From: Elusimicrobia bacterium GWA2_62_23
Lineage (GTDB): Bacteria > Elusimicrobiota > Elusimicrobia > Elusimicrobiales > UBA9959
Reading direction: 5' to 3'
Length of the DNA stretch: 64,000 nucleotides
Assembly (NCBI GenBank): GCA_001799635.1
Contig: MGTV01000010.1
Location: 1 to 64,000 of the forward strand
Under the pieces are notes generated by a model. The model did not search any database, was not told the DNA's origin, and was given only the letters and a program-made list of their open reading frames with translations. Shown one piece after another: positions 1 to 64,000 of the stretch (the first letter of the stretch is position 1; every line of letters starts with the position of its first letter). The translations under genes were made by a program, and so were the position numbers.

Positions 1-1108
1 TCATGCCGCGGGTGGTTATGGCCGGGGTGCCCAGGCGCACGCCGCTGGTGATCATGGGCTTCTGGGGGTCGTAGGGGATGGTGTTCTTGTTCACCGTGAT
101 CCCGGCCTTGTCCAGCGCCTGTTCGGCCTCGAGGCCGGTGATGTTTTTGGCGCGCAGGTCCACGCTCATCAGGTGGCAGTCGGTGCCGCCGGAGACTATG
201 CGGTAGCCGCGGCCCTGCAGCTCGCGGGCCAGCTTGCGGGCGTTCTTGAGCACCTGCGTCTGGTACTCCTTGAACTTCGGGCTCATGGCTTCCTTGAAGC
301 AGATGGCCTTGCCGGCGATGGCGTGCATCAGCGGGCCGCCCTGGTTGCCCGGGAAGTTGGTGCGGTCCACGGACTTGGCGTAGCAGCCCTTGGAGAGGAT
401 CAGGCCGCCGCGCGGGCCGCGCAGGGTCTTGTGCGTGGTGGTGGTGACGATGTCGGCGTATTCCACCGGCGACGGGTAGATGCCGGCGGCTATGAGGCCG
501 GCGTAATGGGCGATGTCGGTGACCAGGAAGCATTTCCAGGTGTCGGCGGCGCGCTTAATGCGGGCCCAGTCCCATTTGCGGGAATAGTTGGAGGCGCCGG
601 CCATGATGAGCTTGGGGCGGTGCTTTTCTATGAGCTTTTCCATCTCCTCGTAGTCTATCAGCTCGGTCTCCTGGGAGACGTTCATGGTGATGATCTTGAA
701 GTAGCGGCCGGAGAAGTTGAGGGGATGGCCGTGGGAGAGGTGGCCGCCGTGGGAGAGGTTGAGGCCCATCACGGTGTCGCCGGGGTTGATGAGGGAGAGG
801 TAGGCGGCGATATTGGCCTGCGTGCCGGAATGGGGCTGTACGTTGGCGTGCTCGGCGCCGAAGAGTTTCTTGGCGCGGTCGATGGCCAGCTTCTCGGCCA
901 CGTCCACGTGCTCGCAGCCGCCGTAGTAGCGCTTGCCCGGGTAGCCCTCGGCGTATTTATTGGTGAGGACGCTGCCGAGGGCCTCGAGCACGGCCTTGGA
1001 GGTGTAGTTCTCGGAGGCGATGAGTTCCAGGTTGTTCTGCTGGCGCAGCACCTCGCCCTTGATGGCGGCGTAAAGCTGGGGGTCGTTCTTCTTTATCTCG
1101 TCGTACAT
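1..1108 (-). CDS. glyA: Serine hydroxymethyltransferase, 3' end cut by window edge
   Basis: This PLP enzyme interconverts serine and glycine and charges tetrahydrofolate with a one-carbon unit in the cytosol. About 369 residues are visible of a family length near 415, and the C-terminus lies beyond position 1. The ASENYTS segment (31-37), the YPGKRYYGG segment (56-64) and the PLP-lysine motif [14 protein letters not shown] (lysine at about 227) are typical of GlyA. The ATG at 1106-1108 is preceded on the minus strand by AAGGAGACCAAC, a good ribosome-binding site. It lies 39 bases downstream of the phosphatase gene on the same strand and may share its transcript. Identification is certain from the motifs; only the missing tail is unknown. 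Confidence 0.97.
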
Positions 1109-1147
1109 GTTGGTCTCCTTTGTCTGCAGCGAAAGCGTGGGTTTATT

Positions 1148-1600
1148 TTACTTCTTTTTCAGCTTTTCCAGCGCGGCCTGGACGGCGGTCTTGATCAGCT
1201 TGAACACTTCGAAATAGAAGAGGTCGCTGCGGCCGTAGGGGTCGGCGATGTCGTCGTGCCCGAAACCGGCGTATTCCACCAGGGTCTGCGTTTTTTTAGC
1301 GGCGCGGGGATAGCGCCTTATTATCTCGGCCTTGTGGCCGGCGGTCATGGCTAGTACCAGGTCGTTGGCCTTTATCATCTTGCCGGTCAGCGGCGCGGGC
1401 ACGTGCTTGAAATCTTTTATCCCTTCTTTTTCGAGCAGGTCCGCCACGGCCTTGGGCTGGGGAATGTCCTTGCTGGCCTCCAGGCCGGCGGAAGAAAAGT
1501 AAAACTTTAATTTTCCGTCCGCCGCCAGCCGGTTGGCGTAGTGGTGGGCGAGCACGGAGCGGCAGGTGTTGCCGGTGCAGACGAAGAGCACCTTCTTCAC
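1148..1600 (-). CDS. Low-molecular-weight protein-tyrosine phosphatase family protein
   Basis: The 150-residue protein opens with the phosphatase P-loop CTGNTCRS, with the nucleophile at Cys8 and the loop Arg at 14. It carries the general-acid Asp in DPYG at about 120. These are the defining elements of the low-molecular-weight phosphatase and arsenate reductase fold. The start is a GTG at 1598-1600 that overlaps the TGA stop of rsmI by four bases, which indicates translational coupling. In bacteria such proteins act on phosphotyrosine or phosphoarginine or tune surface polysaccharide kinases. No kinase is seen nearby, so the substrate is unknown. An arsenate reductase role is possible but nothing in the context supports it. 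Confidence 0.9.
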   Translation of the reverse strand: MKKVLFVCTGNTCRSVLAHHYANRLAADGKLKFYFSSAGLEASKDIPQPKAVADLLEKEGIKDFKHVPAPLTGKMIKANDLVLAMTAGHKAEIIRRYPRAAKKTQTLVEYAGFGHDDIADPYGRSDLFYFEVFKLIKTAVQAALEKLKKK

Positions 1601-2310
1601 GGCAGGTCCTCCGCGCCTTCCGGCTCGGGGGCGTCTTCGGCGGCGTCCGGCGGGCGCAGCAGCAGTACGATCTCGCCTTTTACCTCGCCCGCGGCTTCGA
1701 TCTTCGCTATGGTCTCGTCTATCAGCGCGCCGGTCCATTCCTCGTAGATCTTGCTGATCTCGCGCGCCACTATGGCGGTGAGGCCCGGGCCGAACTCTTC
1801 CTTCGCCAGCGCGAGGAATTTCTTGAGGCGGTAGGGGGATTCGAAAAGTATAACGGTCTTCTTCAGCTCGAAGGCGGCCTTGAGCGCCTTCACTATTTTG
1901 CCGCGCGAGCGGGGCAGGAAGCCGAGGAAGACGAAAGAGTCGCAGGGCAGGCCGGAGCCGGCCGCCGCCGCTATCACGGCCGAGGGGCCGGGCAGCGCCG
2001 AAACCTTGACGCCGGTGGAGCGCGCGAGGGCCACGAGTTTCCTGCCGGGGTCGGAAATGCACGGCGAGCCGCCGTCGGTGACCAGCGCCGCGCTCTTGCC
2101 GGAGCGCAGCCAAGCCATGGCGCCGGCCACGGAGCGCTCGTCGTGCTCGTGGTAGCGGAAAAGTTTTTTCTGCAGGCCGAAATGGTTCAGGAGGTTGAGG
2201 GTGCGGCGGGTGTCCTCGCAGAACACGGCGTCCGCTTCCTTGAGCGCTTCCAGCGCGCGCAGGGTGATGTCCTTGAGGTTGCCTATGGGGGTGGGAACGA
2301 TGAAGAGCAC
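1597..2310 (-). CDS. rsmI: 16S rRNA (cytidine-2'-O)-methyltransferase RsmI
   Basis: RsmI uses S-adenosylmethionine to methylate the ribose of C1402 in 16S rRNA at the decoding centre. The 237-residue protein shows the family start VPTPIGNL (5-12), the CEDTRRT segment (31-37) and the DGGSPCISDPG segment (79-89), which form the SAM-binding tetrapyrrole-methylase fold. Length is slightly below the usual 270-290, with a charged C-terminal tail. It starts three bases downstream of the HD-GYP gene and overlaps the phosphatase gene by four bases, so the three form one minus-strand transcription unit. Confidence 0.95.
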   Translation of the reverse strand: MLFIVPTPIGNLKDITLRALEALKEADAVFCEDTRRTLNLLNHFGLQKKLFRYHEHDERSVAGAMAWLRSGKSAALVTDGGSPCISDPGRKLVALARSTGVKVSALPGPSAVIAAAAGSGLPCDSFVFLGFLPRSRGKIVKALKAAFELKKTVILFESPYRLKKFLALAKEEFGPGLTAIVAREISKIYEEWTGALIDETIAKIEAAGEVKGEIVLLLRPPDAAEDAPEPEGAEDLP

Positions 2311-2313
2311 GGC

Positions 2314-3543
2314 TTATTTCTCGAATTCCGGCCAGCCGGCTTTCTCGAGCTTGAGGAAGGCGGTGACCACCTGCGGGTCGAACTGCTTGCCGGAGCCTTT
2401 TACGAGCTGGTCCTCGGCGATCTCCACGCTGAGGGCCTTGCGGTAGGGGCGGTCGCTGCGCATGGCGTCCCACGCGTCTATGGTGGCCACTATGCGCGCG
2501 CCGAGCGGGATCTCCTCGCCCTTGAGGCCCTCGGGGTAGCCCAGGCCGTTGTACCACTCCTGGTGGTACAGCACCATCTGCGAGACGGGGCCCAGGAAAT
2601 GGATGGGGGACAGGATCTGGTAGCCGATGGCCGGGTGCTTCTTTATCTCCTCGTATTCCTCGGCGGTCAGCTTGCCGGGCTTGGAGAGGATGCCGCCGTC
2701 TATGCCGATCTTGCCGATGTCGTGCAGCAGGGCGGCGTATTCCACGTAGCGCAGCATCTGGGCGGGCATGTGGAGCTCTTCGGCGAGGCGGCGGGCCTTC
2801 TGGCGGGCGCGGCCGGCGTGGTCGCCGGTGTAGGAGTCCTTGGCGTCTATGACGCGCGCCAGGGTCTGCACCATTTCCAGGTAGAAGTTCTCGAGGCTTT
2901 CGTAAAGCTTGATGTTCTCCAGCGTGATGGCGGTCTCGCCGGCCAGCAGGGTCAGGAATTTCAGGTCGTAGTCGGTGAAGGATTCTTTCTCGCGCGAGAG
3001 GTGGAGGTTCAGCACGCCGAACGGCTTGTCCTTGAGCTTGAGCGGGATGGCTATGAAGGGGTCCTTCTGCTCTTCCTTGCCGATGAAATCCTTGTACTGG
3101 GTGTTCTGCTGGGGGTCGGTGACGAAGATGGTCTCGCCGGTCTGGAAGGCGCGGCCGGCTATGCCGAGGCCGGGCTTTATGCGGGTGTTCTCTATGACCT
3201 CGCGGGAGATGTTCTTGGAGGCGGCGATCTTGAGCTCGTCGGCCACGGTGTCGTGGATCATCAGGGAGCCGCGGGGGGAGCTGATGAGCTCGCAGGCGGA
3301 CTCCACCACGGTCTGGTAGAAGTCCTCTTTCTTGATGGTGCCGGCGTTGACTATGCCGATCTCGTGGATGGTGAGGAGGCTGGTGAGCAGTTCGTCGAAC
3401 TTGCCCCAGGTGGTCTTCAGGGACAGGTCCCGGCCGTCGCTTTCGGAGGAATGTTTCTCCAGGCGCAGGTCGTAGAGCTTGCGCAGCAGGGCCCCCACCG
3501 CGAAAAGCAGGATGACTATTACCAGCGAAAGCAGGTATATCAT
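2314..3543 (-). CDS. GAF domain / HD-GYP domain signalling protein
   Basis: The 409-residue protein has one N-terminal membrane helix (about 2-20), a GAF sensor domain (about 55-215) and an HD-GYP domain (about 225-400). The HD pair is at 274-275 in LLHDIGKIG and the GYP motif is at 335-337. HD-GYP domains hydrolyse cyclic di-GMP. Here the canonical HHE triad reads HQE (327-329), so full catalytic activity should not be assumed. The ATG at 3543 is chosen because the hydrophobic helix follows at once; an in-frame ATG at 3594 would add 17 residues encoded in GC-rich intergenic-like sequence. It is the first gene of the unit running into rsmI. Confidence 0.85.
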   Translation of the reverse strand: MIYLLSLVIVILLFAVGALLRKLYDLRLEKHSSESDGRDLSLKTTWGKFDELLTSLLTIHEIGIVNAGTIKKEDFYQTVVESACELISSPRGSLMIHDTVADELKIAASKNISREVIENTRIKPGLGIAGRAFQTGETIFVTDPQQNTQYKDFIGKEEQKDPFIAIPLKLKDKPFGVLNLHLSREKESFTDYDLKFLTLLAGETAITLENIKLYESLENFYLEMVQTLARVIDAKDSYTGDHAGRARQKARRLAEELHMPAQMLRYVEYAALLHDIGKIGIDGGILSKPGKLTAEEYEEIKKHPAIGYQILSPIHFLGPVSQMVLYHQEWYNGLGYPEGLKGEEIPLGARIVATIDAWDAMRSDRPYRKALSVEIAEDQLVKGSGKQFDPQVVTAFLKLEKAGWPEFEK

Positions 3544-3647
3544 TAGACAAAGAATAGCAAAAGATGGCCGTAAAATGCCATCCAGCGCCGGCATATCCCC
3601 CTCGCTCGCCTAAGCGGGCGCGGCGGAAGAGGGCCTGCGTGCCTCCG

Positions 3648-3682
3648 CCGGCGTCGAACTCGGCTCGCACACCGTGCTCGCC
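3648..3682. repeat. GC-rich intergenic motif shared with 26811-26839
   Basis: The reverse complement of this stretch contains AGGCG, then CACGGTGTGCG, then GACGCCGG. The same blocks occur in the same order on the plus strand at 26811-26839, with a nine-base difference in spacing between the last two. Both copies lie in GC-rich intergenic DNA next to minus-strand genes. The function is unknown, and two short blocks in high-GC DNA could match by chance. Confidence 0.3.
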
Positions 3683-3793
3683 TCAGACAGCGCCGCCGCG
3701 GCCATAATGATAGGCCGTCCGCTGCGGCACTTGGCCCTGCGCCCTAACGGCTCACGAGGGGAACATGCCGGCGCCCTGGGCACCAGGCGCCTT

Positions 3794-3823
3794 TTGCTAT
3801 TGGGAACCTTTAATATTTATAAT
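3794..3823 (+). promoter_or_regulatory. Predicted promoter of dapB
   Basis: TTGCTA (3794-3799) and a perfect TATAAT (3818-3823) are separated by 18 bases. The dapB ATG begins at 3831, only seven bases after the -10 box, so transcription would start at or beside the start codon and the mRNA would be leaderless. No ribosome-binding site precedes the ATG, which agrees. Confidence 0.65.
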
Positions 3824-3830
3824 TGGATTG

Positions 3831-4550
3831 ATGGCTAAGAAACCTTTACGGGTGCTGCTTTGCGGCGCTTCCGGCCGCATGGGCCGGGCCGTGCGCGCCG
3901 AGATGGAAGGCTCGGGCGAGTTCGTCCTGGCCGCGGGCATAGACGCCAGGCCAGGGGCCGGCATAGAGCCGCCCGACGCTTTCGAGTACCAGCTGGCCTC
4001 CGCCGACGTGGTGGTGGATTTTTCCTCGCCCGAGGCCGCCTGCCGCTGCGCCGCCGCCTGCGCCAGGGCCCGCAAGCCCTTCGTGACCGGCACCACCGGT
4101 TTTTCCCCCAAACAGCTGGCCGCGCTGAAGGCCGCCGGCAAAAAGACCGCCGTTTTCCATTCCCCCAACATGAGCCCGGCCGTGAACCTCACCTTCGCGC
4201 TGGCCGCGCTGGCCGCCGCGCGCCTTAAGAATTTCGACGTGCACGTGAGCGAAGCCCATCACGCCGCCAAGCGCGACGCCCCTTCCGGCACGGCCCTGCG
4301 TTACGCCGAGCATATCGCGGCGGCGCGGGGCGGCGCCCTGCCCCCCGTGACCAGCGTCCGGGCCGGGGACATAGTGGGCGACCACACCGTTCTTTACGCC
4401 GGGCCCCATGAGCGGGTGGAACTCACGCACCGCGCCCACTCGCGGGCCGTGTTCGCTTCCGGGGCGCTGAAGGCCGCCGCCTGGACTTTCGGCCGGCGTC
4501 CCGGCTTCTACGATTATATGGACCTCCTGGGCCTGAAAGGCCTCGTCTAA
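3831..4550 (+). CDS. dapB: 4-hydroxy-tetrahydrodipicolinate reductase
   Basis: DapB reduces 4-hydroxy-tetrahydrodipicolinate with NAD(P)H in the diaminopimelate and lysine pathway, which feeds peptidoglycan synthesis. The 239-residue protein shows the nucleotide-binding GASGRMG loop (12-18), GTTGF (87-91) and the catalytic-site motif EAHHAAKRDAPSGTA (141-155), with the proton-donor His and the Lys that bind substrate. Length is normal for the family. An upstream ATG at 3765 in the same frame is rejected because it would precede the predicted promoter and adds an unrelated tail. The next gene follows after eight bases. Confidence 0.96.
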   Translation: MAKKPLRVLLCGASGRMGRAVRAEMEGSGEFVLAAGIDARPGAGIEPPDAFEYQLASADVVVDFSSPEAACRCAAACARARKPFVTGTTGFSPKQLAALKAAGKKTAVFHSPNMSPAVNLTFALAALAAARLKNFDVHVSEAHHAAKRDAPSGTALRYAEHIAAARGGALPPVTSVRAGDIVGDHTVLYAGPHERVELTHRAHSRAVFASGALKAAAWTFGRRPGFYDYMDLLGLKGLV

Positions 4551-4558
4551 GGAAAATT

Positions 4559-5506
4559 ATGAGCAAAGCTGAGATGATAAACTGGTTCCTTTTCGCCCTC
4601 GGCGCCATAGCGGCGCTCGCGGTCTACCTCTCCTATAAGAAGAGCTCGGCCATAATACAGCCGGGGCGCAAGGCCGTGGCCTTCAGCCCGGACCAGTTCC
4701 GGCTCGCGCACGAGACGGTGGAATTCTCCACCGCCGACGGCGTCCGCCTGAAGGGCTGGTTCATCCCCGCCCCCGGCGGTGAGAGCGGCAAGACCATAAT
4801 CTTCTGCCACGGCTGGACCTCCAACCGTGGCGAGATGCTGCGCGACACCTGGTTCCTGGCGGAGAGCGGCTTCAACCTCTTCTATTTCGATTTCCGCGCC
4901 TCCGGCGACAGCAAGGGCGCGGTTTCCAGCGTGGGCTACCTGGAAACGAGGGACTTCGACGCCGCCTACGAGTTCCTGAAGGCCAACCGGCCGCACATGG
5001 CCGAGTCGGTGGGCGTGTTCGGCACCTCCATGGGCGGTTCCGTGGCGGTTTACGCCGCCGCCAAATACCCGGAGCTCGCCTGCGTGCTGGCCGAGAACAC
5101 CTTCCTCAGCTACAACAAGGTGGTGGCCAACTGGAGCTGGAACCGCCTCAAGACCCCGTATTTCCCGCTCGTCTGGCTCACGCTGTTCTTCGTGAGGCGC
5201 AAGCTCAAGGCGGACCCGGAACCCTACAGCCCGCTGCACAACGCGGCCAGGGTCAGGATCCCGGCGATGTTCATAAACGGCGACAACGACGACCTGGTCC
5301 CCGCTTCGGACTCGGAGCGGCTCTTCGGGCTGTGCACGTCGGAGAAAAAGCAGATCTGGACGGTGGCCGGCGCCTCCCATGCCAAGTGCGCCGAGGTGGG
5401 CGGGCAGGTCTACAAGGAAAAGGTGGCCGCCTTCTTCGGGGAACACCTGCGCGAGCCCGAGCAGGAGAAACTGCCGCCCCAGGTCCCCGCCGCGGCCAGG
5501 CCCTGA
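4559..5506 (+). CDS. Membrane-anchored alpha/beta hydrolase
   Basis: The 315-residue protein has an N-terminal membrane helix (about 8-26) followed by an alpha/beta-hydrolase domain. The oxyanion-side motif FCHGWTSNRG is at 82-91, the nucleophile elbow GTSMGG places Ser157, and the likely acid and base are Asp245 in GDNDDLV and His274 in GASHAK. This resembles the family often annotated as dienelactone-hydrolase-like or BAAT/acyl-thioesterase-like, with an unknown substrate. The anchor and topology suggest a membrane-surface enzyme. It starts eight bases after dapB with GGAAAATT upstream and is probably cotranscribed, although no pathway link is evident. Confidence 0.85.
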   Translation: MSKAEMINWFLFALGAIAALAVYLSYKKSSAIIQPGRKAVAFSPDQFRLAHETVEFSTADGVRLKGWFIPAPGGESGKTIIFCHGWTSNRGEMLRDTWFLAESGFNLFYFDFRASGDSKGAVSSVGYLETRDFDAAYEFLKANRPHMAESVGVFGTSMGGSVAVYAAAKYPELACVLAENTFLSYNKVVANWSWNRLKTPYFPLVWLTLFFVRRKLKADPEPYSPLHNAARVRIPAMFINGDNDDLVPASDSERLFGLCTSEKKQIWTVAGASHAKCAEVGGQVYKEKVAAFFGEHLREPEQEKLPPQVPAAARP

Positions 5507-5515
5507 AAAAAACTA

Positions 5516-5544
5516 TTGCATTCCCCGGCGGCATAATGTAGTAT
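5516..5544 (+). promoter_or_regulatory. Predicted strong promoter of the small repeat protein
   Basis: TTGCAT (5516-5521) and TAGTAT (5539-5544) are 17 bases apart and preceded by a run of seven A residues that could act as an UP element. The layout closely matches the promoter at 10458-10486 in front of another small basic protein. Confidence 0.65.
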
Positions 5545-5620
5545 TTCCCTATCGCCCCCGACGGGTGCGAAAATATGCCCCGACGATAACAGTGGGGGGA
5601 AGTCAACGGAGGAAAGTGAA

Positions 5621-5857
5621 ATGGCTGAAATGATACAGAAAGTTGGTCTGAAGCGTGAGAAGGGTTACCTGTACTTCATCGACAAGAAAGGCGACATCTC
5701 CTGCGCGCTGATGGCCCGCGGCAAAAAGAAAGGCGGCAAGGCCAAGGTTGCCGTGAAGGTCGGCCTGAAGAAAGAGAAAGGCTACCTGTACTTCATCGAT
5801 AAGAAGGGCAACATCTCCCGCGCCATCATGAAGAATTCCGGCAAGAAGAAGAAGTAA
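5621..5857 (+). CDS. Small basic protein with two copies of a GYLYFIDKKG repeat
   Basis: The 78-residue protein is built from two near-identical units (about 8-36 and 46-75). Each has the core VGLK-x-EKGYLYFIDKKG-x-IS followed by a lysine-rich segment. It has no signal peptide or membrane segment and ends in a lysine run. A good ribosome-binding site (CGGAGGAAAG) precedes the ATG, a strong promoter lies upstream and a terminator follows directly, so it is a highly expressed single-gene unit. The charge suggests nucleic-acid binding, but that is inference. I do not recognise a named family with confidence. Confidence 0.85.
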   Translation: MAEMIQKVGLKREKGYLYFIDKKGDISCALMARGKKKGGKAKVAVKVGLKKEKGYLYFIDKKGNISRAIMKNSGKKKK

Positions 5858-5875
5858 TCCTTCTTTCTCTTGACG

Positions 5876-5909
5876 AACCGCCCGGTCACAAGCCGGGCGG
5901 TTTTATTTT
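5876..5909 (+). terminator. Rho-independent terminator
   Basis: A 10-bp stem AACCGCCCGG / CCGGGCGGTT with a seven-base loop is followed by TTTTATTTT. It ends the transcript of the small repeat protein. Confidence 0.9.
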
Positions 5910-5939
5910 GACCCGCCGGGTATTTGGTAGAATGTAGGC

Positions 5940-6656
5940 ATGAGGATCCTGATCACGCTGCTGTTGGCCGCCTCCCCGCTCTGCGCGGGGGAATGGGGCC
6001 GCGCCGAGAACTCCTCGGCCGGGGGGCTGCTGGCCGCCAAGGCCGAGGTCGTGACCATAGGCGGAGCGCCGCTGCTGGACCTCCTGGCCGCGCGCGACCA
6101 GGTTTCCCAGCCGCTGGAGATAGGCGGCGTTAAATTCCTCGCCACCGTGGTCTTCGACGCGAACTGGGATACGTGGTTCCTGCTGAAGCCGGCTTCCGGC
6201 CTGGGCGCCGGAGCCTGGAAGGAGACCGATCTCGCCGCCGGCGCGGTTTACCGGTACAGCGGGCTGGAACTTTACATAAAGGCCGAAAAGGGCGTGGTAA
6301 GGATAGACCGGGGCACGGAAGAGTCCAAGGAAGTCTCCATAAACTCCCTGTTCGACAAGCTTTACGCGGACGCCATGAAGGTCACTTTCGGCGGCCTCGT
6401 CACTTACGCCGTTTTTCGCAACCTGGAGCCGCTCTCCGAAGAAGAGGGCACCGTCACGCTGCGCCTGGGTTCCGACGGGCTCTATTATTATTCCGTGACC
6501 CGCGACTCGCTCGTGGCGGCCGCGCCGCGCTGGCTGCTCGCCGTGAACGGCGTGCTCTACGGCCTGCTGGTGCAGGACGGCTCGCTGCTGTTCGTTTCCA
6601 AGAAGATAGACCTGGCCAAGCCGGCGCCGCCGGCGGAGCGCGTCCGCGCCCGCTGA
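5940..6656 (+). CDS. Secreted protein of unknown function
   Basis: The 238-residue protein has a signal peptide (about 1-16, ending LCA before GEW) and then a beta-rich soluble region without recognised motifs. A -10-like TAGAAT (5928-5933) lies six bases before the ATG and no ribosome-binding site is visible, so a leaderless transcript is likely. It is bounded by terminators on both sides and therefore stands alone. Periplasmic or surface location is inferred from the signal peptide. I do not recognise the family. Confidence 0.75.
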   Translation: MRILITLLLAASPLCAGEWGRAENSSAGGLLAAKAEVVTIGGAPLLDLLAARDQVSQPLEIGGVKFLATVVFDANWDTWFLLKPASGLGAGAWKETDLAAGAVYRYSGLELYIKAEKGVVRIDRGTEESKEVSINSLFDKLYADAMKVTFGGLVTYAVFRNLEPLSEEEGTVTLRLGSDGLYYYSVTRDSLVAAAPRWLLAVNGVLYGLLVQDGSLLFVSKKIDLAKPAPPAERVRAR

Positions 6657-6674
6657 CCCGGCCGGAAAAAAAGG

Positions 6675-6708
6675 AAGGCGGCCCCCCGCGAGGAGGGCCG
6701 CCTTTTTT
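6675..6708. terminator. Bidirectional terminator between convergent genes
   Basis: A 10-bp stem AAGGCGGCCC / GGGCCGCCTT is followed by a T run and preceded by an A run (6665-6672), so it can stop transcripts from both sides. It separates the secreted protein gene from the convergent cysteine-rich gene. Confidence 0.88.
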
Positions 6709-6719
6709 CACGGGAGCGG

Positions 6720-7274
6720 TTAAACCTTCTTTCCCTTCTCTTCCTGCCGCGCCTTCGCCTTTTCCACCCTGGTCTTGCAGTCGTCCGAGAGCTTGCCCGC
6801 GTTCTTTATCAGGCAGTCGCGCACGCGGCCTTCCCCGGGTTTCACTTCCCCGCAGAGTTTCCTGGCGTCCGCGGCGCAAACTCCCGCGGCCGCGCCCCGC
6901 TTGCCGCCCCGGCCTTCCCCGCGGCCCAGCCCGGCGCGCATCTTGAAGCCGCGCTTGAACCCGGAGGCGAAACCCTGGCCGTATTCCCTCATGCAGACGC
7001 CGCCCCGGCCGCCCTTGTTGCGGGCCTGGCCTTCGCCGTGCCCCTTGCCGCGCCTTTCGGCCGCTGCGGCCTTGCGGTCCCGGCAGGCCTGGGATAAGTC
7101 CTTCTCATGTTCCTTAAGGCAGGCGAGCACGCGGCCTTCGCCGGGCTTCACGTCCTTGCAGAACTTGGCCGCGTCTTCGGCGCAGGGGCCCTTCCCCTTC
7201 TCCGCGGCGGCAGGCAAAGCCAGCGCCAGGCCCAGGCCCGCGCCGAAAACCGCTATAAGTATCTTGTTGTTCAT
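6720..7274 (-). CDS. Secreted cysteine-rich repeat protein (GLG1-type repeats)
   Basis: The 184-residue protein has a signal peptide (about 1-24, ending PAAA) and two matching cysteine-rich units. Each reads C-A-x-D-A-x-K-x-C, then VKPGEGRV, then C-L and a final C. They lie at about 31-66 and 134-170, separated by a glycine/arginine-rich linker. The pattern matches the Cys-rich GLG1 repeat family, whose bacterial role is unknown. The ATG at 7274 is chosen over one at 7301 because GGAGCGAGG precedes it on the minus strand. The gene stands alone. Confidence 0.8.
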   Translation of the reverse strand: MNNKILIAVFGAGLGLALALPAAAEKGKGPCAEDAAKFCKDVKPGEGRVLACLKEHEKDLSQACRDRKAAAAERRGKGHGEGQARNKGGRGGVCMREYGQGFASGFKRGFKMRAGLGRGEGRGGKRGAAAGVCAADARKLCGEVKPGEGRVRDCLIKNAGKLSDDCKTRVEKAKARQEEKGKKV

Positions 7275-7334
7275 AAAACCTCGCTCCTTTCTCCCGTGCA
7301 CTTATACAACGCAGGAGGGGGAGGTTTTATTGCA

Positions 7335-7440
7335 AGGGGACGTTCATTCCTAATTCCTAATTATTAACAATGCAGCCGCGCACTGCATGTGCCGTATATT
7401 AGGAGTGTGGATAATTAGGAATTAGGAATGAACGTCCCCT
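7335..7440. repeat. Perfect 30-bp inverted repeat (REP/MITE-like hairpin element)
   Basis: The left arm (7335-7364) and the right arm (7411-7440) are exact reverse complements. The outer part reads GGGGACGTT and the inner part holds two copies of ATTCCTA. A smaller hairpin, ATGCAG/CTGCAT, sits in the 46-base centre at 7370-7388. The arms are AT-rich against GC-rich surroundings. A second element with the same nine-base ends lies at 19921-19994. No transposase gene is present, so this is a non-autonomous palindromic element. Confidence 0.85.
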
Positions 7441-7451
7441 AGGGGATTGCT

Positions 7452-7808
7452 TCAGGGAAGGTCTACGTAGATGGCCCCGTCCTGGAGCCGCACGGGCCAG
7501 GTCTTGAGGCCGCGTGTCTCCAGGTCGGCGGCGGCAGGGTCCGGGTGGGCGCTGGCCGGGGCTTTGGGGATGGGGCGGCTTAGGGCCTCCCCGGTGCGGA
7601 TATCGAACTGGGCGTAATGCAGCGGGCAGGTGAGGATCCAGCCGGTCAGCGCCCCGCGCTCCAGGCGGGCGTTGGCGTGGCCGCAGGCCCGCTCTACGGC
7701 GTAGAACGCGCCTTCGTAATTGCAGAGCACGAGTTCCCTGCCGCTGAGGGTCAGGGCTTTCATGCCGCCGGGGGCGATATCGGATTGGTCGGCCGCTTTT
7801 ATGAGCAT
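7452..7808 (-). CDS. Rieske-type [2Fe-2S] ferredoxin-like protein
   Basis: This 118-residue single-domain protein has the Rieske ligands CGH (Cys42, His44) and CPLH (Cys61, His64), with a hydrophobic strand pattern typical of the small soluble Rieske ferredoxins related to NirD and dioxygenase ferredoxins. It would carry one electron in the cytosol. It is the last gene of a four-gene minus-strand operon that also holds a second Rieske protein, a glutaredoxin and a ferredoxin-thioredoxin reductase catalytic chain. One base separates it from the reductase gene. The redox partner is not identified. Confidence 0.88.
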   Translation of the reverse strand: MLIKAADQSDIAPGGMKALTLSGRELVLCNYEGAFYAVERACGHANARLERGALTGWILTCPLHYAQFDIRTGEALSRPIPKAPASAHPDPAAADLETRGLKTWPVRLQDGAIYVDLP

Positions 7809-7809
7809 A

Positions 7810-8145
7810 TTATTTTTTCGCGAATTTGGACGGCGGGATCTGCCTGAGCCCGTCGGGGTCAGTTACGTCCTTGTGCACGAACAGCCCGCACCAGCAGCGG
7901 CGCATGGCGTCGTAGTGTTCCCGGTGGAAAGGGATGCAGGGACAGACTATCTCCATGTTCTCGGCGCGGACCTTGGAGCGGGCCTGGCAGGGGCAGTAGG
8001 GCATGCCGTACTTCTCCTCCAGCATGACCTCCTGCTCCAGCAGGAAATCCGCGTCCTCCGCGTTGGGCGTGAATTTGTAGCCCAGTTCGGTTACCAGGGG
8101 CTCGAAAAGCAGGCGCAGCGCTTTTTTCCGCGCTTCCGGGTTCAT
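7810..8145 (-). CDS. Ferredoxin-thioredoxin reductase catalytic subunit-like protein
   Basis: The 111-residue protein carries the complete FTR catalytic-chain cysteine set: CPC at 51-53, CPC-x3-H at 68-74 and CWC at 84-86, followed by HKDV. In this family four cysteines hold a [4Fe-4S] cluster next to a redox disulfide, so that electrons from ferredoxin reduce thioredoxin-like targets. No variable-chain gene is seen in the window. The neighbouring glutaredoxin-like gene overlaps it by four bases (ATGA) and is the most likely partner or target. The ATG at 8145 is fixed by that overlap. Confidence 0.92.
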   Translation of the reverse strand: MNPEARKKALRLLFEPLVTELGYKFTPNAEDADFLLEQEVMLEEKYGMPYCPCQARSKVRAENMEIVCPCIPFHREHYDAMRRCWCGLFVHKDVTDPDGLRQIPPSKFAKK

Positions 8146-8393
8146 TTCTTTTCCAGCAGTTTCTCGAATTCGTCGGGGTCGTAGCCCTGCACGCAGGCGC
8201 CGCCTATCTTCACGAACGGGAAAGAGCCGGTGCAGCCGGCGGCTTTCATTTCCGCCATGATCTCTTCCTGTTTTTCTTCGGGCTGTTTGTCGTAGTCCAC
8301 GGCTTCGAACGGGACCTTCTTCTCCTCGAAGAATTTCTTGGTCTTCTTGCACCACAGGCAGGTTGTGAGCGCGTACACTATTACTTTTTTCAT
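8142..8393 (-). CDS. Glutaredoxin-like protein
   Basis: This 83-residue thioredoxin-fold protein has the active-site pair CLWC (Cys12, Cys15) and the cis-proline region GSFPFVKIGG, as in NrdH/glutaredoxin-type proteins. It is coupled by four-base overlaps both to the Rieske gene upstream and to the FTR-like gene downstream. The likely role is to pass electrons from the FTR-like protein to disulfide substrates, which is inferred from context. The length is normal for a minimal glutaredoxin. Confidence 0.92.
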   Translation of the reverse strand: MKKVIVYALTTCLWCKKTKKFFEEKKVPFEAVDYDKQPEEKQEEIMAEMKAAGCTGSFPFVKIGGACVQGYDPDEFEKLLEKK

Positions 8394-8701
8394 GATATCC
8401 TCAGGAATACTTTCCCGCCGCGGACCTCGGCCGGGTAGAGTTTCAGCTTGATCTCGGGCGCGGCCAGCAGGCCGCCGTCGCGGATGTCGAAGCGCCAGTC
8501 GTGGCAGGGGCATTGCAGGGTGTAGCCGTCCAGGGTGCCGGCGGCCAAAGGGCAGCCCATATGCCTGCAGCGGTTCTCCAGCGCGTACAGGTCGTTCCCC
8601 TTCCTTATTAATAGGGCGGGCAGGCCTTTGGGGAAGACCGGCGTGAGCCGGCCGTCCTTCAGGGCCTCAAAAGCGGCCGTTTCAACCCATTCCTCCGCCA
8701 T
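8390..8701 (-). CDS. Rieske-type [2Fe-2S] ferredoxin-like protein, first gene of redox operon
   Basis: The 103-residue protein has Rieske ligands CRH (Cys45, His47) and CPCH (Cys64, His67) and the typical GTLDGYTLQCPCHDWRFD block between strands. An extra cysteine at 66 lies inside the second ligand motif. The ATG at 8701 is chosen over one at 8710 because a TATAAT box overlaps the latter, which would leave the mRNA starting at 8701. It heads the operon that continues through glutaredoxin, FTR-like and a second Rieske gene. It may feed electrons to the FTR-like protein in place of a classical ferredoxin, which is a guess. Confidence 0.88.
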   Translation of the reverse strand: MAEEWVETAAFEALKDGRLTPVFPKGLPALLIRKGNDLYALENRCRHMGCPLAAGTLDGYTLQCPCHDWRFDIRDGGLLAAPEIKLKLYPAEVRGGKVFLRIS

Positions 8702-8708
8702 AATCCCC

Positions 8709-8714
8709 ATTATA
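8709..8714 (-). promoter_or_regulatory. -10 box of the redox operon
   Basis: A perfect TATAAT on the minus strand lies seven bases before the ATG at 8701. No convincing -35 is seen. The spacing is the same as at dapB and implies a leaderless mRNA. Confidence 0.5.
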
Positions 8715-8801
8715 CAACTTAGACCCGCGGCGCTTTAAAGGGGCGGGCTATTTTGTTATTATTCAGTAGGCCCCGCCCGGCGGCGGCTCAAGGAGATCAA
8801 C

Positions 8802-10415
8802 ATGGCGGATAACGCAAAGCAGGCGCCTTTCAAATACGAGTGGTTCACGCTCGGGGATATCAACGGCTTCTTCGGCCTCATGTTCGACAACATGACCGTG
8901 CTCTCTTTCCTGGCCGGCATCATGATCTTCGCCTTCGGTTTCCCGGCGGAGATAGTTTATAAGCGCATGTTCCCCGGCACCGCGTTCGGCGTGCTGTTCG
9001 GGGACCTGGTCTATACCTGGATGGCCTTCCGCCTCGCGAAGCGCACCAACAATCCCAAGGTGACGGCGATGCCGCTCGGCCTGGACACGCCTTCCACCAT
9101 AGGCATAGCGCTGGCCGTGCTCGGCCCCGCCTTCCTCAGTTTCAAGGCCAGGGGCATGGCCGAGATGGACGCCGCGATGATGACCTGGTATCTCGGCATG
9201 GCCACCATGGTGCTTATCGGTGTCGTCAAGTTCGTCTGCTCCTTCTTCGGCGGCTGGCTGCAGAAGATAATCCCGCAGGCGGGCCTGCTGGGCTCGCTGG
9301 CCGGCATAGGCCTCGCGCTCATCGGCTTCGGTCCGATCGTCGAGATCTTCGGGATGCCCATCGTGGGCCTGATCGCCTTCGGCCTCATTATCTACACGCT
9401 GATCGCCGGGATCAAGCTGCCGCGGAACTTCCCCGGCGTGCTCGGCGCCGTGGCCCTCGGCACGGCCCTGTATTACATTCTGGCCCCGCACGGCCTCGCC
9501 GGCGGGCATTACCAGCCGTTCACGGCCCAGCTGCATTTCGGCCTGCCCGTCCCGTCGCTGGATTTCGTTAAAGGCCTGGGTGAGGCGTTGAAGTACCTGC
9601 CGATAGCCATACCGTTCGCCATCCTCACCGTGGTGGGCGGCATCAACGTCACCGAGAGCGCCCGTGTGGCCGGCGACGACTTCAGCACGCGCGACATCCT
9701 GCTGACCGAGGCCGTGGCCACCCTGGTGGCCGGCGTCTGCGGCGGCGTGGCGCAGAGCACGCCGTACATCGGGCAGCCCGCGTACAAGGCCATGGGCAGC
9801 CGCGCCGGCTACACGCTGCTCACCGGCGTCTTCATCGGCCTCGGCGGGTTCCTCGGCTACGTCGGGTTCATAGTGGAGCTGATCCCGCGCGCCGTCATCG
9901 CCCCCATCCTGATCTTCGTCGGGCTGGACATCATGTGCCAGGCTTTCCACGCCTGCCCCATCCGCCACGCGCCCGCCGTGGCGCTGGCGTATTTCCCCAC
10001 GCTCGCCCGGCTGGTGACCATAAAATTATCCAACACCGCGCTGGTGGCCACGGAGTCCTTCAACAAAATGCTCGTCGCAGTGGACAAGGGGCTGCCCGAG
10101 CTGCAGGTGATAGTGGCGCTCGGCAATGGGTTCATTCTGACCGGCATGCTCTGGGGCGCGTTCGTGGCGAAGCTGATAGACCGGCAGGTGCGCGCCGCGG
10201 CCGTCTACCTGCTGGTCTGCGCCCTGCTGACCTTCTTCGGCATGATCCACTCGGCCGCGCCCGACGGGAACATGTACCTGCCGTGGACGCTGGCCTATCC
10301 GGCCAACCAGGTGCCGTACCAGTTCACGCTCGGCTACCTGGCGCTGGCGGCGCTCTTTCTCGCGCTTTCTTTCTCCAAGGAAGTGAAAGAAGGGCACGCG
10401 CCGGAGCATTATTGA
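8802..10415 (+). CDS. Polytopic permease, xanthine/uracil (NCS2)-like family
   Basis: The 537-residue integral membrane protein has about 12-14 hydrophobic segments and sequence blocks reminiscent of NCS2-type nucleobase permeases, such as TAMPLGLDTPSTIGIALAVL near the N-terminus, INVTESARVAGDD and a late segment PYIGQPAYKAMGSRAGYTLL. Substrate cannot be told from sequence, and no purine or pyrimidine gene is adjacent. AAGGAGATCAAC precedes the ATG as a strong ribosome-binding site. It appears to be monocistronic. A sulfate-type anion permease of the wider superfamily is a possible alternative. Confidence 0.75.
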   Translation: MADNAKQAPFKYEWFTLGDINGFFGLMFDNMTVLSFLAGIMIFAFGFPAEIVYKRMFPGTAFGVLFGDLVYTWMAFRLAKRTNNPKVTAMPLGLDTPSTIGIALAVLGPAFLSFKARGMAEMDAAMMTWYLGMATMVLIGVVKFVCSFFGGWLQKIIPQAGLLGSLAGIGLALIGFGPIVEIFGMPIVGLIAFGLIIYTLIAGIKLPRNFPGVLGAVALGTALYYILAPHGLAGGHYQPFTAQLHFGLPVPSLDFVKGLGEALKYLPIAIPFAILTVVGGINVTESARVAGDDFSTRDILLTEAVATLVAGVCGGVAQSTPYIGQPAYKAMGSRAGYTLLTGVFIGLGGFLGYVGFIVELIPRAVIAPILIFVGLDIMCQAFHACPIRHAPAVALAYFPTLARLVTIKLSNTALVATESFNKMLVAVDKGLPELQVIVALGNGFILTGMLWGAFVAKLIDRQVRAAAVYLLVCALLTFFGMIHSAAPDGNMYLPWTLAYPANQVPYQFTLGYLALAALFLALSFSKEVKEGHAPEHY

Positions 10416-10457
10416 GCCGGATAATTTTTTCATTGGGAAAAAATCAGAAAAAAAGTG

Positions 10458-10486
10458 TTGCATTTTATCGGAACAATATATAGAAT
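10458..10486 (+). promoter_or_regulatory. Predicted strong promoter of the lysine-rich peptide
   Basis: TTGCAT (10458-10463) and TAGAAT (10481-10486) are 17 bases apart, behind a run of seven A residues. The layout is nearly the same as at 5516-5544. Confidence 0.65.
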
Positions 10487-10527
10487 TCAAATCAGCGCTA
10501 TGTACTGCGCAAGGAGAACAAAGAAAA

Positions 10528-10614
10528 ATGCCTAAAGCTAAAAAGAAAGTAGCGAAGAAAGTCGCGAAGAAAAAGACTGCGAAGAAGACCGTGAAGAAAG
10601 GTAAAAAGAAGTAA
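10528..10614 (+). CDS. 28-residue lysine/alanine-rich peptide (histone H1-tail-like)
   Basis: The open frame encodes 28 residues, about 60 percent of them lysine, arranged as KKVAKK and KKTAKK-type steps like the tails of eukaryotic H1 and bacterial Hc1/AlgP-type proteins. AAGGAG lies upstream of the ATG at a fair distance (AAGGAGAACAAAGAAAA). A strong promoter precedes the gene and a terminator follows within 20 bases, so it is a dedicated transcript. DNA or RNA binding is inferred from charge. It could also be a short regulatory RNA with incidental coding capacity, but the codon-regular lysine pattern argues for a peptide. Confidence 0.7.
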   Translation: MPKAKKKVAKKVAKKKTAKKTVKKGKKK

Positions 10615-10632
10615 TTCGCAAAAGAACTAGGA

Positions 10633-10676
10633 AGGCGGCGCCGGAGCGGATGCTCTGAGCGCCGCCTCTCTTTTTT
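10633..10676 (+). terminator. Rho-independent terminator
   Basis: A 9-bp stem AGGCGGCGC / GCGCCGCCT with a 17-base loop is followed by CTCTTTTTT. It closes the lysine-rich peptide transcript. Confidence 0.85.
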
Positions 10677-10725
10677 CCGACGGGAAAGCCTTCCGCCTAA
10701 ACTGCTAAAATAAATCCGGCGCCCT

Positions 10726-11646
10726 ATGTCCAGCACCTATTTCATCCTCAACCCCGCGGCCGGCCACGGCAGGGCGGGGCGCGTCTGGGCGGGAATAAAA
10801 GAAGAGGCCCTGCGGCTTCAGCCGGATTCCGCGTGCGTGGTTACCGAGCGGCCGGGGCACGCGTGCGAGCTCGCGCGCGAACTTACGGAGCGCGGTGCAG
10901 CTCGCCTGATAGCCGTGGGCGGCGACGGCACTTTTTCCGAAACCCTGGAAGGCGTGATGGCCGCGCCCGAACATTTGTGCCGCAACGTCACGCTGGGCGC
11001 CGTGCCGGCCGGTTCCGGCTGCGACCTCGCCCGGCATCTTCGCTACCCGTCTGACCGCGCCGGCCTGATAGAATTGCTGGCCCGGGGACGGGCGCGCCCG
11101 CTGGACGTGGGTAGGCTGAGCTACGCCCGGGAGGACGGTTCTCCCGGCCTGAGGCATTTCATCAACATCGCCGCCTTCGGCCTGGCCGGGGACGTGGCGC
11201 ACCGCATAAAGGCGATGGGCAAGCCGCTGGGCGGGACCGTTTCCTACGCCGTCGCCTCCGTGCGGTCCATGTTGACCGCGCGCGCGCGGGAGTTGCGGCT
11301 GAAGGCGGACGGCAAGGATATTTCAGGGCGCTACCATTTGGGCGTGCTGGCCAACACCTCTTCCATGGGCGGGGGCATGCTGGTAGCCCCCGGCACCAGC
11401 GACAACGACGGCCTGATGGACCTGGTGCTGGTGGCGGACATGAGCCGCCCGGCCCTGGCGCGCAATTTTCCCAGGCTTTACAAAGGGACCCACCTGGGCG
11501 AGCCGGGCATAACTCTGACTCGCCTGAGCCGCCTGGAGGCGGACTCGGACGAGACCGTCTGGCTGAACATAGACGGCGAGGCGGACGGTAAATTCCCGGC
11601 GGTCTTCGAAGTCCTGCCCCGGGCGGTGAAGGTGCTGGCGCCATGA
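10726..11646 (+). CDS. Diacylglycerol/lipid kinase family protein
   Basis: The 306-residue protein shows the lipid-kinase signature: NPAAGHGR (9-16), the ATP-binding GGDGTFSE (65-72) and PAGSGCDLARHL, the counterpart of the usual P-x-GTxNDLAR. The family phosphorylates diacylglycerol or related lipids on the inner membrane face (DgkB/YegS group). Length is typical. No ribosome-binding site is clear. A TAAAAT box at 10706-10711 leaves only a very short leader. The stop overlaps the start of the hemolysin III gene (ATGA), so the two are coupled. Confidence 0.9.
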   Translation: MSSTYFILNPAAGHGRAGRVWAGIKEEALRLQPDSACVVTERPGHACELARELTERGAARLIAVGGDGTFSETLEGVMAAPEHLCRNVTLGAVPAGSGCDLARHLRYPSDRAGLIELLARGRARPLDVGRLSYAREDGSPGLRHFINIAAFGLAGDVAHRIKAMGKPLGGTVSYAVASVRSMLTARARELRLKADGKDISGRYHLGVLANTSSMGGGMLVAPGTSDNDGLMDLVLVADMSRPALARNFPRLYKGTHLGEPGITLTRLSRLEADSDETVWLNIDGEADGKFPAVFEVLPRAVKVLAP

Positions 11647-12257
11647 AAAAACCGGAGATCTTCAACAGCGTGACGCATATCGTAGGCGCCGTTCTGGCGC
11701 TGGCGGGGCTGGTGGTGCTGGTGGTGTCCGCTTCCATGCGCGGCGACGCCTGGCGCATTACCAGCTTTTCCATCTACGGCGCCACGCTGTTCCTGCTCTA
11801 CCTCTCCTCCTCGCTCTACCACGGCGCCACCGGCAACGCGAAAAAGATACTGCGCGTCATAGACCACCAGAGCATTTACCTGCTGATAGCCGGCACCTAC
11901 ACGCCTTTCACGCTGGTGACGTTGCGCGGCCCCTGGGGCTGGTCGCTGTTCGGCGTGGTCTGGGGCCTGGCCGCCTTCGGCGTGGTGCTGGACGCGGTTC
12001 ACGGCCGCGGCAAGCGCGTCCCGCAACTGATCATCTACCTGCTGATGGGCTGGCTGATAGTCCTGGCGCTGGGGCCTCTTTTCCGCGCGCTGCCGCCGTG
12101 GGGCGTCGGCTGGCTAATGGCCGGCGGCCTTTTCTACACCTCCGGGGTGGCTTTTTACGTGATGGACAGGCGTTTCCCCTACTTCCACGGCGTCTGGCAC
12201 CTGTTCGTGCTGGCCGGCAGCCTTTGCCATTATTTCGCGGTCCTGTTCTATATCTAA
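11643..12257 (+). CDS. Hemolysin III (TrhA/PAQR) family membrane protein
   Basis: The 204-residue protein has about seven membrane segments and the family blocks EIFNSVTHIVGA (5-16), SSLYHG with its metal-binding-type His, DHQSIYLLIAGTYTPF and a C-terminal HLFVLAGSLCHY that supplies the further conserved histidines. Members regulate membrane energetics or lipid order, and the hemolysin name is historical. It is translationally coupled to the lipid kinase gene upstream. Confidence 0.92.
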   Translation: MKKPEIFNSVTHIVGAVLALAGLVVLVVSASMRGDAWRITSFSIYGATLFLLYLSSSLYHGATGNAKKILRVIDHQSIYLLIAGTYTPFTLVTLRGPWGWSLFGVVWGLAAFGVVLDAVHGRGKRVPQLIIYLLMGWLIVLALGPLFRALPPWGVGWLMAGGLFYTSGVAFYVMDRRFPYFHGVWHLFVLAGSLCHYFAVLFYI

Positions 12258-12307
12258 CCGCCGCAAAAGTTCCCGACCGACAGAAGCGGGACGTGGACGT
12301 CCGGGCG

Positions 12308-12337
12308 TTGCAAATACTTTTCTTGAACCGCTATAAT
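12308..12337 (+). promoter_or_regulatory. Predicted promoter of the WD40 gene
   Basis: TTGCAA (12308-12313) and a perfect TATAAT (12332-12337) are 18 bases apart. The gene starts 22 bases after the -10 box. Confidence 0.65.
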
Positions 12338-12359
12338 AACCGCAGGTGGGGTTTTACAA

Positions 12360-14213
12360 ATGAAAAGAATCATTCCGGCCTCCTTTTTCCTCGGCTCGCT
12401 CCTTTGGCTCCCTTTGAAACTTTCAGCTCAAGAAAGCCTCTTGACGAAGACGGTCAAGAATTATTCGAAGATAGTTTATTCCATAGCGTTTTCCACGGAT
12501 GGTAAATATCTGGCCGCCGGCGGGTCCGGGAACGTTATTAATATCTGGCGCTTGGCTGACGAGGCGCTGCTTAAAACCTTGTCCGGACATACGGGGTTTG
12601 TAAATTCCGTGGCTTTCTCACGGGACGGAAAAAAGATCGTGTCCGCCGGCGAGGACGGGACCGTAAGGATCTGGAACGCGAACACCGGTTCCCCTATGGG
12701 CGTCCTCAGGGGACATAAGGATTTTGTGTCATCCGCCGCCTTCTTCCCGGACGGCGCGCGGGTGGCCTCGGCGGGAGCCGATGGCATGCTTCGGTTGTGG
12801 AGGCTGGATTCAAAAAAGGCCTACAAGACCATCCCTGCTCACGCCGGCTATATTTACTCCGTGGCGGTGTCTTCCAACGGGGAATATGTCGCTTCTGCCG
12901 GGGTGGATAAAGTAATAAGGATATGGGATGCCGAAAGCGGCGAGCGTAAAGCTGTACTGGAGGGTCACTCAGAACCGGTAAATTCAGTGGTTTTCTCCCC
13001 TAAGGGGCATTATCTGGCTTCCGGCAGCGACGATGGTTCCGCCAAGATCTGGCGAGTTAAAGATCCTCTTTGCATAAAGACCTTTTCCGGCGGTCGGCAA
13101 CCCGTGCTTGCCGTGGCGTATTCTCCCGACGGATCCCATGTTTTTTCCGGGGGGGCGAATAAAATCATCAACTCATGGGGTTCCATCGGGGACCCTCGGA
13201 CCGTGGAGTATAGGGGGCATGGCGGGCTTGTGCGGTCCGTGGCCATTTCTCCGGACGGTAAATATCTCGCCTCGGGGAGTTTCGATAAGACCATTAAGAT
13301 CTGGCTGACCCCGTGGGAAGCGGAAGCGCGCAGCAGCGAGATGCAGAGCGAGGAGGCGAAGGAGATCGAGAAGGACGCGAGGTACGCCATGCACTATCAG
13401 GCGGGGCTTGTGGCGTTGGAGAATTCCACCTTGGAGAACGTGGAGCGCGCGTGTCATGAGTTCTCTCGGGCACTTTCCTTCAGGGAGAAGGAAGAATGTC
13501 GGCTCGAACTTTCCAAGGCCACTAAGCTTTTGGACCAGAAGCGTAACGAGGAATTGTCAGCCAGGCGGTTCAGGGAGCAGTTGTTGAGGGACAGGGTGGT
13601 GATGGGGGCGAAAGGACTGGCCGCGGGGTTGGTGTTTTTGACCGGGTTTAAGACCCTGCGCAGGCTGCGAAGGCGGAGCGTTTTTAAGAAGAACTTTTCG
13701 GGCGAGGTGAAAGTGGCCGCGGTTTTGGGGGACTACGCTCAGCTTTTTGAACGCTACATGGAATTCAGGGCCATGGGCGGTAGCCCTGGGAGCCTTCCCC
13801 ATGAGGACTTGCTGAGGCTTTATCATGGGGTGGGACTCATAGACAAACTGCCCCGGGAAGATGTTCCGTACACCTTCCTCCTGGCTTACGCGCTCAAGTT
13901 CTCCAACTCCGGTAATCATAGGACCGCGCTGCAGATGCTGCGTTCCGGGGAATTGCTGGACGAGTTCAAACGGCCGGAGGATTACGCGGCGTTCGTGGAA
14001 ATATACGGAAAAGCGGAGAGACCTGAAACCCTGCTGATGAGAAAGTTCAGGGCCTCCACCTATTCCTCCCTCGCGGAGGCGTTCTTCAGGGCGAAGGATT
14101 ACGGCGGGTGTAAAAAAGTGTGCGAGTTCAAAAAGCAGTTCTATCCCGGTGGCCTCTCGCGCAGGGACAAAGAGCTGGAGAAGCTCTCGCATGGGGAGGG
14201 CGCGGCCACCTGA
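12360..14213 (+). CDS. Exported WD40-repeat protein with C-terminal membrane helix and helical domain
   Basis: The 617-residue protein starts with a signal peptide or anchor (about 1-23). It then has seven WD40 repeats (about 30-320) with regular S-V-A-F-S-x-D-G-K and D-x-x-I-R-I-W blocks, forming one beta-propeller. A charged helical linker follows, then a membrane helix (about 415-435, around GLAAGLVFLTG) and a C-terminal helical region, perhaps TPR-like. Propellers of this kind serve as protein-binding platforms. The gene uses more A/T-ending codons than its neighbours and may be an acquisition. It stands between its own promoter and the tRNA. Confidence 0.82.
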   Translation: MKRIIPASFFLGSLLWLPLKLSAQESLLTKTVKNYSKIVYSIAFSTDGKYLAAGGSGNVINIWRLADEALLKTLSGHTGFVNSVAFSRDGKKIVSAGEDGTVRIWNANTGSPMGVLRGHKDFVSSAAFFPDGARVASAGADGMLRLWRLDSKKAYKTIPAHAGYIYSVAVSSNGEYVASAGVDKVIRIWDAESGERKAVLEGHSEPVNSVVFSPKGHYLASGSDDGSAKIWRVKDPLCIKTFSGGRQPVLAVAYSPDGSHVFSGGANKIINSWGSIGDPRTVEYRGHGGLVRSVAISPDGKYLASGSFDKTIKIWLTPWEAEARSSEMQSEEAKEIEKDARYAMHYQAGLVALENSTLENVERACHEFSRALSFREKEECRLELSKATKLLDQKRNEELSARRFREQLLRDRVVMGAKGLAAGLVFLTGFKTLRRLRRRSVFKKNFSGEVKVAAVLGDYAQLFERYMEFRAMGGSPGSLPHEDLLRLYHGVGLIDKLPREDVPYTFLLAYALKFSNSGNHRTALQMLRSGELLDEFKRPEDYAAFVEIYGKAERPETLLMRKFRASTYSSLAEAFFRAKDYGGCKKVCEFKKQFYPGGLSRRDKELEKLSHGEGAAT

Positions 14214-14257
14214 TTTCGTATCACGGCCGGAATGTGGTAAAATTAACATTGTTGCAC

Positions 14258-14332
14258 GGGTGGTTAGCTCAGCGGTAGAGCGCTGTCCTCACACGACAGA
14301 TGTCACAGGTTCAAATCCTGTACCACCCACCA
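14258..14332 (+). tRNA. tRNA-Val (anticodon CAC)
   Basis: The 75-base gene folds as a full cloverleaf. The acceptor GGGTGGT pairs with ACCACCC, the D stem is GCTC/GAGC, the anticodon stem CTGTC/GACAG encloses loop CTCACAC with CAC at 14290-14292, and the T arm is ACAGG-TTCAAAT-CCTGT. The 3' CCA is encoded. It reads the GUG codon. Confidence 0.97.
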
Positions 14333-14342
14333 GATTTTTAAG

Positions 14343-14369
14343 ATTGCCGCGTAACAGCGGCAATTTTTA
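14343..14369 (+). terminator. Rho-independent terminator after tRNA-Val
   Basis: An 8-bp stem ATTGCCGC / GCGGCAAT with a six-base loop is followed by TTTTTAT. It ends the tRNA transcript before the DedA gene. Confidence 0.85.
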
Positions 14370-14378
14370 TTAGGGGCT

Positions 14379-15044
14379 ATGGAAATACTTTCCGCTTTAT
14401 TCGGCTACCTCGTCCACGCGTTCAACGTGCTGATGCACCTTGATAAATACCTGGGCGGGGTGATCCAGGCCTACGGCGCCTGGACCTACCTGATCCTTTT
14501 CCTTATAATCTTCTGCGAGACCGGCCTGGTGGTGACGCCCATCCTGCCGGGCGACTCGCTGCTGTTCGCTATCGGCGCCTTCTGCGGGCTGGGGCACCTG
14601 GACCTGGTCCTGACCCTGGGGCTGCTGTCCGTGGCCGCGGTCCTGGGCGACACCGTGAACTACGCGGTGGGCCACTACATCGGGCCGAGGGCCTTCCACT
14701 ACGAAAATTCCCGGATCTTCAAAAAAGAATATCTCCAGAAGACGCACGCCTTCTATGAAAAATACGGCGGCAAGACCATAATAATAGCCAGGTTCGTGCC
14801 CATAGTGCGCACCTTCGCGCCTTTCGTGGCCGGCGTGGGGGCCATGACTTACGGGAAGTTCCTGGCCTACAACGTGGCCGGCGGGCTTCTCTGGGTCTTC
14901 TCCGTTACGCTGGCCGGCTATTTTTTCGGCAATATCCCGGTGGTCAAAAATAATTTTACCGCGGTGATAATGGGGATCATCGTGGTGTCGGTCCTCCCGG
15001 GCGCGGTGGAGTACGTGCGGCACCGCAGGGCCGCCCGGGCCTGA
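14379..15044 (+). CDS. DedA family membrane protein
   Basis: The 221-residue protein has the DedA/SNARE-associated (VTT) domain with [19 protein letters not shown] in the first re-entrant region and [23 protein letters not shown] in the second, plus four or five membrane segments. DedA proteins act as undecaprenyl-phosphate or phospholipid flippases/scramblases in the inner membrane. The length is normal. It directly follows the tRNA terminator and is otherwise unlinked. Confidence 0.94.
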
Positions 15045-15164
15045 AAAGTGAAGCCGCGGCCGCTCTTTCTCCGAAAAAAAGTAATATAATTAGGGACGTT
15101 AGGGAATAACGCAGCTGCGCGGGGGTTACGCCGGGATACCGGCGGCCGGCGCGGCGGGGGGAAA

Positions 15165-15524
15165 ATGGCAAAAATACTGACCGCGGACCCGGACCTGTAC
15201 GTCCTGGAATGCTATAAGAAACTTTTCACGGAGCACGGCCTGGAGATCTGTACCGCGGAGGACGCCACTTCGGCCGTTTCCCAGTTCGGGCAATGCAAGC
15301 CGGACCTGGTGCTCCTGGATATGGAACTCCCCGGCGGCGGCGGCAAGGCCGTGCTGGAGCGCCTGCGCAACATCTTCATGAGCAAGGTCCCGGTGGTCAT
15401 AGCCACCACGCATCCGGCCGAGGTCCTGGATATGAGCGAGGACCCGGACGTCTATATAGTGAAAAAGGACTTCAAGACCCCGGTGCTGCTCAGCACGGTG
15501 AAGCGGATACTTAAAATGGCGTAA
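15165..15524 (+). CDS. Stand-alone response-regulator receiver protein
   Basis: The 119-residue protein is a single CheY-like receiver domain. It has the acidic Asp9, the phospho-acceptor Asp52 in LLDMELPG, the switch Thr81/82 and the invariant Lys at 100-101. There is no output domain, so it would act by protein-protein contact, for example in motility, gliding or a phosphorelay. No kinase gene lies in the window. A TATAAT lies about 75 bases upstream and GGGGGGAAA precedes the ATG. Confidence 0.92.
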   Translation: MAKILTADPDLYVLECYKKLFTEHGLEICTAEDATSAVSQFGQCKPDLVLLDMELPGGGGKAVLERLRNIFMSKVPVVIATTHPAEVLDMSEDPDVYIVKKDFKTPVLLSTVKRILKMA

Positions 15525-15541
15525 AGCGCCCCGCGGAAAAG

Positions 15542-15575
15542 AAAAGGCCCCTCCCGGGGCCTTTTTCTTTTTTTT
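15542..15575 (+). terminator. Rho-independent terminator
   Basis: A 10-bp stem AAAAGGCCCC / GGGGCCTTTT with a four-base loop is followed by a long T run. It ends the receiver gene transcript. Confidence 0.9.
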
Positions 15576-15576
15576 G

Positions 15577-15606
15577 TTGACCGGGGCGCGCGGCTTGTGT
15601 TAAAAT
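15577..15606 (+). promoter_or_regulatory. Promoter of the TetR/CoA-transferase/thiolase operon
   Basis: TTGACC (15577-15582) and TAAAAT (15601-15606) are 18 bases apart. The palindrome at 15612-15627 directly downstream covers the expected start site. Confidence 0.65.
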
Positions 15607-15611
15607 ATGGC

Positions 15612-15627
15612 GAACGAACGCTCGTTC
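15612..15627. promoter_or_regulatory. Palindromic operator, probably bound by the TetR-type regulator
   Basis: GAACGA and TCGTTC form a perfect inverted repeat around ACGC. It lies between the -10 box and the ATG of the regulator gene, the usual place for autorepression by TetR/FadR-type proteins. Confidence 0.6.
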
Positions 15628-15631
15628 ATAT

Positions 15632-16264
15632 ATGACCAAGACCGCGACAAAGAACAAAAAGAACGCCGCCGGGGCCAACCAGGCCCGCATCCTCGCCGCC
15701 GCCGCCAAGCTTTTTACCCGCCAGGGGTTCCACGGCACCTCTACCCGCGACATCGCCGCCGAAGCCGGCGTCTCGCTCGGCAATATCTACAACTATTTTC
15801 CGACCAAGGAATCCATCTTTGTCTCGCTGCTGGCGACCTACGAGAAGGAATACTTCCGCCCGGACCAGCCGCTGATAAAGGCCCTGCTGGAAACTTCCTT
15901 CCCCGACAACATCGAAGAACTGGGCTTCGCTTCCCGCGACACCATTGAGAAGTTCTCCGTATATATCCTCCTTATATATGTGGACGTGGTGGAGTTCGGC
16001 GCCAAGCACGTGGCCAGGATCTTCGCCAATATGCGGGCCGGCTACGCCCAGGCCGTAAAGGTGCGCGGCGGCTCCGCGCTGCAGAAGATCGCCCCGGACG
16101 TGGACCCGGTGGCCGCGCTGATGATGGTGTCCTGGAACTATTACAACTATTTCGTGATGGAGAAGCTTTTCAAGGTGAAGGGGCATTACGGCCTGCCGGA
16201 CACCGAGGCCGTGAAATTGTTCGCCCGCGTGTTCAAGCGCGGCATACTCAGGGGTGAGGCATGA
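15632..16264 (+). CDS. TetR/AcrR family transcriptional regulator
   Basis: The 210-residue protein has a lysine-rich start, then the TetR DNA-binding domain (about 15-65) with the helix-turn-helix STRDIAAEAGVSLGNIYNYF and the following PTKESIF. The remaining 140 residues form the ligand-binding and dimer domain, which varies by family. The gene is preceded by a palindrome overlapping its own start site and overlaps the CoA-transferase gene by four bases. It probably represses the operon and responds to an acyl-CoA or fatty acid, as FadR/PsrA-like members do. The ligand is inferred from context. Confidence 0.88.
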   Translation: MTKTATKNKKNAAGANQARILAAAAKLFTRQGFHGTSTRDIAAEAGVSLGNIYNYFPTKESIFVSLLATYEKEYFRPDQPLIKALLETSFPDNIEELGFASRDTIEKFSVYILLIYVDVVEFGAKHVARIFANMRAGYAQAVKVRGGSALQKIAPDVDPVAALMMVSWNYYNYFVMEKLFKVKGHYGLPDTEAVKLFARVFKRGILRGEA

Positions 16265-17592
16265 GGACGCTGGAGAAGACAGCGGCCGGGTGCAAGAGCG
16301 CCTACGCCGAAAAACTGATAACGGCCGAAGAGGCAGCCTCGAAGATCAAGAGCGGGGACGACGTGATAGTGGCGCAGTGCGCCTCGGAGCCGCAGGGCTG
16401 CATGAGCAAGTTCCATACCGCCGCCCACCGCGTGAAGGACGCGCGCGTTTTCTCCGTGCTGACCCTCAAACCCTACGATTTCTACATGAAGCCGGAAATG
16501 AAGGGGCATTTCGAGCTGGCTAGCTGGTTCCACGCCCCCGGTTCGCGCCAGGCCCTCGCCGCCGGCGCCGGCACCGTGACCTACGTGCCCAACATGCTGC
16601 ACCGCGCGGCCACCGACCGCATCCAGGCCCGCAAGCCCGATATCTTCTTCGGCACCTGCACCCCGCCCGATTCCAAGGGCTTCGTCTCCCTGTCCCTCGG
16701 CATCACTTACGAGAAGGACGTGATAGAGGCCGCCGATACCGTGATCCTTGAGGTGAACCGGAACCTGCCGCGCACGTTCGGCGACACCCACCTGCACGTG
16801 AGCGACGTGGACTGGTTCGTGGAGCACGACCAGGAAGTGCCCTCGCTGCCCTCGCCCAGCCCGGACGCCACGGAAACGACCATCGGCAATTATATCGCAG
16901 AGCTGGTGGACGACGGCGCCACCATCCAGCTGGGTATAGGCGGCATCCCGAACGCCTGCGCGCTGGCCCTCAAAGGTAAGAAAGACCTGGGCGTGCATAC
17001 CGAAATGATGGTGGACTCCATGATGGAGCTTTACGAGGCCGGCGTGGTGACCAATAAACGTAAGGCCCTGCTGAAAGACAAATTCGTCTGTACCTTCGCC
17101 ATGGGGTCGCGCAAACTTTACGACTGGCTGCATGAGAACCCTGCGGTGGAATTCCGCCGCGGCGCCTGGGTGAACGACCCCGCCGTGATCCGGCAGAATT
17201 CCCGCATGGTGTCCATCAACACCTGCCTCACCGTGGACCTGACCGGCCAGGTGGCGAGCGAATCCATAGGCCCGGTGCAGTATTCCGGCACCGGCGGCCA
17301 GACCGACACCGCCGTGGGCGCGAAGGAGGCCTATGACGGCCTCGGCAAGAGCATCATAGCCTGCCGCGCCACCGCCAGGAAAGGAACCGTGTCCTGCATA
17401 GTGCCCACGCTGGCGCCCGGCACCGCGGTGACCCTGCACCGCGCCAACACCGACAACATCGTGACGGAGTTCGGCATAGCGCGCCTGCGCGGCCGCACCG
17501 TGCGCGAGCGCGCCAACGCCCTGATAAACGTGGCCCATCCCGATTCCCGCGCTGATCTTAGGAAGCAGGCGGAGAAGCTGGGGTATCTGTAA
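16261..17592 (+). CDS. Acetyl-CoA hydrolase/transferase family CoA-transferase (4-hydroxybutyrate-type)
   Basis: The 443-residue protein matches the Cat1/Cat2-type CoA-transferase family over its full length. It has an N-terminal half that ends near TYVPNMLHRAATDR, the glycine-rich LGIGGIPNACA block (about 223-233), HTEMMVDSM and a late segment GPVQYSGTGGQTDTAVGA. These enzymes move CoA between acetate and 4-hydroxybutyrate, butyrate or a similar acid through a glutamyl-CoA intermediate. The downstream thiolase suggests acetoacetyl-CoA or butyrate-type metabolism. It is coupled to the regulator by a four-base overlap. Confidence 0.9.
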   Translation: MRTLEKTAAGCKSAYAEKLITAEEAASKIKSGDDVIVAQCASEPQGCMSKFHTAAHRVKDARVFSVLTLKPYDFYMKPEMKGHFELASWFHAPGSRQALAAGAGTVTYVPNMLHRAATDRIQARKPDIFFGTCTPPDSKGFVSLSLGITYEKDVIEAADTVILEVNRNLPRTFGDTHLHVSDVDWFVEHDQEVPSLPSPSPDATETTIGNYIAELVDDGATIQLGIGGIPNACALALKGKKDLGVHTEMMVDSMMELYEAGVVTNKRKALLKDKFVCTFAMGSRKLYDWLHENPAVEFRRGAWVNDPAVIRQNSRMVSINTCLTVDLTGQVASESIGPVQYSGTGGQTDTAVGAKEAYDGLGKSIIACRATARKGTVSCIVPTLAPGTAVTLHRANTDNIVTEFGIARLRGRTVRERANALINVAHPDSRADLRKQAEKLGYL

Positions 17593-17629
17593 TTTCAGTA
17601 TTTAAATAAACCTGACGGAGGAGAACAAA

Positions 17630-18811
17630 ATGAAAGAAGTCTTTATAGTGGACGGCGTGCGGACGGCGGTAGGCAGCTTCGGCGGCAGCCTGGCCGATTT
17701 CAGCGCGGTGGAGCTGGGTAAAGTGGTGACCAAGGCCGTGATGGAGCGCGCCGGCGTGAAGCCCGCGGACATCGACGAAGTGCTGATGGGCTGCATCTAC
17801 CAGGCCGGGCAGGGCCAGGGCGTGGCGCGGCAGGTGGCCGTGGGCGCCGGCATCCCGGTGGAGAAGACCGCGGTGACCCTCAACATGCTGTGCGGCTCGG
17901 GCATGCGCACCGTGGCGAACGCCGCCCAGAGCATCATGTGCGGCGACGCCGACATGATCATAGCGGGCGGCACCGAGAGCATGACCAACGCTCCCTACCT
18001 GCTTAAGAAAGCCCGCTACGGCTACAAGATGGGCCACGGCGAGCTGACCGACTCCATGATAGGCGACGGCCTGTGGGACGTGTTCAATAATTACCACATG
18101 GGTATGACCGCCGAGAACCTGGCGGCCAAATACAGCCTGACCCGCGAGGAGCAGGACAAGTTCGCGGCCGAGTCCCAGAACAAGGCCGAGAAGGCCCTGA
18201 AAGAGGGTCGCTTCGCCGACGAGATAGCCCCCGTGATGATCCCGCAGCGCAAAGGCGACCCGGTGGCCTTCGCGAAAGACGAGTACCCCAAGGCCGGCGT
18301 GACCGCCGAGGGCCTGGCCAAGCTCCGCCCCGCGTTCAAGAAGGACGGCTCCGTGACCGCCGCCAACGCGTCCGGCATCAACGACGGCGCCGCCGCCCTG
18401 CTGGTGGCCTCCGCCGACGCGGTGAAGAAGCACAACCTTAAGCCCATGGCGAAGATAGTCTCCTATGCCTGGGCCGGCGTGGACCCGTCCATCATGGGCA
18501 TCGGCCCGGCCGAAGCCGTGCGCAAAGCCCTCAAGAAAGCCAACTGGGAGCTTAAGGACGTGGAACTCATAGAAGCCAACGAGGCCTTCGCGGCGCAGAG
18601 CCTGTCAGTGGCCAAGGAACTCGGCTTCAACAAGGACATCGTCAACGTGAACGGCGGCGCCATAGCGCTGGGCCATCCCGTGGGCGCGTCCGGCGCGCGC
18701 ATCATCGTCACCCTGCTGCACGAGATGAAGAAGCGCAATCTGAAGAAGGGCCTCGCGACCCTCTGCATCGGCGGCGGCATGGGCATCGCCATCTGCGTGG
18801 AACGCCAGTAA
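17630..18811 (+). CDS. Acetyl-CoA C-acetyltransferase (thiolase)
   Basis: The 393-residue protein is a full-length biosynthetic-type thiolase. It has the acylated Cys88 in NMLCGSGMR, His349 in GHPVGASG and Cys379 in CIGGGMG, plus the NEAF motif. It condenses two acetyl-CoA to acetoacetyl-CoA or runs the reverse cleavage. ACGGAGGAGAAC gives a strong ribosome-binding site before the ATG. It is the last gene of the TetR/CoA-transferase operon, with the terminator directly behind. Confidence 0.96.
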
Positions 18812-18828
18812 GCGCGGCCTGAAATAAA

Positions 18829-18864
18829 AAAGAGCCCCGGGTTTTGCCCGGGGCTCTTTGTTTT
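18829..18864. terminator. Terminator between thiolase and rlmN (bidirectional)
   Basis: A 13-bp stem AAAGAGCCCCGGG / CCCGGGGCTCTTT with a TTTTG loop has A residues before and TTTG-TTTT after it. It can serve both converging genes. Confidence 0.9.
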
Positions 18865-18877
18865 GGCGCGGCGGGAG

Positions 18878-19900
18878 CTATTTCCCGGCGAGCTGGCCGC
18901 AGGCGCCGGCGATGTCCTCGCCGAGGCTCTTGCGCACCGTCACTTCGAAGCCGTTCTCCTCCATGAGCCCGGCGAACACCTTTATGCGGTCGCGGGCCGG
19001 GGCCCGGTACTGGCTGCCGGTGCGGTTGTGCGGGATGATGTTGATGGTGAAATACTTTGGAGCGGCCACCGAGCGCAGCCAGGAGTTGAGCTTGGCGGCC
19101 TGCGAGCGGCTGTTGTTGAGCCCTTCGAGCAGCACGTACTCTATGAACACGCGGCGGTGCGTCATGACGATGTAGTCGTTGAGGGCTTTGGCCAGCTGGG
19201 AGAGCGGGTAGGTGCGGTTGAGCGGCACCAGCTCGTTGCGCAGGACGTCCTCCGAGGCGTGCAGGGAGAGGGCCAGGTTGCACTGCGGGAAATCCTTGGC
19301 GAAGCGGCGGATGCCGGGCACGTGGCCGGCCGTGGACACGGAGACGTGGCGCTGGCCGAGCGCTATCAGCTCGGGGTCGGTCATGATCTTTATGGCGTCG
19401 CTCACCGATTCATAGTTGAGGAACGGCTCGCCCATGCCCATGAAGATGACGCTGCCTATCTTACCGCCGCGGTTCTTTTTCAGCCAGGCGGCCGAGGCCA
19501 GGAACTGGTCGGCGATCTCGTCCGGAGAAAGATTGCGCTTGAGGCCTTTCTTGCCGGTGGCGCAGAAAGGGCAGCGCACGGGGCAGCCCACCTGGGTGGA
19601 AACGCAGAGGCTCCACTTTTCCGGCAGGAGGTTCAGCAGCACGGTCTCTATCTTGAGCCCGTCCTTCAGTTCGAAAGCGAACTTCACCGCGTCGCCTTTC
19701 TTGGAGACCAGGGTCTTAACGGCTTCCACCGAATGCAGGCGGAATTCATGTTTCAGGCGCTCGCGCAGGGGGGCGGGCAGGGCGGAGACGTCGTCCCAGG
19801 AGCCGGCGAAGCTCTTATAGACCGCGTCGCGTACCTGCTTCAGGCGGAAGGCCGGCAGGCCGTTCTCTTGGAGGAAGACGGAAAGTTTTTTGAAATCCAT
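18878..19900 (-). CDS. rlmN: 23S rRNA (adenine-C2)-methyltransferase RlmN
   Basis: This radical SAM enzyme methylates A2503 of 23S rRNA and usually A37 of some tRNAs. The 340-residue protein shows the CxxxCxxC cluster motif (Cys106, 110, 113), the glycine-rich GMGEPFLN block and the C-terminal methyl-carrier cysteine in GACGQL (about 334). An N-terminal helical accessory domain fills residues 1-90. Length is typical. The gene starts 20 bases from the palindromic repeat at 19921 and is not obviously linked to others. Confidence 0.96.
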   Translation of the reverse strand: MDFKKLSVFLQENGLPAFRLKQVRDAVYKSFAGSWDDVSALPAPLRERLKHEFRLHSVEAVKTLVSKKGDAVKFAFELKDGLKIETVLLNLLPEKWSLCVSTQVGCPVRCPFCATGKKGLKRNLSPDEIADQFLASAAWLKKNRGGKIGSVIFMGMGEPFLNYESVSDAIKIMTDPELIALGQRHVSVSTAGHVPGIRRFAKDFPQCNLALSLHASEDVLRNELVPLNRTYPLSQLAKALNDYIVMTHRRVFIEYVLLEGLNNSRSQAAKLNSWLRSVAAPKYFTINIIPHNRTGSQYRAPARDRIKVFAGLMEENGFEVTVRKSLGEDIAGACGQLAGK

Positions 19901-19920
19901 AGTTATATTATCTCATAATA

Positions 19921-19994
19921 GGGGACGTTGTTGACTATTTGACTATTTAAAACAGGTCGCCGCAGGAAATAGTCAAATAGTCAACAACGTCCCC
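19921..19994. repeat. Perfect 28-bp inverted repeat (REP/MITE-like hairpin element)
   Basis: Arms 19921-19948 and 19967-19994 are exact reverse complements around an 18-base loop. The outer nine bases, GGGGACGTT, equal those of the element at 7335-7440. The inner part again holds a tandem duplication, here GACTATTT twice. It fills the gap between rlmN and the lipase-like gene. Confidence 0.85.
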
Positions 19995-20022
19995 AAAAAC
20001 GAAGCCCGCCGTGGCGGGCTTC
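19995..20022 (-). terminator. Terminator of the lipase-like gene
   Basis: Read on the minus strand, a GAAGCCCGCC/GGCGGGCTTC stem with a very tight loop is followed by GTTTTT. It lies 20 bases after the stop codon of the gene at 20043-21149 and abuts the palindromic element. Confidence 0.75.
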
Positions 20023-20042
20023 GGGTCAGGGGCGGCCGCGGG

Positions 20043-21149
20043 TCAGGGGCGGCACATGGCGGGGGTCTTGGCGCAGTTCACCACCTGCGGCGCCAGTACC
20101 GGCTGGAAGACCGGCACGAAGATCTCTTTCTGCAGGGACTTCAGTTCGGCGCGGTAGTCGAAGAAGTAGGCGCCGTGCCAGGCCTTGATGTCGCGCATCT
20201 TGAAAAGGTCCCGCCGGGCCTCTTTTTTCAGCAGCTTGTTGTGCAGGATGAGCTGGATCAGGGTGGGTTCCAGGTTCTCTACTTCGGCGTCGGCCTGGTA
20301 ATTGGTGTCGGCGGCGGGGATGGCGTTTGAGTAAGCGTCGCGCATGGCCCAGATATTGCGCCAGACGTCCACATTGGCCGGCTTCCTGACCTTGCGTTCC
20401 AGACCTTCGCTCATTTTTTCTATCTTCAGGAAAAGCTTTACAACTATGTTGCCGGGAACCAGCGGCGAGCCGGCCGTTATGAGCTTGTCTATGCGCACGT
20501 CCGGCCTGGAAAGGTGGATGCGGTGCAGGGCCGTGTGGGTCATCACGGAGCCCCAGCTGTGGGCCAGGATATATATCGGGCGGCCGGAGTCCTTGTATTC
20601 GTCGTAAACCTGGATGATCTTTTCCTGGAGCTGCGGGAGGGTGGGCTTGGTGTCGCCGGGGTCGCGCGACCAGCGGAAAGGCACCACTACCACGTCATGC
20701 TGTTCGTAACCGGGGATCTCCTTGAGCTTGACCTCCAGGTAGTTGTCCTCCAGGCGGGCGCCCATGGAGGGCAGGTCCCTGGCTTCGGGGTCCTCCTCGG
20801 GGAAAAAATAGCGGGGGCTGAAAGAGACCACCCCGTTGACCACGTCGGCTTCGGTGATGTCCTTGTTCCGGAAAAAGAAGCGGAGAAAGCGGATAAGGTT
20901 GCGCAGTTCGGCCGGGCCGGCGCCGATTTCCCCGAATTTGAGGCCGGAAACGGTGATCACCACCGGGTCCAGGCCGTTCCGGGTGTCCATGACCTCCTGG
21001 AGGGCCTGGCGGGGCATGGGGATGTCCAGGTCCGCGGTCAGCTCCTGCACGTCTTCAAGGCCGAGGGTGTTGAGGTCCGCCGCGGGGGCGGCCGGGGAGA
21101 GAAAGAAGAGGGAAAAAACAGCAATGAATGCGGTTTTTAAGGGTCTCAT
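20043..21149 (-). CDS. Exported alpha/beta-hydrolase (lipase-like) protein
   Basis: The 368-residue protein has a signal peptide (about 1-23, ending PAAPA before ADL). A hydrolase core follows, with VITVSGL as the first strand and the nucleophile elbow ILAHSWGS, where Ser is flanked by H and W as in many lipases. A His in AWHGAYF near the C-terminus could complete the triad. A lipase or esterase acting in the periplasm or at the surface is the best reading; the substrate is unknown. It is a single-gene unit, divergent from the sulfatase gene and closed by its own terminator. Confidence 0.78.
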   Translation of the reverse strand: MRPLKTAFIAVFSLFFLSPAAPAADLNTLGLEDVQELTADLDIPMPRQALQEVMDTRNGLDPVVITVSGLKFGEIGAGPAELRNLIRFLRFFFRNKDITEADVVNGVVSFSPRYFFPEEDPEARDLPSMGARLEDNYLEVKLKEIPGYEQHDVVVVPFRWSRDPGDTKPTLPQLQEKIIQVYDEYKDSGRPIYILAHSWGSVMTHTALHRIHLSRPDVRIDKLITAGSPLVPGNIVVKLFLKIEKMSEGLERKVRKPANVDVWRNIWAMRDAYSNAIPAADTNYQADAEVENLEPTLIQLILHNKLLKKEARRDLFKMRDIKAWHGAYFFDYRAELKSLQKEIFVPVFQPVLAPQVVNCAKTPAMCRP

Positions 21150-21244
21150 ATTTATATAGAATATGTTAGCAAATTTGACCCCCGGTTTTGACCGATATCA
21201 ACGACTATAGTCAAGCGGCGTTAAAAAATCACGCTGTCTAAAAC

Positions 21245-23050
21245 ATGGGATATAAACGTTTCTGGGCCTTTCTCGGACTGAATTTCTGCCTTTCGCTGTT
21301 CATAGGGGCAGGCTTTATCTTTTTTGCCGGCGGGCACCCGCTGGAGCTGGCTTTCGTCTGCGCCGCGTTGGTTTCCAATACGGCCATGCTGTACGCCGTG
21401 CCGGCCCTGGCCGGCTCCGGCTTGTTCCTGTTCGGGCCGGGCCGCCTGCTGCTGGGGGGGCTGCTGGCCGCCTTCCAGCTCTGGCTGGTGACCGACCTGG
21501 CCGTATATAAGATCTTCAAATTCCACCTCAATTCCATGGTGCTCAATCTGGTGCTGACCCCGGGGGGGCTGGAGTCGCTGGACCAGGGTTGGGGCACGAA
21601 GGCGCTCTTCGCACTGGCTGTTCTTGGCGCCGGAGCGGCCCAGTTCTGGTTCTGGCGGCTTTCCGCGCGGCTCGCGCCCCGGCTTACTTTCAGGACAGCC
21701 GCACCCGCCCTGGGCTTTGTCCTGCTGCTGGCGGCGGCCGACAAGGGAATGTTCGCCTGGGGCACGCTCTACGATTCCGTCTATATAACCCGCAACTCGC
21801 AGCTTTTCCCGCTTTACCAGCCGCTGCGCGTGCGCAGTTTCGCCAGTAAATATCTGGGTGTGAAACTGGATAAAGAGGTGCGCGCCGGCGTGGACCTGAA
21901 ATATTCCGGCCTGGCCTACCCGGCCGCGCCGCTGAAAGCCGAGCCGCCCGCCCGCCCGCTCAACTTCCTTTTCATAATCGTGGACTCGCTGCGCGCCGAC
22001 ATGCTGAACCCGGAAGTGATGCCCCGCACCTGGGTCTTCGCGCAAAAAGCTGCGGTCTTCGAAAACCACTACAGCGGCGGGAACTGCACCCGCTTCGGCA
22101 TCTTCTCCATCCTCTACGGCGTTTACGGGAACTACTGGTTCCCCATGCTGGGCGAGCGCCGCGGCCCGGTGTTTCTTGACGCGCTGAAAGAACAGGGTTA
22201 TGACCTGCGCCTTTACGCCAGCGCCAAACTCAGCTTCCCGGAGTTCAACAAGACCTGTTTCGTGAACGTGGCCCGGGAGAATATTTACGACGAACCGCTG
22301 GGCGCGGACGGCGTCCTGCGGGACAAGGAGATCTCTGAAAAATTCATCGGCTATCTCGGCTCGCGGGATAAAAAGAAGCCGTATTTCTCTTTCATCTTCT
22401 ACGACGCCTCCCACGGCAATTACGACTCGCTGCCCGGTATGGACAAGTTCCAGCCCTCGGCCTCGGTGAGCCAGCTGGCGCTGAACCAGGGCAACGTGGG
22501 CGCCTTGATGAATAAATACAGGAACTCCATCTACTCCGACGATTCGCTGGTCGGCAAAATACTGGAAGCCGTGAAAGCGACGGGCGGTCTTGAGGACACC
22601 GCGGTGCTGATAATGGGCGACCACGGCGAAGCCTTCCTGGAGCGCGGGCGCTACGGGCACAACCAGGGTTACAGCCCCGAAGAGTTGCGCGTGCCGTTGG
22701 TTCTCTATCTCCCCGGCCGCCCGGCCGCGCGAGTGGGGCGCGCCACCAGCCACATGGATATAGTTCCTACCCTGCTGCCGCTGGCGGGCGTGAAGAACCC
22801 GGCCGCGGATTACTCCAGCGGCCTCGGCCTTTTCGAAAAGAAGGAGAGGCCTTTCCTGCCGGCCTTCTCGTGGGACAGCGCCGGGCTCATCACGAAGGAT
22901 AGGATACTCGAGATGCCGTTGGAGATGTATAAAGGCGGGGTGAAGGTTTTCGACGCGGAGTATAAGGAAGTGCCGGGCCGCCAGGCCGCGGCGGAGTTCT
23001 CTCCCCACATCCTGCAGTTCCAGAAAGAAGCTAAAAGGTTCAGCCGCTAG
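21245..23050 (+). CDS. Membrane-bound sulfatase-superfamily protein (YejM/LtaS-like)
   Basis: The 601-residue protein has about five N-terminal membrane helices (to about 190) and a C-terminal sulfatase/phosphatase-fold domain from about 240. It shows IIVDSLRADML with the metal-binding Asp, the nucleophile region GGNCTRFG, and MGDHGEAF for the second metal site. The layout resembles YejM/PbgA and the phosphoglycerol or phosphoethanolamine transferases. The catalytic domain would face the periplasm. Lipid or LPS regulation is plausible in this Gram-negative setting. Its last four bases overlap the convergent radical SAM gene. Confidence 0.85.
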   Translation: MGYKRFWAFLGLNFCLSLFIGAGFIFFAGGHPLELAFVCAALVSNTAMLYAVPALAGSGLFLFGPGRLLLGGLLAAFQLWLVTDLAVYKIFKFHLNSMVLNLVLTPGGLESLDQGWGTKALFALAVLGAGAAQFWFWRLSARLAPRLTFRTAAPALGFVLLLAAADKGMFAWGTLYDSVYITRNSQLFPLYQPLRVRSFASKYLGVKLDKEVRAGVDLKYSGLAYPAAPLKAEPPARPLNFLFIIVDSLRADMLNPEVMPRTWVFAQKAAVFENHYSGGNCTRFGIFSILYGVYGNYWFPMLGERRGPVFLDALKEQGYDLRLYASAKLSFPEFNKTCFVNVARENIYDEPLGADGVLRDKEISEKFIGYLGSRDKKKPYFSFIFYDASHGNYDSLPGMDKFQPSASVSQLALNQGNVGALMNKYRNSIYSDDSLVGKILEAVKATGGLEDTAVLIMGDHGEAFLERGRYGHNQGYSPEELRVPLVLYLPGRPAARVGRATSHMDIVPTLLPLAGVKNPAADYSSGLGLFEKKERPFLPAFSWDSAGLITKDRILEMPLEMYKGGVKVFDAEYKEVPGRQAAAEFSPHILQFQKEAKRFSR

Positions 23051-24180
23051 CGGGTTTCGCGGCCCAGTATGGCCGTGAGCGGCATGCTGTAGATCTTCCC
23101 GGTGGTCCACCAGGACGGGATGAGGGGGTTTATGTCCCCCGCGAAACCGCAGCTGGCGCAGATGTTGGGGCTTTCCGGTTTTCGACCGGAGGCCAGGAAG
23201 GCCCTGGCCGCCCGGAAATTTTCATTATTGAACAGGGGCTTCAGCGGGCCGGCGAAGGCGCTGCCGAAATCGTCCTTCTCGTCCTCCACCCCGCAGCAGG
23301 GCGACACCGAGCCGTTGGCGTTGACCACGGCCCCGAGCCACGGCCAGGCGCAGGTGGGCAGGGCGGCCGCCTTCACGCGCAGGCTGTCGCGGTGGTTGAG
23401 CATGGTCTGGGTCTCCCCCGCCGGTTTTTTCTCGGGGTAAAAACGCGCGCCCTCTTTTACCGGCACCCAGTCCGCCAGGGGTATCGCCGCCGGGGCGGGC
23501 AGGAACAGGTCCACGCCCAGCGACCGGCTCAGGTCCCTGGCGGTCTCTATTTCATGCTCGTTGTGCCGGAAGACCAGGAACTTCCAGGCGATAAAAGGCT
23601 TCTTGGCGCCGCGCGCCGCCCTGGCGGAGAGCAGAACGCGGAGGTTCTCCAGTGCTTTATCGAAATCCCCGCCTTCGCGGTAGCGGGCGTAGGTCTCCTG
23701 GGAGGCCCCGTCGAAAGAGAGAATGAGGAAATCCAGCCCGGAGTCCAGCATCTTCCGGGCGTCTTCCGGGCCGAAATCGTTGAGGTGGCTGCTCAGGTAG
23801 GTCTCCATGCCGAACCCTTTGGCGTAGGAGATCATGTCGTAGAGGCGCGGGTTCAGGGTGGGCTCGCCCCAGTTGTAGAATTCGGTCTTCAGCAGGTACG
23901 GCCCCAGCTGGTCCATGACCTTCACATAGTCCTCCCAGCGCAGCAGGCCCTTGGTGCGGGTGCCCTTGTTCCGCCCGGTGGGGCAGAACGGGCAACGGAG
24001 GGTGCAGGCGTTGGCGGGGTCAATGACCAGGCAGTACGGCAGGGCCCGCGTGGTTTCGCGGCGCAGTTTAAGGTCCAGTTCTATGCGGAGATAATTGGCG
24101 AGCTTGCGCCACAGGCCGAGGCGCATGAGGGCCAGCCCCATGCGCAGGCGCAGCCCGTAAAAAAAGTTCTCAAGCCTCAT
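23047..24180 (-). CDS. Radical SAM/SPASM domain protein
   Basis: The 377-residue protein has the radical SAM cluster motif CTLRCPFC (Cys59, 63, 66), GEPTLNP and a C-terminal SPASM-type region with CAW, SPCCG and CASCGF cysteines for auxiliary clusters. A basic amphipathic N-terminal stretch (about 8-45) may touch membrane. The substrate is unknown; SPASM enzymes modify peptides or act on sugars and cofactors. It is the last gene of a minus-strand unit (ZIP, Rel, release-factor-like, this gene) and overlaps the release-factor-like gene by 11 bases. Confidence 0.88.
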   Translation of the reverse strand: MRLENFFYGLRLRMGLALMRLGLWRKLANYLRIELDLKLRRETTRALPYCLVIDPANACTLRCPFCPTGRNKGTRTKGLLRWEDYVKVMDQLGPYLLKTEFYNWGEPTLNPRLYDMISYAKGFGMETYLSSHLNDFGPEDARKMLDSGLDFLILSFDGASQETYARYREGGDFDKALENLRVLLSARAARGAKKPFIAWKFLVFRHNEHEIETARDLSRSLGVDLFLPAPAAIPLADWVPVKEGARFYPEKKPAGETQTMLNHRDSLRVKAAALPTCAWPWLGAVVNANGSVSPCCGVEDEKDDFGSAFAGPLKPLFNNENFRAARAFLASGRKPESPNICASCGFAGDINPLIPSWWTTGKIYSMPLTAILGRETR

Positions 24181-24541
24181 GGCCGCCGGCGCTCCTTCCC
24201 CCGCGCTTCTTCGCCTTGCGGCGCCGGATGCGCTCTATTTCAGCCAGGCGCTCCGAAGTCTCGGGGGAGATCCTGGCCTCTATCTCGTCCACCAGCTCCC
24301 GCAGCGCCAGGAAGCGGTTGAGCGAGCGCTTGCGCTCGCGCTGGCAGCGCACCACCAGGCCGAGGGCCGGATAGCGCAGGAGCACGGCGTTGGAGGTCTT
24401 GTTGATCTTCTGCCCGCCCTTCCCGCCGCCCCGCGTGAACTGCTCGTCGATAAGGCGCAGGTCCACGCCCAGGCGGGCGATGCGCTCCCTGAGGGCCGCG
24501 ACCTTGGCCGGGGTAATGTCGGAAAGTTCCGGGAAATTCAC
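24170..24541 (-). CDS. Release-factor-like protein with GGQ motif
   Basis: This 123-residue protein is a single release-factor catalytic domain: FTRGGGKGGQKINKTSNAV holds the GGQ at 42-44 that triggers peptidyl-tRNA hydrolysis, followed by a basic C-terminal tail. It lacks the codon-recognition domains of RF1/RF2. It is therefore like ArfB/YaeJ or the PrfH/C12orf65 group, which rescue stalled ribosomes. The start is GTG at 24539-24541, one base beyond the Rel stop codon. Its linkage to the stringent-response gene fits a starvation or stalling role. Confidence 0.88.
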   Translation of the reverse strand: MNFPELSDITPAKVAALRERIARLGVDLRLIDEQFTRGGGKGGQKINKTSNAVLLRYPALGLVVRCQRERKRSLNRFLALRELVDEIEARISPETSERLAEIERIRRRKAKKRGGRSAGGHEA

Positions 24542-24542
24542 G

Positions 24543-25985
24543 CTAGTCCTGCAGCTGGCCGTGTTCGCGCAGATACTTGCGGATGTGGGAGCGCGCGCCG
24601 GCGGTCTTCACCGTGCCGAGCCAGTCCTTCTTCGGGGCGGAGTTCTTGCGCGTGATGATCTCACAGATGTCGCCGCTCTTCAGCGGGTGGTCCAGGCGGA
24701 CCATCTTGTTATTCACCTTGGCGCCTATGCAGCTGTTCCCAATGTCCGTGTGGATCGTGTAGGCGAAGTCCAGCGGTGTGGCGTCCACAGGGAGCGGCTT
24801 CACGTCGCCCTTCGGGGTGAAGATGAAGATCTGGTCCAGCTCCAGGTCGGTCTTGAAGCTCTCTATGAACTCGCGCGGGCTGGAGAGGTCCTGCAGCCAT
24901 TCCATCCACTGGCGCAGCCAGTTGAGTTTTTCGTCCAGGTGCTTGTCGGCGCCCTTGTCGCCCAGCTTGTAGCGCCAGTGCGCGGCGATGCCGTACTCCG
25001 AGGTGCGGTGCATGTCCTCGGTGCGGATCTGGATCTCTATGATCTCGCCGGAAGCGGCCATTACGCTGGTGTGGAGGCTCTGGTAAAGGTTCATCTTGGG
25101 CACGGCGATGTAGTCCGTGAACGAGCCGGCCACCGGCTTGAAGACGGAGTGCACGACGCCCAGCAGTGCGTAGCAGTTGATGACGGTGTCGGTGATGACG
25201 CGTACGGCGAGAGCGTCCTGGATCTCTTCGAATGGCTTCTGCTGGCGCAGCATCTTGCGGTAGATGGAATAGAGGTTCTTCACGCGGGCCAGCACTCGGT
25301 GCGGCACGTTGGCGCCGGCCAGATGCTTTTCCAGCTCGGTCTTGAAGTCCGCCAGCAGTTTCTCGCGCATGGCGTAGCGCAGCTGCACCTTGGCCAGCAG
25401 GCTCTGGTACTCGTCGGGGTGCAGGTATTTGAATGACAGGTCCTCCAGCTCCGATTTCAGGTGGAAGATGCCCAGGCGCTGCGCCAGCGGGGCGTAGAGT
25501 GAAATGGTCTCGTGGCTGATCTCCAGTTGCTTTTCCTTGGGCATGAAGTTCAGCGTGCGCATGTTGTGCAGGCGGTCGGCCAGTTTGATGACGATGACGC
25601 GGATATCCTTGGCGGTGGCCAGGATCATCTTGCGCCAGTTCTCGGCCTGGGCCTCGTCGCGCGAGGAGAACTTTAGCGTCTCGATCTTGGTCACGCCCGA
25701 GACCAGCGTGTAGATCTCCTCGCCGAATTCCTTCTTGAAGGTCTCGTGGGGGATCTTGGTGTCCTCCAGCACGTCGTGCAGGAGGCCCGCCGCCACGGTC
25801 TCCAGGTCCATCTTGTAATCCACCAGGATCTCGGCCACGGCCGCGCAGTGCACGAAATACTTTTCCCCGGAGGCGCGCTTCTGCTCCTGGTGGGATTCGC
25901 TGGCGTAGTTCCAGGCGTATTCCAGCAGGGTGGTGTCCTGGGACGAGTATTCACGGAATTTTTTAAGTAGGTCTTCCAGTTCCAT
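24543..25985 (-). CDS. rel: RelA/SpoT-type (p)ppGpp synthetase/hydrolase, short form
   Basis: The 480-residue protein has the HD hydrolase domain with LLHDVLEDT (His70, Asp71), the synthetase domain (about 215-350) with YSIYRKM and the YQSLHT and EIQIRT motifs, and a TGS domain (about 383-445). It ends shortly after TGS, whereas long Rel proteins continue with helical, zinc-finger and ACT domains to about 730 residues. The ribosome-sensing C-terminus is therefore missing. No continuation is seen downstream, because the stop is followed at once by the next gene. It lies four bases after the ZIP gene. Confidence 0.93.
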   Translation of the reverse strand: MELEDLLKKFREYSSQDTTLLEYAWNYASESHQEQKRASGEKYFVHCAAVAEILVDYKMDLETVAAGLLHDVLEDTKIPHETFKKEFGEEIYTLVSGVTKIETLKFSSRDEAQAENWRKMILATAKDIRVIVIKLADRLHNMRTLNFMPKEKQLEISHETISLYAPLAQRLGIFHLKSELEDLSFKYLHPDEYQSLLAKVQLRYAMREKLLADFKTELEKHLAGANVPHRVLARVKNLYSIYRKMLRQQKPFEEIQDALAVRVITDTVINCYALLGVVHSVFKPVAGSFTDYIAVPKMNLYQSLHTSVMAASGEIIEIQIRTEDMHRTSEYGIAAHWRYKLGDKGADKHLDEKLNWLRQWMEWLQDLSSPREFIESFKTDLELDQIFIFTPKGDVKPLPVDATPLDFAYTIHTDIGNSCIGAKVNNKMVRLDHPLKSGDICEIITRKNSAPKKDWLGTVKTAGARSHIRKYLREHGQLQD

Positions 25986-25989
25986 AAGG

Positions 25990-26709
25990 TCAGCCGCCGA
26001 AGAAGTGTATGAGGATGACGGTAGCGAAGCCGAGCGGGAAAACGAGGGCGGTAAGCCGGTCGTAGCTCTTGTGCAGGCGCGGCAGGATGTCGGCCATGGC
26101 GATATAGAGGAACGAACCGCCGGACAGACCCAGGATGAAGGCCTCCGCGCCCGGCGGGATGGTCCTGATGAGCGGGGCCGCCAGCAGGGCGCCGGCCGGC
26201 GTGGCCGCGGCCAGCCACAGGGAATACTTCAGGGCTTCACCCCGGGTCTTGCCGGAGTGCAGCAGCAGCGACACCAGCGTGACGCCGTCGGCGAATTTGT
26301 GCAGGATGACGCCCAGGGCCACGTTGACGCCGGCCACGGTGCCGGGGGTGAAGCCCACCGCGATATTGAAGCCGTCGAGCAGGGAGTGCAGCCCCATGGC
26401 GGCGAAAGCGGCGGCGCCCACGTGGTGCACGTGGCAGTCTTCCATGAATTCGCTGCAGGCGCTGTGCGCCGCGAAGGTTTCCAGGGTGAACAGGGCGAGG
26501 AGGGCCGCGAGGGCGCCGTAGGAAAGGGCCTGCGGGGAAAGCGCCGAGCCGGCCGGCAGGATATCCAGCAGGGCCGCCGCTATGAGCACGCCGGCGGCGT
26601 AGGCCAGCGCGCGGGCGAGGAAGGTCCGGCTGAAGCCGCCGAAGCGCAGCACCGCCCCCGCCCCTGCCAGGGTGAAGACCACCGCGATAGCGCTGAAGAG
26701 TGTTACCAT
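25990..26709 (-). CDS. ZIP family metal transporter
   Basis: The 239-residue protein has about eight membrane segments and the ZIP metal-site motifs HSLLDGFNIAVGF and HKFADG in the central helices. A histidine-containing loop with CHVHHVG lies before them. ZIP proteins import zinc, iron or manganese. TATAAA (26716-26721, minus strand) lies only six bases before the ATG, so the mRNA may be leaderless. It heads the unit that continues with rel, the release-factor-like gene and a radical SAM gene. Confidence 0.92.
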   Translation of the reverse strand: MVTLFSAIAVVFTLAGAGAVLRFGGFSRTFLARALAYAAGVLIAAALLDILPAGSALSPQALSYGALAALLALFTLETFAAHSACSEFMEDCHVHHVGAAAFAAMGLHSLLDGFNIAVGFTPGTVAGVNVALGVILHKFADGVTLVSLLLHSGKTRGEALKYSLWLAAATPAGALLAAPLIRTIPPGAEAFILGLSGGSFLYIAMADILPRLHKSYDRLTALVFPLGFATVILIHFFGG

Positions 26710-26715
26710 AAAAAC

Positions 26716-26721
26716 TTTATA
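26716..26721 (-). promoter_or_regulatory. -10 box of the ZIP/rel operon
   Basis: TATAAA on the minus strand, six bases before the ATG at 26709. No clear -35 is seen in the GC-rich upstream DNA, so this is a weak prediction. Confidence 0.4.
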
Positions 26722-26810
26722 TCCGAGCGGCCTGCTGGCGCGGACTGGGCCGGGTTAGCAAAAGCCCCCCGGAAGGCGAGGCTTGCGTAAGCGCCGAGCC
26801 TGAGGGCGGC

Positions 26811-26839
26811 AGGCGCGCGCACGGTGTGCGCGACGCCGG
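26811..26839. repeat. GC-rich intergenic motif shared with 3648-3682
   Basis: AGGCG, CACGGTGTGCG and GACGCCGG occur here in the order found on the minus strand at 3648-3682. The surrounding 26710-26877 gap between the ZIP gene and msbA otherwise holds only short GC-rich inverted repeats and no gene that I can support. Confidence 0.3.
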
Positions 26840-26877
26840 TTTTGCGTTCCGGCCCAGTTCGCGTCAGCTTGTGGCCG

Positions 26878-28641
26878 CTAACTCTGCGCCTCGTAGAGGC
26901 CCTTATAAATGCCGCCGAGCCGGAGCAGTTCGTCGTGGGTGCCGGTCTCGGCCAGTTCGCCTTTCTTGAGCACGAAGATCTTGTCCGCGTTCTTCACGGT
27001 GGAGAGGCGGTGCGCCACCATGACCACGGTGCGGCCGCCCAGGATGCGCTCTATGGCGCCCTGCACGGCCTGCTCGCTGGCGGTGTCCAGGTTGGAGGTG
27101 GCCTCGTCCAGCAGCAGGATCTTGGGGCGCTTGATGATGGCGCGCGCTATGGCCAGGCGCTGGCGCTGGCCGCCGGAAAGCTTCACGCCGCGCTCGCCCA
27201 GCACGGTCTCGTAGCCCTGCGGCATGGCGGAGATGAAGGCGTGGGCGTCGGCGGCCTTGGCCGCTTCCACCACTTCCTCCATGGAGGCGCCGGGCATGCC
27301 TATCTTGATGTTGCCCAGCACGGTGTCGTCGAAGAGGATGGTGTCCTGCGTGACCAGGCCCATGTGGGAGCGCAGGTCCGTGGTGTCCAGGTCCAGCATG
27401 TCGTGGCCGTCCACTTCTATCCGGCCGGAAACCGGGTCGAAGAAGCGCAGCAGCATGTGCACGATGGTGGTCTTGCCCGAGCCGGAGGGGCCCACGAAGG
27501 CCGCCACTTCGCCGGGGTTGATGGTGAACGAGAGGTCCCTGAGGATCTGCGTGTCGCGGGAGGGATATTTGTAGTTGACGCCCTTGAACTCTATCCTGCC
27601 GTCCAGTTTGCTGATGTTCTTGGTGGTCTGCTTGATGACCACGGCGGGTTTTTCCTCGAGGATCTGGTAGATGCGCTCCCAGGCCGCCATGCCCTGCTGC
27701 AGCTTGCTGTTGAGGTTGCCGATGTTCTTGAGCGGCACGTAGGCGGTGACATAGGCCGCGATGAAGGAGAAGAAGTGGGCCACGGTCATGGTGCCGTCGA
27801 AAATGGCCTTGCCGCTCATGTAGATGATGGCGATGAGCACCATGCCGCTGATGAACTCCATCACCGGGCCGCTCATGGCGGTGGCGCGCAGGTAGCGCAT
27901 CATCTTGGAGAAATAGGCGTCGTTGGAGACCCGGAACCGGGCTATGGCCTGGTCCTCGTAGTTGAAGGCCTTCACCACGGTGATGCCCTGCAGGCTTTCC
28001 TGGAACTTGTGGGAGATCTCGCCCACTATCACGTTGCTCTCGGAGCTGGCGCGGCGCATTTTCTTGCCCAGCACGCCGAGCAGTCCCGCTATCAGCGGCA
28101 GCACCACGGTGGCCACCAGCGCCAGTTTCCAGTTGATGTAGAACAACAGTCCCACGCAGGCCACCACGGTGAGGGCGTCGCGGATGCCGTAGAGGGGGAT
28201 GAACTGCACCGTGCTCTGTACGTTGTTGAGGTCGTTGATGACGCGGCTCATCACGTCGGAAGAGCGCTTGCGCCAGTAGAATTCCAGCGACAGCCGGTGG
28301 ATGTGCTCGAAGAGGTCCTCGCGGATCTTCTGCACCACGCGCTGGCCTATCCAGCTCATCAGGTAGCCGTTGATGTATTCCACCGCCATGCGCAGCACAA
28401 AGAGGACCGGCAGGCCCAGGACGATGAGGCGCAGCAGGTCCATGTCCTTGTCCATGAACACGCCCTTGATGACGGGGCCGGAGATGTAGATCACCGCGTT
28501 CTTAATGGCGGCGAGGATGATCATGGAGGCGGCCGCCTGGATGAGGCGGACCTTGTGCGGCTTCAGGTACTGCAGCAGCGCCCTGACCAGGACCTTGAAC
28601 CTGGCCTTGTCGGGCGCTGCGCTCGCGGCGGTGTCGGTCAT
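26878..28641 (-). CDS. msbA: Lipid A export ABC transporter MsbA-like (fused permease/ATPase)
   Basis: The 587-residue half-transporter has a six-helix exporter domain (about 15-320) and a nucleotide-binding domain with Walker A GPSGSGKTT, signature LSGGQRQR, Walker B ILLLDEATS and switch His in VAHRLST. MsbA flips lipid A-core across the inner membrane. That assignment rests on adjacency: it begins two bases after lpxB ends. The general family is certain, the lipid A substrate probable. Confidence 0.88.
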   Translation of the reverse strand: MTDTAASAAPDKARFKVLVRALLQYLKPHKVRLIQAAASMIILAAIKNAVIYISGPVIKGVFMDKDMDLLRLIVLGLPVLFVLRMAVEYINGYLMSWIGQRVVQKIREDLFEHIHRLSLEFYWRKRSSDVMSRVINDLNNVQSTVQFIPLYGIRDALTVVACVGLLFYINWKLALVATVVLPLIAGLLGVLGKKMRRASSESNVIVGEISHKFQESLQGITVVKAFNYEDQAIARFRVSNDAYFSKMMRYLRATAMSGPVMEFISGMVLIAIIYMSGKAIFDGTMTVAHFFSFIAAYVTAYVPLKNIGNLNSKLQQGMAAWERIYQILEEKPAVVIKQTTKNISKLDGRIEFKGVNYKYPSRDTQILRDLSFTINPGEVAAFVGPSGSGKTTIVHMLLRFFDPVSGRIEVDGHDMLDLDTTDLRSHMGLVTQDTILFDDTVLGNIKIGMPGASMEEVVEAAKAADAHAFISAMPQGYETVLGERGVKLSGGQRQRLAIARAIIKRPKILLLDEATSNLDTASEQAVQGAIERILGGRTVVMVAHRLSTVKNADKIFVLKKGELAETGTHDELLRLGGIYKGLYEAQS

Positions 28642-28643
28642 GG

Positions 28644-29792
28644 TCAGCTCAGATAGGAGAGGATCCGGTTCGCGGCCCTCTCGGCGGCGCCGCGGTCCCC
28701 GAGCATGGCGCGCAGGCCTATGAGCTCCTTGCGGGCGGCCTGCATGCGCGGCGGGTTGTTGATGTAGGCGAAAGCTTCCTGCGCCAGATTATCCACCGTG
28801 GCGTTCTCCTGGATCAGTTCCTTCACGGCGGGTTTCTTGAGCAGGATGTTGACCAGGGAGATGTAGGGCGTCTTCACCACCCGCTTGGCGATCTGGTAGG
28901 TGAATTTGGACATCCGGTAGGCCACGGCCATGGGCACGCCCAGCAGGCCGTTCTCCAGCGTGGCGGTGCCGGAGCAGGTAAAGGCGAAGTCCAGCCTGGC
29001 GCGTTCTTTGTAATCCTTCTCGCGCACAATCTCTATGTCCTTGGACCAGTACTTCTCCACGGCCTCCAGCGCCGGCACAATGTTCTCGTCCGGGAATTCC
29101 GGCACCGCGAACAGGTAGGCGCGCGCCTTGGGGTGCTGCTCCTTTATGCGGTAGAAAGCTTTTACGAACAGCGGCAGGTGCCGGGAGATTTCCGACTTGC
29201 GCGAGCCGGGGAGGATGCCGATCTTCAGGACTCCGTCCTCGGAGGGGAACTGCCTTGCCTGCGGCTCGGGCATGAGGTCCAGCAGCGGGTGGCCGACGAA
29301 AGTGGCGTTACCCTTGACCTTCTTGTAGAGGTCGGCTTCGAAGGGGAAGATCACGAAGATCTCCCGGGTGAGCTTGGCTATCTTGGCGGCGCGGCCGGCG
29401 CGGGAGGCCCAGACCTGCGGGCTGATGTAGTAGAAGGCCGGGATCTTGCGGTGCGCGGCCAGGCCCAGCACCTGGTGGTTGAAGCCGTAGAAGTCCACGG
29501 CGATCACGCAGGCCGGGCGCTTCTCTTCCATGTAGCGGCGCAGCAGCTTTATGAGCTTGAACCACAGGAGGAAGTGTTTGAAAGGCTCGGCGAAGCCGAC
29601 GGCCCCCACCGAGACCAGGTTGTAGAGGAAGCGGTTGGAGACTTCCTGCATGCGCACGCCGCCCATGGCGGTGACCGAGAGCTCCGGGTCCTTGGCGCGC
29701 AGGGCCTTGATGAGGCTGGCCGCGTGCAGGTCGCCGGACGGGTCGCCGGCGACTACGAGGATGTTCTTGTTGGTGGGGGCTATTTTGGCCAT
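28644..29792 (-). CDS. lpxB: Lipid-A-disaccharide synthase
   Basis: LpxB joins UDP-2,3-diacylglucosamine and lipid X into the tetraacyl disaccharide at the inner membrane. The 382-residue GT-B protein opens with VVAGDPSGDLHAA, the family signature, and has AVDFYGFNHQ, YYISPQVWASR and LPGSRKSEI blocks. Length is normal. It lies between the Gfo/Idh dehydrogenase gene and msbA, so the later Raetz-pathway steps are grouped here. Confidence 0.96.
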   Translation of the reverse strand: MAKIAPTNKNILVVAGDPSGDLHAASLIKALRAKDPELSVTAMGGVRMQEVSNRFLYNLVSVGAVGFAEPFKHFLLWFKLIKLLRRYMEEKRPACVIAVDFYGFNHQVLGLAAHRKIPAFYYISPQVWASRAGRAAKIAKLTREIFVIFPFEADLYKKVKGNATFVGHPLLDLMPEPQARQFPSEDGVLKIGILPGSRKSEISRHLPLFVKAFYRIKEQHPKARAYLFAVPEFPDENIVPALEAVEKYWSKDIEIVREKDYKERARLDFAFTCSGTATLENGLLGVPMAVAYRMSKFTYQIAKRVVKTPYISLVNILLKKPAVKELIQENATVDNLAQEAFAYINNPPRMQAARKELIGLRAMLGDRGAAERAANRILSYLS

Positions 29793-29812
29793 ATGCGGTT
29801 GGGCGGCGCCGG

Positions 29813-30883
29813 TCAGTTCTTGTCTATGCCGGCGTTCTTGAGGCCTTCCTCCACCAGCACCTTGGTGGCTTTGCCGATGTCGGCGAGCGCCCCGGCCAGG
29901 GACTCGGGGGATTCTTCGGTCTTGGAGGCGGACACTTCGAAGCGGCGCATCTGGTTGGTGATGTCGAGCGCCAGGCGCAGGGCCTTCAGGCCCTTCTCGC
30001 CGCTGGGCGTGGGGGTCTTGGAGGTCTTGATGCAGTCTATGAAGTGCGCGAGCTCCTCGCGGATGGGCTGCTTGGGGGCGAACTTGGGATAGGCGATCTC
30101 TATGTCCTTGAGGGAATTCACCACGGGGGTCTTCTTGGTGTAGATCTTAAGGCGCGAGCTCACGTAATCCACCGAGATGTAGGCGTCCTGCTGGTAGATG
30201 CGCATGCGGCGGGAGGCTTCCATGGTGGCGCGGCTGGCGGTGATGTCGGCCACGCAGCCGTTCTTGAACTTCAGGCGCACGTTGGAGATGTCCTCGTGGG
30301 CGCTGAGCATGCTGGCGCCGATGGCCTCGAAGGAGGCCACGTCGGAATCTATCATGGTGAGGATGATGTCCAGGTCGTGGATCATCAGGTCCAGCGTGAC
30401 GCCGGTGGCGGCCACGCGCGGGTCGAACGGCCCGAGGCGCTCGATGGTTACGTAGCGCGGGTTCTTCACGTACTTGAGGGTTTCCACCACGGCCGCGTTG
30501 AAGCGCTCGGAGTGGCCCACCTGCAGCACCACCTTGTTCTTCTCGGACAACTCCAGGAGCTTGCGCGCGCCTTCTTCGGAATTCGTGATGGGCTTTTCCA
30601 TCAGCACGTGCACGCCGGCGCTGAGCGCTTTTATGCCCAGGTCCGCGTGGTACTCGGTAGGAGCGGCTATCACGAGGGCGTCCACCTGGCCGAGCAGCTC
30701 TTCCACGGTCTTGTAGGCCACGCAGTTGTGGCGCCAGGCCAGCATCTGCGCGCGCAGCAGGTTGGGGTCCGAGACGCCCACCAGTTCCACGCCGGGCATT
30801 GAGGAAAGGGTTTTGGAGTGGAAGCCGCCCAGCTTGCCGGCGCCCACGACGCCGAAACGGAGTTTCTTTTCTTTATCAGCCAT
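29813..30883 (-). CDS. Gfo/Idh/MocA family NAD(P)-dependent oxidoreductase
   Basis: The 356-residue protein has an N-terminal Rossmann fold with GVVGAGKLGGFH (8-19), the family motif EKPITNS (lysine near 96) and a C-terminal beta-sheet domain. Such enzymes oxidise or reduce sugars, often UDP-sugars. Its place directly upstream of lpxB, in a window rich in lipid A genes, suggests a UDP-GlcNAc 3-dehydrogenase of the GnnA type that prepares 3-amino lipid A precursors. No GnnB transaminase gene is present nearby, so this remains speculative. Confidence 0.85.
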   Translation of the reverse strand: MADKEKKLRFGVVGAGKLGGFHSKTLSSMPGVELVGVSDPNLLRAQMLAWRHNCVAYKTVEELLGQVDALVIAAPTEYHADLGIKALSAGVHVLMEKPITNSEEGARKLLELSEKNKVVLQVGHSERFNAAVVETLKYVKNPRYVTIERLGPFDPRVAATGVTLDLMIHDLDIILTMIDSDVASFEAIGASMLSAHEDISNVRLKFKNGCVADITASRATMEASRRMRIYQQDAYISVDYVSSRLKIYTKKTPVVNSLKDIEIAYPKFAPKQPIREELAHFIDCIKTSKTPTPSGEKGLKALRLALDITNQMRRFEVSASKTEESPESLAGALADIGKATKVLVEEGLKNAGIDKN

Positions 30884-30983
30884 GATGTCCTCTGGACCGA
30901 AAAATAAGCGAAAACGAGCCGGAAGCCGGCTTGGGGCCCGACTTCTATCTTATTATTCTACTAAATATGTACGGGGAACGGCT

Positions 30984-31628
30984 TCAGGCGCCGGCGGCGA
31001 GCAGCCTCTCCGCCTCTTCGGTAAGGGCGTTCAGGCTAGCTTCCACTTCCAGGGCCTTCGCGGCGATATCGTCGGTCTCGGCCACGTGGATGGGGTCGCC
31101 GTAAACGGCCTCTATGCGGCCGAAGGGCAGGGGGAACTGGTACTTGTCCCAGCTGCGCAGGATCTTCTTCTTCGAAAGGGCGCAGGCGGCGGGTATTACG
31201 GGGATGCCGGCCTTCTGCGCGATAAAGATTATGCCGGGATGGACCTTGAAGATGGGGCCCTTGGGGCCGTCGGGGGTGACGGCTATGGAATAGCCCGCGC
31301 GCGCCGCCTTGGTGAGCGCGCGCAGGGACTGCGAGCCGCCGGTGGTGGAGGAGCCGCGGATCACGTTGAAGCCCATGCCGAGCAGGATGCGGGCCATGTA
31401 CTCGCCGTCCTTGCTCTGGCTGACCAGGCCGCAAAGTCCCTGGTTGCGGTGCAGCCAGATCATCAGCACTTCCTGCCGGTGCCAGAGGGCGTAGACGGCC
31501 GGGCCCGGGTGCCGGCTGTTCCCCTTCACGGTTACGCGGGAAGTGGCGCCGAGCAGGCGGATATACAGCCTGGCCAGCAGCGAAAGCAGCCAGTGGGCGG
31601 GCGAGTTCTTGTAAAGCAGTTCGTTCAT
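30984..31628 (-). CDS. Lysophospholipid acyltransferase family protein (DUF374)
   Basis: The 214-residue protein fits the DUF374 group: the acyltransferase-type motif WHRQEVLMIW (about 49-58), then SQSKDGEYMARIL, RGSSTTGG and TPDGPKGP. It would transfer an acyl chain to lipid A or another membrane lipid, in place of a classical LpxL. Its promoter is visible at 31655-31684, about 20 bases from the ATG. It leads the minus-strand group continuing to Gfo/Idh, lpxB and msbA. Confidence 0.88.
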   Translation of the reverse strand: MNELLYKNSPAHWLLSLLARLYIRLLGATSRVTVKGNSRHPGPAVYALWHRQEVLMIWLHRNQGLCGLVSQSKDGEYMARILLGMGFNVIRGSSTTGGSQSLRALTKAARAGYSIAVTPDGPKGPIFKVHPGIIFIAQKAGIPVIPAACALSKKKILRSWDKYQFPLPFGRIEAVYGDPIHVAETDDIAAKALEVEASLNALTEEAERLLAAGA

Positions 31629-31654
31629 CAGTATCGTGGCAGTGCGCGGCTTAA

Positions 31655-31684
31655 TTATAAGAATAAACCGCCGGGATAAACAAC
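31655..31684 (-). promoter_or_regulatory. Promoter of the DUF374/Gfo-Idh/lpxB/msbA group
   Basis: On the minus strand, TTGTTT (31679-31684) and a perfect TATAAT (31655-31660) are 18 bases apart, upstream of the ATG at 31628. Confidence 0.6.
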
Positions 31685-31953
31685 ACAGGGGGCTATAATT
31701 ACTATATTCCTGACGGGGCTGTCTGGTGCGGCTGGCATCCTGTTTTTTGTGCCTTTTAAAAATACAAATTTGTTGTGTTACCTCGCTGGTCCCAAAAGGA
31801 CATGTCTGCGGTTCGGGCCTTTAGTTCTGGGAATATGGTCATAAAGTCATCCGCGCTTACCGATAACCGCGCTTTTGTTTTTTAAGGGGGGATGAAACCT
31901 TTTTGGCCCGGGCGCATCTAAAAAGCGCGGGAAAAAGCTGGAAAGGAGAACCG
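31685..31953. other. Intergenic region without a recognisable gene
   Basis: Between the divergent acyltransferase and DUF6132 genes lies DNA of lower GC content than the surroundings. A plus-strand TATAAT occurs near 31694 without a clear -35. A run TTTTGTTTTTTAAGGGGGG near 31873-31890 and GGAAAGGAGAACC before the next ATG are the only other signals. I see no open frame with coding character, no RNA gene and no repeat. Confidence 0.4.
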
Positions 31954-32121
31954 ATGCAGGTCATGGAAATAGCGGGAGGGGCGGCGGCTGGCGGAGTGCT
32001 GGGGTATCTCTGGCACAGGCTGGTGGGCTGTTCCACCGGGGCCTGCCCGATAGTCAGGAACCCCTATTCCAGCGTGATCTGGGGCGCTATACTTGGACTT
32101 TCTTTCTCGCTGAACAAGTGA
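31954..32121 (+). CDS. Small membrane protein, DUF6132-like
   Basis: This 55-residue protein has two hydrophobic segments (about 3-24 and 38-54) around the motif GCSTGACPIVRNPY, with two cysteines facing the loop, as in the DUF6132 family. The ATG at 31954 has an excellent AAAGGAG ribosome-binding site; the longer reading from 31903 has none. It sits 14 bases before a thioredoxin gene. The family often occurs beside thioredoxins or rhodanese-type proteins, so a thiol or sulfur role is likely. Confidence 0.85.
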   Translation: MQVMEIAGGAAAGGVLGYLWHRLVGCSTGACPIVRNPYSSVIWGAILGLSFSLNK

Positions 32122-32135
32122 TGCGGAGGAATACG

Positions 32136-32489
32136 ATGCAGAATATCAATACTGAGACGTTCAAGGCTAAAATCTTCGATTTCGAAAAGAACAAGGAGTG
32201 GAAGTTCTCCGGCGACAGACCATGCATAGTGGATTTTTACGCCGACTGGTGCGGGCCGTGCAAGATGATAGCGCCCGTACTGGAGGAACTCTCTAAGAAA
32301 TACGAGGGGAAGCTCGACGTCTACAAGATAAACACCGACCAGGAGCAGGAGCTGGCCGGCGCTTTCGGCATACAGAGCATCCCCAGCCTTCTCTTCATCC
32401 CGATGGCCGGCAAGCCGCAGATGGCGCAGGGCGCGCTGCCCAAGGAAACGCTGGAGAAGGTCATAGCCGACGTGCTCGCGGTGAAGTGA
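32136..32489 (+). CDS. Thioredoxin
   Basis: The 117-residue protein has the thioredoxin fold with active site DWCGPCKM and cis-proline in QSIPSLLF. It is slightly longer at the N-terminus than classical TrxA. There is no signal peptide, so it acts in the cytosol, reducing protein disulfides. The ATG at 32136 follows CGGAGGAATACG. It is coupled to the DUF6132 gene and closed by a hairpin. Confidence 0.95.
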   Translation: MQNINTETFKAKIFDFEKNKEWKFSGDRPCIVDFYADWCGPCKMIAPVLEELSKKYEGKLDVYKINTDQEQELAGAFGIQSIPSLLFIPMAGKPQMAQGALPKETLEKVIADVLAVK

Positions 32490-32504
32490 ACCTGTAAAAA
32501 AGGC

Positions 32505-32550
32505 GCTTAAGCCCACCGGCCCCGGCCGGTGGCTTTTGCTTAAGAAAAAG
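32505..32550 (+). terminator. Probable terminator after thioredoxin
   Basis: CCACCGGCC and GGCCGGTGG form a tight hairpin followed by CTTTTG, inside a wider CTTAAG...CTTAAG pair. The loop is short and the T run modest. The rest of the gap up to 32736 shows nothing else. Confidence 0.55.
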
Positions 32551-32736
32551 TCTTTTCCTACGGAGCAGTCCCTATGTCCCATCCCGCCGCATTGTTCTCG
32601 CAGGTCCCTTCGCAACCCATTTCTATTTGCTGACAGAATTCCCCGTGTTCTGCCCGGCGGAAAGGCCGCGCGCAAAAACGCGTCAGGGGAAGGTGGGGAA
32701 GGCGGGTGAAACTGTCGAGAACTGTGCTTATGTTTT

Positions 32737-33570
32737 CTACAGTTTAAATAAGCTGTTGTCGGCGCCGATGACGGCGATGCCGGTCTCTTTGGCGGCGGCG
32801 AGGAACTCTTCCATGCCGAGGATGAGGGTTTTGCCGGCTTCGAGCACCAGCGTGGAGGCGCCGGAGTCCTTCATGACGCGCAGGGTGCGCGCGCCCGCCA
32901 CCGGCAGGTCGAAGCGCATGTCCTGATCCGGGCGGGCCACTTTCACCACGGTCAGGGAGGAGCCGCCGCGGCCGCTGGTCAGTTGGCCGGCGCGGCGGAT
33001 GCACTCGTCGGTACCTTCCATGCCTTCGGCCGCTATTACGGTCTGGTCGCGCAGGACCACGGTAAGGCCTATATCCAGGGCCGCTATGGCCTTGGCCGCG
33101 CGCCAGCCGTAGGCGGCGGTCTTCAAAGTGTCGGAGTCGGGTTTCTTTCCGGCCAGCAGCCCGGGTCTCACCAGCAGATGTTCCAGGAGGGTGGCGGTAC
33201 TGACGAGCTCTATGCCGTCGGCGGCGAACTCTTCCGCGATGGCCGCGAAAATGGCGCCCGCTTTTTTGTCGCGCAGTTTGAGCAGGAGCTTGGCCGCGCG
33301 GAAATCCGGGAGGACGCCGCCGAAGATGTTGACGTGCGGAATGGAGCCCACCATGAGTGCCTGCTTTACGCCGCTTTCGCGCAGGAAAGCTATGGGGCCG
33401 TCCACGTTGCCGAGGCGAAACCAGCCGGTCTTCACGGCGTACTGCTCTATCTCTTTAGGGGAAATATCGTTGAGGCCCACGGCCACCACTTCGCGGCCGG
33501 CTTTCTTCGCCTCGGCCGCGAACAGCAGCGGGAAACTCCCGCCGCCGGCTATGAGTCCTATCTTTTCCAT
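32737..33570 (-). CDS. lpxI: UDP-2,3-diacylglucosamine pyrophosphatase LpxI
   Basis: LpxI hydrolyses UDP-2,3-diacylglucosamine to lipid X and UMP, replacing LpxH in many bacteria. The 277-residue protein shows the N-terminal GLIAGGGSFPLLFA (5-18) and the C-terminal catalytic-domain blocks EGTDECIRRAG and FDLPVAGARTL typical of the family formerly called DUF1009. It starts directly after lpxA and is the last gene of the bamA-to-lpxI operon. Confidence 0.95.
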   Translation of the reverse strand: MEKIGLIAGGGSFPLLFAAEAKKAGREVVAVGLNDISPKEIEQYAVKTGWFRLGNVDGPIAFLRESGVKQALMVGSIPHVNIFGGVLPDFRAAKLLLKLRDKKAGAIFAAIAEEFAADGIELVSTATLLEHLLVRPGLLAGKKPDSDTLKTAAYGWRAAKAIAALDIGLTVVLRDQTVIAAEGMEGTDECIRRAGQLTSGRGGSSLTVVKVARPDQDMRFDLPVAGARTLRVMKDSGASTLVLEAGKTLILGMEEFLAAAKETGIAVIGADNSLFKL

Positions 33571-34377
33571 TTAGTCGTTCGCCGCCGCTTCCAACTCGCC
33601 GCGGCGCCTGGGGCGGGCTATGCCGCGCTTGGAGGACTCCACGAAGTCCAGGATGAGGGCGGCTTCCTGCGGCAGGTTGTCGGCGCGCAGTTTGGCTACG
33701 GCGTCCTTCAGGAGCAGGCCGCGGAAGAAGAGGGTTTTGAAGACGTGCTTCACGGCCTTGATCTGCTCCCGGGTGTAGCCGTTGCGCTTCATGCCCACGA
33801 GGTTGAGGGCCACCGGGCGGGCGCGGTCGCCCTGCGCGGTGACGTAAGGGATGATGTCCTGGTTGGCCATGCCGCCGCCGGAGATCATGGAGAATTTGCC
33901 GATGCGGGTGAACTGGTGGATGCCGGCGAGGCCGCTGATGATGGCGCGGTCGCCTATCTCAACGTGGCCGGCCGCGGCGGCGCAGTTGACCATGATGACG
34001 TTGTCGCCCACGCGGCAGTCGTGGCCTATGTGGGAGTTGGCCATCAGCATGCAGCCCGAGCCCATGGTGGTGATGTCCGTGTGCGCGCCGCGGTGCAGGG
34101 TGACGTTCTCGCGGATGACGTTCTTGTCGCCCATGATAAAGCGCTTGTGCTCGCCTTTGTAGGACCAGTCCTGCGGCGGCATGCCCACGTAAGCCGCGCC
34201 GGTGAACCAGTTATCCTTGCCGACGGTGCAGAACTCGAAGATGCAGTGGGCGCCTATCCTGGTGCCCGAGCCTATCTGCACGTCCTCGCCTATGACGGTA
34301 TACGGGCCTACCTCCACGTTCTCGTCTATCTGCGCCTTCTTGTCTATGATCGCTGTAGGGTGTATCTTGGTGGCCAT
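33571..34377 (-). CDS. lpxA: UDP-N-acetylglucosamine O-acyltransferase
   Basis: LpxA attaches the 3-hydroxyacyl chain from ACP to UDP-GlcNAc, the first lipid A step. The 268-residue protein is a left-handed beta-helix of hexapeptide repeats followed by a helical C-terminal domain with the family block GMKRNGYTREQI. ANSHIGHDCRVGD holds the catalytic-type His region and VNCAAAAGHVEIGD follows. Length is normal. GGAGG lies before the ATG, 27 bases after fabZ. Confidence 0.96.
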   Translation of the reverse strand: MATKIHPTAIIDKKAQIDENVEVGPYTVIGEDVQIGSGTRIGAHCIFEFCTVGKDNWFTGAAYVGMPPQDWSYKGEHKRFIMGDKNVIRENVTLHRGAHTDITTMGSGCMLMANSHIGHDCRVGDNVIMVNCAAAAGHVEIGDRAIISGLAGIHQFTRIGKFSMISGGGMANQDIIPYVTAQGDRARPVALNLVGMKRNGYTREQIKAVKHVFKTLFFRGLLLKDAVAKLRADNLPQEAALILDFVESSKRGIARPRRRGELEAAAND

Positions 34378-34404
34378 TAGCTCCTCCGAAAGTTCTGTGA
34401 AATT

Positions 34405-34866
34405 TTAGCCGAGCGCGAAGGTCAGTTCGGCCTCGGCCGCCTGTTCGTCGCCTACCCAGGCTTCGGCCCGGACCTTGCTGAGGCTGCTTTTAAAACGGAT
34501 TATTTCCACGTGCATTTTCAGCACGTCGCCGGGCACCACCTGGCGGCGGAACTTGGCGCGGCTGATGCCGGCGAAGAAGCCGAGGCGGCCCTTGGTCTCG
34601 GGCAGGGCCATCATCATGGCCGCGGCGGTCTGCGCCATGCCTTCGAGCATGAGCACGCCCGGCATGATGGGCTTCTCGGGGAAATGGCCGTGGAAATAGA
34701 GTTCGTTCGCGCTGACGCATTTCACGCCTACGCAGTACTTGCCTTCTTCCACGACTTCCACGCGGTCCACCATCATGAAAGGGTAGCGGTGGGGGATGAT
34801 CTTGAGTATTTCCTCGCAGGGGATGACCCGTACGGGTTTGTAATGGCGGGGTTTGGTTTCGGTCAT
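34405..34866 (-). CDS. fabZ: 3-hydroxyacyl-ACP dehydratase FabZ
   Basis: FabZ dehydrates 3-hydroxyacyl-ACP in fatty-acid elongation and competes with LpxA/LpxC for the same substrates. The 153-residue hot-dog protein has IPHRYPFMMVDRV and the catalytic segment GHFPEKPIMPGVLMLEGMAQ with His and Glu. It overlaps lpxC by four bases, as in many lipid A operons. Confidence 0.95.
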   Translation of the reverse strand: MTETKPRHYKPVRVIPCEEILKIIPHRYPFMMVDRVEVVEEGKYCVGVKCVSANELYFHGHFPEKPIMPGVLMLEGMAQTAAAMMMALPETKGRLGFFAGISRAKFRRQVVPGDVLKMHVEIIRFKSSLSKVRAEAWVGDEQAAEAELTFALG

Positions 34867-35696
34867 GCTTTTTTGGCCTTTTCCAGCAATAGTTTAGCAA
34901 AATTGACGTTGGCGGCATGGCCGGGGCGCTCGGCCTCCACGCGGATGTCCTTCAGGGGCAGCCCGGCGAGGGCCAGGTCGCCTATGAGGTCGAGCAGTTT
35001 GTGGCGGGCGAACTCGTCGGCGAAGCGCAAGCCGCCTTTGGCCAGCACCTCTTTCTCCGCTATCACCACGGCGTTCTCGAGCGAACCGCCCAGGGCGAGG
35101 CCGGCTTTCTTCAGGGCCTCCAGTTCGTGGGAGAAGCCGAAGGTGCGGGCCGGGGCCACGCGCACGAGGTATTCCTCCGGGGTAAGGACGAAATCTATGG
35201 TCTGCCGGCCTACCAGTTCGTGAGGGTAGTCGTAGGTGAGGCGGAAAGAGACGCCGGGGGACGGGTAGGCGCAGTACTTTATGTCGCCTTTCGCCATTTC
35301 CAATTTCCCGTCAAGCGTGAGTTCGGGCCGTTCCTGGTTTAGCTTCTCCGTGAGGCCGGCTTTGCGCAGGGCCGTGGCGAAAGGCAGGGCCGACCCGTCG
35401 GCGGCCGGCGGTTCCTCGCCGGTGATCTCTATGTCCAGGTCGTCTATGCCGAGGCCCGCGGCGGCGGAGAGCAGGTGTTCTACGGTGTAAATGGTAGCTG
35501 TCCCGTCCGTTATGTTGGTGCCGCGCACGGTGCCCGACACTTTGTCCAGGCGCACGGGAAGCGGCTCTTTGAAGAGGGGGCCGGTGAAGCGGTAGCCGGT
35601 GGCGCCGGCGGCGGGCAGGAAAGTGACGCGGGAGGGCTTGCCCTTGTGCAGGCCTATCCCTTCAATGGTCACCGCCTCTTTTATCGTCGTTCTCAT
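34863..35696 (-). CDS. lpxC: UDP-3-O-acyl-N-acetylglucosamine deacetylase
   Basis: LpxC is the zinc amidase for the committed lipid A step. The 277-residue protein has the metal site: His in TVEHLLSA, then the HKLLDLIGDLAL motif with His and Asp, and the GIGLHKGK start. Length is a little short of the usual 300 but complete. It begins 144 bases after lpxD, and this gap carries an array of four hairpins, so expression of lpxC onward may be set separately from lpxD. Confidence 0.96.
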   Translation of the reverse strand: MRTTIKEAVTIEGIGLHKGKPSRVTFLPAAGATGYRFTGPLFKEPLPVRLDKVSGTVRGTNITDGTATIYTVEHLLSAAAGLGIDDLDIEITGEEPPAADGSALPFATALRKAGLTEKLNQERPELTLDGKLEMAKGDIKYCAYPSPGVSFRLTYDYPHELVGRQTIDFVLTPEEYLVRVAPARTFGFSHELEALKKAGLALGGSLENAVVIAEKEVLAKGGLRFADEFARHKLLDLIGDLALAGLPLKDIRVEAERPGHAANVNFAKLLLEKAKKA

Positions 35697-35719
35697 TCCA
35701 GTTAGTATGGGTGCCTGGC

Positions 35720-35829
35720 CGGGGCATTGCCCCGCTCACCCGGACTGCAGGGAACCGTTGCGCGGTTCCCCTCCAGCCTGCGGCTGGAGCCTCCCCTCCC
35801 CAACGGGTTCGCCGGGGCAACACCCCGGC
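35720..35829. repeat. Array of four consecutive hairpins between lpxD and lpxC
   Basis: Four short inverted repeats follow each other: CGGGGC/GCCCCG (35720-35734), GGGAACCG/CGGTTCCC (35750-35770), CTCCAGCC/GGCTGGAG (35771-35789) and GCCGGGG/CCCCGGC (35811-35829). None has a T run on either strand, so simple terminators are unlikely. RNA processing, mRNA stabilisation or a REP-like insertion is possible. Confidence 0.6.
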
Positions 35830-35840
35830 CGCCACCCCGC

Positions 35841-36869
35841 TTAAAGACCCAGCTGTTTCTTTATTTTGTTTAGGGTGCGGTGCATCTCGGGGAGTTTGCT
35901 CAGTAAAGCTTCCACTTTCATCGCCTGCAGGCGCGGGCGGGCGGTGTGGCCGAACACTATCTGGTTCGGGCCCAGGCTGGACATCACGCCGGTCTTGGCC
36001 ATCACCACGGTATTGTCCCCGATGGTGATATGGTCGGAGATGCCGGCCTGCCCGGCGATGATGGCGTTGTTGCCTATGGTGGTGGAGCCGGCTATGCCCG
36101 CCAGCGCGATGATGAGGCAGTTCTTGCCTATCTTCACGTTGTGGGCGATGTGCACTAAATTGTCTATCTTGGTCCCCGCGCCGATGAGCGTGGTCTCCAG
36201 CGCGGCCCGGTCTATGGCGGTGTTGGCGCCTATCTCCACCTTGTCCTCTACCACGACCTTGCCCAGCTGCGGGATCTTCTCGTGCGTGCCGCGCGGGGAG
36301 GTGTAGCCGAAACCGTCGGAGCCTATGACGGTGCCGGAATGAATTATGACCTCTATGCCCACTTCGCAGCCGTCCAGCACTTTAACGCCGGGGTAAAGGC
36401 GGGTGCGGGCGCCTATCTTGGCGCGGCGCCCCACGTAGCACTGGGCCTCTATCACGGCGCCGGCGCCTATCACCGCGCCTTCTTCTATGACCGCGCAGGG
36501 ACCCACATAAACCTTCTCGCCGAGCGAGGCCTTTGGCGAGACCACGGCGGCGGCGTGCACGCCGGGCTCCGGCAGGGGGCGCGCTTCCTGTTCCACCAGG
36601 CGCAGGGCCAGCATGAAAGCGTACTTCGGGTTCTTGGTGAAGACTACCGTTCCCTTGAAATCCTTGAAAGCCTCTTCCGTGCCGCGGGGCGCCAGCAGGC
36701 AGCCGGCGCGCGAGGCGAGCGCGGCGGGGAGCATGGCGGGGTCGGCCACGAAGGCCAGGTCGGCCTCGCAGGCTTTGTCCAGCTGCGCGGCGCCGAAGAG
36801 CTGGGCCTCGCCGTCGCCTTTCAGGTCGCCTTCCGCGAGGCGGGCTATGTCGGAGGCGGTCAGCTTCAT
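35841..36869 (-). CDS. lpxD: UDP-3-O-(3-hydroxyacyl)glucosamine N-acyltransferase
   Basis: LpxD adds the second hydroxyacyl chain to the sugar amine. The 342-residue protein has the N-terminal uridine-binding domain (about 1-105), the hexapeptide beta-helix (about 105-305) with GSDGFGYTS and HIAHNVKIG for the catalytic His, and a C-terminal helix. Length is typical. It overlaps the ompH/skp-like gene by four bases. Confidence 0.96.
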
Positions 36870-37639
36870 ATGCCGCCCTCCTCCAGCCGCTTGAGCAGCT
36901 TGCCGGTGAGGTCCACGGCGTTCTGGCCGAAAAGGATATTGCGCTTGTCCACTATGACGCTGACCTCTTCCTTCACGGCCAGCTCCTTGAGCGCCACGTA
37001 GATGCGCCCGAGCAGGATCTCGCTTTTGCGGCTCTCGTATTCCAGTAGCTCGCGTTCGGCCATGCGCTGGAAGACCCGGAGCTCTTCTTCCTTCTGGCGC
37101 AGCTCCTCTTCCTTTTTGCCCAGCGCGGCGTCTATCTCCGGCACTGCGGTGGAGACGGAAAATTTGAAATGGTTGACCGGGACCTTGGAGACGCCGGGCA
37201 TGTCGATGCCGTTCATGCCGGGCAGGCCCTGCGGCAGGGCCGCGGGGGCGGCGGTGGAAACTCCGGCGCCGGCGGTCTCCGTGGAGACCTGGGGCGGCGG
37301 GGGGGTGGTCTTGACGGCGGCCGCTTCGGCCACGCTGCGCTGGGTCTCAAGCAGCGAGGGCAGGGTCAGCGCGAATTCGCGCTCCTGGCGGAGCTTGGCC
37401 AGTTCCGCTTTGAGCGTGAAGATGGCGGCCTTCCGGGCGTTCACGGAATCCTCCTTCTTCTTTATCTCGGAGATGAACTCTTCCCGGGCCCCGGTGGTGC
37501 CGGAGTATTCCTTGAAGACCCGGTCTATGTCCACGTAGCCGATAGTGCCGGATTCCCCGCGGTTCTCCTCGAGCAGGAGCTCCAGGGCCGGCGCCTGCAT
37601 CGGCGCCAGGGCCAGTAAGAGAAAGATAAGTTTTTTCAT
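36866..37639 (-). CDS. OmpH/Skp-family periplasmic chaperone
   Basis: The 257-residue protein has a signal peptide (about 1-18), a [12 protein letters not shown] block as in Skp/OmpH starts, then a long coiled-coil (two charged helices) interrupted by a proline/threonine-rich insert of roughly 70 residues (about 100-150). The C-terminus [22 protein letters not shown] matches the family end. Skp helps outer-membrane proteins reach BamA. The insert is unusual and makes the protein longer than the usual 160-170. The start at 37639 is chosen for the signal peptide. Confidence 0.85.
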
Positions 37640-37662
37640 CGGTCGCCTTCCGTCGCTATTAA

Positions 37663-40062
37663 TTAGAACAGGTTGCCCAGCGTGAAGTAAATGTCCGAGC
37701 GCTGCTCGCCCGGCTTGTGGTTGAAGCCGTAGCCCCAGTCCAGCCGGATCGGGAACGCCGGCGTGGTGAAGCGGATGCCGAACCCGGCGCCCGCCTTGAG
37801 GTTGGTGGTGCCGGTGCCGAAGCGCCCGCTCACGTCGTCGAAGCTGTCCCACGAGTTGCCGATATCGAAGAAGAAGGCCCACTGGACTATGGTGCGCTTG
37901 CGCTCGCGGGCCAGGGGGAACTTGAACTCGATGTTCATCACGTCGTAGACCTTGCCGCCGTTGAGCGGGCCGATCTGGCCGTTATTGGAGTAGCCGCGCA
38001 CCGTTTCGGCGCCGCCCAGGAAGTAGCGCTCGTAAACGGGCACGCTCTTGGTGTCCCCGAAGCGCCCCACGAAGCCCAGGCGGTTGCCCACAGCCAGCAC
38101 GAAGGGGTAGTCGTCTATGGAGAAGAGCTTGAGGTTGTAGCTGTGGGAGAACGTGGGCTTATAGTAGTTCACGTCGCCCTGCAGCGGGCCGCCGGCGAAT
38201 TCCACGCCGAGCGAGGTCTTGCAGCCGCGGGTGGGGTCCCAGACGTTGTCGCGGGTGTCGCGGGCTATTTCCACGTACACCGAGGAGGTCACGCTGGTGC
38301 CTTCCTGCAGTTCGCCCTGGTAGAGCGTGTCCACGTCGGTGATGCGCACCTTTTCGTAGGTGTAGGCGGTGGTGAGGTGGTATTTGTCCTCGTCGAAGCG
38401 GGGGGCCACCGTGATCTTGCCGCCGGTGCGGCGCTCGGTGTAGGCGGAGATGGTGTCGCGGTAAGGCTTGTAGTGGCGGGTATTGAAGACGTCTACTCCG
38501 AGAGTGGTCGGGTGTTTCCCGATCCAGGGCGTGCTCCAGCTCAGGTAGTAGTCCTGCACCCGCTTGCCGAAGTTCCAGCTGAGGGAGGTGCGGTAGGCCC
38601 GGCCGAACAGGTTCATGTGCGACAGCGACAGCGTACCCACGAGGCCGTCGGTGGAGGAGATGCCGGCGCCGGCGGTGAGCATGCCCGGTTTGCCCTCGGT
38701 CACGTCGAAGACCAGGTCCACCTTGTCGGGGTCCTGGGTGGGGTTGATGACCGGGCTGACGTCGTCTATGAAGCCCAGGTTGAAGATCTTCTCCTGGCTG
38801 CGGCGGATCTTGGAGGAGCTGAAAACGGACCCTTCCTTCTGCGTGATCTCGCGGCGCAGGACGTAGGTCTTGGTGGCCTTGTTGCCTTCCACGTCGATAT
38901 GGTCCACGAAGATCTGGTTGTTCTCCGTGACATTGAAGGTCACGTCGGTCTCGCCGGTCTTCTCGTTGTAGACCTTGTCCGGCAGGAGGGCCGCCTTCAG
39001 GTAGCCCTTGTCGGCGTACTTATCCTGGATGCCGCGGATGGTGTCGTCGAAGCGTTCCTGGTTGTAGAGCTTGCCGCGGCGGTATTCCACGGCCGGCAGC
39101 AGTTCGCTCGGCAGGTAGACGGTGTTGCCGTTGAAGTAGGTAGCGCCGAAGCGCTGTTTTTTGCCCTCGTTGAGGACCAGCTTTATGGTCACCCCGGAGC
39201 GGTCCTCGTTGAAGGTCACGCTGGACTCGGCTATCTTAAAATCGCCGTAACCGCTGTTCTTATAGAAGGCCTCCAGCGCCTTGAAGTCGGCGTCGAGGTC
39301 CTGCGGGGAGTAGATCTTCTTGGGGCGGTTCTTGAACTTCTTGACCAGCTTCTTGGTCTTGAAGCCGGCGGCCCCGTCGAGCAGCACCGCGGCCACCTTG
39401 GCTTTCTTGCCTTCCGTGACCTTCACGGTCAGGAAGCACAGCGAGGCGGCGGTGTCGAACTTCACTTCGTAGTCGGCCTGGGCGTCGATGAAGCCCTTCT
39501 CGTGATACTTGTCGGTCACCTTTATCAGGTCTTCGCGGATCTTTAGTTCGTCGAAGAAATCTTTTTCCTTCAGGGTCATCTCGTCCTTGACGGCGGACTT
39601 GGAGAGGCCTTTCGCCCCCGCCACCGTGACGGTCTTGACCATGGGCTTCTCGGCCACGATGTAGGTGACGCGCACCGGCTTGGAGGAGGCCACTACCTGG
39701 GCCAGCCTGGGCGAGCCCTTGCGGCCCTCCAGTTCCTCGATGTCCACGGAGACCCGGTCCATGCTGCCCAGGGCGAGGATGGCCTCGATGTCCTGGCTGA
39801 CGAACTCGGAGGAGTAGATGCGGCCTTTGCGGGCCTTGCCGGCCTTGAGCACGGCCTTGGCCTTGACGTTCCGGTTCCCTTTTACGGCCGTCTCGGCGAC
39901 TTCCCAGGGGCCCTTGGCCTGTTCCTTCTCCGGGGCCGCGGCTGGTTCCACCGGGCGGTCCCCGGCGGCCATTCCCGGGAGGGCGGCTGGGTCGGAGACC
40001 TGGGCAAAGGCGGTCAGGCTGAAGGCCGCGAGCAGAGCGAGGAGGAGAAAGGGTTTTTTCAT
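37663..40062 (-). CDS. bamA: Outer-membrane protein assembly factor BamA
   Basis: BamA inserts beta-barrel proteins into the outer membrane. The 799-residue protein has a signal peptide (about 1-20), a proline/alanine linker, five POTRA-type domains (about 50-450) and the C-terminal 16-strand barrel (about 455-799). Late segments such as YFLGGAETVRGY are the conserved barrel loop with the RGY motif. The last residue is Phe, as needed for barrel insertion. It is the first gene of the operon leading through ompH and lpxD to lpxI. Confidence 0.96.
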   Translation of the reverse strand: MKKPFLLLALLAAFSLTAFAQVSDPAALPGMAAGDRPVEPAAAPEKEQAKGPWEVAETAVKGNRNVKAKAVLKAGKARKGRIYSSEFVSQDIEAILALGSMDRVSVDIEELEGRKGSPRLAQVVASSKPVRVTYIVAEKPMVKTVTVAGAKGLSKSAVKDEMTLKEKDFFDELKIREDLIKVTDKYHEKGFIDAQADYEVKFDTAASLCFLTVKVTEGKKAKVAAVLLDGAAGFKTKKLVKKFKNRPKKIYSPQDLDADFKALEAFYKNSGYGDFKIAESSVTFNEDRSGVTIKLVLNEGKKQRFGATYFNGNTVYLPSELLPAVEYRRGKLYNQERFDDTIRGIQDKYADKGYLKAALLPDKVYNEKTGETDVTFNVTENNQIFVDHIDVEGNKATKTYVLRREITQKEGSVFSSSKIRRSQEKIFNLGFIDDVSPVINPTQDPDKVDLVFDVTEGKPGMLTAGAGISSTDGLVGTLSLSHMNLFGRAYRTSLSWNFGKRVQDYYLSWSTPWIGKHPTTLGVDVFNTRHYKPYRDTISAYTERRTGGKITVAPRFDEDKYHLTTAYTYEKVRITDVDTLYQGELQEGTSVTSSVYVEIARDTRDNVWDPTRGCKTSLGVEFAGGPLQGDVNYYKPTFSHSYNLKLFSIDDYPFVLAVGNRLGFVGRFGDTKSVPVYERYFLGGAETVRGYSNNGQIGPLNGGKVYDVMNIEFKFPLARERKRTIVQWAFFFDIGNSWDSFDDVSGRFGTGTTNLKAGAGFGIRFTTPAFPIRLDWGYGFNHKPGEQRSDIYFTLGNLF

Positions 40063-40161
40063 CTGTTTCCTTAGGGTAAAAGCCGATACCCCGGGCGGCG
40101 CCCGGGTCCGGCGTATATATAGATATCTTACTATTTTTGGGGGGCGCGGATTAAGTCCGCC

Positions 40162-40189
40162 TTGCGCCTTCCCGATTTTATGCTAAAAT
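40162..40189 (+). promoter_or_regulatory. Predicted promoter of the PIN/PhoH gene
   Basis: TTGCGC (40162-40167) and TAAAAT (40184-40189) are 16 bases apart. Transcription would start near 40196, where a GTG in the reading frame of the gene lies. Confidence 0.5.
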
Positions 40190-40234
40190 TAGCCCGTGCG
40201 TAAAATCCACGCTGAGAACAGGGGTAAACAATCG

Positions 40235-41536
40235 ATGAAAAAAGTATACATCCTCGACACCAACGTCCTGATACACGACCCGCTTTCCTTCACCAAATTC
40301 GAAGACAATACCGTGGTGATACCGATCTCGGTCATAGAGGAACTGGATACTTTCAAGCACGCCGGCGACGAACGCGGCAAGAGCGCGCGCATAGTTTCGC
40401 GCAAACTCGACGAGCACCGCGTGAAGGGCAAGCTGAACGCCGGCGTTAAGATGGAGAACGGGGGCACGCTGATAGTGGACCTGGACCACGTGCCGGTGCT
40501 GCCCAAGGAATTCAAGCTGCAGGAGATGGACAACCGCATCCTCAACACCGCTTTCTGGTACGAGCAGAAGAAGCACAGCGCCATCCTGGTCACCAAGGAC
40601 ATCAACCTCCGCCTCAAGGCCGAGGCCGTGGGCCTGATCTCCGAGGACTACGAGGCCGGCAAAGTGAAGGTGGACGAACTTTACCCCGGGCTCGTCAGCG
40701 TGGAGATGCCCGCCGCTTCCGTGGATAAATTCTACAAGGACCACGAGATAAAGAGCCCGGACAAGGACCTCTCCCCCAACGAGTTCGTGGTGATCCATTC
40801 TAAAGAAGACCCCAAAAAATCCGCGCTCGGCCGCGTGGACCCGAACGATACCGCGAAGATCCGCGCCCTGGGCGCCGAGCCCTCGCCGTGGGGCATCCGT
40901 CCGCTCAACAAGGAGCAGCGTTGCGCCATGGAGCTGCTACTCGACGATTCCGTGAAACTGGTCACCCTGCTCGGCGCGGCCGGCACCGGCAAGACCCTCA
41001 TGACGCTGGTCTGCGGCCTGCAGAAAGCCGTGGAGGAGAACGTTTACCGCAAGCTCATCATCTGCCGCCCTATCGTGCCCGTGGGCAAGGACATCGGCTA
41101 TATCCCCGGCACCAAGGAAGAGAAGCTCTCGACGTGGATGGGCGCCATCTACGATAACCTCGAGTTCGTGATGGACAAGCGCCACCAGGACAGCGCGCTG
41201 GAAAAGTTCGAGTACCTGCTGCAGAACGAGAAGATCGAGATCGCCTCGGTGACCCATATCCGCGGCCGCTCGCTGCCCAAGCAGTACATGATCGTGGACG
41301 ACGCGCAGAACCTGACTCCCCACGAGATCAAGACCATCCTTTCGCGCGCCGGCGACGGCACCAAGGTGGTGGTGACCGGCGACCCGTACCAGATAGACAA
41401 TCCCTACCTGGACATCGCCTCCAACGGCCTTACCTATATAGTGGACAGGATGCGCGGCCAGAAGCTGTACGGCCACCTGACGTTCACCAAGACCGAGCGC
41501 AGCCAGCTGGCGGCCCTGGTGGCGGAGCTGCTGTAA
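40235..41536 (+). CDS. PIN domain / PhoH-type ATPase
   Basis: The 433-residue protein joins an N-terminal PIN nuclease domain (about 1-135; YILDTNVLIHDP and VIEELD supply acidic residues) to a PhoH ATPase domain (about 200-433) with Walker A GAAGTGKT and Walker B MIVDDAQN. PhoH2-type proteins couple RNA unwinding with cleavage. The ATG at 40235 is chosen because the PIN domain starts at once and AGGGG precedes it; a GTG at 40196 would add 13 residues and would be leaderless. It is a single-gene unit with a strong terminator. Confidence 0.94.
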   Translation: MKKVYILDTNVLIHDPLSFTKFEDNTVVIPISVIEELDTFKHAGDERGKSARIVSRKLDEHRVKGKLNAGVKMENGGTLIVDLDHVPVLPKEFKLQEMDNRILNTAFWYEQKKHSAILVTKDINLRLKAEAVGLISEDYEAGKVKVDELYPGLVSVEMPAASVDKFYKDHEIKSPDKDLSPNEFVVIHSKEDPKKSALGRVDPNDTAKIRALGAEPSPWGIRPLNKEQRCAMELLLDDSVKLVTLLGAAGTGKTLMTLVCGLQKAVEENVYRKLIICRPIVPVGKDIGYIPGTKEEKLSTWMGAIYDNLEFVMDKRHQDSALEKFEYLLQNEKIEIASVTHIRGRSLPKQYMIVDDAQNLTPHEIKTILSRAGDGTKVVVTGDPYQIDNPYLDIASNGLTYIVDRMRGQKLYGHLTFTKTERSQLAALVAELL

Positions 41537-41553
41537 GCGAAAGCCCCAAAGCG

Positions 41554-41587
41554 AAGGGCCGGCCGCGGGGCCGGCCCTTTTCTTTTT
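41554..41587. terminator. Terminator after the PIN/PhoH gene
   Basis: A 9-bp stem GGGCCGGCC / GGCCGGCCC with a four-base loop is followed by TTTTCTTTTT. It separates this gene from the convergent radical SAM gene. Confidence 0.88.
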
Positions 41588-41597
41588 GCGGCGAGGG

Positions 41598-42518
41598 TCA
41601 GAACCCTTCGGGCCGGATGGAGCCGGGATCTTTGGAGGAAGTTTTTAATTCGGCAGAGCCGTGGATCCTCAGGTAGTCGGCCCGCGCGCCGCAGCAGGCG
41701 GGCTTGAGCCGGCAGCGCCGGCACGCGGCGCAGGCGGCGGGCCGTTTCACGCCGCCTTCGAAAACCTTGTCCCCGCGGCGCCAGCGCTGGAACTCGAAGG
41801 AGAACCCCTCGAATTTTTCCAGCTGGCACAACGGCAGGTTCTGGATCACGGCCTTCACGCCGGCCAGCTTCAGCTTCGCCAGGGCGATCTTCACGAACGG
41901 GGCCGACTCGCGGTAGCGCGGCACCAGCGCGGGGTCGTCGTTGACGCGCCCGGCGTTGCGTACGAAGGTGAAATTGACGAAGGCCGCGCCCGGGAAATTC
42001 TTGACGGTCCACTCCGCGAAGCCGGGCAGGGCTTTGTAATTGAAGGCGGAGATTATATGGAAGAGGCGCAGCCGGCCCTCGGCCCCGCATTTTTTCAGGT
42101 TGTTCAGGCCCGCCAGGGCCAGCGGGAATTTGACGCTGCGGGTGGCCCGCGCGTAGATCTCCGGCAGGTGGGAGGGGAAATTGACGGTAAAGTAATCCAT
42201 CTCGGCCGCCGCTTTTCTGCAGAGGGCCGGATCGGCGAGGGCCACGGCGTTGGTGGAAAGCATGAAATGGCGCACGCCGGCCTTGCGCAGGGCTGCCACT
42301 ATCTCAAGGAACCTTGGATTGGCGGCCGGATCTCCGCCGCCTTCCAGGCTTACCGCCCTTATGCCGCGCTTCTTTATCTCCGCCAGGGCGCGGGCGAGGG
42401 GGGGCATTTTACCGTCGGGCGGGTTCTGGCAGTAGGCGCAGTAGATGTTGCAGGTGGCGGCAGCCTGCACGCAGAGCTGCTCGCTTATCCAGTTCTCCCC
42501 GGTTTTCCCTGTTTTCAC
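41598..42518 (-). CDS. Radical SAM protein with twitch-like C-terminus (Hxs-region family)
   Basis: The 306-residue protein has the cluster motif CNIYCAYC (Cys23, 27, 30), then EGGGDPAANP in place of the usual GGEP. The C-terminus has one upstream Cys in LPLCQLEKF and CRRCRLKPACCG, a C-x2-C-x5-C set that could bind an auxiliary cluster. It is most similar within the window to the enzyme at 52265-53110, sharing HxISAxNYxxLP in the middle. It points away from the barnase/barstar pair and lies 1.2 kb from the Hxs operon. Peptide modification is likely but unproven. Confidence 0.85.
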   Translation of the reverse strand: MKTGKTGENWISEQLCVQAAATCNIYCAYCQNPPDGKMPPLARALAEIKKRGIRAVSLEGGGDPAANPRFLEIVAALRKAGVRHFMLSTNAVALADPALCRKAAAEMDYFTVNFPSHLPEIYARATRSVKFPLALAGLNNLKKCGAEGRLRLFHIISAFNYKALPGFAEWTVKNFPGAAFVNFTFVRNAGRVNDDPALVPRYRESAPFVKIALAKLKLAGVKAVIQNLPLCQLEKFEGFSFEFQRWRRGDKVFEGGVKRPAACAACRRCRLKPACCGARADYLRIHGSAELKTSSKDPGSIRPEGF

Positions 42519-42660
42519 GGTCTAATTCTATCATTTCCGGCAAGGCCGCCCTGGGCCTTAAGGCCTAGTCGGACCTGGGTCCTATGGCTCTCGTCAAATC
42601 CGGCTTATTATCTAAAATATAAAGGACGTGCTATCTCAAACCAGGAATAAGGACTTCAGC

Positions 42661-43218
42661 ATGCTTAAGAATAAGAACCTGTGGTTGAAAGTCGCGGCCC
42701 TCCTCGTTTTCTCTTTCCAGTCATCCGCCGTTTTCGCCGAGCCGGCCCTGAAAACCGCGGCGGAGATCCCCGCCCTGACGGAGTTGCTGTCGGCGGCCCC
42801 GGCCAACCTGGTGGAGCTGCCCGCCGCCCCCGAAGTAAAAGCGGCGCCTCGGCCCGGTCCCGCTCCCCAGCCCGGCAAGGAATTCACCCCCGTGGTTTAC
42901 GACCAGCAGCGCATCGAGGCGATGATGAAATTGCTCGGTGATATTTACGGCAACAAGCCCCTGCCCTACGACCAGGACGGCACCACCTTCAAGAACAAGG
43001 AAGGCAAACTTCCCGCCCAGCCCGCCGGCTATTATAAAGAGTACACGCTGCTCACCGGCAACGCGCCGCACACGGTAAAGATCGGAGATAAAACGTACAA
43101 GGTGGCCCCGGATCTCAGCGCCCGCGGCTCCGAGCGCGTCATCATAGGCGGCGGTGAGAACGTTTACTACACGCCCGACCATTACGCTAATTTCATACTG
43201 CTGAAAGTGGTGCGCTAG
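42661..43218 (+). CDS. Secreted barnase/RNase Sa-type ribonuclease
   Basis: The 185-residue protein has a signal peptide (about 1-26, ending VFA before EPA), an alanine/proline-rich linker (to about 72) and a microbial ribonuclease domain (about 78-185). Alignment with RNase Sa by eye gives the catalytic set Glu127 in YKEYT, Arg155/Arg159 in RGSERVI and His174 in DHYANF. The enzyme cuts RNA after guanosine. AAGGAC precedes the ATG. The barstar gene begins four bases after the stop, so toxin and inhibitor are made together. Confidence 0.93.
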   Translation: MLKNKNLWLKVAALLVFSFQSSAVFAEPALKTAAEIPALTELLSAAPANLVELPAAPEVKAAPRPGPAPQPGKEFTPVVYDQQRIEAMMKLLGDIYGNKPLPYDQDGTTFKNKEGKLPAQPAGYYKEYTLLTGNAPHTVKIGDKTYKVAPDLSARGSERVIIGGGENVYYTPDHYANFILLKVVR

Positions 43219-43222
43219 GGAG

Positions 43223-43612
43223 ATGTCCGCCCCCGGGGAAAAGGTTTTCCTGGACTTCCGGGCCGGCGGTCTTACGGCGGAGGGAATGATCGAAATGTTC
43301 CCTCCGCCGGTCTATTTCCTGGCCCGGCTGGACGGGGCCGTCATCCCCGACAAGGCCGCGCTGATGCCGGCCATCGCCGCGGCTTTCCGCTTTCCCTCCT
43401 ATTTCGGCGGCAACTGGGACGCCCTGCTGGACTGCCTGCGCTCGCTGCCCGAGTTCAATCCCGCCGGCGGCTACGCCCTGGTCATCAGCGGCTCCGACGC
43501 TTTCCTGGCCGATTCCGCCAAAGACCGAGAGGATTTTCTGGACGTAGCCGGCGCCGCCGCCGAATTCCTGGCCGAAAAGCCGAAACTCCCCTTCAGAGTG
43601 ATCTTTCTTTAA
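43223..43612 (+). CDS. Barstar-family ribonuclease inhibitor
   Basis: The 129-residue cytosolic protein contains the barstar core SYFGGNWDALLDCL, with Asp66 and Asp70 matching the residues that plug the barnase active site, and a final strand FRVIFL. It carries no signal peptide, so it protects the cytosol from the RNase encoded just before it. AGGGAG overlaps the RNase stop codon and serves as the ribosome-binding site. A weak hairpin (CCGCGT/ACGCGG) follows the gene. Confidence 0.93.
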   Translation: MSAPGEKVFLDFRAGGLTAEGMIEMFPPPVYFLARLDGAVIPDKAALMPAIAAAFRFPSYFGGNWDALLDCLRSLPEFNPAGGYALVISGSDAFLADSAKDREDFLDVAGAAAEFLAEKPKLPFRVIFL

Positions 43613-43736
43613 AAACCCGCCCGCGTATTGAAAAACGCGGATTTATGTATTAGACTATGATGATAATACCGGGGTCTGCCCGGAACGTCTCCTTTTGCCG
43701 TTTTTAGCCCGCCGGGAAGCCGGACCAGGGGGTTTT

Positions 43737-44459
43737 ATGACGAACGAGAAAATAGTCGTTTTGCAGGTCAGGTTCACCAGGACCAGGGCGCTCATGGCGC
43801 TGGCCCTGTTCTTCCTCTGCTGGCACCCGAAGCCGCTGGGCTCGGAAACCCTGCAGTTGACCACCTACTACCCGGCCCCCTACGGCGGGTATGTGAGCAT
43901 CCTCACTACCGGCAACACCTACCTGGCCCGCGATTCCGGCACAGTGGGCATCGGCTTCCCGGCGTCTGTCACCCCGCGCCGCAAACTGGACGTTAACGGC
44001 GAGATAGTGGCGGTCAACAGGATGACGCTGGCGCAGAATACGGACTTAGTGAGTCCCACCTGGCATATCGATAATTCCGGGGGGCGTTTTCGCGTCTTTA
44101 ACCAGCCTAATATCAATGCCAGCGGCTCGGAGAGAGTGACCGTGCTGTCCAACGGCAACGTGGGCATCAATTCGGCGGCCCCGAGCGAGCGCCTTTCCGT
44201 GGCGGGAAATCTCGGAGTAACCGGGGATGTGCTTGTGAACGGTGGCTGGCTGCAGGGCCTGTGCACCGAGGTGGCTTTCGGCGGCGGCACCAGCTGGTGT
44301 CCCGGCGGCCGCCGCGTCATGGGCCAGTACGGCACAGGGCGCTGTTACGTCGGCAACCTGTTCCTTGGCGGCACCCTGGAGTCGGGCGGCCGCTGGGTGC
44401 CGCATTACGAGCAGGGTTGCACCGGCACCATGCTCTGCTGCTACATCAGGAACTACTAG
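43737..44459 (+). CDS. Exported surface protein with TTYYPAPYG motif and cysteine-rich C-terminus
   Basis: The 240-residue protein has an N-terminal hydrophobic segment (about 18-32) and then LTTYYPAPYGGY, a motif recurring in Elusimicrobiota-type surface proteins as I recall them. Repetitive tail-fibre-like units with VGIG and KLDVNGEI/ERLSVAGNLGV follow. The last 70 residues have six cysteines, including the pair CC near the end. GGGGG precedes the ATG at 43737; an in-frame ATG at 43695 has no such site. It ends 16 bases before the first hxsD gene, so it may be the first gene of the Hxs operon and a possible substrate. Confidence 0.75.
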   Translation: MTNEKIVVLQVRFTRTRALMALALFFLCWHPKPLGSETLQLTTYYPAPYGGYVSILTTGNTYLARDSGTVGIGFPASVTPRRKLDVNGEIVAVNRMTLAQNTDLVSPTWHIDNSGGRFRVFNQPNINASGSERVTVLSNGNVGINSAAPSERLSVAGNLGVTGDVLVNGGWLQGLCTEVAFGGGTSWCPGGRRVMGQYGTGRCYVGNLFLGGTLESGGRWVPHYEQGCTGTMLCCYIRNY

Positions 44460-44475
44460 TTTTATTGGAGGCACT

Positions 44476-44961
44476 TTGAAAAAAGAGTCGCGCAGCAAGA
44501 CGGAAGTTTCTGTCAGCCTGAAAAAATACTCCCTTGAAGCAGTACGCTACGCCGCGCACGCCGCAAGCAGCGCGGCGCGCGTTTTTATCAGGACCAGCGG
44601 CCGCGACGCGGCCGTGGTGGAGTTCGAACCCACGGGCAAGCTCCCCGGGGCGAAAATAGCCGCCGCCTTCAAGGCGGAGCTCGAGGACGAGGCGTTGCGG
44701 GCTTCCGTGTACGAGGCCAACCGCGAACTGCGCGACTTCATGATCCTCAAGGCCCTGTCGGCCTCCGAGGCGGCCCAGAAGCCCCGCCAGGACGATTCCG
44801 GCCTGACCCCCGAGCAGGAAAAAGAACTGGACGCCCTCATAGCCCAGGTGGAGAGCGAGATAAAACAGGAAGCCGCCGCCGGAGCGTCAGCCGACCCGCT
44901 CGGCATAACGAAGACATGGGAAGATAAATATGGCGCTAAAAAAAGCCGCAAAAAGAACTGA
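44476..44961 (+). CDS. hxsD: HxsD-like protein (His-Xaa-Ser system), copy 1
   Basis: The 161-residue protein has an N-terminal part with YSLEAVRYAAHAAS and the helix AELEDEALRASVYEANRELRD, which corresponds to the LLNDYxLRE signature of HxsD. A glutamine/glutamate-rich tail (about 105-161) makes it longer than the usual 90-110. HxsD is a small partner protein of the HxsB/HxsC radical SAM pair and may present the precursor. The start is TTG at 44476, six bases after GGAGG. It overlaps hxsB by 32 bases. Assignment is by motif and position. Confidence 0.75.
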   Translation: MKKESRSKTEVSVSLKKYSLEAVRYAAHAASSAARVFIRTSGRDAAVVEFEPTGKLPGAKIAAAFKAELEDEALRASVYEANRELRDFMILKALSASEAAQKPRQDDSGLTPEQEKELDALIAQVESEIKQEAAAGASADPLGITKTWEDKYGAKKSRKKN

Positions 44962-46381
44962 GCCCGCCGGCCCCCCGCAGCTGCTCTGGCGCCGGGACGG
45001 CGCCGAGTGCCTGGTCACCAACGATTTCGGGCATTACGCCTGGCTCAAGCGCAAGGACTTCGACCTGCTGCTGGCCGGCCGGCTCGGCGAGAAACATCCC
45101 GCCTACGCCGCCCTGGCCGACAAGGGCTTCATCCGCGACCGCCTGGATTTCGACGGGCTCGCCGCCAAGTGGCGCTCCAAGAACGCCTACCTGAACTCCG
45201 GCCCCGGCCTGCACATTTTGGTGCTGACGCTGCGCTGCAACCACAAGTGCCTCTACTGCCAGTCCTCGGCCGCCGGCGTCGGGTCCAAGGACACCGACAT
45301 GTCCGCGGCCACCGCGAAGAAGTGCGTGGATTTCGCCTTCCAGTCGCCGAACCCCGGCATCACCATAGAATTCCAGGGCGGCGAGCCGCTCTTGAACTGG
45401 GAGGCGCTGAAGGCCGCCGTGCTGCACGCGCGCGCGAAGGCTAAGAAGGCCGGCAAGGACCTGCGCCTGGCGCTGGTCTCCAATTTCAGCCTGATGACCG
45501 AGGAGAAGGCGCAGTTCCTGATGGAGAACGAGGTTTCCATCTGCACCTCGCTCGACGGCCCCGCGGACCTGCACAACCGCAACCGCGTCTTCTGCGGCGG
45601 CAATTCCCACGCGGCCACCGTCAAGTGGCTGAAATTCTTCCAGGCGCGCCACGCGCGCCAGGTGCCCGAATACCGCGTCTTCAAGCCCAGCGCGCTGCTG
45701 ACAGTGTCGCGCTACTCGCTGGGCCGCCACAAAGAGATCATCGACGAGTACGTGAAGGCCGGTCTCGAGGATATCTTCATCCGCCCGCTCGCGCCTATCG
45801 GCTACGCCAAAAACCTCTGGGGCCAGATCGGCTACGACGCCGCGGCCTTCGGCAAGTTCTACCTGGAAAGCCTCGACTACATCCTGAAGCTCAACCGCGC
45901 CGGCGTCACGCTCCGGGAAAAGATGGCTTCCATGATGCTGGACAAGATAGTCAACTCGCGCGACCCAGGCTACCTTGACGCGCGCTGCCCCTGCGGCGCC
46001 GCCATCGGCCAGGTCGCGTACAATTACAACGGCGACCTTTACACCTGCGACGAGGGGCGCATGGTTGGCTGGGAGGGAGACGACGCCTTCAAGATAGGCA
46101 ACGTCCGCCAGGATCCTTACCGCAAGGTGATGACCAGCGGCGCGGCCCGCGCCTGCGTGCTCTCCTCCAACCTGGAGTCGCAGCCTGACTGCGCGCGCTG
46201 CGCCTACAAGCCGTACTGCGGCGTGTGCCCCGTCTATAACTACGAAACGCAGGGCTCGCTGTGGGGCGACATGGCCGTTAACGACCGCTGCGGCCTCTTC
46301 AAGGGCACATTCGGGGCGCTGTTCGCCATGCTCAAGAAGCCGGCCAACGAGGCCATTTTGAAAAAATGGGTGGCAAAATGA
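44930..46381 (+). CDS. hxsB: Radical SAM/SPASM maturase HxsB, copy 1
   Basis: The 483-residue protein has an N-terminal recognition-type domain (about 15-85), the cluster motif CNHKCLYC (Cys103, 107, 110), FQGGEPLLNW and a full SPASM region. The SPASM region has CPCG, YTCDEGR, then CARCAYKPYCGVC (C-x2-C-x5-C-x2-C) and a last Cys in DRCG. This is the HxsB architecture of the His-Xaa-Ser system. A paralogue lies at 58372-59811 and shares long blocks, such as CTSLDGPADLHN and CDEGRM. The stop overlaps the second hxsD start (ATGA). Confidence 0.88.
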   Translation: MALKKAAKRTEPAGPPQLLWRRDGAECLVTNDFGHYAWLKRKDFDLLLAGRLGEKHPAYAALADKGFIRDRLDFDGLAAKWRSKNAYLNSGPGLHILVLTLRCNHKCLYCQSSAAGVGSKDTDMSAATAKKCVDFAFQSPNPGITIEFQGGEPLLNWEALKAAVLHARAKAKKAGKDLRLALVSNFSLMTEEKAQFLMENEVSICTSLDGPADLHNRNRVFCGGNSHAATVKWLKFFQARHARQVPEYRVFKPSALLTVSRYSLGRHKEIIDEYVKAGLEDIFIRPLAPIGYAKNLWGQIGYDAAAFGKFYLESLDYILKLNRAGVTLREKMASMMLDKIVNSRDPGYLDARCPCGAAIGQVAYNYNGDLYTCDEGRMVGWEGDDAFKIGNVRQDPYRKVMTSGAARACVLSSNLESQPDCARCAYKPYCGVCPVYNYETQGSLWGDMAVNDRCGLFKGTFGALFAMLKKPANEAILKKWVAK

Positions 46382-46677
46382 AAAAGATCCCGGTAACCTC
46401 CGTAACGGCCGACGCCGCCGTCTATTCCGCAGAGGCGCTGCGCCTGGCCGCCTTCGTCTTCTCCGACAAGGCCGAAGCCGTGATAAAGCCGGTCAAAGGC
46501 GGCTTCCAGGTCTCCTTCCGCAACGAAGCCCCCGGCTTCCACCCGGGAGATTACTTCAACGAAGCGCTCAACCAGCAGTGCCGTCTCGACCTGGCGAAGA
46601 AGAATTCCAAGGCCGCCGGCATGATAGCCACCAAGGCCCTGCTTTCGGCCGCCGGCGAGGCCGGCAAAAAAGCCTGA
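46378..46677 (+). CDS. hxsD: HxsD-like protein, copy 2
   Basis: The 99-residue protein has the HxsD layout at standard length: a first half with AVYSAEALRLAAFVF and a second half FHPGDYFNEALNQQCRLDLAKKN that matches the signature region. It is only distantly similar to copy 1. It is coupled to hxsB by a four-base overlap and precedes hxsC by 54 bases. Two HxsD-type partners in one operon suggest two precursor types or a heteromeric partner. Confidence 0.75.
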   Translation: MKKIPVTSVTADAAVYSAEALRLAAFVFSDKAEAVIKPVKGGFQVSFRNEAPGFHPGDYFNEALNQQCRLDLAKKNSKAAGMIATKALLSAAGEAGKKA

Positions 46678-46731
46678 TCCCTTCCTCCGGGTCCAGCCGC
46701 GCGGCCGCCGGGCCGCCGGCGCCCTGCAACT

Positions 46732-47619
46732 ATGCCCGACATAGCTTTCTGGAACAAGTGCAACAACAAGTGCGTGATGTGCACCAACGAGGGCGGCTTC
46801 GCCCTTAACGACTCCGCGCATTACGCCCTGCGTCCCCAGATAGAGAAGCTCGAGCGCTGGTTGAAAGGCCAGGGCAAGGTTTACCTCAAGAACGACGATA
46901 AGCCGGATTTCGTGAGCCTGACCGGCGGCGAGCCCACCATTCATCCGGATTTTTTCCGCCTGCTCGCCTATTTCCGCCTGCGGCTGCCGGGCACCGGCAT
47001 CACGCTGCTGTCCAACGGCCGCACTTTCGCCGACAAAGAGTTCGCGCGCCGCTTCCTGAAAGTGGCCGCGCCGCCCTTCGCGGTGGCCGTGCCCGTGCAC
47101 GCCCCCGCCGCCGCTCTGCACGACAGGATCGCCGGGGTGAGGGGGGCCTTTCGCCAGACGCTGGCGGGGCTGGACAATCTTTTCTCCGGCGACGGCAAGG
47201 TGGAGCTGGAGATACGGCTGGTGCTGCACCGGCTCAACATTAAAAGCTTCTCCAGGCTTCTGGCCTTCCTTCTGGCACGCTACCCGGACCCCCGCCGCTA
47301 CCGCGTGACCGCCATCCACTACGAGATAGAGGGCATGTCGCTGGCCAACCACCGGCGGCTGGCGCTGCGGCTCAAAGAGTCAGCCGCCGCGCTCGGTGCC
47401 GCCCTGCCGCTGATAAAGCGGTTCAAGGATTTCCGGCTCTACCATTTTCCGCGCTGTCTGGTGCGGCCGGAACTGCGCCGGCTCTGCTGGGTTACCCTGC
47501 CGCCGGAGGACCGGGTCTATACGGCCAAGTGCAAGGGGTGCCGCGCCCGCCGCGGCTGCCTGGGGCTGATGGCGGAGTATCATAAGGCTTTCGGCGACGG
47601 GGAGCTACGCCGCCTATGA
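46732..47619 (+). CDS. hxsC: Radical SAM protein HxsC
   Basis: The 295-residue protein has CNNKCVMC (Cys10, 14, 17) at its very start, SLTGGEPTIHP, LLSNGRTFAD, the block VHAPAAALHDRIAGVRGAF and ELEIRLVLHRLN, all typical of HxsC. The C-terminus has Cys242, Cys252 and the set Cys267-x2-Cys270-x5-Cys276 for an auxiliary cluster. HxsC acts as the partner radical enzyme of HxsB on the His-Xaa-Ser precursor; the chemistry is not known to me. It overlaps the membrane protease gene by four bases. Confidence 0.85.
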   Translation: MPDIAFWNKCNNKCVMCTNEGGFALNDSAHYALRPQIEKLERWLKGQGKVYLKNDDKPDFVSLTGGEPTIHPDFFRLLAYFRLRLPGTGITLLSNGRTFADKEFARRFLKVAAPPFAVAVPVHAPAAALHDRIAGVRGAFRQTLAGLDNLFSGDGKVELEIRLVLHRLNIKSFSRLLAFLLARYPDPRRYRVTAIHYEIEGMSLANHRRLALRLKESAAALGAALPLIKRFKDFRLYHFPRCLVRPELRRLCWVTLPPEDRVYTAKCKGCRARRGCLGLMAEYHKAFGDGELRRL

Positions 47620-48773
47620 AGTACCTGCACCTGGTCTACCTGGCGGCTTTCTCCTGGTGGGGCGTGTCCGTGGTGGGCGTGGACATGGCCACCCGCAAGA
47701 TCCCAAACGCCAGGATAGTTTTCGGCTTCCGGCTGCTGCTGCTGGCCCTGGGCCTGCTGGCGGTGAACACCCTGCTGGGCCATTACGGCCACACCACCAG
47801 CTACCTCAACTGGAATTTCTACCCCATGTGGGCCGCGCATTTCTTCTGGTCGGCGCTGGCCGGGGTGATCCTGTGGTACACCGGGATCTGGCCGGCCGGC
47901 GACGCCAAGTTCTTCATGCTCTGCGCGGCCTGGCTGCCGGTCATCAACCCTTACGTCCGCAATTTCCCGCATTACCTGTTCGTGGGCCTGCTCGTTAACA
48001 CCTTCGTGGCGGCGGCGCTGGTGGCCCTGGGGTCTTTCCTGGCGTCGGGTTTCTACCAGGCCAGTCCCGCGGATTTCTTCGCCGAGCTCTGGAAGGACGT
48101 GAAGGCGCGCTTCGCCTCCCTGTCGGGGGAAGGCGCAAGGGGCGGCTGGCGCATCGCCGCCTACCTGGCCAACCTGACCTTCCTGTTCCTGCTGCAGCAG
48201 GTGCTGAACATGGAGACGCGTTATTTCCTCGGCCGCTTCCTGGGCCGCACCGACATCATCTATTTCTTCCTGTTCTTTCTCTGGGACAAGGTGGGCGGCG
48301 CTTTCTCCAGTAAAAAGTGGATGTACGCCAGCACGGCCTGCTACGCGCTGTACTTCTTCGCCGGTTATTTCTTCTTTTACGACCGGCTGGCCGCGATGCT
48401 GCTGGCGGCCTTCGTGAACGTCTTCAAGTTCAGCCTGCTGCTCTTCTTCGGCCGGTTCATGCTGGAGCACCTGATGGAGAAGAAGGACACCGTCTACGTG
48501 GGGCCGCGCGAACTGGAGCCGGGCATGATCCTGTCCGCCAAGGCCGCGCGCACGCTCAAGGATAACCCGCTCTTCGAGGGGGCCTTCGACGATCATTTCA
48601 AGGACGGCCTGAGCGCCGAACAGGTGCAGCTGCTGAAGGACTGGCTGGGCAAGCTCAACGTGCAGGACCCGAAGATAGAGACGGTGAAGGGGCGGCCTTT
48701 CGCCCTGTGGATCTTCGCCGGCGCGGCGCTGACCCTGCTGCTGGACCGCGGGCTGGTGACCTTCTTCAAATGA
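47616..48773 (+). CDS. A24-like prepilin peptidase with extra C-terminal part
   Basis: The 385-residue protein has about eight membrane segments. It carries the two aspartates of type IV prepilin peptidases: Asp23 in VDMATRKIPN, and Asp96 in WPAGDAKFF, where the usual GxGDxK reads AGDAK. The peptidase core ends near residue 150; the rest adds more helices and a charged soluble stretch (about 275-350), unlike classical enzymes. No N-methylation domain is visible. It is coupled by overlaps to hxsC and to the next radical SAM gene. It probably cleaves the pseudopilin encoded at 51382-52245. Confidence 0.75.
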   Translation: MKYLHLVYLAAFSWWGVSVVGVDMATRKIPNARIVFGFRLLLLALGLLAVNTLLGHYGHTTSYLNWNFYPMWAAHFFWSALAGVILWYTGIWPAGDAKFFMLCAAWLPVINPYVRNFPHYLFVGLLVNTFVAAALVALGSFLASGFYQASPADFFAELWKDVKARFASLSGEGARGGWRIAAYLANLTFLFLLQQVLNMETRYFLGRFLGRTDIIYFFLFFLWDKVGGAFSSKKWMYASTACYALYFFAGYFFFYDRLAAMLLAAFVNVFKFSLLLFFGRFMLEHLMEKKDTVYVGPRELEPGMILSAKAARTLKDNPLFEGAFDDHFKDGLSAEQVQLLKDWLGKLNVQDPKIETVKGRPFALWIFAGAALTLLLDRGLVTFFK

Positions 48774-49696
48774 CGACCGAAAAGAAAATGCTAAAGGTGG
48801 TGCTGTTCACGGGCTACGCCTGCAACAACAACTGCGCCTTCTGCATAGACGCGGACAAGCGGGCCATCCCCGAGAAGACCACCGCGGAGCTGCTCAAGGA
48901 AGTGGTGAAAGCCAGGAGCAAGGGCGCTTACGTCCTGGAGATCATAGGCGGGGAGGCCACCATCCGCCCCGACTTTAACCGCGTGGTGGGCGCGGCCAAG
49001 CGGCTGGGCATCCCGCAGGTGACCTGCGCCACCAACGGCCGGGTTTTCGCGGACCCGGCCGCGGCGAAGAAGATAGTGGCTTCCGGCATAGACGCCCTGA
49101 TCTTTTCCGTGCACGGCCCCGACGCCGCCACGCACGACGAGCTCACTTGCGCGCCAGGCAGCTTCGCCCAGCTGAAGAAGGGCCTGCGCAACCTGCGCGC
49201 CCTCGGCTTCGAACGGATAAGCGGCAACACCACGGTGGTAAAGCCGAACCTGGCCGCCCTGCCGCGCCTGGCGGAGTTCTACATAAAGAACCGCATTTCC
49301 AACGTGGAGTATATTTTCGTGGACCCCAACTACGGCGGGGCGCGCAACCATTTTAAAGAGCTGGTGCCGCGCATCTCCAAAGCCGCGCCGCAGATGCGCA
49401 AGGCCCTGAAGCTGGGCCGCGCCGCCGGTATGGACCAGTGGAAGGTGCGGTATGTGCCGCTCTGCCACTTTAAAGACTGCCTGGACCAGATCAGCGAGAC
49501 CAACGAGCGTGAACTGTTCCTGACCGAGCACTGGGCGCCTGATTTTCGCAACACCGACGCCATCGGTTCGCGCGCCGCGGTGGGCCGCCGCAAAACGGCG
49601 CGCTGCCGCGGCTGCCGGCTCTTTTCCGCCTGTGAGGGCCTTTGGGTGGAATACCTGAAGAATTACGGCGACGCCGAATTGAAGGCCGTGAAATGA
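48770..49696 (+). CDS. Radical SAM protein with twitch-like C-terminus (Hxs operon)
   Basis: The 308-residue protein has CNNNCAFC (Cys18, 22, 25), IGGEATIRPDF in place of GGEP, and CATNGRVFAD. Its C-terminus follows the local pattern: an upstream Cys in VPLCHFKDC and CRGCRLFSACEGLWVEY with C-x2-C-x5-C, then NYGDAEL. It resembles HxsC most in the order of motifs. The start overlaps the stop of the peptidase gene and the end overlaps the next radical SAM gene, so all are translated together. Substrate unknown. Confidence 0.86.
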   Translation: MTTEKKMLKVVLFTGYACNNNCAFCIDADKRAIPEKTTAELLKEVVKARSKGAYVLEIIGGEATIRPDFNRVVGAAKRLGIPQVTCATNGRVFADPAAAKKIVASGIDALIFSVHGPDAATHDELTCAPGSFAQLKKGLRNLRALGFERISGNTTVVKPNLAALPRLAEFYIKNRISNVEYIFVDPNYGGARNHFKELVPRISKAAPQMRKALKLGRAAGMDQWKVRYVPLCHFKDCLDQISETNERELFLTEHWAPDFRNTDAIGSRAAVGRRKTARCRGCRLFSACEGLWVEYLKNYGDAELKAVK

Positions 49697-50892
49697 AAAA
49701 AGAAAAAGACGGCACCGGCCGCTGTTACGAGCTGATCCTCAATTACAACTGCAACGCGCGCTGCAGGTTCTGCTCGCAGGGGGATTTCGACAAGGCCCTC
49801 AACGCGCCGTTCGACGCCATCGCCCGCAATATCTACGGGGCGTACAAGGACGGCTACCGCCGCCTGGGCCTGACCGGCGGCGAACCGCTCATCCGCCCGG
49901 ACATTCTCAAGGTCATAGCCCTGGGCAAGTCCGTGGGTTTCCGCTTTATCCGCGTGCAGACCAACGGCATAAAACTGGCCGATCCCGCTTTTTGCCGCGC
50001 GCTGGTGAAGGCGGGGCTCACCTTCTGCAAGTTCTCTTTCACCACCGACCGCGCCGCCGACCACGACCGGCTGGTGGGCGTGCCCGGCGCGCTGAAAAAC
50101 GCGCTGGCCGGGCTCGCGAACCTGCGCAGGCTCAAGGTCCGGCTCGGCACCAACATCCTGGTTAACAGGAGCAACTACGCCCGCCTGCCGGAGATCATCA
50201 GGTTCTACCTGGAGCGCGGCATCACCAATTTCGTGATCATTTACCCGGTGTATATAGGGGCCATGGCCGACAACTGCAGGAAACTGGGCGTGCGCCTGTC
50301 AGACTGCGAGCCGTATTTCGACGCGGCCGTGAAAATCATGGAAGAGGCGGGCCTGCCGGGCGAGATACTGTTCCTGAACACGCCGCCCTGCTTTCTCAAA
50401 GGTCGGGAAAAGCTGGCCATAGGCCTGGACCTGTTCAACACGGTGGTCACCGACCCGGCGGGCGGCAGCACCGACCTGGACGCCAACGCCGCGGCCTCTA
50501 AAGTGAAAGGCCCGCCGTGCCGCCGCTGCTCCCTGAATAAAAAATGCCGCGGCGCGGACGAGCACTATATCAGGCGTTTCGGCTGGCGCGGCTTCGTCCC
50601 GATGAAAAAAGCCGGCGGGGAGAAAGAGACCGGCGCCTCCGGCCGCGTCTATCTGTCGGATAACGAGAAGTGCCTGGTAGAGATACTACGCCGCAAGCCT
50701 AACGCCTCCACCAAAGAGGTGCTGGCGCTTTCCAGGAACATAGTGCTCTGCCGGGACTGCTCGGACGGCAACGTGGTCATGGCCTCCGCGGCCAGCCTGG
50801 GCGGAAAGGGCCTCGTTAAAAGTTCTTTCGAGCGCGGCGTTTACCGCTGGGTGCTCGCGAAACCTTACGCGGAGATAAAAAAACTGCTTTGA
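49693..50892 (+). CDS. Radical SAM protein with C-terminal helix-rich extension (Hxs operon)
   Basis: The 399-residue protein has CNARCRFC (Cys20, 24, 27), GGEPLIRPD and the auxiliary set TPPCFL plus CRRCSLNKKCRG (C-x2-C-x5-C). An extra stretch of about 95 residues at the end contains LSDNEKCLVEILRRKPNAST and a CRDC pair. It may be a winged-helix or recognition module absent from the sister enzymes. Overlap with the preceding gene is four bases; a 34-base gap follows. Confidence 0.85.
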   Translation: MKKEKDGTGRCYELILNYNCNARCRFCSQGDFDKALNAPFDAIARNIYGAYKDGYRRLGLTGGEPLIRPDILKVIALGKSVGFRFIRVQTNGIKLADPAFCRALVKAGLTFCKFSFTTDRAADHDRLVGVPGALKNALAGLANLRRLKVRLGTNILVNRSNYARLPEIIRFYLERGITNFVIIYPVYIGAMADNCRKLGVRLSDCEPYFDAAVKIMEEAGLPGEILFLNTPPCFLKGREKLAIGLDLFNTVVTDPAGGSTDLDANAAASKVKGPPCRRCSLNKKCRGADEHYIRRFGWRGFVPMKKAGGEKETGASGRVYLSDNEKCLVEILRRKPNASTKEVLALSRNIVLCRDCSDGNVVMASAASLGGKGLVKSSFERGVYRWVLAKPYAEIKKLL

Positions 50893-50926
50893 AGCCGGCC
50901 CGCGCCGGCGGGGTAGAAGGGGACCT

Positions 50927-51385
50927 ATGGAAAACAAAGAAAGCGAACCGTTGGATGAGCTCCGGGCTTTCCTGGAGAAGCGCCAGAAAGAGGCGGAGCA
51001 GAATCCACCCCCCGCGCCGCCGCCGACTCCCGAGGCGGTCTCGGGCCGGCGCCGTCTTCTGGTGCTGGGCGTCCAGCTGGCCGTAATATTTTCGGCCGCC
51101 GTCTATCTCTTCCTGAATTTCCCTTACCTGAAGAACGACCTCTATCCTCCCAAGCAGCTGCGCGTAGGGTCATACAACACCGACCGCGCCGGCGAGGCGT
51201 GTATCCGAAACCTCTGGCGGATAGCGGCCGGGGAGCCGGGCGCGGCCAAGGCCGTTTGCCCCTCTTCCGGCCAGCCGTACAGCGTCTCCGGCAGGACCGC
51301 CAGCTGTCCCTCGCCGGAAAGACACGGCCTTTCGGAACTTTATTACCAGCCGCGCAAAGGCGTAGTGGCGAAGGGGGCCAAATGA
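50927..51385 (+). CDS. Single-pass membrane protein of unknown function, pseudopilin partner
   Basis: The 152-residue protein has a charged, proline-rich cytosolic start (about 1-42), one membrane helix (about 45-66) and an outer domain with three cysteines in EACIRN, AVCPSSG and ASCPSPE. It has no prepilin motif. It overlaps the pseudopilin gene by four bases and so is a likely assembly partner or minor subunit. AAGGGGACC precedes the ATG. I do not recognise a family. Confidence 0.75.
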   Translation: MENKESEPLDELRAFLEKRQKEAEQNPPPAPPPTPEAVSGRRRLLVLGVQLAVIFSAAVYLFLNFPYLKNDLYPPKQLRVGSYNTDRAGEACIRNLWRIAAGEPGAAKAVCPSSGQPYSVSGRTASCPSPERHGLSELYYQPRKGVVAKGAK

Positions 51386-52245
51386 AAAGAAGGCCCGCTT
51401 TCACGCTGATGGAAACGATGCTGTCCGTGGCCATCATAGGGGTCCTGGCCGCCGCGGTAACTCCCAAGGTGGTTCTGGCCGTAAGGAAATCCAAGATCTC
51501 GCAATGCGCGGCCAACAGGGCCGTCATTGAGCAGGCGGAAACCCGCTACCGCATAGAGCACGATAAGACGCCCTCCGCCTCCATAGCGGAGCTCAAGGAC
51601 GGCCGTTACCTGGACCGGGTGCCGTACTGCACCGCCGGCGGCGTCTACATCTGGGTTTCCACCTCCGCCGCGGTGGTGGGCTGCAGCATGCATTACTGGC
51701 CTTTCGAGCCGGCCGCTTCGCAGGCCCCGCTTTTCTCTTCGGACTTCAGCTCCATGAGCATGATCAAGGTGCTCTCGGGAAAATGGGTGATAGCCCACGA
51801 CGTGATGAAGAACATTGGCGATGGTGAGGCCCGGGTGGCCTTCGGGGACAACGGCTGGAAAGATTGCCACCTTACCCTTAGCGCCACTCTGAACAGCGGC
51901 CGCGGCTACGGGGTGTATTATAGGTCGGACGGGAAGGCGGCCATCTCCGGCTATGTCTTTCAATACGATCCGGGTTTTGGCCACGGGGCGTTCCTGGTGC
52001 GCAAAGTCGCAGCCGGGGTAGAAAGCCCGCCCATCGCCTCGGTAGGCATACCGGCCGGCTTCCCGGTCTATGACGTGCCGCACCAGATACGGATCTCGGC
52101 GGTCGGCGATGAGCAGAATATATTCGTGGACGGCAACAAGGTGCTGACGCTGACCGATCCCACGTTCTCCTACGGGAGCGCGGGCCTGCGCACCTGGGAT
52201 AACACCAGGGCGGAGTTCGATTCCGTGACGATAAACCCGGCCTGA
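51382..52245 (+). CDS. Pseudopilin with type IV prepilin leader and a large C-terminal domain
   Basis: The 287-residue protein starts RRPAFTLMETMLSVAIIGVL: a short basic leader, cleavage expected after Ala6, Phe at +1 and Glu at +5, followed by the hydrophobic pilin helix. A pilin head (about 35-110) has two cysteine-bearing segments, and the remaining 170 residues look like a beta-sandwich of the LamG/concanavalin type (GYGVYYRSDG, IRISAVGDEQNIFVDGNKV). It is encoded 2.6 kb behind the A24-like peptidase in the same operon and may be matured by it. Confidence 0.85.
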   Translation: MKRRPAFTLMETMLSVAIIGVLAAAVTPKVVLAVRKSKISQCAANRAVIEQAETRYRIEHDKTPSASIAELKDGRYLDRVPYCTAGGVYIWVSTSAAVVGCSMHYWPFEPAASQAPLFSSDFSSMSMIKVLSGKWVIAHDVMKNIGDGEARVAFGDNGWKDCHLTLSATLNSGRGYGVYYRSDGKAAISGYVFQYDPGFGHGAFLVRKVAAGVESPPIASVGIPAGFPVYDVPHQIRISAVGDEQNIFVDGNKVLTLTDPTFSYGSAGLRTWDNTRAEFDSVTINPA

Positions 52246-52264
52246 CCGGCCGCGGGAAATCTGT

Positions 52265-53110
52265 ATGGCTCTGATTCACCTTTTCAGAAAATGCAACCAG
52301 CGCTGTGTGTTCTGCTCCTATCCCGAAGAGGGGGGGAAGGACGAAGCCTGTTCGCTCAAGGACTGGCTTAAGGAGATAGCGGCCATGCCCGCCGGCCTGG
52401 TGCAGATCTCGGGCGGTGAGCCGCTGCTGGCGCCCGCGGCGGAGTTGTGCGCCCTGCTGGCCGCGGTAAAGAAGCTGGGCCGCGGGGCCGAACTGCAGAC
52501 CAACGCCCTGGCCGCCTGCGGCATGCGCGCAGAGAACCTTTCGAAGATAATAAAAGCGCTCAACGCCGCCAACGGCTACTTTAACGTGAACTTCCCGGCC
52601 GCTACCGCCGCCCTGGACAATAAGATAACGCGGACCCGCGGCGCTTTTAAAAAGCGGCTGGCCGGAGTGAACCGCCTGATAAAGGCCGGCGCGCGGGTGC
52701 GGCTGACGCACGTGATCAGCGCCCTTAACTACCGGGAACTCCCGGCCTTCGCGGCCTTCGCGGTGAAGAACCTGAAAGGCGCGGCCTGGGTGCAGTTCAG
52801 CTACATCAAGGGCATAGGCCGGGCCGAAGGCAGCGTGTACCTGCCGCGCTACGCCGAAGTGAAGCCTTATCTGGAGCGCGCGCTCTTCATCTGCGAGAAG
52901 AACGGGCTGCATTGCGAAGTGGACCATATCCCGCCGTGCTTCCTGGGCGGTTTTTACCGGCTGAACGTGGATATGGCCAAAATGCGCGACGGCGTCCCCG
53001 GCCCGCACCTTGAAGAGAAGGCGCATGTGCCGGCCTGCCGTGGCTGCCGGTTCTACGAGCTCTGCCCCGGCCCGAGAAAGGATTATATAGCGGTACACGG
53101 CGACCTATGA
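52265..53110 (+). CDS. Radical SAM protein with twitch-like C-terminus (Hxs operon)
   Basis: The 281-residue protein has CNQRCVFC (Cys10, 14, 17) near its start, ISGGEPLLAP, and the auxiliary set IPPCFL plus CRGCRFYELCPG (C-x2-C-x5-C). The middle shares THVISALNYRELP with HIISAFNYKALP of the enzyme at 41598-42518, so the two are close relatives. It overlaps the cysteine desulfurase gene by four bases. Confidence 0.86.
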   Translation: MALIHLFRKCNQRCVFCSYPEEGGKDEACSLKDWLKEIAAMPAGLVQISGGEPLLAPAAELCALLAAVKKLGRGAELQTNALAACGMRAENLSKIIKALNAANGYFNVNFPAATAALDNKITRTRGAFKKRLAGVNRLIKAGARVRLTHVISALNYRELPAFAAFAVKNLKGAAWVQFSYIKGIGRAEGSVYLPRYAEVKPYLERALFICEKNGLHCEVDHIPPCFLGGFYRLNVDMAKMRDGVPGPHLEEKAHVPACRGCRFYELCPGPRKDYIAVHGDL

Positions 53111-54357
53111 ACGAAAAAATAGCGGCTTTGAGAAAAGAATTCCCCGCGCTGGGTAAAAATTTCGGCGGGAAACGCCTTGTGTATCTGGACAGCGCCTGCA
53201 CCGTGCTGAAACTGCGCTGCGCGGCGGATGAACAGCGCCGCCACCTGCTGGGTTTGGGCGGCTGTGGCGGCAAGCGCTCTTTCCACGCGCTGGCCTCGGC
53301 CATGGAAGAGGAATTCTACGCCGCCCGCGCCAAGACGGCCGCCTTCATGGGCGCCGGGTCTCCGGAAGAGGTGATCTTCACGGCCGGGGTCACCGACGCG
53401 GCCAACCTGCTGGCCAATTCCTTCCCTTTCACGCCCGCCCGCAACGAGGTGGTGCTGTCGCCGCTGGAACACAACGCCGTGTTCCTGCCTTTCGAGCGGT
53501 TGGCAGCGGCAGGCCGGATAAAGCTCAGGGTGGCGCCGCTTAAAGGCCTGAAGCCGGACATGGAGGCCATGGGGCGCATGATAGGCCGCCGGACCGCGCT
53601 GGTGTGTTTTACGCACGCGTCCAATATCTTCGGCGGCCGCGAGGACGTGGCGCGGGCCGCGGACCTGGCGCACAAGGCCGGGGCCTTCCTTTTCTCAGAC
53701 GACGCGCAGTACGCGCCCACCCACGGCGGCAGCGCCGCGCTCCACGGGGCGGACGCCTGCGCCTTCTCCGGCCACAAGATAGGCGCCCCTTACTGCACCG
53801 GCGCGCTCTACGTTAAGCGCGCGCTTCTCGCCCGGCTCCGCCCGTGGCGGGTGGGCGGCGGCACGGTGGAGGACGTTTCCGTTTCCGGCGGCAAGTACCG
53901 CGTTAAATATCTCGGCAATTATCAGGGCTTCGAAGCCGGCGTGCAGAACTACGCCGGTATCGCCGGGCTTTCATCCGCGCTGGCGCGGTTCGAAAAATGC
54001 GGTTACGATAATATCCGCGCTCACGTCTCCGGGCTGGTGGATAACGCGCTGAAAGCGCTGTCGGAAGTTAGCGGCGTTAAGATCCTGGGCCGCCGCGAAG
54101 ATCTGCTGGAGGGGTCGTTGATCTCCCTGGTGCCGGAGAAAAAAGGTTTCTCGGTGCCGGACTTCAACCTGTTCCTTAATCACCAGCTCAAGGGCCGCTT
54201 CATCGCCGTGCGCACCGGGCGCCACTGCGCCGACCTGGCCTGCCTCGCCTCCGGCTGGCGTGAGACCATCCGCGTCTCGTTCTTCGCCTACAATACCCCC
54301 GCCGACACGGCCCGCTTCGCCGCCGCGCTCAAGAAATATCTGTCGCTCCTTAAATAA
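53107..54357 (+). CDS. SufS-like cysteine desulfurase (class V aminotransferase)
   Basis: The 416-residue PLP enzyme has SDDAQYAPTH with the cofactor-binding Asp near 199, the PLP lysine Lys224 in FSGHKIGAP and the persulfide-type Cys374 in RTGRHCADL, as in SufS/CsdA proteins. It moves sulfur from cysteine to acceptors. No SufBCD or IscU gene is nearby. Placed as the last gene of an operon with five radical SAM enzymes, it could supply sulfur for their clusters or for a thio-modification of the substrate. Confidence 0.85.
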   Translation: MNEKIAALRKEFPALGKNFGGKRLVYLDSACTVLKLRCAADEQRRHLLGLGGCGGKRSFHALASAMEEEFYAARAKTAAFMGAGSPEEVIFTAGVTDAANLLANSFPFTPARNEVVLSPLEHNAVFLPFERLAAAGRIKLRVAPLKGLKPDMEAMGRMIGRRTALVCFTHASNIFGGREDVARAADLAHKAGAFLFSDDAQYAPTHGGSAALHGADACAFSGHKIGAPYCTGALYVKRALLARLRPWRVGGGTVEDVSVSGGKYRVKYLGNYQGFEAGVQNYAGIAGLSSALARFEKCGYDNIRAHVSGLVDNALKALSEVSGVKILGRREDLLEGSLISLVPEKKGFSVPDFNLFLNHQLKGRFIAVRTGRHCADLACLASGWRETIRVSFFAYNTPADTARFAAALKKYLSLLK

Positions 54358-54365
54358 GCGGATGA

Positions 54366-54394
54366 TTTACAAGCCGGGGACAGAGATATAGAAT
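54366..54394 (+). promoter_or_regulatory. Predicted promoter of the YgeY-type hydrolase gene
   Basis: TTTACA (54366-54371) and TAGAAT (54389-54394) are 17 bases apart, 39 bases before the ATG at 54434. It separates this gene from the Hxs operon. Confidence 0.5.
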
Positions 54395-54433
54395 ATAGGT
54401 GGATTTCGCTGAACTTCACGGAGGAGACACAAA

Positions 54434-55624
54434 ATGACCAAAGAAAAAATGATACGCCAGGCCGCCGACAAATATAAGAAAGATATCGTGGCCTTCGCGC
54501 GCAACATCATCCGCACGCCCAGCTTTTCCTGTCAGGAAGGCAAGCTCGTGGCGCTTATCAAGAAGGAAATGCTCAAGGTCGGCTTCGACAAGGTCAAGAT
54601 AGACAAGATCGGCAACGTCATCGGCTTCATCGGCCACGGCAAGAAGAAGATCATGATGGACGCCCACATAGATACCGTCGGTATCGGCGACCCCAAGGCC
54701 TGGAAGATAAACCCTTTCGCGGGCATCTACAAGAACGACACCATCTACGGCCGCGGCGCCACCGACCAGAAGCTCTCCATGGCCTCAATGGTGTACGCCG
54801 GCAAGATCATAAAGGACCTCAAGCTCGAGGGCGATTATACCCTGATGGTGGTCGGCTCCGTGATGGAAGAGGACTGCGACGGCCTGCCGATCCTGCACCT
54901 CGTGAAAAAAGAGGGCCTGAAGCCCGATTTCGTGGTGATAACCGAGCCCACCGACCTGAAGGTCTACCGCGGCCACCGCGGCCGCATGGAGATGAAGGTA
55001 GTGACCAAGGGTCGCTCCTGCCACGCCTCCGCCCCCGAGCGCGGCGACAACGCCGTGGTTAAGATGACGGACATCGTGAAGGAAATAACCGCCCTTAATA
55101 AGAAACTCAAGAACGACAAGTTCATCGGCAAGGGTACCGTGGCCGTGACCTCTATAGAGTGCAAGACCCCGTCCTTGAACGCCGTGCCCGATGAGGCCAC
55201 CATCTACCTGGACCGCCGCCTGACCGTGGGCGAGACGCTCAAGAGCTCGGTAGCCGAGATACAGCGCCTGCCTTCCGTGAAGAAGGCCAAGGCCAAAGTG
55301 GAAGTGCTGTGGTACGACGCCGTGGCCTGGACCGGCGCCAAGGTGGGTCAGGAAAAATACTTCCCTACCTGGGTGCTGCCGCGCGAGCACAAGCTGGTGA
55401 AGGCCGGAGAGCTGGCGGGAAAGGTGGCCCTCGGCAAGACGCCCATAGTCGATAAATGGGTGTTCTCCACCAACGGCGTGGCTTCGGCCGGCCGCCTGAA
55501 GATTCCCACCATCGGCTTCGGCCCCGGCAACGAGGTGTATGCCCACACCGTCAACGAGTTCATGCCCGCCGAGGACCTGGTGAAAGCCGCGGCCTTCTAC
55601 GCCGCGCTGCCCCAGTACCTGTAA
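54434..55624 (+). CDS. M20 family metallohydrolase, YgeY-like
   Basis: The 396-residue protein is an M20 dinuclear-zinc hydrolase: DAHIDTVGIGD gives the first metal site, GRGATDQKLSMASM the bridging Asp, and MEEDCDG the catalytic Glu region. A dimerisation domain follows (about 190-300). The sequence is closest in feel to YgeY, linked in other genomes to a purine/selenium-related cluster, rather than to ArgE or DapE. A YgeW carbamoyltransferase gene lies 1.4 kb away, which supports this. CGGAGGAG precedes the ATG. Confidence 0.85.
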   Translation: MTKEKMIRQAADKYKKDIVAFARNIIRTPSFSCQEGKLVALIKKEMLKVGFDKVKIDKIGNVIGFIGHGKKKIMMDAHIDTVGIGDPKAWKINPFAGIYKNDTIYGRGATDQKLSMASMVYAGKIIKDLKLEGDYTLMVVGSVMEEDCDGLPILHLVKKEGLKPDFVVITEPTDLKVYRGHRGRMEMKVVTKGRSCHASAPERGDNAVVKMTDIVKEITALNKKLKNDKFIGKGTVAVTSIECKTPSLNAVPDEATIYLDRRLTVGETLKSSVAEIQRLPSVKKAKAKVEVLWYDAVAWTGAKVGQEKYFPTWVLPREHKLVKAGELAGKVALGKTPIVDKWVFSTNGVASAGRLKIPTIGFGPGNEVYAHTVNEFMPAEDLVKAAAFYAALPQYL

Positions 55625-55641
55625 GTAAATCTCGGTAAAAC

Positions 55642-55677
55642 AAAGAACCGGCCGTTCCCTGGCCGGTTCTTTTGTTT
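55642..55677 (+). terminator. Rho-independent terminator
   Basis: A 12-bp stem AAAGAACCGGCC / GGCCGGTTCTTT with a seven-base loop is followed by TGTTTG. It ends the hydrolase transcript. Confidence 0.88.
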
Positions 55678-55746
55678 GCCGGGCCGCTCCTTTGAGATCT
55701 CCAGGGAGGCCCATTCGGCCCACCGGCCGGGGGGGCCTTGGGTCTC

Positions 55747-55774
55747 TTGACAAAAAAAGCCGGTCAGCTATACT
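55747..55774 (+). promoter_or_regulatory. Predicted promoter of the HtrA-like protease gene
   Basis: A perfect TTGACA (55747-55752) and TATACT (55769-55774) are 16 bases apart. It is among the best consensus promoters in the window. Confidence 0.7.
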
Positions 55775-55847
55775 TTAATATCGGGCCGTCTTGCGCTGTC
55801 GCTTGTAGCTTTGGCGCCGCGCCATTTGCAGGTCCGGAGGTATGTAT

Positions 55848-56930
55848 ATGAAAACCAGAACTATTGCGATCTCGTCTTTCGCGGCGCTGGCGGCCCTTTT
55901 TGCGTGGACACGGCCGCAGAGCCAGTTCCCGACAGATCTCAGGGACGCCATGTCGGACAATTTCTCCGCTTCGCTGGCGGAGATGCCTGAGGCCGACGGC
56001 ACGGATATTCCCCCTGCCAGGGCCGAGAGCGGGAATATGAGCGAGGAATCAAAGCTCATAGAGAAGATCCGGCCGGCTATCGTGAAAGTGATGACCGGGT
56101 ACGGCACCGGCTCCGGCTTCATCATAGACAAATCCGGCATACTCGCCACTAACGCCCATGTTGTGGCCCCGGCGGAGGCCGGCGATCAGGTGGACCTCCG
56201 GCTGGAGGGGGCGAGTGAGCCGCTGAAAGGGACGGTCCTGGCGGTGGGGTCCGTGAAAAAAAGGGATATCGCTTTCGTGCAGATCGAGTCGCCCAGAAAG
56301 GATTGGAAGACGCTGACCTTGCGGCCCTCGCTCCCCATAGGCGCGCAGGTCCTGACCGCTGGTTATCCCAGGGGGCTGCCGTTCTCCGTGAGCCGGGGCA
56401 TCATCAGCGCCGATCCCAGCCCGAAAGAATATTTTACGGCCATACAGACCGACGCCGCCATAAACCCCGGCAACTCCGGCGGCCCGTTGCTGGGTATGGA
56501 CGGCTCCGTGGTGGGGATGAACACTTTCATCATTACCAAGGGCGGCGGTTCCGAGGGGCTGGGTTTTGCCATCGTTTCCGAGGAGATACGCCGGTCGCTG
56601 CAGCAGTACTTCAAGATCGGCAACATACGGACCGCGTCACTGGGGGCCATAATAACCCCGGAGCGCGAGGTCAGGGACATGCTCCCCGGTGCCGCGGCCG
56701 AGAAGGCCGGTATCCTGCCCAAAGATGTCATAGTAGGGTTCAACGGCAGGGAGATCAACGACACCGAAGTCTTCCTGAAACAATTGCGCGCGTTCATGCC
56801 GGGGGACAGGGTTAGCGTTGACGTTATGCGCAATAAGGAACGCATAGCGGTTCCCGTGGTCCTGGAGGCCGAGCGGGAAATGCCGCGCATGCGCCTGGCG
56901 ATTATAGAGGCCGATCAACTGCCGGTCTGA
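55848..56930 (+). CDS. HtrA/DegP-like serine protease with one PDZ domain
   Basis: The 360-residue protein has an N-terminal signal or anchor (about 1-20), a short linker and a trypsin-like domain (about 70-255) with the triad His in TNAHVV, Asp in KRDIAFV and Ser in NPGNSGGPLL. One PDZ domain follows (about 265-350). It acts on misfolded or specific proteins in the periplasm. The ATG at 55848 lies seven bases after GGAGG; the ATG at 55842 is too near that site. It stands between the YgeY and YgeW genes with its own promoter and terminator. Confidence 0.93.
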   Translation: MKTRTIAISSFAALAALFAWTRPQSQFPTDLRDAMSDNFSASLAEMPEADGTDIPPARAESGNMSEESKLIEKIRPAIVKVMTGYGTGSGFIIDKSGILATNAHVVAPAEAGDQVDLRLEGASEPLKGTVLAVGSVKKRDIAFVQIESPRKDWKTLTLRPSLPIGAQVLTAGYPRGLPFSVSRGIISADPSPKEYFTAIQTDAAINPGNSGGPLLGMDGSVVGMNTFIITKGGGSEGLGFAIVSEEIRRSLQQYFKIGNIRTASLGAIITPEREVRDMLPGAAAEKAGILPKDVIVGFNGREINDTEVFLKQLRAFMPGDRVSVDVMRNKERIAVPVVLEAEREMPRMRLAIIEADQLPV

Positions 56931-56950
56931 CGCCGCTGGTGACCGGGTAA

Positions 56951-56990
56951 AAGAGGAGAGCCGGGCAAACTGCCCGGCTCTCTTCTCTTT
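56951..56990. terminator. Bidirectional terminator between the protease and YgeW genes
   Basis: An 11-bp stem AGAGCCGGGCA / TGCCCGGCTCT with a three-base loop is followed by CTTCTCTTT on the plus strand. The A-rich left side gives a weaker T run for the minus strand. Confidence 0.85.
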
Positions 56991-57004
56991 GGCTCCGCGC
57001 GGAC

Positions 57005-58195
57005 TTACAGTACGCGCTTGCTGCCGGCCTTCACCAGCTCGGCGAGGAGCTTGGCGGGCTGCTTCTTGGAGCAGGCGGCGATCATCGCGGCGATGACGAA
57101 AGGCTTGTAGCCGGCTTCCTTGTAGGTGCCGATGCGGGCCTTCTCGAAGACGCTCGCGCTCACCTCGCCGGCCTTGCAGGAGACGTCGGTGATGTCGGCG
57201 GGCAGGCAGTGCATGTACACGGCCTTGCCGCCCTTCGTGAGCGCCATCTTGGCCTCGTCGCATTCCCAGCTCTTGAACTTGGCGTTGTTCTCCAGGCACT
57301 CCTTCTCGAGGGTCTTCAGGCCCGCATGGTCGTTCTTTTCCAGCAGCGCGGTGCGGCGCTCCATAACTTTGAACGGCGCCCAGCTCTTGGGGTAGACTAT
57401 GTCCGCGTCCTTGAAGGCGCTCTCCATGCTGTTGGAGACCTTGAACGAGCCGCCGGAGGCCTTGGCGTGCTTCTTGGCCACTTCGATGGTGTCGGGCAAC
57501 AGGTCGTAGCCCTCGGGGTAGGCCAGTTCCACTTCCATGCCGAAGCGGCTCATCAGGGTTATGACGCCCTGGGGCACGGAGAGCGGCTTGCCGTAGCTGG
57601 GGGAATACGCCCAGGTCATGGCGATCTTCTTGCCCTTGAGGTTCTCGAAGCCGCCGAAATGGTTCTTGATGAACAGCAGATCGGACATGCTCTGGGTGGG
57701 GTGGTCCAGGTCGCACTGCAGGTTCACCACGGGCGGGCGCTGGTTGAGCACTCCCTGCCTGAAGCCGTCGTCAAGGGCTTCGGCCACTTCCTTCATGTAG
57801 GTGTGGCCCTTGCCGATGAACATGTCGTCGCGGATACCGATGGCCTCGGTGAGGAACGAGATCATGTTGGCGGTCTCGCGCACGGTCTCGCCGTGGGCGA
57901 TCTGGGATTTGCCCTCGTCGAGGTCCTGCACGGCGAGGCCCAGCAGGTTGCAGGCGCTGGAGAACGAGAAGCGCGTGCGGGTGGAGTTGTCGCGGAAGTT
58001 GGAGACCGCGAGACCGGTCTTGAACATCGCGGCGTCTATGTTCTGGGCGTGCATCTCCTTGAGGATCTCGGCGATCTTCAGGACCGCGTGGATCTCCTTG
58101 TCGGTCTTCTGCCAGGTCAGCAGGAAGTCCTTGTGGTAGAGGTCGGCGTCGAGCTTTTCGAGTTCGGCTATGGATCTGTTGAGGTCTAATGACAT
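57005..58195 (-). CDS. ygeW: Knotted carbamoyltransferase YgeW-like
   Basis: The 396-residue protein has the carbamoyl-phosphate motif STRTRFSF and the HCLPAD motif of ornithine/aspartate-carbamoyltransferase relatives. It also has the long middle and C-terminal inserts typical of YgeW. In other genomes YgeW occurs with YgeY, whose homologue is found here at 54434. The physiological substrate is not settled. The ATG at 58195 follows GGAGAAAAACA; the longer reading from 58231 lacks such a site. Confidence 0.9.
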   Translation of the reverse strand: MSLDLNRSIAELEKLDADLYHKDFLLTWQKTDKEIHAVLKIAEILKEMHAQNIDAAMFKTGLAVSNFRDNSTRTRFSFSSACNLLGLAVQDLDEGKSQIAHGETVRETANMISFLTEAIGIRDDMFIGKGHTYMKEVAEALDDGFRQGVLNQRPPVVNLQCDLDHPTQSMSDLLFIKNHFGGFENLKGKKIAMTWAYSPSYGKPLSVPQGVITLMSRFGMEVELAYPEGYDLLPDTIEVAKKHAKASGGSFKVSNSMESAFKDADIVYPKSWAPFKVMERRTALLEKNDHAGLKTLEKECLENNAKFKSWECDEAKMALTKGGKAVYMHCLPADITDVSCKAGEVSASVFEKARIGTYKEAGYKPFVIAAMIAACSKKQPAKLLAELVKAGSKRVL

Positions 58196-58257
58196 TGTTT
58201 TTCTCCGGTGTTCAGCTGAAATATCATTCAATTAAATGTCTTTCGCCGTCGTATTGT

Positions 58258-58349
58258 CAAGGCTATGCCTGTGCCGCGTCAGGCGCTATGCGCATCATGC
58301 GGCCAAGGCTATGCCGGTGCAGCAACAAGAGCTATGCTCATCAGGCTGC
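58258..58349. repeat. 46-bp imperfect tandem repeat upstream of the second hxsB
   Basis: Units 58258-58303 and 58304-58349 both begin CAAGGCTATGCC and share GCTATGC-x-CATCA near the same offset. A third start CAAGG follows at 58350 and merges with the ribosome-binding site AAGGAGAGG. The repeat lies in the divergent gap between ygeW and hxsB copy 2. Confidence 0.7.
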
Positions 58350-58371
58350 CAAGGAGAGGAACATTTTTTAT

Positions 58372-59811
58372 ATGATATCCACACCCGGGCTGCCGGGCGG
58401 TCTTATAATGAAAAAACAGGACAATTCCCCGGCTTATTTCAACTGGCGCCGCCTTAAGAAGGGCGTGCTGGTGACAGGCTACATGGGCGGCTGGGCCGTG
58501 CTGAACCCAAAAGAGTTCTCCTTGTTCGCGGCCGGCCGGCTCAAGAAGGGGCCGGCGCTGGCGAAACTGGAGAAGGCCGGCCTGCTGCGCGCGCGGCTAG
58601 ATTTCGATTCCATTTTCACGGATTGGCGGGATTCCAACGAATACCTGGGGAAGGGCCCCGGCCTGCACATCCTGGTGCTGACGCAGGTCTGCAACCACAA
58701 TTGCGTTTACTGCCAGGCCGGAGAGGTCACCGGCAGTTCCATGACCCTCGCTACGGCGAAAAAAGCGGTAGATTTCGCTTTTACGGCGCCTGTGCCCGGC
58801 CTGACCATGGAATTCCAGGGCGGCGAGCCGCTGGCCAACTGGCCGGTGCTGAAAGAGGCGGCGCTCTACGCCCGCGCGAAGGCGCGAAAGACCGGCAAGG
58901 AACTGGCCTTGGCGTTGGTGACCAACCTGAGCATGATGGACGAGGCTAAGGCGGAGTTCATCGTTGAGAACGACATCTCCCTCTGCACCTCGCTCGACGG
59001 CCCCGCGGACCTGCATAACGCCAACCGGCCTTATTCCGGCGGGGATTCCCACGCCGCCGCGGTGAAGTGGATAAAATATTTCCAGAAGCGGCGCGGCACC
59101 GAGCCTCCCGGCGGGCCCAGCGCCCTGCTTACCGTTACCCGGAGGTCGCTCGGGCGGGCCGCGGAGATAGTGGACGAGTACGCGCGCCTGAAACTGCCGT
59201 ACGTGTTCCTGCGGCCGCTTTCCCCTATGGGGCAGGCCGTGGAGCGCTGGGGCGAGATAGGTTATGGGGCGGACGAGTTTGTGGAATTTTACCGGGCCGG
59301 CCTGGACCGGGTGCTGGAGCTGAACCTTAAAGGCGTGCCGATAAGGGAAAAAACGGCGTTCCTCATTGTGAAGAAGATAGCCGGCTCGCAGGACAACCGC
59401 TACGTGGACCTGCGCTGTCCCTGCGGGGCGGGCCTCGGCCAGCTGGCCTACGACTGGGACGGCGGCGTTTACACCTGCGACGAGGGGCGCATGCTGGCCC
59501 GCGGCGGGGACAAGTCTTTCAGGCTGGGCAGCGTTCTCAGGGACAATTACCGGGCGGTCATCGCCGCCGATCCGGTCAAGGCCTGCGCAATCTCCTCCAG
59601 CCTCGACCTGCAGCCGGTCTGCGCGCGCTGCGCCTACAGGCCTTTCTGCGGCGTCTGTCCGGCCTATAACCAGTCCGCCCAGGGCGGTTTCTGGGGCTCC
59701 ATGCCTTCCAATGCCAGGTGCCGGGCGCTGCTGGGGATCTTTGACGCCGTCTTCGAAAAACTGCTGGATAAACGCACCGGGCCCGCGCTTGAAAAGTGGC
59801 TTGAATATTGA
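58372..59811 (+). CDS. hxsB: Radical SAM/SPASM maturase HxsB, copy 2
   Basis: The 479-residue protein is a paralogue of the enzyme at 44930-46381 along its whole length. It has CNHNCVYC (Cys107, 111, 114), EFQGGEPLANW, CTSLDGPADLHN, CDEGRM and the SPASM set CARCAYRPFCGVC. The start at 58372 follows AAGGAGAGG at a 12-base distance; an ATG at 58408 is the alternative and would give 467 residues. No hxsD or hxsC lies in this sub-locus, so it may share those of locus A. The HxsA precursor gene is 1.2 kb downstream. Confidence 0.88.
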   Translation: MISTPGLPGGLIMKKQDNSPAYFNWRRLKKGVLVTGYMGGWAVLNPKEFSLFAAGRLKKGPALAKLEKAGLLRARLDFDSIFTDWRDSNEYLGKGPGLHILVLTQVCNHNCVYCQAGEVTGSSMTLATAKKAVDFAFTAPVPGLTMEFQGGEPLANWPVLKEAALYARAKARKTGKELALALVTNLSMMDEAKAEFIVENDISLCTSLDGPADLHNANRPYSGGDSHAAAVKWIKYFQKRRGTEPPGGPSALLTVTRRSLGRAAEIVDEYARLKLPYVFLRPLSPMGQAVERWGEIGYGADEFVEFYRAGLDRVLELNLKGVPIREKTAFLIVKKIAGSQDNRYVDLRCPCGAGLGQLAYDWDGGVYTCDEGRMLARGGDKSFRLGSVLRDNYRAVIAADPVKACAISSSLDLQPVCARCAYRPFCGVCPAYNQSAQGGFWGSMPSNARCRALLGIFDAVFEKLLDKRTGPALEKWLEY

Positions 59812-59836
59812 CGTTTTATCTGTTATAACATATAGA
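59808..59836 (+). promoter_or_regulatory. Predicted promoter of the HxsA-containing unit
   Basis: TTGACG (59808-59813, overlapping the hxsB stop codon) and TATAGA (59831-59836) are 17 bases apart. It would drive the genes from 59890 through 63437. Confidence 0.55.
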
Positions 59837-59889
59837 TATATTGGAGCCGCCTTCTATTTCGGGCGGCGGGGGGCGTTCACGCATCATTT

Positions 59890-60990
59890 ATGAAGAAATG
59901 GACCATACTAACCATCGCGGTGCTGGCGGCCATACTGCTCGTAATGCAGTACCTCATTGAGAAGAAGAAAGTGGCCATGAGCGAGAGCGGCCAGCAGGCC
60001 GGCTCGGCCGAACAGCAGCTTGGCGTGGCCCTTCCCGAAAGCGCCACCACCTATACCGGCGCGGCCGTGGATAACTACGTCCCGGATTACGTGGGCGGGG
60101 CCCAGTACGGGACCATCACCATGCCGACCATCCAGTCCACGTACAAGGGCGCCTGCGAGGCCTCTTCCCTGCAGGATATGCTGGCCAGCCATGATAAGTA
60201 CTGGGGGTTCCTGGCCCGGGACGCGGCCTTCAACCAGAACGAGACCCAGAAAATGTACGATTACCTGGCCGACTATACCGCCTGCCAGGCGGCCGCCCGC
60301 ACCGACGCCAGCCTCTGCGATTCGCTGCCCAGCGACGTGCAGATAGACGGCAAGAAGGTGGACGTCAGGATAACCCCCAACTACCGCTGCCGCACCAAGA
60401 CGGTTTCGCTGTTCTTCGAGGCGTACAGGGCGGGGAATATCTCCGGCGACTCTTATTGCCGGCTGGGCGTCGGCACCTTCGACAAGCAGGACCTGGAGCG
60501 CTTCTCGGTACCCGAGTTCTGCTCGGTCCTGCCCAAGGGCCAGGAGGCCATAGAGGGGTTCCTGTTGAAAGCCTTCGCGGTGGATTCGCCCGAGGCCAAG
60601 GCCCGGGTGCGCGGGGCGTTCCCCGTGAAGGAAGGCGATTGCGCCAAGGACAAAGAGTGCCTCACTAAGTACGAGCTTTACAACGCGGTCAAGAAGGCGC
60701 GGCCCGACGCCTGTCCCAACGACTATGTGCAGCAGTGCCGGGCGCTGGCCGAAAGGTCCGCCGTGCCCTGCGAAAAGACCCTGCAGGAGATGTCGAAGTT
60801 CTATTGCGCCGCCGTGGCGCGCGTGAAAAAGGCCTCCGGCGGCTATATCGGCCTGTCGAAGGAAGAGGCCAAGGTGGAGCTGGACAAGCTGAAGGCCCAG
60901 CGGGCCGAAGCCGACGAAATAAAGAAGCAGCAGCAGAAGATCATGGAAGAGGTCAACAAGCAGGTGCGTGAAACGCTGAAGAAAAAGTAG
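59890..60990 (+). CDS. Cysteine-rich membrane-anchored protein of unknown function, HxsA neighbour
   Basis: The 366-residue protein has an N-terminal membrane anchor (about 5-22) and an outer domain with about a dozen cysteines spread between residues 95 and 310, for example GACEASS, YTACQAA, NYRCRTK, DSYCRLG and EFCSVLP. It ends in a charged helical tail (about 320-366). I know no family for it. It lies 19 bases before the HxsA gene on the same transcript, so it may be an extracytoplasmic partner, carrier or protease-like processing factor. Confidence 0.75.
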   Translation: MKKWTILTIAVLAAILLVMQYLIEKKKVAMSESGQQAGSAEQQLGVALPESATTYTGAAVDNYVPDYVGGAQYGTITMPTIQSTYKGACEASSLQDMLASHDKYWGFLARDAAFNQNETQKMYDYLADYTACQAAARTDASLCDSLPSDVQIDGKKVDVRITPNYRCRTKTVSLFFEAYRAGNISGDSYCRLGVGTFDKQDLERFSVPEFCSVLPKGQEAIEGFLLKAFAVDSPEAKARVRGAFPVKEGDCAKDKECLTKYELYNAVKKARPDACPNDYVQQCRALAERSAVPCEKTLQEMSKFYCAAVARVKKASGGYIGLSKEEAKVELDKLKAQRAEADEIKKQQQKIMEEVNKQVRETLKKK

Positions 60991-61009
60991 CCTGAACGGG
61001 GATACATTT

Positions 61010-61330
61010 ATGAAAAAGAAACCGTCCAAAATTAAAAAGAACGTGAAGCTGTTCTTCTCGAGCGAAGAGGGGAAGATGCTGGATTCCGACATCGTCAAGA
61101 CCGGGCTCGCGCTGGGCATACTCGGCATGACCATGGTGGACCAGGCTGGAGCGCAGAACATCCACTCGAACTACTTCAGCTCCTCGTACCACGTGAGCCA
61201 CACCAGCCACGGTTCGCACGGGTCCCACGGTTCGCACGGGTCCCACGCGTCGCACGGCTCTCATGGGTCGCACGGTTCGCACGGGTCGCATGGTTCTCAC
61301 GGTTCGCACGGCTCGCACGGGTCGTACTGA
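61010..61330 (+). CDS. hxsA: His-Xaa-Ser repeat precursor peptide, HxsA-like
   Basis: The 106-residue precursor has a leader (about 1-48) with a basic start, KLFFSSEEGKMLDSDIVKTG and a hydrophobic stretch ending in QAGAQ. The core follows after a short spacer and holds 15 H-x-S triplets: HVS, HTS, four HGS, HAS and eight HGS, then a final Tyr. Triplets run from 61190 to 61324. Codons for Gly and Ser vary between triplets, so the repeat is held at protein level. The HxsB/C enzymes probably modify the His-x-Ser core. CGGGGATACATTT precedes the ATG. Confidence 0.9.
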   Translation: MKKKPSKIKKNVKLFFSSEEGKMLDSDIVKTGLALGILGMTMVDQAGAQNIHSNYFSSSYHVSHTSHGSHGSHGSHGSHASHGSHGSHGSHGSHGSHGSHGSHGSY

Positions 61331-61339
61331 CGAGCGCGC

Positions 61340-62479
61340 ATGCCCGGGGCTGCCTCGGTGAGAGGCCTGTTCTATCATTATAGCCCCGGTGGAGACGTCG
61401 GCCACGGCGTGCACCTGTTCCGCCTGGCCGCCGCCCTCAAAAAAAAGTTCGGTCCTTCCCTTTCCCTCACACTCCTGCGCGACGGCGCGTCCTACCCCGG
61501 CGATAAGAGCTGGGAGTACGGCCGCGTCCTGAAACTGCCCGGCGGCAACGAACGCGCCGCCCTGCTGAAAAAAGAATTCTCCCGCGGCTATGACTTCGCG
61601 GTGACGTCATTTTTTCCTCTGGGGCGCACCGGCTGCGCCGCCGAACTTCTGCCCGCCCTGGCCGCCGCCCGCGCGGCCGGTACAAAGATCTACGCCTCCT
61701 CCGCCCTGCCTTATCTCTCCTGGCGCGGCGAAGACCTGCCGTGCTTGTTCGCCGCCGCCGCTCTTTACGACCTGATACTGGTGCATTGCCCGCCCGGCTT
61801 CGATCTGAAATACATGGCGAAGGCCGTAGCCGTGGAGCGGCGCATAAGCCCGGCCGCCTTCCTGGGCGCGTTCAGGCGGCTCGGCCCCAAGGTCCGGTTC
61901 ACCGGCTATGTGCTCCCGGAGCGCCTGCCTGCCGCCGGACAAAAAGGGACCTATATCCTGGTCCACCGCGGCGGCGGTTCCACGTCGCCCGAAATAATTT
62001 CCTGCGCCATAAAGGCGAAGCCGCTGCTCAAAAGCCGCCTGCCGATGGTGATAGTGGCCGGCCCCGCCAGTTCTCCCGCGGAGATGGCGAAGTGGCGGGC
62101 GATGCTGCGCGGCGCCCGCGGCGTTAAGCTCATTAAAGAGACCAAAGATTTTCCCGCCCTCCTGGCCGGCTGCCGGGTGGCGGTCGGCACGGCCGGCGGT
62201 ACGGTCTATGAGGCGCTGAAACTGCGCCGCCGCCTGGTGCTGGTGCCTTACGCCGGCTCGCCCGGCGCCGAACACTCCGACCAGCTGGCGCGGGCGGCCC
62301 TGCTGCGCGACCTGGCCGGCGCCAGGGCGCTGGACTACGCCGGCCTGACGCCTGAAGTTTTCTCCGCCGCGGTGGATGCCGCGCTGGCCGGCCCGGCGCC
62401 GGCCTTCAGGGCGGGGCCCGGGGTTTTCGACGGAGCAAGAACGGCCGCGGCGCTCATAAGGGAAGGCCTGCATGTTTAA
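61340..62479 (+). CDS. GT-B fold glycosyltransferase-like protein
   Basis: The 379-residue protein has an N-terminal acceptor-type domain with SPGGDVGHGVHLFRLA (about 15-30) and a C-terminal nucleotide-sugar-type domain. In the latter, VGTAGGTVYEALKLRRRLVLVPY (about 284-306) and EHSDQLARAA match the GT28/MurG-type pattern. It starts nine bases after the HxsA stop and overlaps the radical SAM gene by eight bases. Glycosylation of the peptide or of a surface sugar is a reasonable guess. Confidence 0.8.
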   Translation: MPGAASVRGLFYHYSPGGDVGHGVHLFRLAAALKKKFGPSLSLTLLRDGASYPGDKSWEYGRVLKLPGGNERAALLKKEFSRGYDFAVTSFFPLGRTGCAAELLPALAAARAAGTKIYASSALPYLSWRGEDLPCLFAAAALYDLILVHCPPGFDLKYMAKAVAVERRISPAAFLGAFRRLGPKVRFTGYVLPERLPAAGQKGTYILVHRGGGSTSPEIISCAIKAKPLLKSRLPMVIVAGPASSPAEMAKWRAMLRGARGVKLIKETKDFPALLAGCRVAVGTAGGTVYEALKLRRRLVLVPYAGSPGAEHSDQLARAALLRDLAGARALDYAGLTPEVFSAAVDAALAGPAPAFRAGPGVFDGARTAAALIREGLHV

Positions 62480-63437
62480 AGAAGTTATGCTGGAGCTGAC
62501 CAGGCGCTGCAACCTGCGCTGCTCCTTCTGCTACCTGCTGAAGCGCGGCCTGCTGAATAAGGGCGGGCCCGAACTGGATACGGCCGCCGCGCTGAAGCTG
62601 GTGGGGCGGTTTCCGGCCGGCACCCGCTTTTACCTCTCCGGCGGCGAGCCGCTGCTGCGGCAGGACATTTTCAGGATCATCGCCAGCATAAAAGAGCGCC
62701 GCTGCGGCTGGGGGCTGAACACCAATGGCACGCTTCTCGACGCCGACGGTTGGCGCCGGCTCGCAGCCCTCAAACCGGATTACGTCATTTTCTCCCTGCA
62801 CGGAGCCGCGCCCCTGCACGACAGGCAGACCGGCGTGCCGGGTTCCTGCCGCAAACTCCTGAGCAATATGAAGGCTTTCGCCGCGGCCGCCGGACCCGGC
62901 ACCGAGGTGATGGTCAACTGCGTGGTGAACAGGGAGAACGCCGGGGCGCTCTCGGAAGTTTACCAGCTGGCCTCCGCCAACGGCGCCTCGCGCGTGGTCT
63001 TCGAACACCTGCAATTCCTGCGGCCGGCCGAAACCGCTTTGCTGCCGCCGGAACTGAAAAAAGGCGGCGTCATAACCCCGGAACTAGCCGGTTACAAAGC
63101 CGACGGCCGTCTGATCCTGCGCGAGTTCGACAAGATACGGCGCCTGGGCGGGCCGGCGCATTTCGACGTGCGTCCGCTGCTGTCGCGCGAGGGGCTGGAC
63201 CTTTACTATAACGGCGAGGTCTCCCCTGAAGGCGGCTGCTGCCGGGTTTATGACACGCTGAACGTGGAGCCCGACGGTCGCGCGCGTCTCTGCGTGCTCT
63301 ACGGGCTGAAGGCCGGGAACGCGTTGAAGACCGGACTGGGCGCCATGGCGGCGTTTAAGAAAAAAAAGATAGGCGTGCGCCTGCCTTCCGGCTGCGCCAG
63401 GTGCTGCCACCGGCTGACCCTGTTCAGATATTTTTAA
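62472..63437 (+). CDS. Radical SAM/SPASM-like protein of the HxsA unit
   Basis: The 321-residue protein has CNLRCSFC (Cys13, 17, 20), YLSGGEPLLRQD and GLNTNGTLLD, all standard. The C-terminus carries GGCCRVYDTLNVEPDGRARLC and CARCC, a SPASM-like cysteine set. This differs from the twitch-like ends of the locus A enzymes. It is the last gene of the HxsA transcript and converges with the deacetylase-like gene, overlapping it by 14 bases. Confidence 0.86.
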   Translation: MFKEVMLELTRRCNLRCSFCYLLKRGLLNKGGPELDTAAALKLVGRFPAGTRFYLSGGEPLLRQDIFRIIASIKERRCGWGLNTNGTLLDADGWRRLAALKPDYVIFSLHGAAPLHDRQTGVPGSCRKLLSNMKAFAAAAGPGTEVMVNCVVNRENAGALSEVYQLASANGASRVVFEHLQFLRPAETALLPPELKKGGVITPELAGYKADGRLILREFDKIRRLGGPAHFDVRPLLSREGLDLYYNGEVSPEGGCCRVYDTLNVEPDGRARLCVLYGLKAGNALKTGLGAMAAFKKKKIGVRLPSGCARCCHRLTLFRYF

Positions 63438-64000
63438 GTTTCAGAAGTTTCGAGAAGAGGGCCGGCGCCAGCAGGCCCTTGCCGCAGAGGTCTTTCAGGA
63501 AGAGTATGTAGTTCCTGAAAGTCACGAGATCCCCAAGATGGTCGTGGTGGAAATAAACGCCGAGCGTAGGGCCCGGGGCCTTTAGCGCCGCCAGGGTGTC
63601 CGCTTTCAGCCGCGGCAGGTCCAGCGGCCGCGGCCGCAGGTCCAGGCCGTAGCTGTTCACCGCTACGTCGGTGCCAAAGAATTTCAGCCCCGCCCCGCGC
63701 AGCGCGGGGTTGAACCTGCTCGCCGAGAGGGCCTTTAAGCCCGCAGCGCCGGCGGCCAGCGCGGTGTCGGAATTGTAGGTGTGGAAGGGGGGGACGAAGA
63801 CCGGCGCGAAAAAGCGGCCGAACTTCTTTTTCATTATGGCGGCACCGTCTTTTATGTCCGCGAGCTGTCTGGCGTAAGGCCGGGCCGGGCCGAACTCCTG
63901 GCGCATGAAGCGGTTGCCGGCGTGGTCCTTGTGGCGCAGGCCGTGCTGCGCCGTCTCGAACAGGCGGCCGGCGCCGCGCCCTTTAAGGACGCGGACCAGG
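63424..64000 (-). CDS. Polysaccharide-deacetylase-like protein, 5' end beyond window
   Basis: The reading frame is open to position 64000, so the N-terminus is missing and about 192 residues are visible. An AQHGLRHKDH segment near the edge and FHHDHLGD near the C-terminus are His/Asp-containing motifs, with PPFHTYNSD between them. Together they resemble DUF2334 or polysaccharide-deacetylase-fold hydrolases. The stop overlaps the end of the convergent radical SAM gene. A sugar deacetylase acting at the surface is a moderate-confidence reading. Confidence 0.6.
   Translation of the reverse strand, partial: LVRVLKGRGAGRLFETAQHGLRHKDHAGNRFMRQEFGPARPYARQLADIKDGAAIMKKKFGRFFAPVFVPPFHTYNSDTALAAGAAGLKALSASRFNPALRGAGLKFFGTDVAVNSYGLDLRPRPLDLPRLKADTLAALKAPGPTLGVYFHHDHLGDLVTFRNYILFLKDLCGKGLLAPALFSKLLKLKNI

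Follow-up and report, generated by a model that had tools for sequence, protein, structure and literature searches.

The closest described counterpart of the region reported here is the His-Xaa-Ser (Hxs) maturation system (TIGR03976 to TIGR03979, HxsA4 NF038313, HxsC4 NF038332), the original paper on which is reportedly that of Haft and Basu; as judged by titles and passages, no description of Hxs chemistry was found in the literature searched. Simple hxsD-hxsD2-hxsB-hxsC loci of Myxococcota, Deltaproteobacteria, and Oligoflexales (L164, L171, L172, L179, and L183) share with the region an hxsD1-hxsD2-hxsB core and a DPLGIxxPWEEKYG-like HxsD1 tail but have one HxsC-like enzyme adjoining hxsB, and in the stretch covered none of their genes was labelled as TYYP, A24, or SufS-like. 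In the window (the whole 64,000-nucleotide stretch of Elusimicrobia bacterium GWA2_62_23 DNA that was analyzed), HxsB and HxsA4 pass the curated cut-offs of the Hxs system, HxsD-like genes lie beside hxsB, and the HxsC-like enzymes are best matched by the HxsC or HxsC4 model. The region differs from the known system in having two HxsB genes and at least five HxsC-like genes, along with SufS-like, A24, u366, and TYYP-CC genes; its HxsC and HxsD proteins fall below cut-off, and its genes are split over 22 kb (loci A and B) rather than forming a compact group.

We read the region, with a probability of about 0.6, as an enlarged HxsA4-type Hxs maturation system in which radical SAM enzymes would modify a precursor stepwise before its export. 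The observed basis of this explanation, the best available, is gene content, conservation, a single precursor, and motifs. What is new is the enlarged variant of a known system, for which a chemistry and a function are proposed below. An enlarged Hxs system had already been recognized in the initial annotation, and this holds: the region exceeds the hxsD-hxsD-hxsB-hxsC arrangement of the five simple loci and is conserved across relatives.

In locus A, the SPASM radical SAM protein HxsB (B1; 44930..46381, + strand) scored 477.8 bits against TIGR03978 (cut-off, 370). Its sequence matches among SPASM peptide maturases and anaerobic sulfatase maturase (5wgg, 5e-34, which we take to be the SCIFF maturase CteB; 4k37, 1.2e-26) reflect a superfamily relation only, with a different precursor. 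Two HxsD-like proteins flank it (44476..44961 and 46366..46677, both + strand), and neither reached the TIGR03976 cut-off (31.1 and 27.9 of 50 bits). The first has a TTG start downstream of AGGAGG (picked from the DNA) and was modelled by AlphaFold2 at a pLDDT of 87.8, with the topology strand-helix-strand-strand-helix-helix; with HxsD considered as a possible PqqD-like RiPP recognition element of winged-helix fold, Foldseek returned no PDB match for the model at an E value of ≤0.001 and no PqqD among the best 50 of 1,029 matches. The order hxsD-hxsB-hxsD-hxsC given earlier for this locus fits at the level of families, whereas the HxsC-like and HxsD-like proteins miss the TIGR cut-offs. The presence of two hxsD genes was rejected as evidence of enlargement, because other phyla commonly have a pair of HxsD-like proteins next to hxsB. 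Farther downstream, a SufS-like class-V aminotransferase (53107..54357, + strand; PF00266, 233.8 bits; TIGR01979, 253.1 bits, cut-off 475.1) carries K224 and C374, presumably the desulfurase residues, in 14/14 aligned sequences, window copy included.

The HxsC-like enzymes of locus A comprise hxsC1 (46732..47619, + strand; TIGR03977, 152 bits; a conserved group), rS2 (48770..49696, + strand; NF038332, 128.1 bits; TIGR03977, 86.1 bits), rS3 (49693..50892, + strand; TIGR03977, 81.0 bits; HxsC4, 83.4 bits), and rS4 (52265..53110, + strand; TIGR03977, 82.2 bits; group support, 99). The HxsC-related rS1 (41598..42518, − strand; TIGR03977, 50.6 bits; motif CNIYCAYC) is divergent from the operon and groups with rS4 in the tree. 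None of the 24 own-genome matches passed the TIGR03977 cut-off (best, 152 of 267.9 bits), and no protein scanned passed the HxsC4 cut-off of 500 (NF038332; rS8, 148 bits; rS2, 128 bits). The gene rS5 (62472..63437, + strand) is nearer NirJ than HxsC (TIGR04051, 86.5 bits, versus TIGR03977, 38.5 bits). Because of this and of the missed cut-offs of the HxsC-like genes, the assignment of all listed radical SAM genes to Hxs is not supported.

The enzymes retain CxxxCxxC (that of rS4 is seen in the full reading frame), and in the tree they form several old groups, each conserved separately and most holding together across families. Fourteen relatives of rS2 are 47 to 77% identical to the window copy, and relatives of rS2 and hxsC1 also occur in Omnitrophota (L155) and Patescibacteria (L167 and L182). 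Against solved structures, rS2 resembled BlsE (cytosylglucuronate decarboxylase), PqqE, and SkfB (7vob, 2e-15; 6c8v, 2.5e-11; 6efn, 6.2e-10), with coverage limited to the radical SAM core. Eight radical SAM genes lie within the 22 kb, with additional ones along the 40 kb that follow, past the window. Radical_SAM was matched 66 times across the 2.98-Mb genome, so the 8 in the span, against about 0.5 expected if they were evenly spread, are not a chance cluster; 25 of the 66 (two of which share one reading frame) fall in contig C10 at 41.6 to 102.9 kb.

Locus B holds a second HxsB, related to B1 in the tree (58372..59811, open frame from 58189, + strand; TIGR03978, 434.3 bits, cut-off 370), and the HxsA4 precursor (61010..61330, + strand; NF038313, 63.9 bits, cut-off 55). 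The curated models confirm the HxsB genes and the precursor that had been assigned earlier to the two loci, and the genes lie where the initial annotation put them. The precursor, the single HxsA4 match in its genome, consists of a FFSSEEGKMLDSDIVK leader, a hydrophobic stretch with an AxA site (matched by a loose regular expression), an (HGS)n core, and a C-terminal GSY; no TIGR03979 (HxsA) match was listed for it at an E value of ≤0.1. Among 46 distinct HxS strings (41 when judged by the last 60 residues), SEE[GA] is present in 44 and SEQG in one, while the remaining one had its start called late. A disulfide link through the HxsA4 C terminus was considered and weakened: Cys is the last residue of 25/46 distinct strings (GGWC, 19; NPRC, 5; CPRC, 1), and that of the window ends in GSY. 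Adjoining the precursor is u366 (59890..60990, + strand; AlphaFold2 pLDDT, 85.1), a secreted-type partner with an N-terminal anchor-like helix, an all-helical Cys-rich body, and Cys conserved among relatives; it had no NCBIfam or Pfam match at an E value of ≤0.01, and its model had no PDB fold match at an E value of ≤0.001. The glycosyltransferase-28-like gene that follows (61340..62479, + strand; PF04101, 22.4 bits, borderline to the cut-off of 22) is found in part of the relatives only and comes after HxsA4 in L121 and L132 to L135.

Across 247 genomes of the phylum, HxsB was over cut-off in 55, HxsA4 was detected at an E value of ≤0.001 in 61 (over cut-off in 51), and the rS2 model, which picks up rS8 as well, was matched at an E value of ≤1e-40 in 58. 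HxsA4 was present in 54/55 genomes with HxsB over cut-off, and HxsB accompanied the rS2 match in 53 (counted by hand from listings). Of 36 own-family genomes, all but G231 have HxsB over cut-off; HxsA4, rS2, and the TYYP pattern are likewise missing from G231. These co-occurrence counts, TYYP included, are not independent of shared ancestry. Gene-order comparison, suggested in the initial annotation, showed that the two loci belong together: of 11 mapped own-genus genomes, 7 have HxsA4 in the locus A neighborhood and 4 have it in locus B, and the genome analyzed here has a single HxsA4 match. Their split, described earlier as a feature of the system, is real in the window, where ygeY, htrA, and ygeW intervene, but it is lineage specific, as the genes form a single unbroken cluster in G086, G229, and G108. 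Genes of relatives were called by codon usage, with a caller that misplaced starts and missed genes (the L155 TYYP gene, for example, was found by pattern), so absences in these maps are no proof.

Two secreted genes, at 43737-44459 and 59890-60990, were missing from the initial annotation, as were the radical SAM genes beyond the window; both are conserved, one upstream of hxsD and the other (u366) beside the precursor. The former (43737..44459, + strand), identified by its TYYP pattern and here termed TYYP-CC, has a signal-like N terminus, SETLQLTTYYPAPYGGY, and a C-terminal MLCC tail, and its TYYPAPYG is the only full pattern match in its genome. TYYP lies ≤1.4 kb upstream of hxsD in 28/39 testable Elusimicrobiota-side loci; of the other 11, 6 carry the pattern at another position in the locus. 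The CC tail marks 52/53 distinct TYYP proteins versus 11/987 other genes. In the phylum, the pattern occurs in 62/247 genomes (reversed control, 0/247) and in 53/55 with HxsB over cut-off; the 9 genomes that have it without HxsB over cut-off include G164, with 13 copies, and G084, with HxsB in two fragments. Beyond the phylum, TYYP lies beside HxsB in 8/20 Omnitrophota loci. It was rejected as an exclusive Hxs marker: in the phylum of L155, the pattern is found in 189/384 genomes (reversed control, 2/384 [G366 and G440]) and HxsB (E value, ≤1e-60) in 35, and 161/349 genomes without HxsB carry the pattern. The CC tail was likewise rejected as an Hxs mark in all phyla; counting any reading frame with CC in the last 28 residues, a CC frame lies upstream of hxsD in 6/16 testable other-phyla loci, of which L155 alone also has TYYP, a comparable tail is seen in L136 and L138, and L158, L164, and L174 look like chance. 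Should the TYYP-CC link prove functional, it would offer a first clue to a secreted motif that is widespread.

The genes accompanying the enzymes had been taken to indicate modified pilins or pseudopilins with a dedicated prepilin peptidase, a reading that is now extremely unlikely. An A24 prepilin-peptidase-like membrane protein is present (47616..48773, + strand; PF01478, 20.5 bits, cut-off 26.5) and conserved among relatives, with D23 and A94-G95-D96, which we take to hold the two catalytic aspartates, invariant in 24/24 aligned sequences (window copy included), and so is a pseudopilin (51409-52245; N-methylation motif, 24.3 bits, cut-off 21.2), followed in the case made earlier by the class-V/SufS-like enzyme and the borderline glycosyltransferase. 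These genes stand as described, the A24 match as a weak one, but the pseudopilin is not conserved: in 46 regions of 36 relatives, neither it nor tm152 (50927-51385) had a blastp match at an E value of ≤0.1 (the pseudopilin none at ≤1), a scan for prepilin-like motifs gave no candidate, and the pilin reading fails on this account. A separate, stronger A24 gene also lies elsewhere in the genome (C8:558-902). An A24 site in the HxsA4 leader was considered because SEE[GA] is conserved and was dropped because L178 shares the leader, with no A24 gene labelled in the 8.4 kb covered.

A possible, though less favored, explanation is that at least two separate pathways share the neighborhood, an ordinary Hxs core (HxsD, HxsB, hxsC1, and HxsA4) alongside another radical SAM pathway (rS1 to rS8 and the SufS-like enzyme) with a different substrate, for instance u366 or the TYYP protein. 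The deep separation among HxsC-like groups, the number of enzymes set against one HxsA4 gene, the lack of particular HxsC-like groups next to HxsB in some relatives, and the presence of three secreted candidate substrates would all suit it. The gene order tells against it, in that hxsC1-A24-rS2-rS3-rS4-sufS is kept in several own-family genera and the same set, reordered and without A24, stands beside hxsD-hxsB-HxsA4 in G199, G189, and G150 (family f7), as does the near coextension of HxsB, HxsA4, and the rS2 model in the 247 genomes. The His-Gly-Ser repeat core, in which X is Gly in 578/755 HxS units, would also suit a metal-binding His-rich surface peptide, unmodified or lightly modified, with most of the radical SAM genes being lineage noise; we consider this very unlikely, because enzymes that keep CxxxCxxC and separate groups across families are unlikely to be idle copies.

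In the enlarged Hxs system that we favor, HxsA4 would be a secreted repeat peptide, with its conserved FLxSEEGK leader, a hydrophobic, signal-like segment that closes with an AxA site, and His-Gly-Ser repeats. The small HxsD proteins may bind and hold it in the cytoplasm while the pair of HxsB enzymes and a number of different HxsC-like radical SAM enzymes modify it in steps whose order and chemistry we can only propose; the desulfurase-like enzyme could serve their iron-sulfur clusters. The product would probably exit via the general export route, and the enzyme set with its two accompanying secreted proteins suggests a surface or exported product, perhaps residing there with the TYYP-CC and u366 proteins as partners. 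A more speculative and unlikely extension is that the HGS-repeat peptide, rewritten by HxsB and the HxsC-like battery and exported, is attached to or linked with a fiber protein bearing the TYYP motif, the conserved Cys-Cys tail of TYYP and the Cys-rich u366 doing the joining, as a hitherto undescribed surface assembly of Elusimicrobiota, part of the Omnitrophota, and a small number of further lineages. In this view, the radical enzymes may also act directly on the TYYP motif or the Cys-Cys tail. Hxs is far richer in these lineages than in its known version, having a single precursor, numerous enzymes, and two associated secreted families, and the question of HxsB and HxsC function thereby gains defined substrates to test, along with leader motifs and partner proteins.

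Two neighbors of doubtful membership precede the TYYP gene, a barnase-like ribonuclease with a signal-peptide-like N terminus (42661..43218, + strand; PF00545, 50.7 bits) and a barstar-like inhibitor (43223..43612, + strand; PF01337, 78.4 bits). The barnase-like gene adjoins the TYYP gene in many own-family regions.

Profile search of the window recovered, each in its place, every gene that the initial annotation had assigned to an enlarged, split maturation system at 41598-63437. HxsB was present in two copies above the curated cut-off, and 61010-61330 encodes an HxsA4 (His-Xaa-Ser) precursor scoring above its model's cut-off. The HxsC-like genes matched HxsC or HxsC4 best and the HxsD-like genes HxsD, all under cut-off. 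The radical SAM gene at 62472-63437 is closer to NirJ. The genome had 66 Radical_SAM matches, 8 within the 22 kb of the system and 25 within contig positions 41.6 to 102.9 kb (C10). Radical SAM genes rS6 (top model, PqqE), rS7 and rS8 (both best matched by HxsC4/HxsC) lie downstream of the window, as do two polysaccharide-deacetylase-like genes. Also downstream are a DegT/DnrJ-type aminotransferase fused to a radical SAM domain (L007:6324-8351, minus strand) and, in a row, radical SAM genes of the B12-binding type (L007:12024-19345 and L008:1367-2839; C10 74-85 kb).

HxsB exceeded its cut-off in 55 of 247 genomes sampled across the phylum, and the model for the HxsC-like enzyme rS2, which also picks up rS8 relatives (~180 to 220 bits), matched 58 (E ≤ 1e-40). 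Both occurred in 53 genomes, HxsB alone in 2 (G070 and G126), the rS2 model alone in 5 (G041, G069, G071, G084, and G222), and neither in 187 (Fisher, 1.8e-45, relatedness ignored and overlap tallied by hand from listings). HxsA4 (E ≤ 0.001) was found in 61/247 genomes (51 over cut-off), comprising 54 of the 55 with HxsB (exception, G201) and 7 without it. HxsB genomes fell in families f1 (the window's own; 35/36), f7, f8, and f22, with none from the small-genome family f2. G231, of the window's own genus, is without HxsA4 and without the TYYP pattern described below, and it has neither an rS2-model match nor an HxsB over cut-off.

Gene order was compared in 46 regions from 36 relatives. Two orders recurred, some regions lacking some genes: barnase-barstar-TYYP-hxsD1-HxsB-hxsD2-u366-HxsA4 and hxsC1-A24-rS2-rS3-rS4-sufS-ygeY. 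The system is split, as initially annotated, in the window's lineage, where ygeY, htrA, and ygeW part the halves, but in G086, G229, and G108 both orders form a single run with an extra HxsB and rS8 in between. Family f7 genomes G199, G189, and G150 carry rS4-sufS-rS3-rS2-hxsC followed by hxsD, hxsB, and HxsA4 genes. The best argument that the two halves, loci A and B, serve one precursor is that the genome encodes a single HxsA4, which among 11 mapped genomes of the genus sits in locus A in 7 (G106, G144, G204, G208, G212, G224, and G244) and in locus B in 4 (G000, G057, G110, and G240). Because D23 and AGD96 of the prepilin-peptidase-like A24 protein were kept in 24/24 aligned sequences, and K224 and C374 of the SufS-like protein in 14/14, both proteins look active; the latter may serve iron-sulfur supply.

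The precursor set comprised 46 distinct HxS strings (41 distinct over the last 60 residues). The leader, also present in other phyla, contained SEE[GA] in 44/46 and SEQG in one, while the start called for the remaining string was late. A loose pattern placed a small-x-Ala site ahead of the core in all 46. Strings carried 5 to 29 HGS units (median, 12), and Xaa was Gly in 578/755 HxS units. C-termini were GGWC (19), HGSY (9), HGQW (6), NPRC (5), GSGT (2), GSHG (2), HFSF (1), HGSW (1), and CPRC (1).

Upstream of hxsD, 43737-44459 encodes a secreted protein with a TYYPAPYG motif and a Cys-Cys tail, without a Pfam (own frame) or NCBIfam match at E ≤ 0.01; it was the sole full match in its genome, beside two partial ones. 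The TYYP DNA pattern occurred in 62/247 genomes of the phylum (reversed control, 0/247), in 53 of the 55 with HxsB (exceptions, G070 and G122, the latter with HxsB at a contig end) and in 9 without HxsB over cut-off (Fisher, 7.4e-42). Among the best 78 HxsB loci, after dropping 10 near a contig end and 13 without a labelled hxsD-hxsB pair, TYYP lay ≤1.4 kb upstream of hxsD in 28/39 testable Elusimicrobiota-side loci versus 1/16 others; 6 of the 11 lacking an upstream copy had the pattern elsewhere in the locus (L118, L147, L153, L159, L168, and L180). CC fell within the last 28 residues of 52/53 distinct TYYP proteins versus 11/987 other genes. An independent test used 384 genomes of the phylum of L155 (titled Omnitrophota), where HxsB was found in 35 (E ≤ 1e-60; 26 over cut-off) and TYYP in 189 (reversed control, 2/384), namely, in 28/35 HxsB genomes versus 161/349 others (Fisher, 1.4e-4). 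TYYP preceded HxsB in 8 of the best 20 loci there (≤1.5-kb flank), 6 of them within a reading frame that has a CC tail, against an estimated chance expectation of <1 (few motifs per ~1.8-Mb genome). From the counts in both phyla, the link to HxsB is real, yet TYYP is a family wider than Hxs. The Cys-rich protein u366 has an anchor-like N-terminal helix and conserved cysteines (4 invariant and 6 nearly so in 28 sequences); its predicted structure is all-helical and had no match in a PDB fold search.

The closest named loci by HxsB, among the matches listed, were from metagenome-assembled genomes titled Elusimicrobia (L107, 84% identity). Of the best 78, 19 were named for other phyla and 59 were Elusimicrobiota-side, some titled only "bacterium" and many ended by contig edges. 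Loci of >18 kb held a median of 6 radical SAM genes (range, 1 to 13) on the Elusimicrobiota side (n = 32), compared with 3 (range, 2 to 7) in the others (n = 11). Simple loci (L164, L171, L172, L179, and L183) have hxsD1, a second HxsD-like protein of ~70 to 80 residues, hxsB, and one HxsC-like gene; L166, L173, L174, and L176 depart from this pattern. In a maximum likelihood tree of HxsC-like enzymes (140 rows, quick mode, SH-aLRT), rS2, rS4, rS5, rS6, and rS7 were each set apart from all other rows by a branch supported at 95 or above, as was rS1 at 75. Grouping required 2 changes for rS3, 2 for rS8, 3 for hxsC1, and 4 for rS3x; what kept rS3, rS8, and hxsC1 from being clean groups was chiefly the presence within them of rS7, of other-phylum relatives, or of hxsC2. 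The 8 rows taken as simple-locus HxsC were scattered (5 changes) and included the longest branches, so the placement of ordinary HxsC is unsure. Omnitrophota locus L155 and Patescibacteria loci L167 and L182 also carry relatives of rS2 and hxsC1; plain mis-binning from Elusimicrobiota is disfavoured, since the Patescibacteria-titled loci (L136, L150, L163, L167, and L182) are in genomes of 0.5 to 1.0 Mb. The window's second HxsB fell near the first (B1), apart from the B2 group adjoining hxsC1. The best solved relatives were 5wgg for HxsB and 7vob, 6c8v, and 6efn for rS2.

We read the system, whose parts, conservation, and single precursor are shown here, as one pathway rewriting and exporting HxsA4. 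HxsD would act as carrier, HxsB and the HxsC-like enzymes would act stepwise, export would go through the AxA site, and the product would end at the surface alongside TYYP and u366. We put forward no chemistry with confidence. Passages of PMC9062424 call HxsB and HxsC putative maturases, crediting Haft and Basu, and PMC8446631 also concerns Hxs. Among the open-licence papers listed for radical SAM, RiPP, pilin, or ribosomally synthesized peptides in Elusimicrobiota, none described the system in its title or in the abstract shown; TYYP strings were absent from the open-licence literature searched.

Between the Hxs halves lie a YgeY-type hydrolase (54434-55624) and a YgeW knotted carbamoyltransferase (57005-58195), probably a separate metabolic pair, which several relatives retain as neighbours. 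Sandwiched by conserved genes, 50927-52245 encodes a small membrane protein and a pseudopilin with a 3-keto-disaccharide-hydrolase-like domain, with counterparts in 0/46 regions of relatives. A secreted barnase-like ribonuclease and barstar-like inhibitor pair (42661-43612) adjoins the Hxs genes in many genomes of the family. In one genus, the Hxs cluster encloses shikimate-pathway-like genes, recognised by eye (L071/L072, L073, and L078; G211, G215, and G122). A pair of families (~280 and ~230 amino acids; e.g., L073:18162-19687) was each found in 12 relatives' genomes, the larger being U32-type peptidase-like by eye.
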